From Arenicola marina (lineage: Eukaryota; Annelida; Polychaeta; Arenicolidae), in NCBI GenBank assembly GCA_964019135.1, contig OZ025260.1, positions 33,102,254 to 33,166,253 of the forward strand: 64,000 nucleotides of DNA. The letters run 5' to 3'. This document shows positions 1 to 64,000 of this stretch, piece by piece; the stretch's first letter is position 1; each line of letters starts with the position of its first letter. The position numbers were made by a program, and so were the translations under genes. The notes under the pieces are model-generated. The model had not been told where the DNA came from and did not search any database. It worked only from the letters and a program-made list of their open reading frames with translations.

Positions 1-3000
1 CGCAAAGAGACACACCCCACGAGGCGCAAAGAGACACACCCCACGGGGCGCAAAGAGACACACCCGACGGGGCGCAAAGAGACACACCCCACGAGGCGCA
101 GACACACCCCACGAGGCGCAGACACACCCCACGGGGCGCAGACACACCCCACGGGGCGCAGACACACCCCACGAGGCGCAGACACACCCCACGGGGCGCA
201 GACACACCCCACGGGGCGCAAAGAGACACACCCCACGGGGCGCAAAGAGACATACCCCACGGGGCGCAGACACACCCCACGGGGCGCAAAGAGACATACC
301 CCACGGGGCGCAAAGAGACATACCCCACGGGGCGCAGACACACCCCACGGGGCGCAAAGAGACACACCCCACGGGGCGCAAAGAGACACACCCCACGGGG
401 CGCAGACACACCCCACGGGGCGCAAAGAGACACACCCCACGGGGCGCAAAGAGACACACCCCACGAGGCGCAAAGAGACACACCCCACGAGGCGCAGACA
501 CACCCCACGGGGCGCAAAGAGACACACCCCACGGGGCGCAGACACACCCCACGGGGCGCAAAGAGACATACCCCACGGGGCGCAGACACACCCCACGGGG
601 CGCAAAGAGACACACCCCACGGGGCGCAAAGAGACATACCCCACGGGGCGCAGACACACCCCACGGGGCGCAAAGAGACACACCCCACGGGGCGCAAAGA
701 GACATACCCCACGGGGCGCAAAGAGACACACCCCACGGGGCGCAAAGAGACACACCCCACGGGGCGCAAAGAGACACACCCCACGAGGCGCAGACACACC
801 CCACGGGGCGCAAAGAGACACACCCCACGAGGCGCAGACACACCCCACGGGGCGCAAAGAGACACACCCCACGGGGCGCAGACACACCCCACGAGGCGCA
901 GACACACCCCACGAGGCGCAGACACACCCCACGAGGCGCAAAGAGACACACCCCACGGGGCGCAAAGAGACACACCCCACGAGGCGCAGACACACCCCAC
1001 GGGGCGCAAAGAGACACACCCCACGGGGCGCAGACACACCCCACGAGGCGCAAAGAGACACACCCCACGGGGCGCAAAGAGACACACCCCACGGGGCGCA
1101 AAGAGACACACCCCACGGGGCGCAAAGAGACATACCCCACGGGGCGCAGACACACCCCACGGGGCGCAAAGAGACACACCCCACGGGGCGCAAAGAGACA
1201 CACCCCACGGGGCGCAGACACACCCCACGGGGCGCAAAGAGACACACCCCACGGGGCGCAAAGAGACACACCCCACGGGGCGCAGACACACCCCACGGGG
1301 CGCAGACACACCCCACGAGGCGCAAAGAGACATACCCCACGAGGCGCAGACACACCCCACGGGGCGCAAAGAGACACACCCCACGAGGCGCAAAGAGACA
1401 CACCCCACGAGGCGCAAAGAGACACACCCCACGAGGCGCAAAGAGACATACCCCACGGGGCGCAGACACACCCCACGGGGCGCAGACACACCCCACGGGG
1501 CGCAAAGAGACACACCCCACGGGGCGCAAAGAGACACACCCCACGAGGCGCAGACACACCCCACGGGGCGCAGACACACCCCACGGGGCGCAAAGAGACA
1601 CACCCCACGGGGCGCAAAGAGACACACCCCACGGGGCGCAGACACACCCCACGGGGCGCAAAGAGACACACCCCACGGGGCGCAAAGAGACACACCCCAC
1701 GAGGCGCAGACACACCCCACGGGGCGCAAAGAGACACACCCCACGGGGCGCAAAGAGACACACCCCACGAGGCGCAAAGAGACACACCCCACGAGGCGCA
1801 AAGAGACACACCCCACGGGGCGCAAAGAGACACACCCCACGGGGCGCAAAGAGACACACCCCACGGGGCGCAAAGAGACACACCCCACGGGGCGCAAAGA
1901 GACATACCCCACGGGGCGCAGACATACCCCACGAGGCGCAAAGAGACACACCCCACGGGGCGCAAAGAGACACACCCCACGGGGCGCAAAGAGACACACC
2001 CCACGGGGCGCAGACACACCCCACGGGGCGCAAAGAGACACACCCCACGAGGCGCAAAGAGACACACCCCACGGGGCGCAAAGAGACACACCCCACGGGG
2101 CGCAAAGAGACACACCCCACGGGGCGCAAAGAGACACACCCCACGGGGCGCAAAGAGACACACCCCACGGGGCGCAGACACACCCCACGGGGCGCAAAGA
2201 GACACACCCCACGGGGCGCAAAGAGACACACCCCACGGGGCGCAAAGAGACACACCCCACGAGGCGCAGACACACCCCACGGGGCGCAAAGAGACACACC
2301 CCACGGGGCGCAAAGAGACACACCCCACGGGGCGCAGACACACCCCACGGGGCGCAAAGAGACACACCCCACGGGGCGCAAAGAGACACACCCCACGGGG
2401 CGCAGACACACCCCACGAGGCGCAAAGAGACACACCCCACGGGGCGCAGACACACCCCACGGGGCGCAGACACACCCCACGGGGCGCAAAGAGACACACC
2501 CCACGGGGCGCAGACACACCCCACGGGGCGCAAAGAGACACACCCCACGGGGCGCAAAGAGACACACCCCACGGGGCGCAGACACACCCCACGGGGCGCA
2601 AAGAGACACACCCCACGGGGCGCAAAGAGACACACCCCACGGGGCGCAGACACACCCCACGGGGCGCAGACACACCCCACGGGGCGAAAAGAGACATACC
2701 CCACGGGGCGCAAAGAGACACACCCCACGGGGCGCAAAGAGACACACCCCACGGGGCGCAGACACACCCCACGGGGCGCAAAGAGACACACCCCACGGGG
2801 CGCAGACACACCCCACGAGGCGCAGACACACCCCACGGGGCGCAAAGAGACACACCCCACGAGGCGCAAAGAGACATACCCCACGGGGCGCAGACACACC
2901 CCACGGGGCGCAAAGAGACACACCCCACGGGGCGCAAAGAGACACACCCCACGGGGCGCAAAGAGACACACCCCACGGGGCGCAAAGAGACACACCCCAC

Positions 3001-6000
3001 GGGGCGCAAAGAGACACACCTCACGGGGCGCAGACACACCCCACGGGGCGCAAAGAGACACACCCCACGAGGCGCAGACACACCCCACGGGGCGCAAAGA
3101 AACACACCCCACGAGGCGCAGACACACCCCACGGGGCGCAAAGAGACACACCCCACGGGGCGCAAAGAGACACACCCCACGGGGCGCAAAGAGACACACC
3201 CCACGAGGCGCAGACACACCCCACGGGGCGCAAAGAGACACACCCCACGGGGCGCAAAGAGACACACCCCACGGGGCGCAAAGAGACACACCCCACGGGG
3301 CGCAAAGAGACACACCCCACGAGGCGCAGACACACCCCACGGGGCGCAAAGAGACACACCCCACGGGGCGCAAAGAGACACACCCCACGAGGCGCAGACA
3401 CACCCCACGAGGCGCAGACACACCCCACGGGGCGCAAAGAGACACACCCCACGGGGCGCAAAGAGACACACCCCACGGGGCGCAAAGAGACACACCCCAC
3501 GAGGCGCAGACACACCCCACGGGGCGCAAAGAGACACACCCCACGGGGCGCAGACACACCCCACGGGGCGCAAAGAGACACACCCCACGGGGCGCAAAGA
3601 GACATACCCCACGAGGCGCAGACACACCCCACGGGGCGCAAAGAGACACACCCCACGGGGCGCAAAGAGACACACCCCACGGGGCGCTTAGAGACACACC
3701 CCACGGGGCGCAAAGAGACACACCCCACGGGGCGCAAAGAGACACACCCCACGGGGCGCAAAGAGACACACCCCACGGGGCGCAAAGAGACATACCCCAC
3801 GGGGCGCAGACACACCCCACGGGGCGCAGACACACCCCACGGGGCGCAAAGAGACACACCCCACGGGGCGCAAAGAGACACACCCCACGGGGCGCAGACA
3901 CACCCCACGGGGCGCAAAGAGACACACCCCACGGGGCGCAGACACACCCCACGGGGCGCAAAGAGACACACCCCACGGGGCGCAAAGAGACACACCCCAC
4001 GGGGCGCAAAGAGACACACCCCACGGGGCGCAAAGAGACACACCCCACGGGGCGCAAAGAGACACACCCCACGGGGCGCAAAGAGACATACCCCACGGGG
4101 CGCAGACACACCCCACGGGGCGCAAAGAGACACACCCCACGGGGCGCAAAGAGACACACCCCACGGGGCGCTTAGAGACACACCCCACGGGGCGCAAAGA
4201 GACACACCCCACGAGGCGCAGACACACCCCACGGGGCGCAAAGAGACACACCCCACGGGGCGCAAAGAGACACACCCCACGGGGCGCAAAGAGACACACC
4301 CCACGGGGCGCAGACACACCCCACGGGGCGCAGACATACCCCACGGGGCGCAAAGAGACATACCCCACGGGGCGCAAAGAGACACACCCCACGGGGCGCA
4401 AAGAGACACACCCCACGGGGCGCAAAGAGACACACCCCACGAGGCGCAAAGAGACACACCCCACGGGGCGCAGACACACCCCACGGGGCGCAAAGAGACA
4501 CACCCCACGGGGCGCAGACACACCCCACGGGGCGCAAAGAGACACACCCCACGGGGCGCAGACACACCCCACGGGGCGCAAAGAGACACACCCCACGGGG
4601 CGCAGACACACCCCACGGGGCGCAAAGAGACACACCCCACGGGGCGCAGACACACCCCACGGGGCGCAGACACACCCCACGGGGCGCAAAGAGACATACC
4701 CCACGGGGCGCAAAGAGACACACCCCACGGGGCGCAAAGAGACACACCCCACGGGGCGCAAAGAGACACACCCCACGAGGCGCAAAGAGACACACCCCAC
4801 GGGGCGCAAAGAGACACACCCCACGGGGCGCAAAGAGACACACCCCACGGGGCGCAAAGAGACACACCCCACGGGGCGCAGACACACCCCACGGGGCGCA
4901 AAGAGACACACCCCACGGGGCGCAAAGAGACACACCCCACGGGGCGCAAAGAGACACACCCCACGGGGCGCAAAGAGACACACCCCACGGGGCGCAGACA
5001 CACCCCACGGGGCGCAGACACACCCTACGGGGCGCAAAGAGACACACCCCACGGGGCGCAAAGAGACACACCCCACGGGGCGCTTAGAGACACACCCCAC
5101 GGGGCGCAAAGAGACACACCCCACGAGGCGCAAAGAGACATACCCCACGGGGCGCAAAGAGACATACCCCACGGGGCGCAGACACACCCCACGGGGCGCA
5201 GACACACCCCACGGGGCGCAAAGAGACACACCCCACGGGGCGCAAAGAGACACACCCCACGGGGCGCAGACACACCCCACGGGGCGCAAAGAGACACACC
5301 CCACGGGGCGCAGACACACCCCACGGGGCGCAAAGAGACACACCCCACGGGGCGCAAAGAGACACACCCCACGGGGCGCAAAGAGACACACCCCACGGGG
5401 CGCAAAGAGACACACCCCACGGGGCGCAAAGAGACACACCCCACGGGGCGCAAAGAGACATACCCCACGGGGCGCAGACACACCCCACGGGGCGCAAAGA
5501 GACACACCCCACGGGGCGCAAAGAGACACACCCCACGAGGCGCAGACACACCCCACGGGGCGCAAAGAGACACACCCCACGGAGCGCAAAGAGACACACC
5601 CCACGGGGCGCAAAGAGACACACCCCACGGGGCGCAAAGAGACACACCCCACGAGGCGCAAAGAGACACACCCCACGGGGCGCAAAGAGACACACCCCAC
5701 GGGGCGCAAAGAGACACACCCCACGGGGCGCAAAGAGACACACCCCACGGGGCGCAGACACACCCCACGGGGCGCAAAGAGACACACCCCACGGGGCGCA
5801 AAGAGACACACCCCACGGGGCGCAAAGAGACACACCCCACGGGGCGCAAAGAGACACACCCCACGGGGCGCAGACACACCCCACGGGGCGCAGACACACC
5901 CTACGGGGCGCAAAGAGACACACCCCACGGGGCGCAAAGAGACACACCCCACGGGGCGCTTAGAGACACACCCCACGGGGCGCAAAGAGACACACCCCAC

Positions 6001-9000
6001 GGGGCGCAGACACACCCCACGGGGCGCAGACACACCCTACGGGGCGCAAAGAGACACACCCCACGGGGCGCAAAGAGACACACCCCACGGGGCGCTTAGA
6101 GACACACCCCACGGGGCGCAAAGAGACACACCCCACGAGGCGCAAAGAGACATACCCCACGGGGCGCAAAGAGACATACCCCACGGGGCGCAGACACACC
6201 CCACGGGGCGCAGACACACCCCACGGGGCGCAGACACACCCCACGGGGCGCAAAGAGACACACCCCACGGGGCGCAAAGAGACACACCCCACGGGGCGCA
6301 AAGAGACACACCCCACGGGGCGCAAAGAGACACACCCCACGGGGCGCAAAGAGACACACCCCACGGGGCGCAGAGAGACACACCCCACGGGGCGCAGACA
6401 CACCCCACGGGGCGCAAAGAGACACACCGCACGGGGCGCAAAGAGACACACCCCACGGGGCGCAAAGAGACACACCCCACGGGGCGCAAAGAGACACACC
6501 CCACGGGGCGCAAAGAGACACACCCCACGGGGCGCAAAGAGACACACCCCACGGGGCGCAAAGAGACACACCCCACGGGGCGCAGACACACCCCACGGGG
6601 CGCAGACACACCCTACGGGGCGCAAAGAGACACACCCCACGGGGCGCAAAGAGACACACCCCACGGGGCGCTTAGAGACACACCCCACGGGGCGCAAAGA
6701 GACACACCCCACGTGGCGCAAAGAGACACACCCCACGGGGCGCAAAGAGACATACCCCACGGGGCGCAGACACACCCCACGGGGCGCAGACACACCCCAC
6801 GGGGCGCAGACACACCCCACGGGGCGCAAAGAGACACACCCCACGGGGCGCAAAGAGACACACCCCACGGGGCGCAAAGAGACACACCCCACGGGGCGCA
6901 AAGAGACACACCCCACGGGGCGCAAAGAGACACACCCCACGGGGCGCAAAGAGACACACCCCACGGGGCGCAGACACACCCCACGGGGCGCAAAGAGACA
7001 CACCCCACGGGGCGCAAAGAGACACACCCCACGGGGCGCAAAGAGACACACCCCACGGGGCGCAAAGAGACACACCCCACGGTGCGCAGACACACCCCAC
7101 GGGGTGCAAAGAGACACACCCCACGGGGCGCAAAGAGACACACCCCACGGGGCGCAAAGAGACACACCCTACGGGGCGCATAGAGACACACCCCACGGGG
7201 CGCAAAGAGACATACCCCACGGGGCGCAAAGAGACATACCCCACGGGGCGCAAAGAGACATACCCCACGGGGCGCAAAGAGACATACCCCACGGGGCGCA
7301 GACACACCCCACGGGGCGCAAAGAGACACACCCCACGGGGCGCAGACACACCCCACGGGGCGCAAAGAGACACACCCCACGGGGCGCAAAAAGACACACC
7401 CCACGGGGCGCAAAGAGACATACCCCACGGGGCGCAGACACACCCCACGGGGCGCAAAGAGACACACCCCACGGGGCACAAAGAGACACACCCCACGGGG
7501 CGCAGACACACCCCTCGGGGCGTAGACACACCCCACGAGGCGCAAAGAGACACACCCCACGGGGCGCAGACACACCCCACGGGGCGCAAAGAGACACACC
7601 CCACGGGGCGGAGACACACCCTACGGGGCGCAAAGAGACACACCCCACGGGGCGCAAAGAGACACACCCTACGGGGCGCAAAGAGACACACCCCACGGGG
7701 CGCAAAGAGACACACCCAACGGGGCGCAAAGAGACACACCCCACGGGGCGCAAAGAGACACACCCCACGGGGCGCAGACACATCCCACGGGGCGCAAAGA
7801 GACACACCCCACGGGGCGCAGACACACCCCACGGGGCGCAAAGAGACATACCCCACGGGGCGCAAAGAGACACACCCCACGGGGCGCAAAGAGACACACC
7901 CCACGGGGCGCAAAGAGACACACCCTACGGGGCGCAAAGAGACACACCCCACGGGGCGCAAAGAGACACACCCCACGGGGCGCAAAGAGACACACCCCAC
8001 GGGGCGCAGACACACCCTACGGGACGCAGAGACACACCCCACGGGGTGCAGACACACCCCACGGGGCGCAGACACACCCTACGGGGCGCAAAGAGACACA
8101 CCCCACGGGGCGCAAAGAGACACACCCCACGGGGCGCAAAGAGACACACCCCACGGGGCGCAGACACACCCCACGGGGCGCAAAGAGACACAACCCACGG
8201 GGCGCAAAGAGACACACCCCACGGGGCGCAACGAGACACACCCCACGGGGCGCAAAGAGACACACCCCACGGGGCGCAAAGAGACACACCCCACGGGGCG
8301 CAGACACACCCCACGGGGCGCAAACACACCCTACGGGGCGCAAAGAGACACACCCCACGGGGCGCAAAGAGACACACCCCACGGGGCGCATAGAGACACA
8401 CCCCACGGGGCGCAAAGAGACACACCCCACGGGGCGCAAAGAGACACACCCCACGGTGCGCAGACACACCCCACGGGGCGCTTAGAGACACACCCCACGG
8501 GGCGCAAAGAGACACACCCCACGTGGCGCAAAGAGACACACCCCACGGGGCGCAAAGAGACATACCCCACGGGGCGCAGACACACCCCACGGGGCGCAGA
8601 CACACCCCACGGGGCGCAGACACACCCCACGGGGCGCAAAGAGACACACCCCACGGGGCGCAAAGAGACACACCCCACGGGGCGCAAAGAGACACACCCC
8701 ACGGGGCGCAAAGAGACACACCCCACTGGGCGCAAAGAGACATACCCCACGGGGCGCAAAGAGACATACCCCACGGGGCGCAGACACACCCCACGGGGCG
8801 CAAAGAGACACACCCCACGGGGCGCAAAGAGACACACCCCACGGGGCGCAAGGAGACACACCCCACGGGGCGCAAAGAGACACACCCCACGGGGCGCAGA
8901 CACACCCCACGGGGCGCAAAGAGACACACCCCACGGGGCGCAAAGAGACACACCCCACGGGGCGCAAAGAGACACACCCCACGGGGCGCAGACACACCCC

Positions 9001-9236
9001 ACGGGGCGCAAAGAGACACACCCCACGGGGCGCAAAGAGACACCTCACGGGGCGCAGACACATCCCACGGGGCGCAAAGCGACACACCCCACGGGGCGCA
9101 AAGAGACACACCCCACGGGGCGCAAAGAGACACACCCCACGGGGCGCAAAGAGACACACCCCACGGGGCGCAAGGAGACACACCCCACGGGGCGCAAAGA
9201 GACACACCTCACGGGGCGCAGACACACCCCACGAGG
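1..9236. repeat. Minisatellite, mixed 24-bp and 20-bp units, in oxygenase intron 8; continues off the left edge
   Basis: About 400 units of two lengths that differ by a 4-base AAGA insertion: one starts CGCAAAGAGACACACC, the other CGCAGACACACC, and both end CCACGGGG or CCACGAGG. The order of long and short units varies along the array. Each unit holds the short inverted repeat CCCC-AC-GGGG. The right third has more variant units (CTTAGAG, CCCTACG) and higher-order duplication: the block starting near 6660 recurs near 8470, offset 1810 bp. A poly-C tract follows at 9260-9276. Long open frames here come from the repeat. Confidence 0.97.
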
Positions 9237-9303
9237 TTTTGAACTGGTGACCCGCCCCCACCCCCCCCCCCCCCCCAACCCGCTGAGCTGAGAAAAGACT
9301 TAC

Positions 9304-9398
9304 CTGGTTCTTCTTTTCTTTCATTAAGAATGTAACCCCGTACGAATAGCGGTGTTTTCTGCCAATACAATTCTCGTTCACTCGGGGCAGCTCTATTT
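9304..9398 (-). CDS. Carotenoid oxygenase exon 8 (last in window)
   Basis: Residues 390-421: EIELPRVNENCIGRKHRYSY aligns to LELPRVNYAHNGKQYRY of BCO1. Acceptor TTTGCAG, donor CAG|GTAAGT. The next intron runs into the 9.2 kb satellite and off the left edge. Confidence 0.92.
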
Positions 9399-12300
9399 CT
9401 GCAAACATTGGTCATATTTAAGTATTATTTTGTTGTGTGTGCAGTGAGAGTGGTGTATAGAAACGCCTGTTATGACCAATGTGTACGTACACATATGACT
9501 TTAAGAGCTACGACCACTGTACTTAGTTACGTGGGGTCAGCACACAAAAACGCGTCTAAGTTTTTGTTGTTTTGTGGGACACATTCCATGACTCGGTATT
9601 TATCCCACATGATAACAAACAGTCGAATTTTGTTATCTATATAAGAATATGGCTGGAAATATACCATGAAATATGTTTTTGTTATTATCATAGCTGTCAC
9701 CTCCATAACGCAAATGCCAATCTCCGACAGAGATTTCTAGATCTTAGTCAGTTGAGCGAGCGCCCTCTGCCAGGAGATTGAACTAATACCCCAGTCTCTA
9801 TGAACTTCCGGTTCGCAAAAGATGGTTCCGTCGTCCCTCCACGTGGCAGAGGCAGAGGAACCAGGCAGATCCACCAGATTGGCCCCCTTATCCTGAAGAC
9901 AACGTTATACCATTTTAAAGGCGTATTGTGTAGTATGCAATTGTTAGCTAACCTTTACAATTTCTTTTCTATTTCTATTTTATTCATTTTTCTTTAAAAA
10001 ACACCATATTTTGTGCACTAAAAAAGATATCGATAGGAGACATCTTGAACACTTTTGAACTTGTTAATAAGTTGTTTTAGAATAACGTAATCGCGATCAG
10101 TTACTATATGTCAATAAAATCACCTCTTTTGGGTTGAGTGGCAGCACAAATCGGGTAAAGACGGCCTGTGGTACTGGTTTGTCACTGCGTAGATCTTTCA
10201 GTGTCAAAGACTTCACAATGGCGCAATCTGCATAGCAGGTGAGGTCCACAACCACATGATCGCCTTCCTCGTAAGCGTTGATGTGATGGAAGGTGAAGAA
10301 AGGCTCCGCCCCGTATTCAATCTTTAGCCGTTCGCCTGTCAGCTTATCGACCAAATGAATCCTCGTCTGCAATTCAAAGTCCTTCTCTGAAACTGGTTGT
10401 TTTCAACTGTAAACGTTACTGTAGAATATCTACCCATAGTAGAGTAAATCTTGGCGGAATATATGCGCGGATGAATGCCATTTCAACTGGTAAGGTTTGG
10501 GTAGTTAAACCCCGGAAACTGGCGAAACTAGGGTATTGCGCGATAAATGGTGGCCAGACGACGTCACAGGCGCTTCTCGTGAACAGGTAAATCCTTACTG
10601 CTAATTACCGAGCGACTAATGGGGCGCCTAATGTACGTTATAATGTAGTCATAGTATACGCTATAATGGACGTCATAGCGAGCGTCATAATGTGCATCAT
10701 AATCTATCTTAGATTTGTAGAGTAAATCGAGACTTACCTGTATAGCAACTTTTGGCTGTAATTTCAACCAGCAATATTAGCACTTAGCGATAACGAGCCC
10801 ACCCGTCCCTTAGAGATAACGAGCCCACCCTTCACTTAGAGATAACGAGCCCACCCGTCACTTAGAGATAACGAGCCCACCCTTCACTTAGAGATAACGA
10901 GCCCACCCTTCACTTATAGATAACGAGTCCACCCTTCACTTAGAGATAACGAGCCCACCCTTCACTTAGAGATAACGAGCCCACCCTTCACTTAGAGACA
11001 ACGAGCCCACCCTTCACTTAGAGATAACGAACCTACCCTTCGCTTAGAGATAACGGGTCTACCCTTCACTTAGAGATAACGAGCCCACCCTTCACTTAGC
11101 GATAACGAGCCCACCCTTCGCTTAGAGATAACGAGCCCACCCTTCACTTAGCGATAACGAGCCCGCCCTTCACTTAGAGATAACGAGCCCACCCTTCACT
11201 TTAGCGATAACGGGCCCACCCTTCACTTAGAGACCATAACGAACCCACCCTTTACTTAGAGATAACGAACCCACCCTTTACTTAGAGATAACGAGCCCAC
11301 CCTTCACTTAGAGATAACGAGCCCACCCTTCACTTAGAGATAACGAGCCCACCCTTCGCTTAAAGATAACGAGCCCACCCTTCACTTAGAGATAACGAGC
11401 CCACCCTTCGCTTAGAGATAACGGGCCCACCCTTCACTTAGAGATAACGAGCACACCCTTCACTTAGAGATAACGAGCCCACCCTTCACTTAGAGATAAC
11501 GAGCCCACCCTTCACTTAGAGATAACGAGCCCACCCTTCACTTAGAGATAAGGGGCCCACCCTTCGCTTAGAGATAACGGCCCCACCCTTCACTTTGAGA
11601 TAACGGGCCCACCCTTCACTTAGAGACAACGAGCCCACCCTTCACTTAGAGATAACGAGCCCACCCTTCGCTTAGAGATAACGTGCCCACCCTTCACTTA
11701 GAGATAACGAGCTCACCCTTCACTTAGAGATAACGAGCCCACCCTTCACTTAGAGATAACAAGCCCACCCTTCACTTAAAGATAACGAGCCCACCCTTCG
11801 CTTAGAGATAACGAGCCCACCCTTCACTTAGAGATAACGAGCCCACCCTTCACTTAGAGATAACGAGCCCACCTTTCACTTAGAGATAACGAGCCCACCC
11901 TTCACTTAGAGATAACGAGCCCACCCTTCACTTAGAGATAACGAGCTCACCCTTCACTTAGAGATAACGAGCCCACCCTTCACTTAGAGATAACAAGCCC
12001 ACCCTTCACTTAAAGATAACGAGCCCACCCTTCGCTTAGAGATAACGAGCCCACCCTTCACTTAGAGATAACGAGCCCACCCTTCACTTAGAGATAACAA
12101 GCCCACCCTTCACTTAAAGATAACGAGCCCACCCTTCGCTTAGAGATAACGAGCCCACCCTTCACTTAGAGATAACGAGCCCACCCTTCACTTAGAGATA
12201 ACGAGCCCACCTTTCACTTAGAGATAACGAGCCCACCCTTCACTTAGAGATAACGAGCCCACCCTTCACTTAGAGATAACGAGCCCACCCTTCACTTAGA

Positions 12301-15300
12301 GATAACGAGCCCACCCTTCACTTAGAGATAACGAGCCCACCCTTCACTTAGAGATAACGAGCTCACCCTTCACTTAGAGATAACGAGCCCACCCTTCACT
12401 TAGAGATAACAAGCCCACCCTTCACTTAAAGATAACGAGCCCACCCTTCGCTTAGAGATAACGAGCCCACCCTTCACTTAGAGATAACGAGCCCACCCTT
12501 CACTTAGAGATAACAAGCCCACCCTTCACTTAAAGATAACGAGCCCACCCTTCGCTTAGAGATAACGAGCCCACCCTTCACTTAGAGATAACGAGCCCAC
12601 CCTTCACTTAGAGATAACGAGCCCACCTTTCACTTAGAGATAACGAGCCCACCCTTCACTTAGAGATAACGAGCCCACCCTTCACTTAGAGATAACGAGC
12701 CCACCCTTCGCTTAGAGATAACGAGCCCACCCTTCACTTAGCGATAACGAGCCCACCCTTCACTTAGAGATAACGAGCCCACCCTTCACTTAGAGATAAC
12801 GAACCTACCCTTCGCTTAGAGATAACGGGTCTACCCTTCACTTAGAGATAACGAGCCCACCCTTCACTTAGCGATAACGAGCCCACCCTTCGCTTAGATA
12901 TAACGAGCCCACCCTTCACTTAGCGATAACGAGCCCGCCCTTCACTTAGAGATAACGAGCCCACCCTTCACTTTAGCGATAACGGGTCTACCCTTCACTT
13001 AGAGATAACGAGCCCACCCTTCACTTAGCGATAACGAGCCCACCCTTCGCTTAGATATAACGAGCCCACCCTTCACTTAGCGATAACGAGCCCGCCCTTC
13101 ACTTAGAGATAACGAGCCCACCCTTCACTTAGAGATAACGAGCCCACCCTTCGCTTAGAGATAACGAACCCACCCTTTACTTAGAGATAACGAACCCACC
13201 CTTTACTTAGAGATAACGAGCCCACCCTTCACTTAGAGATAACGAGCCCACCCTTCACTTAGAGATAACGAGCCCACCCTTCGCTTAAAGATAACGAGCC
13301 CACCCTTCACTTAGAGATAACGAGCCCACCCTTCGCTTAGAGATAACGGGCCCACCCTTCACTTAGAGATAACGAGCACACCCTTCACTTAGAGATAACG
13401 AGCCCACCCTTCACTTAGAGATAACGAGCCCACCCTTCACTTAGAGATAACGAGCCCACCCTTCACTTAGAGATCAGGGGCCCACCCTTCGCTTAGAGAT
13501 AACGGCCCCACCCTTCACTTTGAGATAACGGGCCCACCCTTCACTTAGAGACAACGAGCCCACCCTTCACTTAGAGATAACGAGCCCACCCTTCGCTTAG
13601 AGATAACGTGCCCACCCTTCACTTAGAGATAACGAGCTCACCCTTCACTTAGAGATAACGAGCCCACCCTTCACTTAGAGATAACGAGCCCACCCTTCGC
13701 TTAGAGATAACGGGCCCACCCTTCACTTAGAGATAACGAGCCCACCCTTCACTTAGAGATAAAAAGCCCACTCTTCGCTTAGAGATAACGTTCCCACCCT
13801 TCACTTAGAGATAACAAGCCCACCCTTCACTTAGAGATAACGAGCCCACCTTTCACTTAGAGATAACGAGCCCACCCTTCACTTAGAGATAACGAGCCCA
13901 CCCTTCACTTAGAGATAACGAGCCCACCCTTCCCTTAGAGATAACGAGCCCACCCTTCACTTAGCGATAACGAGCCCACCCTTCACTTAGAGATAACGAG
14001 CCCACCCTTCACTTTAGCGATAACGGGCCCACCCTTCACTTAGAGATCATAACGCACCCACCCTTTACTTAGAGATAACGAGCCCACCCTTCACTTAGAG
14101 ATAACGAGCCCACCCTTCACTTAGAGATAACGAGCCCACCCTTCACTTAGAGATAACGAGCCCACCCTTCACTTAGAGATAACGGGCCCACCCTTCGCTT
14201 AGAGATAACGGCCCCACCCTTCACTTAGAGATAAGGGGCCCACCCTTCACTTAGAGACAACGAGCCCACCCTTCACTTAGAGATAACGAGCCCACCCTTC
14301 GCTTAGAGATAACGGGCCCACCCTTCACTTAGAGATAACGAGCCCATCCTTCACATAGAGATAAAGAGCCCACTCTTCGCTTAGAGTTAACGGGCCCACC
14401 CTTCACTTAGAGATAACGAGCCCACCCTTCACTTAGAGATACCGAGCCCACCCTTCACTTAGAGATAACGAGCCCACCCTTCGCTTAGAGATAACGGGCC
14501 CACCCTTCACTTAGAGATAGCGAGCCCACCCTTCACTTAGAGATAACGAGCCCACCCTTCGCTTAGAGATAACGAGCCCACCCTTCACTTAGCGATAACG
14601 AGCCCACCCATCACTTAGAGATAACGAGCCCACCCTTCACTTTAGCGATAACGGGCCCACCCTTCACTTAGAGACCATAACGAACCCACCCTTTACTTAG
14701 AGATAACGAACCCACCCTTTACTTAGAGATAACGAGCCACCCTTCACTTAGAGATAAAGAGCCCACCCTTCGCTTAGAGATAACGAGCCCACCCTTCACT
14801 TAGATATAACGAGCCCACCCTTCACTTAGAGATAACGAGCCCACCTTTCACTTAGAGATAACGAGCCCACCCTTCACTTAGAGATAACGAGCCCACCCTT
14901 CACTTAGAGATAACGAGCCCACCCTTCGCTTACAGATAACGAGCCCACCCTTCACTTAGCGATAACGAGCCCACCCTTCACTTAGAGATAACGAGCCCAC
15001 CCTTCACTTTAGCGATAACGGGCCCACCCTTCACTTAGAGATCATAACGCACCCACCCTTTACTTAGAGATAACGAACCCACCCTTTATTTAGAGATAAC
15101 GAGCCCACCCTTCACTTAGAGATAACAAGCCCACCCTTCACTTAGAGATAACGAGCCCACCCTTCGCTTAGAGATAACGAGCCCACCCTTCACTTAGGGA
15201 TAACGAGCCCACCCTTCGCTTAGAGATAACGGGCCCACCCTTCACTTAGAGATAACGAGCCCACCCTTCACTTAGAGATAACGAGCCCACCCTTCACTTA

Positions 15301-18300
15301 GAGATAACGAGCCCACCCTTCACTTAGAGATAACGAGCCCACCCTTCACTTAGAGATAACGGGCCCACCCTTCGCTTAGAGATAACGGCCCCACCCTTCA
15401 CTTAGAGATAAGGGGCCCACCCTTCACTTAGAGACAACGAGCCCACCCTTCACTTAGAGATAACGAGCCCACCCTTCGCTTAGAGATAACGGGCCCACCC
15501 TTCACTTAGAGATAACGAGCCCATCCTTCACATAGAGATAAAGAGCCCACTCTTCGCTTAGAGTTAACGGGCCCACCCTTCACTTAGAGATAAAAAGCCC
15601 ACTCTTCGCTTAGAGATAACGTGCCCACCCTTCACTTAGAGATAACAAGCCCACCCTTCACTTTGAGATAACGAGCCCACCCTTCACTTAGAGATAACAA
15701 GCCCACCCTTCACTTTGAGATAACGAGCCCACCCTTCACTTAGAGATAACGAGCCCACCCGTCACTTAGAGATAACGAGCCCACCCTTCACTTAGAGATA
15801 ACGGGCCTACCCTTCACTTAGTGATAACGAGCCCACCCTTCACTTAGAGATAACGGGCCTACCCTTCACTTAGTGATAACGAGCCCACCCTTCGCTTAGA
15901 GATAACGAGCCCACCCTTCACTTAGAGATAACGAGCCCACCCTTCGCTTAGAGATAACGGGCCCACCCTTCACTTAGAGATAACGAGCCCACCCTTCACT
16001 TAGAGATAACGAGCCCACCCTTCACTTAGAGATAACGAGCCCACCCTTCACTTAGAGATAAGGGGCCCACCCTTCGCTTAGAGATAACGGCCCCACCCTT
16101 CACTTAGAGATAACGGGCTCACCCTTCACTTAGAGATAACGAGCGCACCCTTCACTAAGAGATAACGAGCCCACCCTTCGCTTAGAGATAACGGGCCCAC
16201 CGTTCACTTAGAGATAACGAGCCCACCCTTCACTTAGAGATAAAGAGCCCACTCTTCGCTTAGAGATAACGGGCCCACCCTTCACTTAGAGATAACGAGC
16301 CCACCCTTCACTTAGAGATAACGAGCCCACCCTTCACTTAGAGATAACGAGCCCACTCTTCACTTAGAGATAACGAGCCCACCCTTCACTTAGAGATAAC
16401 GAGCCCACCCTTCACTTAGAGATAACGAGCCCACCCTTCATTTAGAGATAACGAGCCCACCCTTCGCTTAGAGATAACGAGCCCACCCTTCGTTTAGAGA
16501 TAACGTGCCCACCCTTCACTTAGAGATAACGAGCTCACCCTTCACTTAGAGATAACGAGGCCACCCTTCACTTAGAGATAACAAGCGCACCCTTCACTTA
16601 GAGATAACGAGCCCACCCTTCACTTAGAGATAACGAGCCCACCCTTCTCTTAGAGATAACGGGCCCACCCTTCACTTAGAGACAACGAGCCCACCCTTCA
16701 CTTAGAGATAACGAGCCCACCCTTCACTTAGAGATAAAAAGCCCACTCTTCGCGCAGAGATAACGTGCCCACCCTTCACTTAGAGATAACAAGCCCACCC
16801 TTCACTTTGAGATAACGAGCCCACCCTTCACTTAGAGATAACGAGCCAACCCTTCACTTAGAGATAACGAGCCCACCCTTCACTTAGAGATAACGAGCCC
16901 ACCCTTCACTTAGAGATAACGAGCCTACCCTTCACTTAGTGATAACGAGCCCACCCTTCACTTAGAGATAACGAGCCCACCCTTCACTTAGAGATAACGA
17001 GCCCACCCTTCACTTAGAGATAACGAGCCCGCCCTTCACTTAGTGATAACGAGCCCACCCTTCACTTAGAGATAACGAGCCCACCCTTCACTTAGAGATA
17101 ACGGGCCCACCCTTCACTTAGAGATAACGAGCCCACCCGTCACTTAGAGATAACGAGCCCACCCTTCACGTAGAGATAACGAGCCCACCCTTCACTTAGA
17201 GATAACGAGTCCACCCTTCGCTTAGAGATAACGAGCCCACCCTTCACTTAGAGATAACGAGCCCACCCTTCACTTAGAGATAGCAAGCCCACCCTTCGCT
17301 TGGAGATAACGAGCCCACCCGTCACTTAGAGATAACGAGCCCACCCTTCACTTAGAGATAACGGGCCCACCCTTCACTTAGAGATAACGAGCCCACCCTT
17401 CACTTAGAGATAACGAGCCCACCCTTTACTTAGAGATAACGGGCCCACCCTTCACTTAGAGATAACGAGCCCACCCTTCACTTAGAGATAACGAGTCCAC
17501 CCTTCACTTAGAGATAACGAGCCCACCCTTCACTTAGAGATAACGAGCCCACCCTTCACTTAGAGATAACGGGCCCACCCTTCACTTAGAGATAACGAGC
17601 CCACCCTTCACTTAGAGATAACGAGCCCACCCTTCACTTAGAGATAACGGGCCCACCCTTCACTTAGAGACAACGAGCCCACCCTTCACTTAGAGATAAC
17701 GAGCCCACCCTTCACTTAGAGATAAAAAGCCCACTCTTCGCTTAGAGATAACGTGCCCACCCTTCACTTAGAGATAACAAGCCCACCCTTCACTTTGAGA
17801 TAACGAGCCCACCCTTCGCTTAGAGATAACGAGCCCACCCGTCACTTAGAGATAACGAGCCCACCCTTCACTTAGAGATAACGGGCCTACCCTTCACTTA
17901 GTGATAACGAGCCCACCCTTCACTTAGAGATAACGAGCCCACCCTTCACTTAGCGATAACGAGCCCACCCATCACTTAGATATAACGAGCCCACCCTTCA
18001 CTTAGAGATAACGAGCCCACCCTTCACTTAGAGATAACGAGCCCACCCTTCACTTAGAGATAACGAGCCCACCCTTCACTTAGAGATAACGAGCCCGCCC
18101 TTCACTTAGTGATAACGAGCCCACCCTTCACTGAGAGATAACGAGCCCACCCGTCACTTAGAGATAACGAGCCCACCCTTCACGTAGAGATAACGAGCCC
18201 ACCCTTCACTTAGAGATAACGAGTCCACCCTTCACTTAGAGATAACGAGCCCGCCCTTCACTTAGTGATAACGAGCCCACCCTTCACTGAGAGATAACGA

Positions 18301-21300
18301 GCCCACCCGTCACTTAGAGATAACGAGCCCACCCTTCACGTAGAGATAACGAGCCCACCCTTCACTTAGAGATAACGAGCCCACCCTTCACTTAGAGATA
18401 ACGAGCCCACCCTTCACTTAGAGATAACGAGCCCACCCTTCACTTAGAGATAACGAGCCCACCCTTCACGTAGAGATAACGAGTCCACCCTTCACTTAGA
18501 GATAACGAGCCCACCCTTCACTTAGAGATAACGAGCCCACCCTTCACGTAGAGATAACGAGGCCACCCTTCACTTAGAGATAACGAGTCCACCCTTCACT
18601 TAGAGATAACGAGCCCACCCTTCACTTAGAGATAACGAGCCCACCCTTCACTTAGAGATAACGGGCCCACCCTTCACTTAGAGATAACGAGCCCACCCTT
18701 CACTTAGAGATAACGAGCCCACCCTTCACTTAGAGATAACGAGTCCACCCTTCGCTTAGAGATAACGAGCCCACCCTTCACTTAGAGATAACGAGCCCAC
18801 CCTTCACGTAGAGATAACGAGTCCACCCTTCACTTAGAGATAACGAGCCCACCCTTCACTTAGAGATAACGAGCCCACCCTTCACGTAGAGATAACGAGT
18901 CCACCCTTCGCTTAGAGATAACGAGCCCACCCTTCACTTAGAGATAACGAGCCCACCCTTCACTTAGAGATAACGAGTCCACCCTTCACTTAGAGATAAC
19001 GAGCCCACCCTTCACTTAGAGATAACGAGCCCACCCTTCACTTAGAGATAACGAGTCCACCCTTCGCTTAGAGATAACGAGCCCACCCTTCACTTAGAGA
19101 TAACGAGCCCACCCGTCACTTAGAGATAACGAGCCCACCCTTCACGTAGAGATAACGAGCCCACCCTTCACTTAGAGATAACGAGTCCACCCTTCGCTTA
19201 GAGATAACGAGCCCACCCTTCACTTAGAGATAACGAGCCCACCCTTCACTTAGAGATAACGAGCCCACCCTTCACTTAGAGATAACGAGCCCACCCTTCA
19301 CTTAGAGATAACGAGTCCACCCTTCGCTTAGAGATAACGAGCCCACCCTTCACTTAGAGATAACGAGCCCACCCTTCACTTAGAGATAGCGAGCCCACCC
19401 TTCGCTTGGAGATAACGAGCCCACCCGTCACTTAGAGATAACGAGCCCACCCTTCACTTAGAGATAACGGGCCCACCCTTCACTTAGAGATAACGAGCCC
19501 ATCCTTCACTTAGAGATAACGAGCCCACCCGTCACTTAGAGATAACGGGCCCACCCTTCACTTAGAGATAACGAGCCCACCCTTCACTTAGAGATAACGG
19601 GCCCACCCTTCACTTAGAGATAACGAGCCCACCCTTCACTTAGAGATAACGGGCCCACCCTTCACTTAGAGATAACGGGCCCACCCTTCACTTAGAGATA
19701 ACGAGCCCACCCTTCACTTAGAGATAACGAGCCCACCCTTCACTTAGAGATAACGAGCCCACCCTTCACTTAGAGATAACGGGCCCACCCTTCACTAAGG
19801 GATAACGGGCCCACCCTTCACTGAGAGATAACGAGCCCACCCTTCACTTAGAGATAACGAGCCCACCCTTCACTTAGAGATAACGAGCCCACCCTTCACT
19901 TAGAGATAACGAGCCCACCCTTCACTTAGAGATAACGGGCCCACCCTTCACTTAGAGATAGCGAGCCCACCCTTCACTTAGAGATAACGAGCCCACCCTT
20001 CACTAAGGGATAACGAGCCCACCCTTCACTTAGAGATAACGAGTCCACCCTTCACTTAGAGATAACGAGCCCACCCTTCACTTAGAGATAACGAGCCCAC
20101 CCTTCACTTAGAGATAACGAGCCCACCCTTCACTTAGAGATAACGAGCCCACCCTTCACTTAGAGATAACGAGTCCACCCTTCACTTAGAGATAACGAGC
20201 CCACCCTTCACTTAGAGATAACGAGCCCACCCGTCACTTAGAGATAACGAGCCCACCCTTCACGTAGAGATAACGAGCCCACCCTTCACTTAGAGATAAC
20301 GAGTCCACCCTTCACTTAGAGATAACGAGCCCGCCCTTCACTTAGTGATAACGAGCCCACCCTTCACTGAGAGATAACGAGCCCACCCGTCACTTAGAGA
20401 TAACGAGCCCACCCTTCACGTAGAGATAACGAGCCCACCCTTCACTTAGAGATAACGAGCCCACCCTTCACTTAGAGATAACGAGCCCACCCTTCACTTA
20501 GAGATAACGAGCCCACCCTTCACTTAGAGATAACGAGCCCACCCTTCACGTAGAGATAACGAGTCCACCCTTCACTTAGAGATAACGAGCCCACCCTTCA
20601 CTTAGAGATAACGAGCCCACCCTTCACGTAGAGATAACGAGGCCACCCTTCACTTAGAGATAACGAGTCCACCCTTCACTTAGAGATAACGAGCCCACCC
20701 TTCACTTAGAGATAACGAGCCCACCCTTCACTTAGAGATAACGGGCCCACCCTTCACTTAGAGATAACGAGCCCACCCTTCACTTAGAGATAACGAGCCC
20801 ACCCTTCACTTAGAGATAACGAGTCCACCCTTCGCTTAGAGATAACGAGCCCACCCTTCACTTAGAGATAACGAGCCCACCCTTCACGTAGAGATAACGA
20901 GTCCACCCTTCACTTAGAGATAACGAGCCCACCCTTCACTTAGAGATAACGAGCCCACCCTTCACGTAGAGATAACGAGGCCACCCTTCACTTAGAGATA
21001 ACGAGTCCACCCTTCACTTAGAGATAACGAACCCACCCTTCACTTAGAGATAACGAGCCCACCCTTCACTTAGAGATAACGAGTCCACCCTTCGCTTAGA
21101 GATAACGAGCCCACCCTTCACTTAGAGATAACGAGCCCACCCTTCACTTAGAGATAACGAGTCCACCCTTCACTTAGAGATAACGAGCCCACCCTTCACT
21201 TAGAGATAACGAGCCCACCCTTCACTTAGAGATAACGAGTCCACCCTTCGCTTAGAGATAACGAGCCCACCCTTCACTTAGAGATAACGAGCCCACCCGT

Positions 21301-24300
21301 CACTTAGAGATAACGAGCCCACCCTTCACGTAGAGATAACGAGCCCACCCTTCACTTAGAGATAACGAGTCCACCCTTCGCTTAGAGATAACGAGCCCAC
21401 CCTTCACTTAGAGATAACGAGCCCACCCTTCACTTAGAGATAACGAGCCCACCCTTCACTTAGAGATAACGAGCCCACCCTTCACTTAGAGATAACGAGT
21501 CCACCCTTCGCTTAGAGATAACGAGCCCACCCTTCACTTAGAGATAACGAGCCCACCCTTCACTTAGAGATAGCGAGCCCACCATTCGCTTGGAGATAAC
21601 GAGCCCACCCGTCACTTAGAGATAACGAGCCCACCCTTCACTTAGAGATAACGGGCCCACCCTTCACTTAGAGATAACGAGCCCATCCTTCACTTAGAGA
21701 TAACGAGCCCACCCTTCACTTAGAGATAACGGGCCCACCCTTCACTTAGAGATAACGAGCCCACCCTTCACTTAGAGATAACGGGCCCACCCTTCACTTA
21801 GAGATAACGAGCCCACCCTTCACTTAGAGATAACGGGCCCACCCTTCACTTAGAGATAACGGGCCCACCCTTCACTTAGAGATAACGAGCCCACCCTTCA
21901 CTTAGAGATAACGAGCCCACCCTTCACTTAGAGATAACGAGCCCACCCTTCACTTAGAGATAACGGGCCCACCCTTCACTAAGGGATAACGGGCCCACCC
22001 TTCACTGAGAGATAACGAGCCCACCCTTCACTTAGAGATAACGGGCCCACCCTTCACTTAGAGATAACGAGCCCACCCTTCACTTAGAGATAACGAGCCC
22101 ACCCTTCACTTAGAGATAACGGGCCCACCCTTCACTTAGAGATAGCGAGCCCACCCTTCACTTAGAGATAACGAGCCCACCCTTCACTAAGGGATAACGA
22201 GCCCACCCTTCACTTAGAGATAACGAGTCCACCCTTCGCTTAGAGATAACGAGCCCACCCTTCACTTAGAGATAACGAGCCCACCCTTCACTTAGAGATA
22301 ACGAGCCCACCCTTCACTTAGAGATAACGAGCCCACCCTTCACTTAGAGATAACGAGCCCACCCTTCACTTAGAGATAACGAGCCCACCCTTCACTTAGA
22401 GATAACGAGCCCACCCTTCGCTTAGAGATAACGAGCCCACCCTTCACTTAGAGATAACGAGCCCACGCTTCACTTAGAGATAACGAGCCCACCCTTCACT
22501 TAGAGATAACGAGCCCACCCTTCACTTAGAGATAACGAGCCCACCCTTCACTTAGAGATAACGAGCCCACCCTTCGCTTAGAGATAACGAGCCCACCCTT
22601 CACTTAGAGATAACGAGCCCACGCTTCACTTAGAGATAACGAGCCCACCCTTCACTTAGAGATAACGAGCCCACCCTTCGCTTAGAGATAACGAGCCCAC
22701 CCTTCACTTAGAGATAACGAGCCCACCCTTCACTTAGAGATAACGAGCCCACCCTTCACTTAGAGATAACGAGCCCACCCTTCACTTAGAGATAACGAGC
22801 CCACCCTTCACTTAGAGATAACGAGCCCACCCTTCACTTAGAGATAACGAGCCCACCCTTCACTTAGAGATAACGAGCCCACCCTTCGCTTAGAGATAAC
22901 GAGCCCACCCTTCACTTAGAGATAACGAGCCCACCCTTCACTTAGAGATAACGAGCCCACCCTTCACTTAGAGATAACGAGCCCACCCTTCGCTTAGAGA
23001 TAACGAGCCCACCCTTCACTTAGAGATAACGAGCCCACGCTTCACTTAGAGATAACGAGCCCACCCTTCACTTAGCGATAACGGGCCCACCCTTCGACTC
23101 ACCGAAACATAGAGTTCGTGTATTAATTCCGCTCTGAAGACTGAATCACGTGACCATTGACAGCGATTCTGATACAGGTACGCGTCCTGTGTCATTTGTC
23201 GTATACGAATTTCGAATGACGCATTTCATTGAGCTGTGAGGGGACATGGTGACCCATTGTACATATATGGTGAGCAGACTATGCAATAATTCATTTAAAT
23301 TTATGTCCCATTATTTTTCGGCTGTCCCATAATGTGAAGATGCTCTGGGACACTGGGACCCACCTACTGGCCTACCTATCAGAATCACTGCACTGGCCGC
23401 GTTCTAGTGTTATATTCCGCGTCATAAGGGGAGGAAACGGATTTTTCTGTTCATCGGGATTGGGCTTTTCATTTCACCGTGAATTAGAATGAGGAACATA
23501 ATTCTTTGTGAAGCGAGAATGTTGAATTAGCCGACCATCGTGATCAAGGCTTTTCATTAATGGTCAACTGGGAATTTTAATATTAATGAACCTGGCATGG
23601 AGAAATCGCCAATTTATATAATGTATCCGCCCTTCCTATATATGCGCGGAATGCACCTTTTTATTCATCGTAACCTGGGAATACAAAAAAATAATTCATC
23701 GTGATCTGGAAACACGACCCCCCCTGCCCCTCCCGTCATGCCCTAGACAAATTTCACTAGTAATGCTAGTCCGGTATACACATTAAACTCCTCACTAAGG
23801 TCCACAATACCTCGAGTTCAGGCTGAAAGATGATCAACTTTTCGACATCGTCGCCAATGAAGCGTCTGATCAGTCTCTTCTTGAAGTCCATGTGGGCGGG
23901 CTGTTCCACGAACACAATGTAATGCTCGGTGAGCCCGAAGCTGTGGAAGTAGTTCGGAGAGCGAGCAATCTGGGAAGGCAGGCGGCCAACCAGGGACATC
24001 GTTTCTAGCGGTTTTTGGGTACCTGGCCAATTAGGAAGCACTTTATATCCAAACGGAACATAACACAATTATGATCGGATTGCGACAGATCTATGATTTA
24101 TAATATGATTTTGCCAAAGGAATGTTTAAATAAAATGCAATGTAGATACAACTGAGGCTTCGTTATTCGGCGTTTGTGTTTAACATGCGATTTTTCCGCA
24201 AAAACGACACACATCCACATACGTCATATACAAGCGCAGATACATGGATTTCCAACACAAGCTAGTACCTAAACAAACAAACTGTGAAAACTGCGTGTTT

Positions 24301-27300
24301 CGTTCTACCTGGGGGTGTCGGGGGGATCTTTATAAAGCTATAGTAAGATTGTTTCCCAATGGAGGTGCCCATGTTGTACGTTGTCCCGTCAAGGTCCCGG
24401 ATGGGGTGAGCGGTCGCAATGTGAACGGAGACATATGACCGCCAACTATCCTGAATACAGATATAAAAAGAAATGTTTTTGTAGACGCATCATCTACTCG
24501 CTGGGTTTTCAACATTGACTATTTGCCATTTGGAGACGTTGAGTAAAAGGTGGCCGTTGATGTGTATTCAGGAACCTCGGTAAATAAATAAAGTTTATCC
24601 AAGAACAAATTGAGCACCGTGCTTTCATCACGTGACCAGTTATGACGACCCCACCCGCCCCCTCCCCCCTCCCCACCCTACGCAATACACCTGGGGGCAC
24701 TATTATGCACATCTGGTGAGGTGGACGCGCGAGGTGCCTATTGATACGTGAGAGCCGATATTTGCGATGAAAAAGATATCCTTATAGTCATTTGGAATAA
24801 AAATGTGCGTTCATAGTATAAGAGCGGGTTTGCCGGGGAATAAGGAATAAACCGAACTCAGCTCTGACGTCACACCTGATCCAGAGTCTCCAGTGTCTCC
24901 GGGTCGACTCTGTTCATGGTCGGCGTCTCCGTCAAGGCGTAGACCTGGTCCCCTAGCTGCATAAGGCTCACGCAGTCGTTGTCACCCAGCTGCGTAGACT
25001 CGAAGAAATATGTAAAATATCTAAAAACAAAAAATGTTTCGCCGGTTTTTGGATTGGAGCGATGGTGACCGAAGCTGTTTATATTACGTGCCCTGCAACG
25101 TGAAAACATTGGTCGCAATGTAAAAACATTGGTCGCAATGTGAAAACATGCGTTGCAATGTGAAAACATTGGTCGCAATGTGAAAACATGGGTCGCAATA
25201 TGAAACCATGCGTCGCAATGTGAAACCATCTGTTGCCTTGTGAAAACATGAGTCGCAATGTGAAAACATGCGTCGCAATGTGCAAACATGGGTCGCAAGG
25301 TGAAACCATCCGTCGCAATGTGAAACCATGCGTCGCAATGGGAAAACAATGTGAAATTATTTGTCGTCATGTGAAATTGTTGGTTGTAATGTGAAAAGAT
25401 TTGTCGTCATGTGGAGAGGGGTTTGTAAGGTGGGTGGGTGGGGGGAGGGGTGCGTACCTGGTGAAGATGGACCGACAAGGGTCGGGGGCGGCCACTGTCC
25501 CGAACTCGCTGACCACGATACGGTTGGCCGCCTCGTTTCGCCGGTAGGCGTCGCTGTTGAGGAGACGGTTGTGGTAGGAGACGCGTCCGTCCTCCACAGA
25601 GAAGCGATGGATCACTGCCAGGCCGTCAAACAGGTGCACAGCCTCGTCTGGACCGAAACGGTACTTGGCTGGTCCATTCCGGATCAAACTGCCGCGAACC
25701 CAGGACGGGATCGATCCTGATGGTGGACAGAGTCCGATTGGAGTAAGTTGGTCATCGACAGGGGCCGAACCAGATGTCCCTCATCTCCCTGCATAATGTC
25801 TTTGAACTGGGGTCACTTTCTTTTCTAATTATATTTATTAATTGATCAACGTCAAAGGAATGGGAAAGCCTTGATGGTTGCACTCGGGGAGAGGCGCAGT
25901 CTTAATCGTAATGCATAAAGGTGCTTTTCTAACTGAAATATATCCACGGTTTGCGTTATGAATTGTTTTTCACTCACCATTTTATTCAACTATAATTCCG
26001 CGTCTAATAAGACAATTAAGAGAGGCTAAAACGTCAACATGTTGAAAATGTGTGAACCAGGCAGGAAACTGGATCTAGGCGTGCTGGCACCCGGAAAGGG
26101 ACTAAGTATCTTGATTATTCCAATAGACCGTTCCAGGGGAAATTCTGGCATGCGCTTGTTTCGGGTGAACTCTAGCTCGCTCTGCGCTGCGTAGCATGTA
26201 AGAGGCGGGTACTGACGTACCGCCGCATAATTTTCAACAGTTTATCATAGGTTAACAGGGTGTTTTCTAAAAGCAAAAACCCATTTAATGCAGATAAATG
26301 TCTTGACTATCAAATAATATCCTTTTAAGAACGAGATGGAGGCATAAAAGCAGAGAAAATAGCTGATATAAATGCCAACCGGTGAATAGAAAGACTGTCA
26401 CTCCGCTGTGCGTGGCAGGAAAGTGGCCATATTCCCGGTTTGATGCTGTTCTTCAGTGCGGAAATAATGATCACTTTGTCTAGATATGTTTCAAATCTGA
26501 TTCAGGGATATATGTTGTACAGAATACAGAACTTGGTTCCAGATGTGTACCGATTATAACTTGCTATAAAGCGATTATAAGGACCGGTATACACTGTCTT
26601 TTCAATAGGAATCCGAGTGCACTGAAGTGGCCTTGTTGCGTAGCAACCAAGAATGTCGAACGGGGAGCCGAACAGATCGGAGTGTTGAACTGTTCTTAAT
26701 CTAGTGAAATATAAGCTGTGCTTCCATTACATAATGTAATACTTACAGAAAAGTTTATTATAGAGACATCTTGTTTGTTTGTTCTGTGCAGGGGCGGATC
26801 TAGGGGGGTGGGTTACCGGGTTGCACGTCGGATTTTCCCAGCATGCGCAGCAAACGCATGCGAGAATCTGTTGTCTAACCCGTAACACGCAGTGTTTATT
26901 TTTGACGATAGATGTCGCCTGGGGTATCTGGAACGGTGTATTGAGCAGCAAAGAAAGGATAATCGGAATCTCCGTTCAGTTGTGCAGCAGAGAGAACGTT
27001 AATCTGGATATGATTACTGTATAATTCGTCTCTGGAACCGGCCTGTTCCCTCACTTCCGGTCTGTATTCGTGGCGACCGGGATATAGGCTATCCCGCTCC
27101 TGGACTAAGCTGACGTCAGAGCTTACCTTCCTATAGTGGCATATATGTGCTTCTGGCGATTTCGCATTATCGACTACCATATGAAGAGGCGAGATTGCGA
27201 GCACACGATCGCGAAAATGCGCAAGATTGTACGAAGCGAGATCGCGAAAGGCTCGAAGGGACATCGCGAAAATGCGCGAAACGAGATGGCGAGATCACCC

Positions 27301-28764
27301 AAACTTTCGAGGCGAGATCACCCTAACGTTCGAGGCGAGATCGCGATATCCCGAGTCTCGCCGTCTCGCCGTCCGGTGATCTCGCGGTTTCGTCCATAAA
27401 TGAGAGGTGAGAATGTGAGATCGCGAGTGGCATGCACGTGCATGCCCCCTTACCTTTCACTGTGCATGCCCCCTTACCTTTCACTGTGCATGCCCCCTTA
27501 CCTTTCACTGTGCATGCCACCTTACCTTTCACTGTGCATGCCACCTTACCTTTCGCTGTGCATGCCCCCTTTCCTTTCACTGTGCATGCCACCTTACCTT
27601 TCACTCTGCATGCCACCTTACCATTCACTCTACATGCCACCTTACCTTTCACTGTTCATGCCACCTTACCTTTCACTGTGCATGCCCCCTTACCTTTCAC
27701 TGTGCATGCCCCCTTACCTTTCACTGCGCGTGTCACCTTACCTTTCACTCTGCATGTCACCTTACCATTCACTGTGCATGCCACCTTACCTTTCACTGTG
27801 CATGTCCCCTTATCTTTCACTGTGCATGCCACCTTACCTTTCACTGTGCATGCCAGCTTACCTTTCACTGTGCATGTCCCCTTATCTTTCACTCTGCATG
27901 CCACCTTACCTTTCACTGTGCATGCCACCTTACCTTTCACTCTGCATGCCACCTTACCTTTCACTGTGCATGCCACCTTACCTTTCACTCTGCATGCCAC
28001 CTTACCTTTCACTGTGCATGCCACCTTACCTTTCACTGCGCATGCCACCTTACCTTTCACTGTGCATGCCACCTTACCTTTCACGGTGCATGTCCCCTTA
28101 CCTTTCACTCTGCTTGCCACCTTATCTTTCACTGTGCATGCGACCTTACCTTTCACTGTGCATGCCACCTTACCTTTCACTGTGCATGCCACCTTACCTT
28201 TCACTGTTCATACCACCTTACCTTTCACTGTGCATGCCACCTTACCTTTTACTGTGCATGTCACCTTACCTTTCACTGTGCATGCCACCTTACCTTTCAC
28301 TGTGCATGCCACCTTACCTTTCACTGTGCATGCCACCTACCTTTCACTGTGCATGCCACGTTACCTTTCACTGTGCATGCCACCTTACATTTCACTGTGC
28401 ATGCCACCTTACCTTTCACTGTGCATGCCAGCTTACCTTTCACTGTGCATGCCACGTTACCTTTCACTCTGCATGCCACCTTACCTTTCACTGTGCATGC
28501 CACCTTACCTTTCACTATGCATGCCACCTTACCTTTCACTCTGCATGCCACCTTACCTTTCACTGTGCATGCCACCTTACCTTTCACTGTGCATGCCACC
28601 TTACCTTTCACTGTGCATGCCACCTTACCTTTCACTGTGCATGCCACCTTACCTTTCACTGTGCATGCCACCTTACCTTTCACTGTGCATGTCCCCTTAC
28701 CTTTCACTGTGCATGTCGTGGGCTCTGGGTGGTCGGTTGTGAAGTCTAGTAAGGCTCGGATCAT
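9304..28764 (-). CDS. Carotenoid cleavage oxygenase (BCO/RPE65 family), first 8 exons, 3' end outside window
   Basis: Eight exons with matching phases give 421 codons. Family members are about 530-560 aa, so roughly 110-140 residues, including the fourth His ligand, lie left of the window. Diagnostic motifs: SLIRNGPAKY, HLFDGLAVIHRF, ANRIVVSEFGT, ALTETPTMNRVDPETLE, ATAHP (His171), YFHSFGLTEHYIVF (His230), FHHINAYEEGD (His301/302), IELPRVN. These enzymes use a non-haem Fe(II) held by four His to cleave or isomerise carotenoids or retinoids in the cytosol or on membranes. The start at 28764 is in a GCACC-ATG context and gives a normal-length N-terminus. I cannot tell BCO1, BCO2 and RPE65-like apart from this part. 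Confidence 0.94.
9790..9892 (-). CDS. Carotenoid oxygenase exon 7
   Basis: Residues 356-389: DKGANLVDLPGSSASATW, then DDGTIFCEPEVHRDW, aligning to the BCO1 stretch with EDGQVYCQPEFLYE. Acceptor TCTTCAG; the donor G|GTATTA is weak, but phase 1 fits exon 8. Confidence 0.88.
10124..10366 (-). CDS. Carotenoid oxygenase exon 6: third iron ligand
   Basis: Residues 275-355: TRIHLVDKLTGE then FFTFHHINAYEEGDHVV; one of His301/302 is the third ligand. It ends TRFVLPLNPKE|GTGATT. Acceptor ATTGCAG, phase 0 on both sides. Confidence 0.94.
10782..23096. repeat. 12.3 kb satellite of about 470 26-bp units in oxygenase intron 5
   Basis: The unit reads CTTAGAGATAACGAGCCCAC followed by CCTTCA. It makes up about 92% of the 13.4 kb intron between exons 5 and 6. 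A rare variant (TTCGCTTGGAG) recurs near 17299, 19405 and 21589, offsets of 2106 and 2184 bp (81 and 84 units). A TTAGTGATA/CACTGAGAG pair recurs at 18261 and 20341 (80 units). This shows kilobase-scale duplication of blocks in the right half. Confidence 0.97.
23097..23810. other. Oxygenase intron 5, right flank: degenerate repeat family
   Basis: From about 23440 to 23715 the motif TTCATCGTGATCTGGGAAT recurs in degraded form, separated by AATTC-rich spacers. The same motif, inverted, occurs at 52380-52690 in the other gene, so this looks like a dispersed family. Confidence 0.5.
23811..24022 (-). CDS. Carotenoid oxygenase exon 5: second iron ligand
   Basis: Residues 204-274: SPNYFHSFGLTEHYIVFVEQ with His230 as the second ligand. 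It ends FQPELE|, aligned with the CLAFHREEK part of BCO1. Donor GAG|GTATTG opens the 13.4 kb intron 5. Confidence 0.94.
24309..24450 (-). CDS. Carotenoid oxygenase exon 4: first iron ligand
   Basis: Residues 157-203: SYVSVHIATAHP aligns to the AVNLATSHP stretch of BCO1, so His171 is the first Fe ligand; YNMGTSIG follows. It contains a 14-base stretch shared with the 18-bp array in intron 2. Confidence 0.92.
24876..25020 (-). CDS. Carotenoid oxygenase exon 3
   Basis: Residues 108-156: DNDCVSLMQLGDQVYAL then TETPTMNRVDPETLETL. Acceptor TTTTTAG. The donor CAG|GTGTGA is weak, but the phase (0) matches exon 4. Confidence 0.93.
25092..25413. repeat. 18-bp tandem repeat in oxygenase intron 2
   Basis: About 14 clear units of GGTCGCAATGTGAAAACAT type, then degenerate ones. 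The 14 bases GGTCGCAATGTGAA also occur inside exon 4 (24412-24425), about 700 bp away. Confidence 0.92.
25458..25716 (-). CDS. Carotenoid oxygenase exon 2
   Basis: Residues 22-107: GSIPSWVRGSLIRNGP, FGPDEAVHLFDGLAV, then NEAANRIVVSEFGT and PDPCRSIF. The first blade of the propeller, very strongly conserved. Acceptor CATCAG, donor AG|GTACGC. Confidence 0.95.
25717..27159. other. Intron 1 of oxygenase, right of exon 2: no gene seen
   Basis: Unique-looking intronic sequence. Near 26791 a lone CAGGGGCGGATCTAG matches one end of the hAT-like MITEs elsewhere in the window; no partner end was found. A minus-strand open frame at 26896-27264 has no recognisable domain. Confidence 0.6.
27160..27430. 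repeat. Degenerate GC-rich repeat around GCGAGATCGCGA
   Basis: Scattered, imperfect copies of GCGAGATCGCG and TCGAGGCGAGATC, rich in self-complementary TCGCGA. They abut the 24-bp array in intron 1 of the oxygenase. No coding signal. Confidence 0.7.
27430..28714. repeat. 24-bp minisatellite made of oxygenase exon 1's 3' edge and 5' splice site
   Basis: About 53 units. On the minus strand the unit is ATGCACAGTGAAAG|GTAAGG plus GGCA-like bases, that is the end of exon 1 followed by its donor. The period is a multiple of three, so frame is kept, and units read GKVACTVK. From the exon junction the frame stays open for about 15 units before a one-base loss near 28338. Confidence 0.95.
28701..28764 (-). 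CDS. Carotenoid oxygenase exon 1
   Basis: MIRALLDFTTDHPEP then TTCTVK, 21 codons plus one base, donor AAAG|GTAAGG. Joined to exon 2 it reads TVKGSIPSWVRGSL, matching the TGKIPAWLQGTL stretch of vertebrate BCO1. The exon's last 15 or so bases and its donor are the unit of the 24-bp array in intron 1. Confidence 0.85.
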
Positions 28765-29292
28765 GGTGCCGCCCGTGTGTCTGTTCCTGCCTCCAATCAA
28801 CAATCGGCCCCTTAACCACCAATGGCACGTATCCAGCTATTCTACTGTTTCGCGACCTATTCCAGATTCTGCAATATATAAACTATATGCTCATGCAATA
28901 CCGACCGAGCAAGCTCGGAAAATAATGCCTCGGTTTGACGCTCTGCCGGCCCCAGATAAAGAAGTCAAAATCGTTTGGCAGTCAACTGTTTTCGAGTTCA
29001 GAAACTAAGCGTCATACAGGGTCACCTAACTAGAACACTTGATATTGCCAGTTTTGTGATCTTGTAGAGCGCCCTAGATGTGGGCCGTGACATGGTGTTT
29101 ATGCTTGCGCTCAAAAAGGTCGAGGGTTTTTTGCACCACATTCACCGAATTATTTGCGCCGAGCAGTGGCGCAGCTACCTTTGACCCAACATACGCAGCG
29201 CCTCCCCGTTTTTTTCAGGGGCATTTTTCGACGTCATCCTTCCCCCTCCCCCCCCCCCCCCCCGCTATCGGCTGTTATAGTCTGCGTGTCAC
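28765..29292. other. Upstream region of the carotenoid oxygenase: no clear promoter element
   Basis: This is 5' of exon 1. The frame is open upstream of the ATG for a few codons, so this may include 5' UTR. I see no TATA box or other site I would defend. Poly-C and poly-G tracts lie near 29250 and 29380. Confidence 0.4.
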
Positions 29293-29577
29293 TATTAGGC
29301 GCAGACCCAGACCTTAGGCGGTGGGGGGAGGGGGGGGGGCTTGAATTTCGCGATCACAGTGCAAAAAGCGGTGGAAGCGGCTGGGGGGGGGGGGGGGGGT
29401 GGGGGGTTTGGGCCCTTCTTCTGCATCATGTTGCTGCTCCTAGACTTGGATAGGCTCCTTTATTTTCAGGAGCTAAACCTGTCAGTGGAGGGGCGGGGGG
29501 GGCTTCTGCGGCTTGACCAGTGGGGGGGAGAGGGGGGGAATTAAGCCGCAGTAGCTCCCCCTCTGGATCCGCCACTG
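29293..29577. mobile_element. hAT-like MITE, degraded copy
   Basis: Ends CTGGATCCGCCACTG and holds CTTCTGCGGCTTGACCAG and AGCCGCAGTAG, all shared with the copy at 61531-61730. The left part (CTTGAATTTCGCGAT) matches 61435-61450 instead. So it is a mosaic or nested copy; the left end is uncertain. Confidence 0.55.
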
Positions 29578-30117
29578 AACGTTATTGTGAGACTGGCTAC
29601 GCCATTGCCGAGGTAACCATGTAGTATGTTTGTTTTACCTAAAGCATCGACAGCTGAGATTTGGATCAACAGGTCGTCAGGTCGTGGGTTCGCGCCCCCA
29701 TGTTTTGGGCGCCAGCAGGTGGGGCAAGTATCAATCAATCCCATTTCATTCTCCCTGGTGCCCAATTAACTTTTCATGTTTCTTTGTCCCAATTAAAGGG
29801 AAATGCCGGGCCCATATCATTTACATTTTCAGTTAAGCTAAAGGGAATTAACTAAACATTACACACAATTTAATTGCTTTTAATCATATATACATTAGTA
29901 AAGTTGCAAGCGTTTTTTGCACGACCACCCAACTTGCCATGGGCACCCGCCTCAGTGCGCTGATGATGACGTCACCGGCGATGAAGCGACCAGTAGGTTT
30001 AGACGATTCTACCACCGGAAGCTATAATATCGAAACGATTCTATTACTTAATTACATCGCGTTAGAGTTTTTACACGGATGGTTACGGAAGACTTTAGCC
30101 TCAGCTTTATAGGTTCG
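29578..30117. other. Intergenic, no gene recognised
   Basis: AT-rich sequence. A GTGGGTTCGCGCCCC stretch near 29690 resembles a tRNA B box, but no cloverleaf or A box was found. Confidence 0.4.
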
Positions 30118-30357
30118 TTAATTTGGTCCTCTGCCTACGTACGTAGCATACAGATCGTCATCAAAGCAATTTTTCCTAAAGTGGTCGGAATATACTCTTG
30201 AATGGCTGGTGGGTTTAAAATTCACACGCGAAATCTTGTGTAGCCATCGCCGCAAAAGCAGCTGCTCGCCTATTGGATATCGGTAGAAAGATATCCTATG
30301 TTTGCTGTCCTGTTTTGCACTTGAATTGTTAGAGTCAACAGCTGAACAGTACACCAT
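30118..30357 (-). pseudogene. THAP-domain fragment with lost zinc ligands
   Basis: Seventy-nine codons from ATG at 30357. ISFYRYP, RRWLHKISRVNF, KPTSHSRVYSDHF and NCFDDDL follow the THAP zinc-finger pattern. Two Cys of the C2-CH signature look replaced: the second near the start (VDSNN) by Ser, and the one before SDHF by Tyr. THAP domains bind DNA in host regulators and in P-element-like transposases; no other exon is visible here. Likely a decayed relic. Confidence 0.65.
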
Positions 30358-30649
30358 TTTGTGCTACATGCATCGATGTTTCAAATGTTTAAGTAAAATT
30401 CGTTTGTCACTATTCATGAGAGGTGTTAAGGTGACAGCTTGTTCCAAAGACGCACCGCTTCTCGCAAGTAAACACATTTTTGGTTCAGCGGAGGGTCGTC
30501 GTCGGTGACGTAAACGCCTTGCGTGTGATTGGCTAATCCTGGTCACTTGTTCAGAACATGTCGACACCCGCCTGACGGGCGAAAATCAGTATTTTATACT
30601 GTAGATGTGCGATTAACGGCAATGATTAACGGTATAAATGTGACTACTG
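30358..30649. other. Intergenic, nothing recognised
   Basis: Between the THAP relic and the G-rich repeat; no open frame with a known domain and no RNA gene seen. Confidence 0.4.
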
Positions 30650-31335
30650 ACAGTAGTGGACCCAGCAATTTGCCATGAGGGCGGGGGGGGGGCGGTTATA
30701 AATGCGACTACTGACAGTATTAAACCCATCAATTTGCCATGGGTGGGGGGGGATATGCATGTGACTACTAACAGTAGTGGACCCAGCAATTTGCCATGAG
30801 GGCGGAGGGGGGGGGGTATAAATGCGACTACTGACAGTATTAGACCCATCAATTTGCCATGGGCGGGGAGGGGGGTATGCATGTGACTACTGACAGTAGT
30901 GGACCCAGCAATTTGCCATGAGCGTGAAAGGGGGGGGGGTAAATGGAACTTATTATTGACTGGTTTAACCCAGCAATTTGCCATGAGGGCACGGGGGGGG
31001 GGGGGTATAAATGAGACTACTAACAGTATTGGACCCATCAATTTGCCATGGGCGGGGAGGGGGGAGGTGGTTGGGTATGCATGTGACTACTGACAGTGGT
31101 GCATCCAGCAATTTGCCATCAAAGCGGAAGGGGGGGGGGTTATAAAAGTGACTAATGACAGTGATGGACCCATCAATTTGCCATGGGCAGGGGGTGGGGG
31201 GGGGGCGTATGCATGTGACTACTGACAGTGGTGGACCCATCAATTTGCCAGGAGGGCGAGAGGAGGGAGGGGGTCTAAATTGGACCAATGACAGTTACGG
31301 ATACAGCAATTCGCCACGAGCGGGGGCGGGGGGGT
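30650..31335. repeat. G-rich tandem repeat of about 60 bp, intergenic
   Basis: About eleven units, each with CAGCAATTTGCCATGAG or CATCAATTTGCCATGGG, a run of 7-13 G, then TATAAATG and GACTACTGACAGT. Two unit types alternate (GGACCCAGCAA and GACCCATCAA). Related units lie in the RTK gene at 33985-34145. Confidence 0.92.
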
Positions 31336-32586
31336 ATATATAAGTGTACACTCGGATCTTGCTCCCGACCCAGACTAGGATCACGCTAATTTGCAACATG
31401 AAGTCAAGCTTCAATAAATATGACACGTCGTCTATTTACCAGCTTTATTCACCTATATACATCATTTGCTGGAAGACTTTATTTGCAAATGAACTTGAGT
31501 ATTCCATTAAATCAATAGCAGGAGCAATGCGACATGAGTCGAGCGCGATGTTTGAATGTCTCTATCGGATAAACCCACCGAGGTGGCGCGGCTCGGGAAA
31601 AACTAATGGACCGCCTTGAGCTTGTGGTGACTGATCAAGTTATCCATCACGTTGCAGTCCGGTGATTTCAGATAACAATATTCAAACAGTTAGATAGGTA
31701 AATATAACCAATCACTCACAATTACTTCCATATTCGCCCTTTAGTAGGATTTGGTCGCCTTTGCAATAGGAAAAACGGAGATGAACACGCATTCCTTGGC
31801 TATTGTTATTGGTATTCACACACAGGATATTTCCGTGGTTATCTTAACCAAGTTAATTTCTATTATGTCTACTATGGCAAAGAATATTAATCGTTTAAAT
31901 ATATCGATCCGCATTGATTTGGGTTATACTTCAGCATAGTGTTTGAGTAACGTAAGGGATAAAATATATAAGGATTGATTTCCAGTTACTTCATAGATAA
32001 ATCAACATGTCCTATAGCATAGGGAACACATATTAATATTAAAACGCCACAAGCTACATACTGTCATTGACACACATTAACCATCACTACCCCTATATAC
32101 AACACGCGTTACTGATCAAAGTTACTGACTTTAATCCCATAGCAACATCAGCTAATTGTGACCCTAAACATGCTTTGCACAACTCACCGGGAACGATATA
32201 CAGTATATAAACATCATGGTAAGTTTACTTCAAGTAAGATGAAATGTACGAAGAGTGTAATTGTACAGAAGTGCCACATTCATATTAGGAGTGGTAAGCT
32301 TACCAATGTCTTCTGGAATACCGAGAAATAGTTACTCGACATTTTACAGATATTAGTATTACATATTTTTCTGGTCCATGACCATCGACCCAATATTACA
32401 CACACTACTGTACATTACTCTCAGTGCATCCGTCTTCGGTGCTGAATGACAATCACAAACAGCTTCTTTCCACCCCTTGAACTATACAATTTCGATGGAA
32501 ATCGCAAATGGTCACCGATAAAAGTCCTCACAACAGGAAAATTAGCACGTATACACAGTCTGAGGCAGCAAACGTACCTGCCTATT
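31336..32586. other. Intergenic or 3' UTR region of the pseudokinase gene
   Basis: AT-rich with no coding signal. Minus-strand AATAAA hexamers at 31444-31449 and 31478-31483 are possible polyadenylation signals, but they lie 2 kb past the stop codon. Nothing else recognised. Confidence 0.4.
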
Positions 32587-33611
32587 GGGTTTTAATTGGT
32601 GGAAGCGTGGATAAACAGGTAACTAGTCATTGGATCCTAGCTGGTAGATAAACTTGGTCTCCACTCTAGGGGGGTTCCGCAAGACGCAAACCGCAAAACT
32701 GCCCATTTGGTTCTAGTTGGTTGATGCGTAGATAAACTGGCTCTCCGTTCCGGGGCGGTTCGGTATCATGTGACCAAGGTAACTGCCCATTTGGTTCTAA
32801 TTGGTTGATGCGTAGATAAAGTGGCTCCCCGCTCCGGGGCGGTTCGGTATCATGTGACCAAGGTAACTGTCCATTTGGTTCTAGTTGGTTGGTGCGTAGA
32901 TAAAGTGGCTCTCCGCTCCGGGGCGGTTCGGTATCATGTGACCAAGGTAACTGCCCATTTGGTTCTAGTTGGTTGGTGCGTAGATAAACTGGCTCTCCGC
33001 TCCGGGGCGGTTCGGTATCATGTGACCAAGGTAACTGCCCATTTGGTTCTAGTTGGCTGATGCATAGATAAACTGGCTCTCCGCTCCGGGGCGGTTCGGT
33101 ATCATGTGACCAAGGTAACTGCCCATTTGGTTCTAGTTGGTTGGTGCATAGAAGTGGCTCTCCGCTCCTGGGTGCTTCGGTATCATGTGACCAAGGTAAC
33201 TGCCCATTTGGTTCTAGTTGGTTGGTGCATAGATAAACTGGCTCTCCGTTCCGGGGTGGTTCGGTATCATGTGACCAAGGTAACTGCCCATTTGGTTCTA
33301 GTTGGTTGGTACATAGATAAACTGGCTCTCCGCTCCGGGGCGGTTCGGTATCATGTGACCAAGGTAACTGCCCATTTGGTTCTAGTTGGTTGGTGCATAG
33401 ATAAACTGGCTCTCCGCTCCGGGGCGGTTCGGTATCATGTGACCAAGGTAACTGCCCATTTGGTTCTAGTTGGTTGGTGCATAGATAAACTGGCTCTCCG
33501 CTCCGGGGCGGTTCGGTATCATGTGACCAAGGTAACTGCCCATTTGGTTCTAGTTGGTTGATGCGTAGATAAACTGGCTCTCGGCTCCTGGGCGGTTCCT
33601 GATGACGTAGC
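32587..33611. repeat. 84-bp minisatellite made of the receptor's last codons, stop and 3' UTR
   Basis: About eleven units plus one or two degraded ones on the left. On the minus strand each reads NRPGAESQFIYA-x-TN-stop, then a spacer of 12 codons. The first unit is the true end of exon 23. The 84-bp period is 28 codons, so each copy keeps the gene's frame and its own TAG. Confidence 0.95.
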
Positions 33612-33757
33612 CAACCTGTGGTAGGTAGTCGTCCGAGTAGTATTCTTCTCCAAGCTGCATCCCGTGGAAGTGACTCTCCAACGACTGGCGAATCTTCTCA
33701 CAGGTGGGGCGACTCGACGGGTCGCGCACCCAGCAGTTATCCACGATCTCAGAGAAC
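33550..33757 (-). CDS. Pseudokinase receptor exon 23: C-lobe end, tail and stop
   Basis: Residues 1185-1253 then TAG at 33550-33552. CWVRDPSSRPT is the conserved end of the RTK C-lobe. The tail has five Tyr, including YYSDDYLPQV and FIYASTN; Y-L-P-Q fits the Y-x-x-Q pattern bound by STAT3 SH2 domains. The last coding bases and the stop codon are the seed of the 84-bp array downstream. Confidence 0.94.
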
Positions 33758-36700
33758 CTGGGGTAGTGACATTAATTAATATTATTAAGATTATTATTAT
33801 AGTTCCTTTTCTTCTTATTATTATTAACATTATTATTATTACAATTAGCATTATTATTATTGTGGAAATTAGTATTACTACAATTAGAATTAAAACTATT
33901 AGTAGGAATACAATTATGATCATTATTACTAATCTATTACTAGTCTAGTGGCCATATTTGGGGTACACAAAACACATCCGAGCATATGGTTTGGTCAGAC
34001 AGGTGGTGGACCTAACAATTTGCCATGAGCGGGGGGAGGGGGGGGGGTATAAATAGACCTACTGATCTACTGATAGTGGTAGCAATTTGCCAGGGGTGCG
34101 AGGGGAGGGCGGGGGGTATAAATTGGACCACTGACAGTTACAGTTACAGCAATATGAAGTGTTCATATTTGGCGCACACAAAACACGTCCGAGTATATGG
34201 TTTGGTCAGACTTGGGCACACTAAGCCGAGTGACGGCAGAATTGGAGTGACTTGTGAATATATAGAGTTAGATCGGATGTGGTGACCGCGAGACGTGGAG
34301 CAGTGTAGCTGGCTTACATAGTGTCCGGGCAGCCAGCCGGGCGAGAGAGGCGATATCCAGAGTCCAGAGCCGCCTTCATCTCGCTACTCTTCCGGTCGCT
34401 GTAGGGGTTTGCTCCTGTATCGGGGATATGGATATTATGGTCATATGGTCATATGAGAGCAGTAACTTAATTTATCTAAGTGATGTGGTAAAAGGGTTAC
34501 ACTAATCTCATGCGACGGTGACACCAATCTCATACGCTCAAGCGGTGACACCAATCTCACACGATCAAGCGGTGACACCAATCTCACACGATCAAACGGT
34601 GACACCAATCGCACACGATCAAAGGGTGACACCAATCTCACACGATCAAACGGTGACACCAATCTCACACGCTCCAGCGGTGACACCAATCTCACACGAT
34701 CAAACGGTGACACCAATCTAACACGATCAAACGGTGACACCAATCGCACACGATCAAAGGGTGACACCAATCTCACACGATCAAACGGTGGCACCAATCT
34801 CACACGATCAAACGGTGACACCAATCTCATACTTTCAAGCGGTGACACCAATCTAACACGATCAAACGGTGACACCAATCGCACACGATCAAAGGGTGAC
34901 ACCAATCTCACACGATCAAACGGTGACACCAATCTCACACAATCAAACGGTGACACCAATCTCAACAGGATCAAACGGTGACACCAATCTCACACGATCA
35001 AACGGTGGCACCAATCTCACACGATCAAACGGTGACACCAATCTCACACGATCAAATGGTGACACCAATCTCACGATCACCATAAGTAGATAATATAGTG
35101 GGGGCATAACATAGTAGCATATTCAGTAAACGGCCATATATAACGCGTGGCGGCTCTCTAAGACGTCCGCATTTGCTAATTCCATTGCCACGTACTTCTA
35201 AGCTCTCCTGAGTCAGCAAGATCCCATGTTAAAGATGAGCATGGGGGTGTGACGTCATACATGTAGCGAGTGGCTTTAGCAGAGGATATATTTGGCTCTA
35301 TGCGACGTGTCTGTATCGCGATACATAACAAACCCGGATGTGCCATCCATGAGAAAAGATTAACAGGACAACGTCAAAACATCAACGGAAACTTAAAGTC
35401 ACAGGAGAGAGAGGGCGTGAACTGCAAAAGCTCAACCCGCACATCCGCATTCGCGCTGACGTAGTCACGAACGCTGCCCATGTCATATATAGACATGTGG
35501 TAAATATTGACATTACTTTTTATATTCCTCTTTATGTATTTGCTTTACAGCGCTATTTGCAACAGAGTGCTTTCCCGGAGTGGAGTGGACGCCATGGCGG
35601 GCATATGGAGAGCGACAGGGAAGTGCGAGATATTAATTGTGGCCACGAGGGAAACATTGTTGGTTAAAACAGGCATCAAAAATAGATACCGACAGTCATG
35701 GTAATGTATATAGAGATTAATGAATTGAACACTTTCGATATCAACTAGAATTTTTAGTCAATAGCTGAAATTTTATTTGAACACTTTTGATATCAACCTT
35801 AACATATAGCCAAGAGCTGCAATTTTGATAACACTTTTCTTAGACGGGCACATCGAGAGAAATCGTAGATTTCTGCTCCGAGGATTGAGAGAAAAAAAGT
35901 CATTTGGGCGGCACATATGTATATACGTAACTATATGTAGTGCCCCCCAGCCACCCCAACCCGGGGATTGCATTATATATATGTGTTTATTCAATCAAGA
36001 CGGTTAATATATGTTTCGTCATCCAAAGATATAACATAAATATTTCTCCCATGATTCCTGCTATTGCTGTTCCTGCACTTCTACACACTTTTCACATATT
36101 CTCTGGATTTACATCAAACACGAGCAACATTTCACTCGTCATAACTGAAGATCTCCCACATTGTGACGTCATCAATCAGAGCGTTACTCACCATGACTGA
36201 ACATCACACAGATTGTGACGTCATCAGTCAGAGCTTTACTCGCCATGACTGAAGATCTCCCCATTGTGACGTCATAGGTCAGTGCTATACTCACCATGAC
36301 TGAACATCTCACAGATTGTGACGTCATAAGTCAGCGCTTGACTCACCATGACTGAAGATCTCCCAGACTGTGACACCATAGGACCACACATCTGTTGCCT
36401 TGTTGTATGCCCTCGTCTCGCCCTTAGGCAGCCCCAGCTGCTCGGGGGCCATCCACTTGATGGGGACGCGTTCCTGGTCGGATCAAGATATGAACTTGTA
36501 TGAAACACGTGATTTCAATGCTTTCAGGCTCAGTGGAAGCGCCGGACGATCATGTGGTGGCCCGTGAACACATATTGGATGGAGATTCGAGTTTCAGCCT
36601 CTCCAGTTGCCAAACGTTACTGATAGTGTTTATTTAATCAATTTTATTTAATCTATTTTAGCAATCTATTTCAGAGTTCCATGGCCCAGATTAGCCATTA

Positions 36701-39613
36701 CGTGCGTGCATAAAAGCGGTCTAAACTCCAATTCATTTTATATTCAAGACGTGATCCGGGTCTGTGTCTGACCTTCGCGCTGCTCATGGCCTCCGAGCCT
36801 TCCAGCTCCCCCTTCATGGGGCCGAAGCCGAACAGTTTGGCAAGTCTGCGTCCGTTGACAGTTCTCAGCAGCACATTACGCGCTCCAAGTCGCCTGTGAA
36901 TTATCTGAAATATAAAATTATGAACAAATTTACTATTTAGCGGCATTCTTGAACTTGCCGATAGGCCACACCAAGATTTGATGGACGAGACAGGTGACGC
37001 CATTATAGATATCAGGCGGCCCCTCGCCTTGCACTGCTTAAATACGTGTAGAGAGGGAGGGAGGGAGAAAGTGTGAGCGTCATACACTCACACAGATATG
37101 ACCTGAGGACGGCCCATCTTCAATTCACGAATGATCCGAATGTCAATCAAACACTGCTGGGTATAATGTACACTGATATAACAGATCATTTCCCAACATT
37201 TCTAATTTCGAAATACTGCCGAGAAGTGGTGAACAAACAGGTTTTAGCGAGAAGAAACTTTAGTAGAAAAAATATATCTGAGTTTGTAAACATTATTTCG
37301 ACGCAAAATTGGGAGGACACATTAGAAGAGACTGATACTCAAGATGCATTTACGAAAGTCCATGGCACTTTATGTCGACACTATGAGTCATGCTTTCCAT
37401 TAGTATCCCCGTCTTCCAAATATAAAAGTAGAAAACCCTGGCTGACTAATGGGTTAAAGAACCCTATTAAAATGAAAAATAAACTTTATCTTCGAAGTCG
37501 CTCACTTAAAAACGAATTATATGCAAAGGAATATAAAACGTATAAAAATAAACTATTACATACACTTAGGGAAGCAGAGAAACTTCACTACCAGAATCAA
37601 ATTAAAACCAATCAGGGAAATCTATTTAAAACCTGGAAAACGATTAAGGAAGTAATTAATCGTAATAAGTGCATTAAAAAACAAACTACTTTTATAAAAA
37701 ATGACTGCCTTATCTCGGATCGAAGAGACGTTACCAATGGGTTTAACCAATTCTTTGTAAATATTGGAAGCACCCTAAGTAAAACCATTCCTAACACGAA
37801 TGATACACCATTGGGCTCTCTCGATAAGGTAAATTCCCACACACTTTTTCTTGATCCAGTTACCGATGATAAAATTTATAGCATTATGGGATCACTAAAG
37901 AACGGTTCGTCTGGCTGGGATTCCATTGGTCCGAAAATTATCAAAAATATCATTCCTCATCTAACGAAACCGTTGCATCATGTTATCAATCTATCATTCT
38001 CCCAAGGCTACTTCCCCAACGAATTAAAAATTGCAAAAGTAATTCCAATATTCAAGGCAGGGGATACGAAGATGTTTACCAATTATAGACCCGTATCAGT
38101 TCTACCTACTATTTCAAAGATATTTGAAAAGGTAATGTATAATAGACTACTGAATTATATAAATAAACACCATTTGTTACATGACCACCAGTTCGGCTTC
38201 AGACCCAAACATTCAACGACTTTGGCTTTGATACTACTAGTTGATAAAATATCATCTGCCTTAGATAGGGGGGAATCGGCAATCGGGATTTTCTTAGATT
38301 TTTCTAAAGCATTTGATACTGTTAATCACAATATATTACTTTTAAAATTAGAAAGATATGGAGTCAGAGGCATTGCATTAGACTGGTTTAAAAGTTACCT
38401 TTTTGACAGGGAACAGTATGTTGAATACGACGGGGCTAACTCCGAGAAATTAAACATAAACTGCGGAATTCCGCGAGGGTCTGTTCTTGGACCACTTTTA
38501 TTCCTCGTTTACATAAATGACTTAGCATCTCTGAGTAGCAAACTGTTTAGCATACTATTTGCAGACGATTCAAATTTTTTTATTACGGGGAATGATATTG
38601 AAAAAATGATCCAAACGGTAAACTTAGAGTTGGACAAAATTAAGCATTGGCTCCAGGTTAATAAATTAACGCTTAACCTTAGCAAAAGCAAATTTATGAT
38701 CTTTAAATCCCCACGTAAAAAAATATCCATTTTATCCAAAGTACAAATTTCGGGTCATGCTATTGAGCAGGTCTCATGCATAAAATTTTTAGGGGTTCAA
38801 CTCGATAGTAGCCTGCTCTGGAAAGAACACCTACAATACATTAAAGGCAAGATTTCAAGGGGTTTAGGGGTAATTACACGGGCTAGGAAGGTGCTTACCA
38901 AAGATATATTGCGTAGCCTTTATTTTTCATTTGTGTATCCATATCTTTCGTACGCTCAAGAAGTTTGGGGGGCGGCCTACCGGTCCTATTTACATCCATT
39001 GTTTATTTTGCAGAAAAGGGCTGTTCGTATAATTACAGGTGTAAACAAGTATTCTGACATGGAAAATCTGTTTAAAGAAATTAATATTTTACCTTTGACG
39101 AAATTGTATGAATATAGTGTTGTTTTATTAATGTTTAAGCAATACCAGGGCATATTACCTGAACCTATCCAATCTTTATTTGTTACGAGGTCTAGCATCC
39201 ACAGTCATAATACTAGAGGAGCCAAGCTACTACATATTCCAAAGGCTAGAACTGATCATTTTCGCAAATCTATAAGATATTCGGATATTACTTTATTTAA
39301 TAAATGGTATAGTAAAATAGAATTTAACTCCTCCCTTCACTCATTCAAGAGAATAATTATGTCGTCCTTAGTACTAAACTAGTCGAAACTTTATATTTAT
39401 ATCCAATATGCGATACCTGTTTTCACACTAATTCCTTGAGGTAAACAGCCTACTACTGTGGCCCTTTCACGTTATTTTTTTATTATTTTTTTTTTCTATC
39501 TGTATAGATCTAGTTGTACTTTATGTTAGCATATAAGCTTCGGCTTCTGCTATTGTCAATGTACTATATGTTTGTTTACCTGCGATGTATACCCTTGATC
39601 TTCGGACAATAAA

Positions 39614-39645
<32 letters not shown>

Positions 39646-42600
39646 GACCCCACGAAAAGGGTTATTGCAGTAAATGGTCGGCGTGAGTAACACTATGCTT
39701 CGGCGAGAGCTATGCTGAAACAATGGCAGAACGACCCGATGTTTGACCGTTGGACACGTGGTACATGACAAGATGATTGCTCCACATGGTCTGTCAGTAA
39801 ATTACGCGTGACGTACCATTGACGTGCGCGTGACGTACGCGTGACATAGGCGTGACGTACGTGTGACGTACGTGCAAAAACCTACCTCTTGCTGGTGGAG
39901 ATGCTCGAGGCCACGAGACACATCGGTGCAGAAGTTGATCATCTCATCCTCGTCGTCGGCAGTCGGGTTGCTGTGCTTCTTCAACCAGTCCTTTAGGCTT
40001 TCATCGCAGTACTCCAGCAGCAAGGTCTTACCTGCCAGTGACAACATAGACGTGCAGACAGCGCCCAGAGCATCAATTCATTAATCGCTCGTTAGGTAAG
40101 GCCAAGAAAACACATTTTTACTTCAAAGTGGAAACCATTTTCATCTTTTCCAGCAAAGTTGAGTCAAAGTCCTTCAATGAATGGCAAGAACGACCGACCG
40201 ATAGATCAGATTATATAATATTTTAATTACAGTTTCCGGTAAGGAAGCACGACCTGACGAGGTAAGGTATGCCCTGCACAACATGACCAAAAGACCCGAG
40301 CGAGCATGCCGCACTCACGTGCCATGACCGCCCCCATGAAGTTGACGAGGTTGGGGTGTGGTTCGATTCCGTGAGCCATGAAGTTCATCTTGGCCACCAT
40401 CAATAGTGCGTCGTCCGCAGTGTGGCGCTCTGTAAAAATACCACAAATTAATACGGTGCACAAATAACTAATGAATATATATGTATATATTTAAAGAATA
40501 AAACATGTTTTCACTAAATGCAATATGTATCTTTAAAATTTTGACATATTGTTTATATAATTATATATTATATTTATTATACATAATTACATTTATTATA
40601 CAAATTTATATTTAAATAAAAAATTCTTTCGTTTTTATTACCATATATTTGTGTTAAACCTGCACACTATTGCTTGTTACCATATTACACATTGCAATAA
40701 TACATATTACAATATTACATATTGTATATAACATATTACATGATACAGAATTCTATAAACCGATCCCCAAGGTCCGTACGTTTCAGGGTCTTGGCTGCCA
40801 CCGTCGTACGCTCCCCTTTCTCCTCCAGGATTCCGATGTGGACGTCGGCGAACTTGCCGTGTACCAGGACTTTTCCCAGCGTGAAGCGATCGCTGGAGTG
40901 CTTCCAGCTGGCCCCGGGATCCGTCTCCATGGCGCTGTAGAAGTAGATGTCATCCTCATCGCCGGTCAGGGCCGGGCGGGAGACGAAGTTCACCGAGGGG
41001 TGCTGAGGGAACACAGAACAAAACTCTTCAGCTATGGAAAGCCTAAGCGGTAGTTGGTTACGGGACTATTTAATTTACCGTGGACAATTAATGAAGTAGT
41101 TGATATGTCAATGAGTCTATCGTCAATTAAAGTGCCAACGAATTAATGGTCAATTAAACTGTCGAAGAATTACTAGTCAATTAAATTGTTCATGAACTAC
41201 TAGTCAATTAAAATGTCAATGAATTACTAGTCAGTTACATTGCCAATGAATTAGTAGTCAATTATTTTTTGAATTGATTAATAGCCAATTAAAATGTCCG
41301 TTAAATTAAAACTAATTAATGTGTCTATTAACAGATATTTAATTATTGCCTTAATTGAGTACTTAATTTTTAGCCAGCTAGAAATGAGTAATTAAACATG
41401 TTGCGGCATTATGAGAGGTTGTTTTACACGACCATCATAAGTTAGGTAACGCGGTTACTAATTTCGCCTCGCTCATTCATCGACCAACTATCATTGGGAA
41501 ATTCCAGGCATTTACGTTAAACAAATTTAACATAAGAACAAGACATTGACATCTTTGTTTTCTCTGATAATAAATGCATCATGCTTGTGACCACATTACA
41601 ATTCATGCAACGGGCGAAGCACGTGGAACGCATTGTTCATATACCACCGACGCGCGAACGAAAGTTGCGCCACCTAGCGAGTGCCAGCGCCACCTAGCGA
41701 GTGTGATTGCTGACCATGGTGTATCTGTTTGTCGCCTCCAGCTTGGCGCCTCTCTCCCAATCCAGATCGTCCGAGGCGGTCGGGTGGTGGGTGAAGCGAT
41801 TCACGATGTCGCTCCGGATGGTCCGGGCTCTCGTTCGGATGTTCTCCGGGATCGGATCCTTGTGGGCTCGAATCCGGAGCAGGATGAACACCACCACCAG
41901 GATAATCAGGATCAGCAGCAACAAACCTGCGTGGCGGCAGATCGGGATCTCATTAACACCCCATTAACATCTCATTAACATCTCATTATCGCTTTGGTTC
42001 GTAATATGTAATACTCGTTCTGCATTGCACGACGAAGTACAAAACAAATATTATCAACACTATATTCCAAGCATCCTTAAATGTATTATTGATAGGAATG
42101 CAGAACGGATGATACTTTGAGATGGTATAGTCTACACGCTTAGAGTTAATATAGCATCAACTTGTGAATCATGATATCAGATGGTTTTTGTTTTGAGAAG
42201 GTTGGTTTAACCAAGGTGGGAGGTTCAATCACTTCGCGAAGTGATCCGGCCTGTACATGTAGTTCGGTGGAAGGTTAGAGAAGAAATGAATTGAATTGGT
42301 GTTTTAGGGCTAAACTGGGCCAAGGAACCTCCCGAGACAATGAATGATGAATGGATGAAACCTGCCCCAGATTAGGTGTCCGGGTCTAGATGTTAACCCA
42401 GGACCTATTGATGTGTCGTCTTTTGCGTTAACAACTACTCCAAGGAAGCTCCCCCCGGAAGGTTAGATTACTTACCGATGACTATGCCAACAATGCTTCC
42501 CGTTGGCAAATCAGGGCCAACCTCTGGAAACGCCAAATACAATACAAAAATCAGACATAATAAAGAAATTAGATTGTCACATGTGAGGGCGGGGTGTTAT

Positions 42601-45600
42601 AACCTATAGCTATAGATTCATTGTCACAACGAGCACACGTTTTTTTACGACTAAAACGATTTACAAAACGTGGCTTATCAAATAGTGAACGGTGGAAATG
42701 AAACCAAATGTTTCTTACAGTGACTTGCATTCTGGTGTCGTGGTAGTTTATACGCGACCCTATTCGCCAGATGGCGACACCGTAATAACCAGTTCAACAT
42801 TATCTGCCGCCTTCTAGCGAATCATCTCGTCGTTAATTGATGACTTGTGCTTCTATCTTGTGGGCCATTTCGTAAAATATTGCAACAGTACAATGACAGG
42901 ATACAATCTACCCGGGGGGAAGGAGGGGGGGGGGGGCATTACATATAGTTACTAGGTGTATACATATGAGCTGCCCAAATGATTCAAGTTTTACCACAAT
43001 TACAGCTCTTGACTATATATTCGAATTGATATCGAAAGTGTTCAATTCATTAACCTTCATTTACATTGCCGTTACGTGGTGCAGACAGAGTCGGGGGCAT
43101 GCGTTATTCTTACCCGGCCGGTCCACCGTAGCGAAGGAAAGGCTGTACTCCTCCCCACGCTGCATGAACACCCCATTCCTCTGGTTGTTATATTCGATAT
43201 ACGCCGTCAGCCGGTACTCGTGTGTCGGTAGGAGACCCTCTATAATGACTTCAGTAGTGTTACTGCCTACCGTCTCGTGGCGCTCATTGTAGGACGTCGA
43301 GACGCCTTCCACTTGGAATACCACCGCCATGATCTCATAGCAACTCTCGTTGTAACGCCACGACAATCTCACACCGAAGCCCCAGTTCTCCATCAGACGT
43401 ACGTCCTCCGGGGCTGGGACTGTGGGGGGTGGGGACAGAGACAGAGGTATATAGAAGGATAGATACACACCGAGAGATGCAGACCGAGAGATACATACCG
43501 AAAGATACACGCCAAGAGATACACACCGAGACACACAGAGATAGATACACACCGAGATACACACCCAGATGCACACCGAGAGATACGCATTGAGAGATAC
43601 AAATCGAGAGATACACACCGAGAGATACACACCAAGAGATACACTCCGAGAGATAGCCACGGATAGATACACACCCAGATACACACCGACAGATACACAC
43701 CGAGAGATGCACATCGAGATATACACACCGACAGATACACACCGAGAGATACACACCGAGAGATACACACCGAGGGATACACACCAAGAGATACACTCCG
43801 AGAGATAGCCACGGATAGATACACACCCAGATACACACCGACAGATACACACCGAGAGATGCACATCGAGATATACACACCGACAGATACACACCGAGAG
43901 ATACACACCGAGTACACAAAGAGAGATACACACCGACAGATACACACCGAGAGATGCACATCGAGATATACACACCGACAGATACACACCGACAGATACA
44001 CACCGAGAGATGCACATCGAGATATACACACCGACAGATACACACCGAGAGATACACACCGAGCACACAAAGAGAGATACACACCAAGTACACAAAGAGA
44101 AAAACACACCGATAGACTCACACCAAGAGATACAATTCAATTCAATTCAATTCAATTCTTTATTGGTCTACGACATGTAAATACACGCGTGTTGCCATGT
44201 AACAAAAAACACATATAGAGAGAAAGTTTTGCCAAACGTATTCACACTTGTAGTTTCATGGCAACGTCGATAAATTTCCCGACCGCAAATAGGGCCGCGG
44301 GGTGATCGCTTGACAGCAGGTCATTTAAGCCTTTTTGTCCTCCCCACTAAAAGATAACCCCGACCCCATAATTTCGGCTTTAAGCATTTTTCTGTGACTA
44401 GAGAACTTTTCGCAATATAAAATGAAATGAATCTCATCTTCCACACTCCCCGAGGTGCACTGCTTACATACGCGTTCTATGATACACACCGAGGGATGCA
44501 CACCGCGAGATACACACCGAGAGATACACACCGAGATACACACCGAGAGATACACATCGAGAGATACAGACCAAGAGATACAGACAGAGATACACACCGA
44601 GAGATACAGACCGAGAGATACACACCGAGAGATACACACCGAGATACACACCGAGAGATACACACCGAGAGATACAGACCAAGAGATACAGACCGAGATG
44701 CACACCGAGAGATACACACCGAGAGATACAGACCAAGAGATATACACCGAGAGATACACACCGAGAGATATCACCCAAATACACACCGAGAGGTACACAC
44801 CGAGAGATACACACCGAGAGATACACACCGAGAGATACACACCGAGAGATACACACCGAGAGATATAACCCAAATACACACCGAGAGGTACACACCGAAA
44901 GATACACACCGAGAGATAGAGACCAAGAGATACACACCGAGGGATACACACCGAGAGATACACACCGAGAGATATACACCGAGATACACACCGAGAGATA
45001 CACACCGAGAGATAAACACCGAGAGATACACACCGAGAGATATACACCGAGAGATACAGACCAAGAGATACAGACCAAGAGATACACATCGCGGGATACA
45101 CACCGCGAGATACACACCGAGAAATACACACCGAGAGATACACACCGAGAGATACACACCGAGAGATATACACCGAGATACACACCGAGAGATACACACC
45201 GAGAGATACACACCGAGAGATACACACCGAGAGATACACACCGAGAGATACACACCAAGAGATACACACCGAGAGATACACACCGAGAGATACACACCGA
45301 GAGATACACACCGAGAGATATACACCGAGAGATATACACCGAGATACACACCGAGAGATACACACCGAGAGATACACACCGAGAGATACCCACCGAGAGA
45401 TATACACCGAGAGATACAGACCAAGAGATACAGACCAAGAGATACACATCGCGGGATACACACCGCGAGATACACACCGAGAAATACACACCGAGAGATA
45501 CACACCGAGAGATACACACCGAGAGATATACACCGAGATACACACCGAGAGAGACACACCGAGAGATACACACCGAGAGATACACACCGAGAGATACACA

Positions 45601-48600
45601 CCGAGAGATACACACCGAGAGATACACACCAAGAGATACACACCGAGAGATACACACCGAGAGATACACACCGAGAGATACACACCGAGAGATATACACC
45701 GAGAGATATACACCGAGATACACACCGAGAGATACACACCGAGAGATACACACCGAGAGATACCCACCGAGAGATATACACCGAGATACACACCGAGAGA
45801 TACACACCGAAAGATACACACCGAGAGATAGAGACCAAGAGATACACACCGAGGGATACACACCGAGAGATACACACCGAGAGATATACACCGAGATACA
45901 CACCGAGAGATACACACCGAGAGATAAACACCGAGAGATACACACCGAGAGATATACACCGAGAGATACAGACCAAGAGATACAGACCAAGAGATACACA
46001 TCGCGGGATACACACCGCGAGATACACACCGAGAAATACACACCGAGAGATACACACCGAGAGATACACACCGAGAGATATACACCGAGATACACACCGA
46101 GAGATACACACCGAGAGATACACACCGAGAGATACACACCGAGAGATACACACCGAGAGATACACACCAAGAGATACACACCAAGAGATACACACCGAGA
46201 GATACACACCGAGAGATACACACCGAGAGATACACACCGAGAGATATACACCGAGAGATATACACCGAGATACACACCGAGAGATACACACCGAGAGATA
46301 CACACCGAGAGATACCCACCGAGAGATATACACCGAGAGATACAGACCAAGAGATACAGACCAAGAGATACACATCGCGGGATACACACCGCGAGATACA
46401 CACCGAGAAATACACACCGAGAGATACACACCGAGAGATACACACCGAGAGATATACACCGAGATACACACCGAGAGAGACACACCGAGAGATACACACC
46501 GAGAGATACACACCGAGAGATACAGACCAAGAGATACAGACCAAGAGATACACACCGAGAGATACACACCGAGAGATACACACCGAGAGATATACACCGA
46601 GAGATACAGACCAAGAGATACAGACCAAGAGATACACACCGCGGGATACACACCGCGAGATACACACCGAGAAATACACACCGAGAGATACACACCGAGA
46701 GATACACACCGATAGATACACATCAAAAGATACAAACGAGTTACAAGTATTTTATAACATAGAAAATGGGGCTGACTATTGTCGTATAATATGTTATATG
46801 ATGCGCTCTTCCAAGCAACTAATCATTATGAAAAAATCCGACTTGACAATGAAGCATTGCAGTTTGAACATGTGTTATACTTACATTCATTCATTCCGCG
46901 CAGATCCGTCAGAACCCCAAGCTGAAACACATTGAGGGGTCTGACTTCAGCAGCAATATTAGGTGCTTTAGTCATAACATGACAAAGCGTTGGTATACAT
47001 GCAGCATCATCAATACCATATGCAACAATATCAAACTGGGCCGAGCGTGAAATATATAGATTTATCACTAAAGCCGATAATGTATTAATAATTCCAGAAA
47101 ATATCAACAATGCCAATCGCTATATGCATGTCTGCATAGAAACCTGCTATTTACAGCTGATTTCGCAATTTGCACACGTATTGGATTGATGCAGGATGGG
47201 TATCTGAATCAGTTTCGCGTCAGTTTATTTTTGATAGCCTCATTGACATGGAGATCAAACAAAACGGGACCCAACCCGGAATAGAACGGATAGAGCGACC
47301 TGGCATTAATATTTACCTCTGTCTGTTAATAAAAAATCTCATTCCAGGTGATTAACGCAGTCATTTTGTGTGCCGTCCACGTCAGTGCGAACTATTGTTT
47401 CATCATTAAACTCATCACTACGATAGTCTAACCGTGAACCATAACATGCAGCAGGGTCAACTCCACCACAGATTGAACGGAGATATCAATCATACGGATT
47501 TGCTTCTGGCCGTGGATGGAGATTTTTGTCACGTTGTTCTATGGAAGGTTTCTATTTACCGGGTACTCGAATCCTGTCTGAAGTCGGGCCCGGTTGAAAA
47601 CTTGACCTTCAATCTTAAGCTTCCTCCCTATGTGAAACCGAAGCCAACAGTTGTTGACGAACACCTCTTGTGGACTCTCGTAACACTCATCAAAACTTGT
47701 GCAGAAACAGTCAGGCGACGTTAAGCACTCGGCGGGTGTCTGAAACAGTAACAGAGTAACGGTTTCCATAACGATAGACTTAGTAACTATGGCGACACTA
47801 TCGTTGACCATAATGCATTGATAAGCAGCTACAACAGCCGTTGTGACGGACGAAGCGGCTCTACCAAACGGTACTCTGACTCACAGTTTGTACCAAACGG
47901 CCCTGTGACTCACCTTCTGTACCAGGCGGCCCTGTAACTTACCTTCTGTACTAAACGGCCCTGTGACTCACCTTCTGTACCAGACGGCCCTGTAACTCAC
48001 CTTCGGTACCAGGCAGCCCTCTGACTCACCTTCTGTACCAGACGGCCCTCTGACTCACCTTCTGTACCAGACGGCCCTCTGACTCACCTTCTGTACCAGA
48101 CAGCCCTAGGACTCACCTTCTGTACCAGGCGGCCCTGTGACTCACCTTCTGTACCAGGCGGCCCTGTGACTCACCTTCTGTACCAGGCGGCCCTCTGACT
48201 CACCTTCTGTACAAGACGACCCTGTAACTCACCTTCGGTACCAAACGGCTCTCTGACTCACCCTCTGTACCAGGCGGCCCTGTGACTCACCTTCTGTACC
48301 AGGTGTCCCTGTGACTCACCTTCTGTACCAGACGGCCCTGTAACTCACCTTCGGTACCAGGCAGCCCTCTGACTCACCTTCTGTACCAGGCAGCCCTCTG
48401 ACTCACCTTCTGTACCAGACGGCCCTAGGACTCACCTTCTGTACCAGACGGCCCTCTGACTCACCTTCTGTACCAGACGGCCCTCTGACTCACCTTCTGT
48501 ACCAGACGGCCCTGTAACTCACCTTCTGTACCAGGCGGCCCTGTGACTCACCTTCTGTACAAGACGGCCCTCTGACTCACCTTCTGTACCAGACGGCCCT

Positions 48601-51600
48601 CTGACTCACCTTCTGTACCAGACAGCCCTAGGACTCACCTTCTGTACCAGGCGGCCCTCTGACTCACCTTCTGTACCAGGCGGCCCTGTGACTCACCTTC
48701 TGTACCAGGCGGCCCTCTGACTCACCTTCTGTACAAGACGACCCTGTAACTCACCTTCGGTACCAAACGGCTCTCTGACTCACCCTCTGTACCAGGCGGC
48801 CCTGTGACTCACCTTCTGTACCAGGTGTCCCTGTGACTCACCTTCTGTACCAGACGGCCCTGTAACTCACCTTCGGTACCAGGCAGCCCTCTGACTCACC
48901 TTCTGTACCAGGCAGCCCTCTGACTCACCTTCTGTACCAGACGGCCCTAGGACTCACCTTCTGTACCAGACGGCCCTCTGACTCACCTTCTGTACCAGAC
49001 GGCCCTCTGACTCACCTTCTGTACCAGACGGCCCTGTAACTCACCTTCTGTACCAGGCGGCCCTGTGACTCACCTTCTGTACAAGACGGCCCTCTGACTC
49101 ACCTTCTGTACCAGACGGCCCTAGGACTCACCTTCTGTACCAGACGGCCCTGTAACTCACCTTCTGTACCAGACGGCCCTCTGACTCACCTTCTGTACCA
49201 GACGGCCCTAGGACTCACCTTCTGTACCGGACGGCCCTGTAACTCACCTTCTGTACCAGGCGGCCCTGTGACTCACCTTCTGTACAAGACGACCCTGTAA
49301 CTCACCTTCGGTACCAAACGGCTCTCTGACTCACCCTCTGTACCAGGCGGCCCTGTGACTCACCTTCTGTACGAGGCGGCACTTTGACTCACCCTCAGTA
49401 CCAGGCGGCACTCTGACTCACCCTCTGTACCAGGCGGCCCTGTGACTCACCTTCTGTACAAGACGACCCTGTAACTCACCTTCGGTACCAAACGGCTCTC
49501 TGACTCACCCTCTGTACCAGGCGGCCCTGTGACTCACCTTCTGTACCAGGCGGCACTTTGACTCACCCTTTGTACCAGGCGGCACTCTGACTCACCCTCT
49601 GTACCAGGCGGCCCTCTGACTCACCTTCTGGGCCAGACGGCCCTGTGACTCACCTTCTGTACCAAACGGCCCTGTGACTCACTTTCTGTACCAAACTGCA
49701 CTCTGACTCACATTCTGTACCAGACAGCAATCTGACCCAACTTCTGTGCCAGACGGCCCTATGATTTACCTTCTGTACCAGGCGGCCCTGTGACTCACCT
49801 TCTGCACCAGGCAGCCCTCTGACTCACCTTCTGTACTAGGCGGCCCTGTGACTCACCTTCTGTACCAGGCGGCCCTGTGACTCACCTGCTGCACCAGGCG
49901 TCCCTGTGACTCACCTTCTGTACCAGGCGGTCCAGTGACTCACCTTCTGTACCAGGCGGTCCAGTGACTCACCTTCTGTACCAGACGGCCATCTGACTCA
50001 CCTTCTGTACCAGGCGGCCCTGTGACTCACCTTCTGCACCAGGCGTCCCTGTGACTCACCTTCTGTACCAGGCGGCCCTCTGACTCACCTTCTGTACCAG
50101 ACGGCCCTGTGACTCACCTTCTGTACCAGGCGGCCCTGTGACTCACCTTCTGCACCAGGCGTCCCTGTGACTCACCTTTTGTACCAGGCGGCCCTGTGAC
50201 TCACCTTCTGTACCAGTCGGCCCTGTGACTCACCTTCTGTACCAGGCGGCCTTGTGACTCACCTTCTGTACCAGGCGGCCCTGTGACTCACCTTCTGTAC
50301 CAAACGGCCCTGTGACTCACCTTCTGTACCAAACTGCACTCTGACTCACATTCTGTACCAGACAGCAATCTGACCCAACTTCTGTGCCAGACGGCCCTGT
50401 GATTTACCTTCTGTACCAGGCGGCCCTGTGACTCACCTTCTGCACCAGGCAGCCCTCTGACTCACCTTCTGTACTAGGCGGCCCTGTGACTCACCTTCTG
50501 TACCAGGCGGTCCAGTGACTCACCTTCTGTACCAGGCGGTCCAGTGACTCACCTTCTGTACCAGACGGCCCTGTGACTCACCTTCTGTGCCAGGCGGCCC
50601 TCTGACTCACCTTCTGCACCAGGCGTCCCTGTGACTCACCTTCTGTACCAGGCGGTCCAGTGAGTCACCTTCTGTACCAGGCGGTCCAGTGACTCACCTT
50701 CTGTACCAGGCGGCCCTGTGACTCACCTTCTGTACCAGGCGGCCCTGTGACTCACCTTTTGTACCAGGCGTCCCTGTGACTCACCTTCTGTACCAGGCGG
50801 CCCTCTGACTCACCTTCTGTACCAGACGGCCCTGTGACTCACCTTCTGTACCAGGCGGCCCTCTGACTCACCTTCTGCACCAGGCGTCCCTGTGACTCAC
50901 CTTTTGTACCAGGCGGCCCTGTGACTCACCTTCTGTGCCAGGCGGCCCTCTGACTCACCTTCTGTACCAGGCGGCCCTGTGACTCACCTTCTGTACCAGG
51001 CGGCCCTGTGACTCGCCTTTTGTACCAGATGGCCCTGTGACTCACCTTCTGTACCAGGCGGCCCTGTGACTCACCTTCTGTACCAGGCGGCCCTCTGACT
51101 CACATTTTGTACCAGGCGGCCCTGTGACTCACCTTTTGTACCAGGCGGCCCTGTGACTCAACTTCTGTACCAGACGGCCCTCTGACTCACCTTCTGTACC
51201 AGGCGGCCCTGTGACTCACCTTCTGTACCAGGCGGCCCTGTGACTCACCTTCTGTACCAGACGCTCCTCTGACTCACCTTCTGTACCAGGCGGCCCTGTG
51301 ACTCACCTTCTGTACCAGGCGGCCCTCTGACTCACCTTTTGTACCAGGCGGCCCTGTGACTCACCTTTTGCACCAGGCGGCCCTGTGACTCACCTTCTGT
51401 ACCAGACGGCCCTGGTGGACGCTGGAGATGACTGTTTCCGGGTTCTGGTCGCTGGTGACGTCCACTATGTTGTATTCTATGGTGTGAATGCCGCCCACAT
51501 TGTCAGCCGTGTAGACATTCAGCCTGAAAGTGTGGTATATAGTAAACGGCTGGGTAAGCGAATGTATAATAAAATCTTTAAAATAAATGAAATATAATTT

Positions 51601-54600
51601 TTTTTTTAAACAAGACGGGAAGAAGGGCATGTAATATATATATTGTATTGATTAATGGATACTTTAATTAACATAAATAATATTGATTAATGGAGACTTC
51701 AATTCACATATATTTTATTGATTAATGGACAATTTAATTCGCGCAATTAATTAATTCCTAATTAAGACAGACTGCATTAATGAATTGAGACGTAATTAAC
51801 AATGGAGACATAATTAATAAACTGCATTGGTTATTAGATGTTTTACTATAATGGAGATATAATTAATAAACTGCATTGGTTATTGGATGTTTTACTACGC
51901 ATATATTGCATTGCTTAACGGAGACATTTATTTTCAGATGGATTGTGTTGCTTAGTGAAAACTTTAATTCAGAAATATTGCATTGATTAACGGAACTTTA
52001 ATTCAGATAGACTGCATTAATGACTTGAAACTGCAATTCACATATATTATATTAATGAATGGATACTTTAATTCAGATGGACTGTATTTATTAAAAAAGT
52101 GGTTAATATAGATCATATCGACTAAAAAATTCTATTCAACAAAATTTACCTGGAGTAATAACGCAAGTCTCCGTATCCGGTGTTTTCATCGAATGTTGTC
52201 ATGGCAGAGTCAACGCTGGGGGCGGTGGAGTCGACTCGAATAGTGAAGTATTCCACGACGGAATGACCCACGGCGTCTTCTGCCCTAAGCCATAGCGTAA
52301 AGGCGTCCCCGTCCTCTCTACAGAAACAGCGAAAGGAACGGAAATGAGTTGGGGTTGAGGCCGCCTTGCGCACACAAGGATGTGGAGAAGTCGTGTTTCC
52401 AGATCACGAAGAATACTTTTCTTTATTCCCAGATCACGGTGAATCAAAATGGGAACTCCCGCATACAAAGGAAGGGCCAATATACATGGTACTAAATTGA
52501 CGATTTCCCGATTCACGGTTATTTAATCCTCAAATTCCCAGTTTACCATTAATGAAAATCATTGATCACGGCGGTCGGCTAATACGCCATTCCTAGTTAA
52601 CGAAGAATTAGTTTCCCCATTCCCAGTTCACGAAGAATTATTTTCCCCATTCCCAGTTGACCATGAAATAAAAAGCCCATGGAACGGCAATACCCCTCTC
52701 CCACTCCGCCATTCCCCCCACGAGGGCTAAACTGGTCTAATGAACATCCCGGCCCACTGTCCTCTTTTCCCACTAGGTGGCTAGACTAACGACAGAGTAG
52801 GACAAACCCCGGCACGGAAGGTCACAGGAGGAGCTAAGCGATAATCGGGGCAGATGTGTTTATCAACTTCGAACGATTCCGTCTGTATAAGATGTGTATA
52901 TACACGGGTATCGTTCGCTCTCGGGTTTCGAGTGGCCCGTTTGATTTTGCTACAGCATATCATGTACATCAGGTCAAATAACCCCTGAGCTAGTGGAGCT
53001 CTTCAACAACCCGGAAGACAGACGGTAACCTAGCATTTCAGGGAACATGCCGCTTCAAACATGTGTGGGGAACTAAAAATTCCATAACTTGCCTACTTTG
53101 GCCACACTACCACACGTGGAGGTTACCTTTGGTAACAAATAACCTTTAGCACCATAAGGATGTCAATGATAGAAGTACCTGTTCTCTGTGATTTGCATGT
53201 TGTCCTGCAGGAAAAGTGACTGCCATTCTCCCTCTCCTGGCGCTTCCCTCTTCCTCCTCCGCCCCACCTGGGGCACATTGTACCCTGTTTGCAGCGCCAT
53301 GCTGTAATTAGCCACTCCTGCCTGGTTGGGGAATTCCTCAAACGTCCTGTTCCCGATGATGTCATCAATGCCTTCTGGATATGCATCTTGGAAGGGACGC
53401 GCCGGAGCTAGCCAATGTTTGGACAGCTGCATGTCGTTTCTGTACCTGTGATTGACCCAGGTTTGGATTAGTATTGCTATGTAATTGATACAATTTATGT
53501 TATTGATGCAATGATATGTAATGTAGCCATTAATTTTTATTATTAATAATATTGCTCTAACAATTACCTGTGTTACTATTCATAATTTTCTTTCATTTTC
53601 AATTAATCATTGCTAACGTATAGTTATTAACGCATTAGTGCATTAAAAACAATTAAGTGATAATTGAACATTTTATTCAATAATATTATTATTATTACTA
53701 GTCAACATTTATCGTTATCATCGTAATTAAAATATGCATTTGCGCTGCGACAAAATTCCATCAGATCAATGGAACAGCAACATTAGCCGGGTTAAGAGAG
53801 CCACTTTAACATATCAGGTTATTTGTCGAGATAACAGGGCCAACTAGAGCAATATGTACTCCTGGAGTAACTACTATCGTTGCGTTTTTGACGCCACATG
53901 CTGTAGCATGTGGGTCCCATAACGTGCATGATATTCTTCCTATTTCAAGACGTATGAAAACTCGTCGAGTTCAAATTCCAAGGATGCACCAAGAATGTCT
54001 GACTAAAATGGGCAAAAAGCCAAGACATGGCAATCGGACAATGGCGGTCATGTTGCCCTGTGCTATATATTGGTATTCGTTATGAATATAGGTCTATGGC
54101 GCACACGGCAGTTCTAGGCCTTCTGTGGCAACAGTATATCAGGTCTATGACGCTACGCACGCACCTGTCTGTCCAAGACAGCTTTATCGGCCCCTGGGTC
54201 GTGTTCACCCAGAGGTCGTTGTCCGCAACGCGATTCCCGCCTTGAATCTGCATCGGCGTCCCGGTCGTCTGCAGCGAGGAGACGTCATCGTAGAGCATCA
54301 GTGCGCGTGCGTAAGCCTTGTTATCAGCCCAGTCTGTGATGGTGGCGATAATGGAGTACATGCCGGCTTCGGGCAGGTTGAAAGAGAGCAGAGGGTCGTC
54401 AGATGTGATGTCGTAAACGGATTCCAGGATGGGTTTCCGGTCCTCCAGCAGGTAGCCTTCCTCGTGCCACGACATGTGGTAGACGGCCACCTCCGCTGAC
54501 TGCAGCCCGGAGTCCGCGTCTTCCCAGCCCGCAAAAGCCACCGTGAAATTGGAAGTCTGGAGAAATACAGGTTAGTACTTTTAGGTAAATTAGACATTCT

Positions 54601-57600
54601 AAAGGTAAAATAGCGCTCTCTTGGTGAATTGGACATGCACAATTATTAAGATAACTACCCAGTTCTCCTACCAAAGTGGACAGACTTAGCAAAGACAGGG
54701 CAATGCTCTATGACCAATGTGGACAGCTCAAAGACAGGGCAACGCTCTATGACCAATGTGGACAGCTCAAAGCCAGAACAACGCTCTATGACCAAAGAGG
54801 ACAGCCCAAAGACAGGGCCATGCACGCTATATGACCAAAGTGGACAGCCCAAGGACAGAGCAACGCTTTATGGCCAAAAAGGACAACCCAAAGACAGAGC
54901 AAGGCTCTATGACCAAAGTGGACATCCCAAAAACAGAGCAACGCTCTATGACCAAAGTGGACAGCTCAAAGACAGGGCCATGCACTCTATGACCAATGTG
55001 GACAGCTCAAAGACAGGGCCATGCACGCTCTATAACCAATGTGGACAGCTCAAAGATAGGGCAACGCTCTATGATCAATGTGGACAGCCCAAAGACAGAG
55101 CAACGCTCTATGACCAAAGTGGACAGCCCAAAGACAGGGCAACGCTCTATGATCAAAGAGGACAGCTCAAAGACAGGGCAACGCTCTATGAGCAAAGTGG
55201 ACAGCCCAACGACAGGGCCATGCAGGCTCTATGACCAATGTGGACAGCTCAAAGACAGGGCCATGCACGCTCTATAACCAATGTGGACAGCTCAAAGATA
55301 GGGCAACGCTCTATGATCAATGTGGACAGCCCAAAGACAGAGCAACGCTCTATGACCAAAGTGGACAGCCCAAAGACAGGGCAACGCTCTATGATCAAAG
55401 AGGACAGCTCAAAGACAGGGCAACGCTCTATGAGCAAAGTGGACAGCCCAACGAGAGGGCCATGCAGGCTCTATGACCAATGTGGACAGCTCAAAGACAG
55501 GGCCATGCACGCTCTATAACCAATGTGGACAGCTCAAAGATAGGGCAACGCTCTATGATCAATGTGGACAGCCCAAAGACAGAGCAACGCTCTATGACCA
55601 AAGTGGACAGCCCAAAGACAGGGCAACGCTCTATGATCAAAGAGGACAGCTCAAAGACGGGGCAACGCTCTATGACCAAAGAGGACAGCCCAAAGACAGG
55701 GCAACGCTCTATGACCGATGTGGACAGCCCAAAGACAGAGCAACGCTCTATGGCCAAAGTGGTCATCCCAAAGACAGGGCAATGCTCTATGACCAAAGAA
55801 GACAGCCCAAAGACAGAGCAAGGCGCTATGACCAAAGTGGACATCCCAAAGACAGGGCAACGCTCTATGACCAAAGACGGGGCAACGCTCTATGACCAAA
55901 GATGACAGCCCAAAGATAGGGCAACGCTCTATGGCCAAAAAAGACAGCCCAAAGATAGGGGCATGCAAGCTCAATGATGAAAGAGGACAGCCCAGAGACA
56001 GGGCCATGCACACTCTATGATGAAAGAGGACAGCCCAACGACAAGGCCATGCACACTCTATGATGAAAGAGGACAGCCCAAAGACAGGGCCATGCACGCT
56101 CTATGATGAAAGAGGACAGCCCAAGACAGGGCCATGCACGCTCTATGATGAAAGAGGACAGCCCAGAGACAGGGCCATGCAAGCTCTATGATGAAAGAGG
56201 ACAGCCCAGAGACAGGGCCATGCACGCTCTATGATGAAAGAGGACAGCCCAAAGACAGGGCCATGCACGCTCTATGATGAAAGAGGACAGCCCAAAGACA
56301 GGGCCATGCACGCTCTATGATGAAAGAGGACAGCCCAGAGACATAGCCATGCACGCTCTATGATGAAAGAGGACAGCCCAAAGACAGGGCCATGCAAGCT
56401 CTATGATGAAAGAGGACAGCCCAAAGACAGGTCCATGCACGCTCTATAGGTAATGATAAAAGGTCACAATTGGGTATGGAAATTGGTGTTTCGTAACATA
56501 AACAGGGATCAGAGAAATAGGTAGGCCTACACGATTTGCATATCTGGCAATTATTGTCTTAAATCTTCTTGCATTGTCACATGAGTTCTCCAAGCAATAA
56601 ATGGTTACTACAAACACACGTGGAAAAAGTGTTATGGATGCCACATACCGGTAGGAGGTCGGGTCCATGAATGATTGGGTTGACCCTTGATGCATCACAC
56701 TCCCCAGTCTGGTAACAGTGGTAGGGTGGTACGAAGTCGAACTTAAACACCAAGACATCCCTGTTGGTGTCGACGCCAATGATGGTGGTAGTCCTTGTAT
56801 TTTGGAGGTTGCTCTCATCTCGCACTGTCTTGTATCCGCCCGTCTTGCTGCCCACCCTCAACTCCAGCCTGAAAAGACCGGTAAACCATGTACGAATTGT
56901 AGTCATACGGAACACATTTACACTGTAAACATACATCGGTGTTGCTTACGACTGTCAGTAGGCTACATGTCAGATTCTCCTCTGATATAGCAGCTTATAA
57001 CGCCGATAAATGCCATATCTATATTAATATTGCAAGCATCAGAAGGTTACAGCTTTCTCAGGACTGTCAAATAGCGACGGACACTATTACTCTCAACATT
57101 CTCAAATACTCTCACCCTCAATTACTAACGCTTTCAATTAGTATAACCCTGATAGTCATTGTAGTGATAGTTAGTAACGCTTTCAATTACTATCCCTCCC
57201 ACTTACTATCCCCTCAATTACTACCCCCCTCAATTACTAGCCCTTTCAATCATCAACATTTTCAATTACTACCCCCCTCAATTACTAGCCCTTTCAATCA
57301 TCATCATTTTCAATTACTATCACCCTCAATTACTAACGCTTTCAATTTCTATCCCCTGAATTATTATCATTTTCAATTACTATCACCCTCAATTGCTATC
57401 ACCATCAGTTACTATAACTTTCAATCACTCTCACTCAATTCCTATCATTCGCAATTACTACCACCCTCCATTCCTATATTTCTCAATTAGTGTCCCATTC
57501 ATGTCATATCACTCTCAATTGCTATCACTCTCAATTACTATTACTCTCAATTGATATCACTCTCAATTGCTATCACGCTCAATTGATATCACTCTCAATT

Positions 57601-60600
57601 GCTATCACTCTCAATTGATATCACTCTCAATTGCTATCACTCTCAAATGCTATCACTCTCAATTGATATCACTCTCAATTGCTATCACTCTCAATTGATA
57701 TCACTCTCAATTGCTATCACTCTCAATTGATATCACTCTCAATTGCTATCACCGGGCGCTGTGCGGCCCAATCCACGTAGTAAGACGGTACCTCTTGACC
57801 AGTTGTCGACGGTACTTACCTTACGCAGTAAGACGGTACTAACCTTACGCATTAAGATGGTACCTGCTCTTGACCAGTGGTCACTCTACGTAGTAAGACG
57901 GTACTTACTCTTGACCATTTGTCACTCCGCGTAGTAAGACGGTACTTACTCTTGACCAGTTGTCACTCCGGCCGGAAATGGGAAGTTGACGTTGCAATCT
58001 TTGCTTTCACTGGGGTCCCCCGTGGGTGTTTTCTTGTAGCATGATATCGTCGACGTGGTTAATGTAGAGTTATCTGATTGAAAAGGAACAAACACTGCTT
58101 GCTATCTGGTAGTAAAAAAATCTAAGTACCACATGATAGATCAATGTAAACAATGTAAACATGAACTGACCCAATACTTGTTTTTGCGTCGTTATGCCAC
58201 TCAGACATTCATGGCCACTTTCGCTTTATGACATGCATCAGCACTTTTTAATGCATATCAACTATTTTTATATATCATTACTGTTTCATTATAAATATAT
58301 ATATATATATATCACTAACTTTCTTACATGCATGAACACGTTGATTTATGTATCATTACTGTAGTGTTATATCACTACTTTTATAAATATATCGTTCATT
58401 GCCTATTTAGTTGCACTACTTTCGTGTGTCAATCCCTATTTTAGTATATGGGTTCGGCGGTATGGTTGTCTCACTCCGCCTCCCCAACGGGTCTCCCACC
58501 TGTTCCCCGCAGCGTCATGGTCGCGAAGGTCTCAGTCATGCCATGCAGGAAGTTGCTCAGGTAGGCGGGTCGTTCCGGGAGGTCCGTCACACGGTCGTAG
58601 CTCGCCAGCCACCGGAAGTTGACCATGTCGAAGTCTCGTTTCCCGGCCCACGTGGTATGGTTCTTTCTCTCCTCGATCCCGCAGAGGCCGGTGTGGAGCG
58701 GGTTCCCGCTCGCCAGCAGAGTGCCCTGACATGTCGGCGCGTTCACACCGGCCCTCACTGCAAGCACAAGTACCGTGTGAGCAGGGATCGTATTCATAAT
58801 CCCCTCGTAAGTTACGCACGAAAAGTGCATTTTCGTCTTAGCCTCACCAGGTGGTTGTGGTGGCGTTCATTATCAGGAAATCATATTCAATATAATTTTA
58901 GCACTTTGATCATTCAAAAAATACACTTCTTGGGTGAATACTTATGTATCTTACAACCCGATAATCGATCGACAAATCTTCCACTTAGCGCTAAGTCTAG
59001 TGGCGTAGCCTAAGTGGGGATTAGTTGGCCCTAGAATAGGACATTAGCATGGAGCGGGGCGAAATATTTGGCCCCCGCCGTTCGAACTTACGGACCCAGA
59101 AGACGTGACAGCATCCATCAATCAATTAATTCAGTACTTGTAAAAAAAACTAAGATCATAATTTGAGTACTTTACGCCTGAAGGCAAATTTAGCACAAGA
59201 AACATGGCCATATTCGGAACATGCCCCAGATGAGGGCGCAAAGGTTCGAACCCATGACCTATTGGTCCTATTACTGGCCTGCTCGTCAACTGAACGAGTG
59301 ATGCTTCCATTTCAAAATAGAAGGATTATACAATTTATGACAAACGGGTTATTTGTATCCCGAAGACCTATTTTTCATAGATATTGCTTTATCGGTCGAT
59401 ATTTCTAAAAACATCCACATGATGAAGAATGTAAAGTCATTTATCGCAAAAACAAATATTCGAGGAAGTGTTCACTGAGAGAAAATGGTGGTCTACGAAT
59501 AAGTGTTAAAGTGGCCTTTAGCCTGGTGTTTCACTTACACAGTTGGCAGTTGTTTCCGTGGAAGAGTCCGGGACACGTACACACCGGACGTCCGGTCCGT
59601 CTCGAACATGTGCCTGGGTAGCAATCCGTTTCGAACGAACAAGTCTCTGTAATAACCATAAACAGTCGCAATATATAGGCTACACCAGAAGAGTGAGAGG
59701 TGTGGTTGGGGGTGGGTGGGGGGGGGAGTAAAGAGAAAGGGAGAGAGAGAAAAGACACTACGGTGGATAATTGGGATGGGATGTAAACAAACACGCACAC
59801 AACATTAAAATTAAAATACGCCATGACTCCGATGACCTTGGAAGCAGAGATCTATATGACTACAATAAGGCATGGAGAAAACGCTGGCGTTCGGGTTGGG
59901 AACACAGCTACGAGGCAAGGGTTTCGATCTCGTCGATCACATAACGACCCACTGAATGCCGAAACACATTTTACTATGATCTCATCATCTACCTCTAAAC
60001 CAATTACCACTACTTTTTCCACTTTGATTTCTAGCTGAAAGATTCAATATATTTCTCATGGGAAAACATTGTCGTATAAACAGCTTTAACGTATCTGCGC
60101 CATGGTCCAGTATCAAACGCAACAAGAAACACTCACCTAGCTGACATATGCGGCCGGCGGCGGTTACTGGGCAGTCACAATTGTTGGGGCCAATGCACAC
60201 TCCCTCGTTAAGACATGCTGGGTTGCATATCGCTAATGGTAAGGAACGGCAAATGAAGCCTTCAAATACGCTCTTAATTACGGGTAATCTGTGGACATGC
60301 ATCATATATAGAGACTTCTGCAGAGGTTTCTTGACAACCTTGGTGCATGTTAACCAGTGCAAGACGCTTGTTGGCAAATAATTAAAAATGTATCATGTCA
60401 GCAGCTACAAAGGAGACTCTTATAGGAAGGGGTATGGAAGAGGTACATGGCGACACGTGACACAGCCATATTCGAAAAAGCGACATTCGACATTGATAGT
60501 GGCATTTTAGAAGAAAAACGACACTGAACTTAACCAAAAAGTGACAAAGAACGTCGTGAAAAATCGACACTGGACACTGGACCCCACCCTTCCAAACCCT

Positions 60601-63600
60601 TATATGAAGTTTATCGGCAAATCCGTCAAGGAACTGTTACATAAGCGGGTCCGTCGACAATGCAATGTATAAGAGCGGTCTTATGATTCATGGGCCTTCG
60701 GTTCACTATCTACACCCCGCCCCACCCCCCCTGGATCGGCGCGTTTAGTCACTCACGGATGTCACATCGAGTCCCACGCCAGCCGCTACAGCAGGACGTG
60801 TAATCTATCTTTTCTACTGTCTTCCAGCTACAGGAACAGGCCCAACGGCAAATGTACCTAAAATCAGCCAAATTAGAAAAAACACATAGGTATATGAATA
60901 ACAAACTTACTTGTCCATATGTTATTAATGATGTTGATTATGTTCGTTTGCTGACATGTAATGCGGTGTTTAGTATTTCACATTTTGCGTTGATGCGAGA
61001 ACTGCATCGATCGTTTTCAACGTGTTGTTTACAAGGTCGTTGTTTGTCAAAAGAAAATATCACATAATTGATGAACCGTGAAGTGGCTTTAACAAAAACG
61101 GTAACAATCGGTAACAACGTACCAACCGACATAACAATTGTAGCACCATCGAGGTTCACGCTGGCATGACCAAACGGAGTAAGATCGCGTTGTCGCACAG
61201 AAATGAGTCAGGCTAGAAAGATAAAAAGGGTAAACTTCACATTCAAGGCACAGTAAACAAACAGTGGCAATGACGAAATGGCAATCGCGAGCCTCGTGGG
61301 CGCAGTTATCTGAAGTGTTGAGCCATAAACGTTTGCGCCATTGCTTATCGCGCCACAGCAATTTCCCTTGATAGGCCCCACAGCAAAAAACCTCATGGAT
61401 TCTGGGGCGGATTCAGACTTCAGAGGGTGGGGAGGCTTGAATTTCGCGATTACATCAAGGATAGTGTATACCCTATCCTTGATTACATGGCATACTACAG
61501 GGGCGAATCTAAACTTAAGGGGGTGGGGGGCAGGGGCGGATCTAGGAATTTGCCAAGGGGGGGGGGGGGGTGCTTTCCTTCTCCAGCATTAGGTTGCTGC
61601 TCGTGGACAGCGATAGGCTGCTTTTTTCTCGGGGCCTTAACCTGTCGGTGGAGGGGGGGCTTCTGCGGCTTGACCAGGGGGTGGGGGGCTATAGCCGCAG
61701 TAGCCCCCCCCCCCGCTGGATCCGCCACTGGGGATGGACCATCTGATTGGTTCGTGACCAGAATGCCGTTCTCGGTGGTTCCAAGTCAACAGGCCTAGCT
61801 GCACTCTCTGCCTTCGACTCACGCCGCTAGGGCTCCATTAGATCTCTGTTGTCGCCTACTTCCTCAATGCATTTTCACAATCGCTCGCATTTTTACACTA
61901 GCTGCAGATCAATCGAACACGGGTTCGTGCCATTTCATTTTCTCGGAAGCTTTCTTTGCCAAGTTTGGCCTTCGCGAGATTGAATATACATGTATGTCTA
62001 GAAACACCGTCTTTTCATTTTTACGATCGTTCCTTGAAGTTTTTGCACGTTCAGAAGGCCTGCAAACTCTTGGGTGTAAGTCTATGACTGGGGAAATGGA
62101 ATTTGTTTTTCCGTTTAACGGAAAAAACCACGCCCGCCAAGATCGTATTTACCGAGAAACACGGTGCTTTCCGTGAATGATACCTTGAATATGTCATTGG
62201 TCACAATTACGGTGACGTCGTACCAATTTCTTATAATCATACAATTCGTTCACGTCCACATCAGTACTGCTATATGCTGCTGGTGAAATAGCACAATCAC
62301 AAGAAGTGACGACCATTACATTCGTGCAAACATATTCAGTATTCAGATTAGTATTTTTACCCCTTCATCGGGTAGTCTCCTCACCGTGCTGCTGTTGCAC
62401 AGACAAACATATTTTTGGTGTAAGAAATTAAGATTTTGAAGCCCTCCATAAAATTGGACAACATATTTCTACAAAGAAACTTCCTGCTGAAGCCTAGCGT
62501 CAGTGTGAATAAATTAATAGCAAAAAAAGCTATGTTGCTAGACTATCTTTTGTCCATAAGCTCGATTGTAAGCAAAATAGGCTATACAAGTTCTTTTCAC
62601 AAGTTTGCCTTGCAATCGCTGAAAATTTTGTGTATTTGTTTGTCATACATAACATACGTGCAACTTAGGCGGAACTAATACTTGATGTGACATGGGTTGA
62701 TATTGGTTATCATTGAAAGCTCAAAAATACAACAAAATAAATTTGGTTCTGAAAAAATCTGCCAAGCGACACCCGCGCTCGACCTTAAGACATATTTTTT
62801 CAATTTAAGTGTCACCCTTGAGTGGGCGACAGGACCGCGTAGCCACTGGCGCAGTCAGCCACGGCAGACCGACCGAAGGGTGTAAGTGTCTTTGATGTGG
62901 GTGCTTTTGCTATTCAACCCGATTTCGCAGCGTCCACGGGGATCTGTTGGATGTAGGTGGCAGGAGCGGATCCAGGTTCCGGCCCCCCTTTTGGGGCCGA
63001 AATTTATGCCATTTAACCGAAACCGTCCTCCCCTATCCAGCATATCTGGATCTGACACTGAAACCGCTCCCCCCCCCCCTATCCAGATTTTCTGGGTCTG
63101 ACCCTGGGTGGGGTATGTTATCTGTTTTCAATTTGAGGTATTACCATCTGACTGTATCACAAAATACATCCAGGTATGAAAGGAAACGGGTTAAAGTTAG
63201 ATGAAGTGTATCATACGGTTCCAGAAATTGCGCCACCTGAGGGCATAATGCCACGTGGATCGGTGGTTCGAGCCCGGCTGTGGCTATGTCTTTGTGGTCG
63301 CAGGATAAAATCCCATGTCTTTCTTTGTAAAGAGTAGGGGGTTACACCCGGGACATAGCTCCACTCTCCGTTCCCTCTCCCAATGACGTGATATGACCAA
63401 AAGTGATTAAAGCGTCCTGAATATACAACAAACCAACTAACCAGAAATTGCACACCATTGTCGTAACTGCGTCAGGCATTTAGCAAAACCATAAACCGAA
63501 AAGCTTTTAATTGGGAACCCAAGTGAAATTTAACGAAGCAGGCATTTTATTTATACTTGGCGGCATTTTTATAAAAATGCTATATTTATTATGTGATTTG

Positions 63601-63989
63601 CATTTGACACAACTTAAAATACGTAACCTGTAGGCATTAGAAAACAAAAGGCGAAAACAAAATGACCGTCGTTGGTGGGTATATATCCGGCGCTTATGGC
63701 GCATGCGCGCTACTTGCTAAGCCAGATGGATATATTCTAAAGAGCGGAAGAAAATTTTCTGCTGCAAGATCTAAAGTTGGCGTTTTGCCTTTTTATGTCA
63801 AACCTGAGAGACTTAGCAACAGTTGAACGTGTTGATATATGACAAAAAAGGCATACATAGAATGTTTATTAACCTCCTGAATAGAAAGGTGTCCTGAAAT
63901 AAAGCACAAGACACTAACCTTGTAGCAAAATCCAATCCCATGAGAGTCAGAACCAACAGCAGTCCAACGGCTGCAAGTTTGGCAGCCAT
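33550..63989 (-). CDS. Receptor tyrosine pseudokinase, 23 exons, complete (1253 aa)
   Basis: All 23 exons have matching splice phases and sum to 3762 nt with no internal stop. Order by residue: signal peptide 1-22; Cys-rich EMI-like piece 24-57; EGF-like modules about 60-87 and 92-122; ectodomain to about 717 with many N-glycosylation sequons and a polybasic RRRKR site at 519-523; FN3 about 719-815; transmembrane helix about 829-852; juxtamembrane; kinase fold about 946-1220; Tyr-rich tail ending at 1253. Lys977 of the VAAK motif, Asn1076, the APE motif (1119-1121), DVWSYG and RPTC are kept. The catalytic Asp of HRD (Arg1071) and of DFG (Gly1092) are replaced, as are the first and third Gly of the P-loop (Val953, Ala958). 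It should be a type I membrane receptor that binds ligand and signals through partners rather than by its own catalysis (inference). I cannot name an orthologue; lancelets are known to have expanded RTK families. Confidence 0.93.
33768..33950. repeat. ATT-rich simple repeat
   Basis: Imperfect (ATT)n directly upstream of exon 23's acceptor, in intron 22. Confidence 0.85.
33985..34145. repeat. Copy of the G-rich 60-bp repeat in RTK intron 22
   Basis: Two units with CAATTTGCCA, poly-G and TATAAAT, as at 30650-31335. They are flanked by two diverged copies of a 45-50 bp sequence (TATGGTTTGGTCAGAC near 33980 and 34196), about 210 bp apart. Confidence 0.75.
34318..34414 (-). CDS. Pseudokinase receptor exon 22: kinase C-lobe
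   Basis: Residues 1153-1184: GANPYSD then LDSGYRLSRPAGCPDTM, the usual region after alpha-F and the alpha-G helix. Acceptor ATACAG, donor AT|GTAAGC. Confidence 0.93.
34512..35078. repeat. 27-bp tandem repeat in RTK intron 21
   Basis: About 21 units built on GGTGACACCAATCTCACACG then ATCAAAC. The period is nine codons, so the minus strand reads FDRVRLVSP without stop across the array; this is not coding. On the minus strand TGGTGTCACCGTTTG agrees at 13 of 15 bases with exon 21. Confidence 0.93.
35079..36130. other. RTK intron 21 interior: one dispersed repeat copy, otherwise nothing
   Basis: Holds the interspersed repeat at 35716-35950 (listed separately). The rest is AT-rich intronic sequence. 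Confidence 0.5.
35716..35950 (+). repeat. Interspersed repeat, plus-oriented copy
   Basis: Starts TTAATGAATTGAACACTTTC and ends CATTTGGGCGGCACATATG then a C-rich run. It contains a tandem duplication of a segment of about 57 bp (GAACACTTTCGATATCAA / GAACACTTTTGATATCAA). An inverted copy lies at 42920-43065. Confidence 0.75.
36131..36395. repeat. 52-bp repeat copied from exon 21's 3' edge and 5' splice site
   Basis: Copies at about 36134, 36186, 36238, 36289 and the true junction at 36341, spaced 51-52 bp. On the minus strand each holds GATCTTCAGTCATG|GTGAG or close variants, then a spacer with TGACGTCA. Four extra, mostly intact donors follow the real one. Confidence 0.93.
36347..36473 (-). 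CDS. Pseudokinase receptor exon 21: kinase P+1 loop and alpha-F
   Basis: Residues 1111-1152: VPIKWMAPEQ and DVWSYGVTVWEIFSHG, a near-perfect RTK match. It ends AGTCATG|GTGAGT, phase 1. This edge is repeated four more times downstream in the intron. Confidence 0.95.
36773..36904 (-). CDS. Pseudokinase receptor exon 20: catalytic and activation loops, both inactive
   Basis: Residues 1067-1110. IIHRRLGARNVLL aligns to xxHRDLAARNVLL, so Asp is Arg1071 while Asn1076 stays. AKLFGFGP aligns to VKIxDFGL, so Asp is Gly1092. The activation segment has no Tyr. Donor AAG|GTCAGA again has C at +3. Confidence 0.93.
36905..37084. other. RTK intron 19 between exon 20 and the LINE
   Basis: Short intronic stretch with a GGGAGGGAGGGAG run near 37055; nothing else. 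Confidence 0.4.
37085..39645 (+). mobile_element. LINE (non-LTR retrotransposon), 5'-truncated, open RT frame, in RTK intron 19
   Basis: An uninterrupted frame of 769 codons (37073-39382). The N-terminal part ends an apurinic-type endonuclease (TDITDHFPTF); then reverse transcriptase with PVSVLPTISKIFEKV, FLDFSKAFDTVNH (motif A, near residue 407), GIPRGSVLGPLLF and FADD (motif C, near residue 496); then a C-terminal region with HSHNTRGA. AATAAA at 39608 and an (ATT)n tail close it. It lies opposite to the host gene. The Jockey/CR1/RTE-X group is likely; I cannot name the clade. The lack of stops suggests a fairly recent insertion. The 5' boundary is approximate and no target-site duplication was identified. 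Confidence 0.9.
39646..39885. other. RTK intron 19 between the LINE and exon 19
   Basis: Just past exon 19's donor is a cluster of CGTGACGTAC-type words (39808-39870), about seven degenerate 9-12 bp units with palindromic GACGTAC. It does not contain the exon edge. Confidence 0.6.
39886..40031 (-). CDS. Pseudokinase receptor exon 19: kinase hinge and alpha-E
   Basis: Residues 1018-1066. The hinge LLLEYCDESLKDWLKKH and the alpha-E motif DVSRGLEHLH are typical of RTKs. Acceptor TGGCAG, donor GAG|GTAGGT, phase 0 out. Confidence 0.93.
40319..40429 (-). CDS. Pseudokinase receptor exon 18: kinase alpha-C region
   Basis: Residues 981-1017, with HPNLVNFMGAV matching the RTK beta-4 region. The alpha-C segment (ALLMVAKMNFM) shows no Glu where the Lys salt-bridge partner would lie, though the alignment is uncertain by a few positions. 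Confidence 0.92.
40430..40779. other. RTK intron 17: AT-rich, no feature
   Basis: Very AT-rich with short repeated ATATTACA-like words; no coding or structural signal. Confidence 0.5.
40780..41002 (-). CDS. Pseudokinase receptor exon 17: kinase N-lobe, P-loop and VAAK lysine
   Basis: Residues 907-980. The P-loop reads LVHGKFADV (952-960) where LGxGxFGxV is expected: first and third Gly are Val953 and Ala958. Lys977 (VAAKTLK) is kept. Juxtamembrane DDIYFYS carries two Tyr. Confidence 0.93.
41060..41360. repeat. Degenerate AATTA-rich tandem repeat in RTK intron 16
   Basis: Seven or so diverged units of about 32 bp around ATGAATTACTAGTCAATTAA. A short 21-bp direct duplication (GCGCCACCTAGCGAGTG) also lies just past exon 16's donor at 41668-41705. 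Confidence 0.75.
41715..41926 (-). CDS. Pseudokinase receptor exon 16: transmembrane end and juxtamembrane
   Basis: Begins GLLLLILIILVVVFILL, then RIRAHK as a basic stop-transfer; continues to residue 906. The donor ATG|GTCAGC has C at +3, which is unusual, but a TAG follows in frame a few codons later and the phase (0) fits exon 17. Confidence 0.88.
41927..42475. other. RTK intron 15: nothing but a perfect palindrome
   Basis: Unique sequence. CACTTCGCGAAGTG near 42230 is a perfect 14-bp palindrome of no known role. Confidence 0.5.
42476..42523 (-). CDS. Pseudokinase receptor exon 15: start of the transmembrane helix
   Basis: Sixteen residues (820-835), EVGPDLPTGSIVGIVI, leading into the membrane. 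Acceptor TTCCAG, donor G|GTAAGT, class 1-1. Confidence 0.88.
42920..43065 (-). repeat. Interspersed repeat, inverted copy
   Basis: Reverse complement begins TTAATGAATTGAACACTTTC and ends with ACTATATGTAATG then a C run, matching the copy at 35716-35950. Both copies share at least 28 identical bases at the start and lie about 7 kb apart in opposite orientation. Confidence 0.75.
43114..43419 (-). CDS. Pseudokinase receptor exon 14: fibronectin type III domain
   Basis: Residues 718-819, a whole FN3 domain in one class 1-1 exon: PAPEDVRL start, LSWRY in strand C, EGLLPTHEYRLTAYI as the G-L-P-x-x-x-Y core. NES and NTT sequons. Membrane-proximal, as in many RTKs. Confidence 0.93.
43441..44132. repeat. 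14/12-bp satellite in RTK intron 13, part 1
   Basis: Units GAGAGATACACACC (14 bp) with 12-bp GAGATACACACC and CGACAGATACACA variants. A block of about 135 bp is duplicated (43566 onward and 43700 onward). It continues after the LINE fragment at 44479. Confidence 0.95.
44133..44478 (-). mobile_element. LINE 3' end inserted in the satellite
   Basis: Minus strand: RVCKQCTSGSVEDEIHFIL and YCEKFSSHRKML, the C-x-x-C...EDExHF motif at the C-terminus of many LINE proteins, a stop, then 3' UTR with AATAAA (44159-44164) and a tail of five GAATT-like repeats. It is strongly 5'-truncated, and differs in family from the LINE at 37085-39645, which ends in (ATT)n and lacks this motif. Confidence 0.88.
44479..46735. 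repeat. 14/12-bp satellite in RTK intron 13, part 2
   Basis: Same unit as 43441-44132. A larger block beginning CACATCGCGGGATACACACC recurs near 45085, 45447, 45991 and 46373, so there is higher-order structure. Open frames of 600-800 codons on both strands arise because the repeat lacks stops. Confidence 0.95.
46885..46921 (-). CDS. Pseudokinase receptor exon 13: 37-nt microexon
   Basis: Codes LGVLTDLRGMNE plus one base. Supported by a clean acceptor (TGTTTCAG), the donor T|GTAAGT and phase agreement with both neighbours (0 in, 1 out). It is the least certain exon because of its size. Confidence 0.68.
46922..47559. other. RTK intron 12: nothing recognised
   Basis: Unique intronic sequence between exons 12 and 13; no repeat or coding signal. 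Confidence 0.5.
47560..47739 (-). CDS. Pseudokinase receptor exon 12: Cys-rich ectodomain
   Basis: Residues 646-705, class 0-0. It contains CLTSPDCFCTSFDEC, a tight Cys cluster, then a mostly beta-like stretch ending GFEYP. Acceptor TTTCAG, donor CCG|GTAAAT. Confidence 0.85.
47855..51417. repeat. 29-bp minisatellite, about 120 copies of exon 11's end with its 5' splice site
   Basis: Minus-strand unit: GGGCCGCCTGGTACAGAAG|GTGAGTCACA. It fills about 97% of intron 11 (47740-51393) and runs without a break into the true exon end GGGCCGTCTGGTACAGAAG. Most units keep AAG|GTGAGT. A block of 18 units recurs at an offset of exactly 522 bp (marker ACAAGACGACC at 48211 and 48733). Confidence 0.97.
51394..51523 (-). 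CDS. Pseudokinase receptor exon 11, source of the 29-bp satellite
   Basis: Residues 602-645 (YTADNVGGIHTIEYN). It ends in phase 0 at CTGGTACAGAAG|GTGAGT. The last 20 or so exon bases plus the donor are the unit of the array that fills the next intron. Confidence 0.9.
51524..52149. repeat. RTK intron 10: degenerate AT-rich repeat
   Basis: From about 51640 to 52110, diverged units around TATTGATTAATGGAGACTTT and AATTCACATATAT, about 35-45 bp long. One 70-bp stretch is a close direct duplication (ACTGCATTGGTTATT near 51820 and 51870). Confidence 0.7.
52150..52317 (-). CDS. Pseudokinase receptor exon 10: ectodomain
   Basis: Residues 546-601, including WLRAEDAVGHS and VDSTAPSVDS, the latter like the VDxTxP start of HYR- or cadherin-like repeats. 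Class 2-2 exon; donor AG|GTAAAT. Confidence 0.88.
52318..53178. other. RTK intron 9: degenerate repeat family, no gene
   Basis: From 52380 to 52690, units such as CCCAGTTCACGAAGAATTA recur every 30 bp or so. The same family, inverted, lies at 23440-23715. The remainder is unique. Confidence 0.55.
53179..53445 (-). CDS. Pseudokinase receptor exon 9: carries the furin-type site
   Basis: Residues 457-545. RRRKR at 519-523 followed by E-A-P matches the R-x-K/R-R furin consensus, so the ectodomain may be cut into two linked chains, as in the insulin receptor and MET (inference). NRT and NYS sequons are present. Confidence 0.9.
53446..54164. other. RTK intron 8: nothing recognised
   Basis: AT-rich left part, unique right part; no repeat longer than a few bases and no coding signal. 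Confidence 0.5.
54165..54556 (-). CDS. Pseudokinase receptor exon 8: ectodomain
   Basis: The largest exon (residues 327-456). It carries the motif GWEDADSGLQ, typical of beta-sandwich repeats in large invertebrate ectodomains, and NFT and NTT sequons. The acceptor is TCTCCAG; the donor AG|GTGCGT is followed by a second GTGCGT, so the exact donor could shift. Confidence 0.9.
54690..56447. repeat. 39-43-bp minisatellite in RTK intron 7
   Basis: Units read CTCTATGACCAAAGTGGACA then GCCCAAAGACAGGGCAACG; some carry an extra CATG. Three copies of a 242-bp block are almost identical (starts near 54996, 55238 and 55480). The right third changes to a GATGAAAGAGGACAGCCC unit. It shows no similarity to exon edges. 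Confidence 0.95.
56649..56868 (-). CDS. Pseudokinase receptor exon 7: ectodomain
   Basis: Residues 253-326, starting ELELRVGSKTGG and containing HCYQTGEC. Phase 2 in, phase 0 out (CCG|GTATGT). The beta-strand-like pattern is compatible with an immunoglobulin- or cadherin-like fold, but no family is named with confidence. Confidence 0.9.
56869..57489. other. RTK intron 6, left part: degenerate pyrimidine-rich repeat
   Basis: From about 57110, diverged words such as TTTCAATTACTATC and CCCTCAATTACTA, grading into the clean 16-bp repeat on the right. Confidence 0.65.
57490..57752. repeat. 16-bp tandem repeat in RTK intron 6
   Basis: About 16 units of TATCACTCTCAATTGC alternating with TATCACTCTCAATTGA, so the true period is 32 bp in the centre. 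Confidence 0.93.
57766..57973. repeat. 43-bp repeat copied from exon 6's 3' edge and 5' splice site
   Basis: Minus-strand unit: GAGTGACAACTGGTCAAGA|GTAAGTACC then a spacer with GTCTTACTACG. The first copy is the true exon end (57944-57973), the second, at 57886-57928, is near perfect, and two or three more are diverged or partial. Confidence 0.92.
57950..58073 (-). CDS. Pseudokinase receptor exon 6: ectodomain
   Basis: Residues 212-252, with an NST sequon and a Cys pair (ISCYK, KDCNV). It ends ACTGGTCAAGA|GTAAGT in phase 2. This exon edge with its donor is repeated downstream in the intron (see the 43-bp repeat at 57766-57973). Confidence 0.88.
58074..58499. other. RTK intron 5: AT-rich, short (AT)n
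   Basis: A short (AT)n tract at 58294-58310; nothing else recognised. Confidence 0.5.
58500..58757 (-). CDS. Pseudokinase receptor exon 5: ectodomain of unknown fold
   Basis: Residues 125-211, class 1-1 exon. It has one Cys pair (APTCQG, GLCGIEE) and an NHT sequon. I do not recognise the domain. The acceptor is TTGCAG and the donor CAG|GTGGGA. Confidence 0.87.
58758..59538. other. RTK intron 4: nothing firm
   Basis: Contains GGTTCGAACCC near 59241, a tRNA B-box-like word, without a matching A box or cloverleaf. No other feature. Confidence 0.45.
59539..59646 (-). CDS. Pseudokinase receptor exon 4: EGF-like domain 2
   Basis: Residues 90-124 with Cys at 92, 97, 102, 111, 113 and 122 (CTCPG core). 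Class 1-1 exon between TTACAG and GTAAGT. Confidence 0.9.
59647..60136. other. RTK intron 3: G-rich and GA-rich tracts only
   Basis: GTGGGTGGGGGGGGGAG near 59715 and GAGAGAGAG near 59745. No coding or repeat family recognised. Confidence 0.5.
60137..60232 (-). CDS. Pseudokinase receptor exon 3: EGF-like domain 1
   Basis: Residues 58-89 with six Cys in EGF spacing: C60, C64, C70, C76, C78, C87. Phase 1 on both sides, the usual class 1-1 EGF exon, followed by GTGAGT. Confidence 0.9.
60233..60756. other. RTK intron 2: nothing recognised
   Basis: Unique sequence with CGACA-rich words near 60470-60560; no feature I would defend. Confidence 0.45.
60757..60857 (-). CDS. Pseudokinase receptor exon 2: Cys-rich, EMI-like
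   Basis: Residues 24-57, flanked by TTTTAG and GTGAGT. The CSCSW and CCSGWRGTRC motifs resemble the C-terminal half of EMI domains, which often precede EGF repeats. Only part of a canonical EMI domain is visible, so this label is tentative. Confidence 0.85.
61531..61730. mobile_element. MITE with hAT-like terminal inverted repeats
   Basis: About 200 bp bounded by CAGGGGCGGATCTAG and CTGGATCCGCCACTG (reverse complement CAGTGGCGGATCCAG), 13 of 15 matching. An internal CTGCGGCT / AGCCGCAG inverted pair and poly-G/poly-C runs suggest a foldback. Target-site duplications cannot be read in the G-rich flanks. Non-autonomous; no transposase. Confidence 0.7.
62961..63060. mobile_element. Short MITE, same terminal-repeat family
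   Basis: About 100 bp between CAGGAGCGGATCCAG and CTGGATCTGACACTG, with CCCCCCTTTTGGGG inside. The ends match the hAT-like family only in part. Confidence 0.5.
63919..63989 (-). CDS. Pseudokinase receptor exon 1: start and signal peptide
   Basis: ATG at 63989 begins MAAKLAAVGLLLVLTLMG, a typical signal peptide with a long Leu/Val core. The exon ends in phase 2 (AG|GTTAGT) and joins exon 2 to make Arg24. The promoter lies beyond the right edge of the window. Confidence 0.88.
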
Positions 63990-64000
63990 TATGTTCCAGT

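Follow-up and report, generated by a model that had tools for sequence, protein, structure and literature searches.

Five tandem arrays in two neighboring genes carry, as their first unit, the end of the preceding exon; one of them has 122 donor copies and another sits on a stop codon. We consider it likely that they are mirage minisatellites of the kind found in amphioxus, i.e., the outcome of ordinary tandem duplication filtered by selection. They were found in a stretch of 64,000 nucleotides of the polychaete Arenicola marina (contig OZ025260.1), the whole of which is called here the window. According to the merged TRF list, 56.7% of the window is made up of tandem arrays, so that tandem duplication is rampant here.

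Two genes and five arrays at exon 3' edges

The window contains two animal genes, both on the minus strand, one coding for an RTK-like receptor-type pseudokinase and the other for a carotenoid oxygenase similar to RPE65/BCO. The receptor gene (33550 to 63989) was modeled by hand with 24 exons and 1,283 aa; the phases match and there are no internal stops. Its exon edges were picked to suit the AG/GT consensus and the frame, which means that the open reading frame across the 24 exons is partly a result of the construction. It starts with a signal-peptide exon (63989-63919), and its regions are cysteine-rich/EGF-like, FN3, transmembrane (a stretch read by eye) and kinase-like. The kinase-like part matched the Pfam profile PK_Tyr_Ser-Thr (3.7e-57), and the fn3 and EGF_TEN matches were under the curated Pfam cut-offs. 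Exon 21 (36904-36773, minus strand), within the kinase-like domain, has the motifs HRR and GFG, which we take to replace the HRD and DFG of kinases, and for this reason the receptor looks like a pseudokinase. The oxygenase gene (9304 to 28764) is represented by exons 1 to 8 and is unfinished, with an ambiguous choice of the exon 7 donor. It matched the RPE65 profile (2.6e-84, residues 10-416), and RPE65 was also its best match in the PDB, which is a biased set. Between both genes there is a small open frame with a THAP domain (30121-30357, minus strand, 4.8e-09), and receptor intron 20 contains, in antisense, a LINE-like element (37052-39382, plus strand) with an open reverse-transcriptase frame (RVT_1, 2.6e-35).

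The arrays are referred to here as R7, R12 and R22 (receptor introns 7, 12 and 22), R24 (receptor last exon) and O1 (oxygenase intron 1). All of them run on the minus strand and lie within 27430-57973, the range given in an earlier sequence-only reading of the window. That reading had described five arrays in two genes whose first unit is the end of the preceding exon, four with a GT donor (R7, R12, R22 and O1) and the fifth with a stop codon (R24), and TRF, the exon models and a walk along the units agree with it in 5/5 cases. TRF itself runs each array over the exon edge, and so does the unit walk when anchored at the junction. The receptor arrays had been assigned to introns 6, 11 and 21; the arrays are there, but the numbers are one too low for a model that has a signal-peptide exon. 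Similarly, the proposed unit lengths of 24, 29, 52 and 84 bp were recovered, but not that of 43 bp, as the main unit of R7 has 41 bp.

R7 (57808 to 57970, donor after 57950) is composed of two TRF rows, 57853-57970 with a 41-bp unit and 57808-57863 with a 24-bp unit. Its unit 1 joins the last 22 nt of exon 7 to the first 19 nt of the intron (GTAAGT..). The second row is a nested array on the minus strand, with 2.3 copies by TRF of a 24-bp repeat containing AGGTTAGT/AGGTAAGT. R12 (47877 to 51414, donor after 51394) is much larger, with 122 copies by TRF of a 29-bp unit, the first of which consists of the last 21 nt of exon 12 and the first 8 nt of the intron, GTGAGTCA. In R22 (36140 to 36374, donor after 36347), the 52-bp unit (4.5 copies by TRF) takes the last 30 nt of exon 22, its kinase-motif end, together with 22 nt of the intron (GTGAGT..). 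O1 (27438 to 28715, donor after 28701) has 53.3 copies by TRF of a 24-bp unit formed by the last 16 nt of exon 1 and the first 8 nt of the intron, GTAAGGGG, which is in frame (8 codons). R24 (32697 to 33598, stop codon at 33552-33550) has an 84-bp unit by TRF, anchored on 48 nt that run from the last codons through the stop, followed by 36 nt of 3' UTR. There is no donor in it, and 0 donor-like sites were detected on the gene strand of the array at the threshold used.

As expected of mirages, the units of R7, R12, R22 and O1 extend across the exon/intron boundary, and the donor arrays R12 and O1 keep the splice signal in many units (GT is retained in 118/122 units of R12 and in 47/51 units examined of O1). 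In the short arrays R7 and R22, GT has been lost in some units. R24 departs on both counts, i.e., its unit spans coding sequence and 3' UTR and has no splice signal to keep. In the unit walk, the sequence one step 5' of unit 1 had an identity to the unit of only 0.21-0.37 across the five arrays, so each one begins within the exon end. The mean identities and rank that the walk gave for O1 are artefactual, owing to register slips, and were left aside. The five units had been considered unrelated to each other, and the best ungapped match of each in the rest of the window was no better than the mean of shuffled units beyond rounding, which confirms this. Arrays cover 119 of the 3,852 bp of receptor exons and 15 of the 1,262 bp of oxygenase exons, always at these five 3' edges, and no listed TRF array is located wholly within an exon of either gene.

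Other arrays in the window do not follow this pattern. Most of oxygenase intron 5 is filled by a 26-bp array (10781-23095), and most of intron 8 within the window by a 24-bp array (1-9220). Both were considered as mirages and discarded, since they start ca. 715 bp (23095 vs exon end 23811) and ca. 80 bp (9220 vs exon end 9304) past the respective donors. An array at 25095-25413 that continues up to “ttgcag” at 25093 was a candidate for an acceptor-side mirage and was rejected as well because homology favors an acceptor ca. 72 bp further on, before 25020. A 14-bp array in receptor intron 14 (43461-46734, minus strand) carries far more donor-like sites on the gene strand (128) than on the opposite one (2), although it begins away from any exon end. 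There is also an 11-bp array (39803-39872, minus strand) with GTACGT in 4/6 units that starts 13 bp past the donor of exon 20 and is possibly an intron-only relative of the mirages.

Age of the exon ends relative to the arrays

The exonic part of the unit codes for conserved protein in R22 and O1, and therefore the exon came before the array; judging from the protein alignments, in these two cases the exon is older and the array younger. In R22, the stretch “sygvtvweifshganpys” matches EGFR gap-free over the junction in the one alignment printed of 1,872 matches. In O1, with exon 2 starting at 25716, “PEPTTCTVKGSIPSW” is gap-free over the junction in 5/5 alignments printed out of 19 matches; two of these five are RPE65 rows nearly identical to each other. 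This start increased the best oxygenase score from 218.8 to 224.4 bits, and an alternative acceptor before 25779 was dropped because 25716 provides gap-free homology through exon 1. The exon ends of R7 and R12 were set only by frame, phase and consensus. Together with that of R24, they fall outside the matched domains, so that for these three arrays we infer the polarity from exon to array.

The opposite polarity would require that the array existed beforehand and that a repeat supplied the exon end, along the lines of the intron-gain model put forward for amphioxus globin mirages in the excerpted text of that study (PMC3087553). The location of the R7, R12 and R24 exon ends outside matched domains would be compatible with it, but the exon ends of R22 and O1 are conserved protein, and we regard such an origin as highly improbable. 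Gain of an intron by tandem duplication would leave a new intron between duplicated splice signals. The junctions of R22 and O1 lie within conserved protein and their repeats are confined to the intron side, so they do not have this structure.

Founder position and the fate of the extra copies

For a comparison with random placement, the 52 TRF rows were reduced to 31 by removing periods below 10 (including 39615-39645) and rows overlapping those kept. The 31 rows, some of which had their coordinates stitched together manually from overlapping rows, were merged into 27 arrays, and one intergenic array (30631-31338) was removed. The null was crude, with a founder of one unit placed uniformly within its gene and exon interiors excluded. 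Since the pattern was the reason for choosing the window, all P values derived from it are post hoc and inflated. Four of the 26 arrays are founded at donors vs 0.29 expected with strict overlap (P 1.3e-4) or 0.52 with loose overlap (P 1.4e-3), while 0 are founded at acceptors, which says little given the same expectation of 0.29 to 0.52. When the arrays were limited to those with some 4 copies or more (18 arrays) or with a period of at least 20 (17 arrays), P values ranged from 1.5e-5 to 7.9e-4. The surplus of donor-founded arrays over a uniform null, already suspected from the sequence, is thus borne out for this window and with the post hoc character just described. Comparing edges, exon 3' ends outnumber 5' ends by 5:0 (one-sided P 0.031, two-sided P 0.0625).

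It could be argued that, in a window choked with repeats to the extent given above, and in which 1330/3096 receptor intron windows are self-similar, some arrays will straddle junctions by coincidence. Yet uniform founders seldom include exon bases together with a donor, as indicated by the distance between the four arrays seen and the fraction of one expected (with P inflated by the choice of window), and this makes coincidence very unlikely in our opinion. Windows of the receptor gene matching nearby DNA were found at 3/23 donors, 0/23 acceptors and, depending on the threshold, at 1-2/347 exon interiors and 1223-1330/3096 intron interiors. In the receptor gene, a donor is less likely to sit in a repeat than an intron base is (Fisher p 0.005-0.009) and more likely than an exon interior (p 0.0008-0.002), and the repeat coverage of donors did not differ significantly from that of acceptors (p 0.23). 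With the first oxygenase model, 1/5 donors (O1) had a match above 0.6, vs 0 exon starts. What is unusual is only that the founder reaches into the exon.

The explanation that we favor starts with slippage or break repair, which would tandemly duplicate a short segment straddling the exon 3' edge, and continues with slippage or unequal exchange that would expand and homogenize the units. As long as the first donor is the one used, the extra copies come to lie in the intron or the 3' UTR, past an exon that is already complete, so these duplications would survive with an unchanged protein, and the same would apply to copies of the stop codon. Duplications within exons would be removed by selection, and short ones at acceptors probably too, because they place extra AGs and pieces of exon upstream. 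We infer that the positional bias is due mainly to selection. A single survival rule, that copies come after a complete exon, fits all five arrays, including the one at the stop codon. It has to be considered, however, that the null was already deprived of exon interiors and still falls well short of the four donor-founded arrays seen, so selection alone may not suffice.

A rival explanation is seeding linked to the junction itself, in which transcription, R-loops or pausing of U1 or the spliceosome would make breaks or slippage more frequent at 5' splice sites; R-loops and U1-related pausing had been proposed from the sequence. The excess at donors with none at acceptors fits this idea, and so do the lancelet PGBD5 genes, whose first repeats abut 5' splice sites in the excerpts of the paper describing them (PMC3902484), although the donor excess is a post hoc result and the same excerpts have PGBD5 repeats touching 3' splice sites as well. 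A mirage at an acceptor is also known in the globin gene BflGb6, in the part of that report available (PMC3087553). In the window, GC content, GC skew and AT skew of the four mirage donors were ordinary when compared with 27 others (MWU p 0.74, 0.33 and 0.13, low power with n=4), the receptor mirage donors R7, R12 and R22 together occupy strength ranks 1, 9 and 24 of 27, and repeats cover donors less than intron bases. R24, devoid of donor-like sites, counts against any mechanism that requires U1 or a 5' splice site. All considered, seeding of this kind seems unlikely. That the exon 3' edges of this lineage are mutational hotspots, with seeding coupled to splicing or transcription feeding splice-site arrays into introns beyond what selection does, we find doubtful. 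Inspection by eye of the flanks of the founder edges revealed no consistent pattern of microhomology; R22 shares TATG.

Another suggestion was that the copies are retained by selection as spare donors. When the donors further along the array were placed at fixed unit steps, using them would shift the frame or bring an early stop in R7, R12 and R22, three of the four donor arrays, and only with the first donor is the receptor frame undisturbed, so these copies would make poor spare donors. In R12, donor 2 gives a frameshift without a stop in the translated stretch, and stops appear from donor 3 onward. In O1, 12/12 donors tested were in frame and open. The reading frame of oxygenase exon 1 stays open through the 24-bp array for 147 aa from the ATG at 28764 (27438-28764, minus strand), so leakage of the donor would add just eight residues per copy. 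The point in favor comes from the 122 units of R12: of the 29 circular 9-nt windows, that of the donor core (-3..+6) varies least, with a mean diversity of 0.047 vs 0.150 elsewhere. It also ranks 1/29 by runs and by the unit types that carry a minor allele, but drops to 10/29 when distinct minor alleles are counted. The selection filter does not predict this conservation, and O1 does not repeat it, as the donor core ranks 6/24 in the 24-bp array and GT itself 15/24. The low diversity in R12 may be due to chance or to a weak constraint on the extra donors. Considering also the units of R7 and R22 that have lost GT, retention as spare donors is extremely unlikely.

Comparison with known mirage minisatellites

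The mirage minisatellites of amphioxus Adh3 were reportedly described by Canestro et al. in 2002. Since amphioxus arrays at junctions have already been called mirages, the sequence-only reading was wrong in supposing that there was no named system of this kind. In the excerpts of two later papers, mirages are tandem arrays over exon/intron junctions in Adh3, globins, TnC and PGBD5 (PMC3087553, PMC3902484), and for Adh3, TnC and the globins splicing is said to be undisturbed. Their origin is called unclear in the excerpted globin paper (PMC3087553). A genome-wide count of mirages by edge type was looked for in the open-licence PMC subset and none was found.

The globin mirages BflGb6 and BflGb9, as presented in the available text, resemble the arrays found here in having AG/GT in many units and a unit length specific to each gene (PMC3087553). 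The same text gives 3 and 6 units for BflGb6, whereas the largest array of this window reaches 122 copies and 3.5 kb. Compared with the amphioxus mirages in these partial sources, here there are also four arrays in a single gene, one of them at a stop codon instead of a donor, a position that has no counterpart in these sources. The 60-bp and 108-bp repeats of lancelet PGBD5 have their first repeats abutting 5' splice sites, as happens here, but they consist of 2 to 7 imperfect copies, a number that depends on the assembly, according to the excerpt (PMC3902484). In the introns of amphioxus VCBP3, next to the coding exons, there are copies of whole exons or parts of them that have canonical splice sites, which the excerpted paper does not present as tandem minisatellites (PMC2632668). 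Tandem genomic duplication of AGGT as a source of new introns, reportedly the case in the potato RdRp (PMC4974935), also copies splice signals, as here. However, in that process, as outlined in the excerpt (PMC3443670), the new intron derives from exon sequence, whereas the copies of at least R22 and O1 sit in existing introns.

The window shows a way to tell mutational bias from selective survival. Besides, the spliceosome would need to choose the first of more than 100 nearly identical donors, which makes this a hard natural test of 5' splice-site choice. The phenomenon already has a name in amphioxus, and this window is an unusually rich example of it rather than an unknown system.
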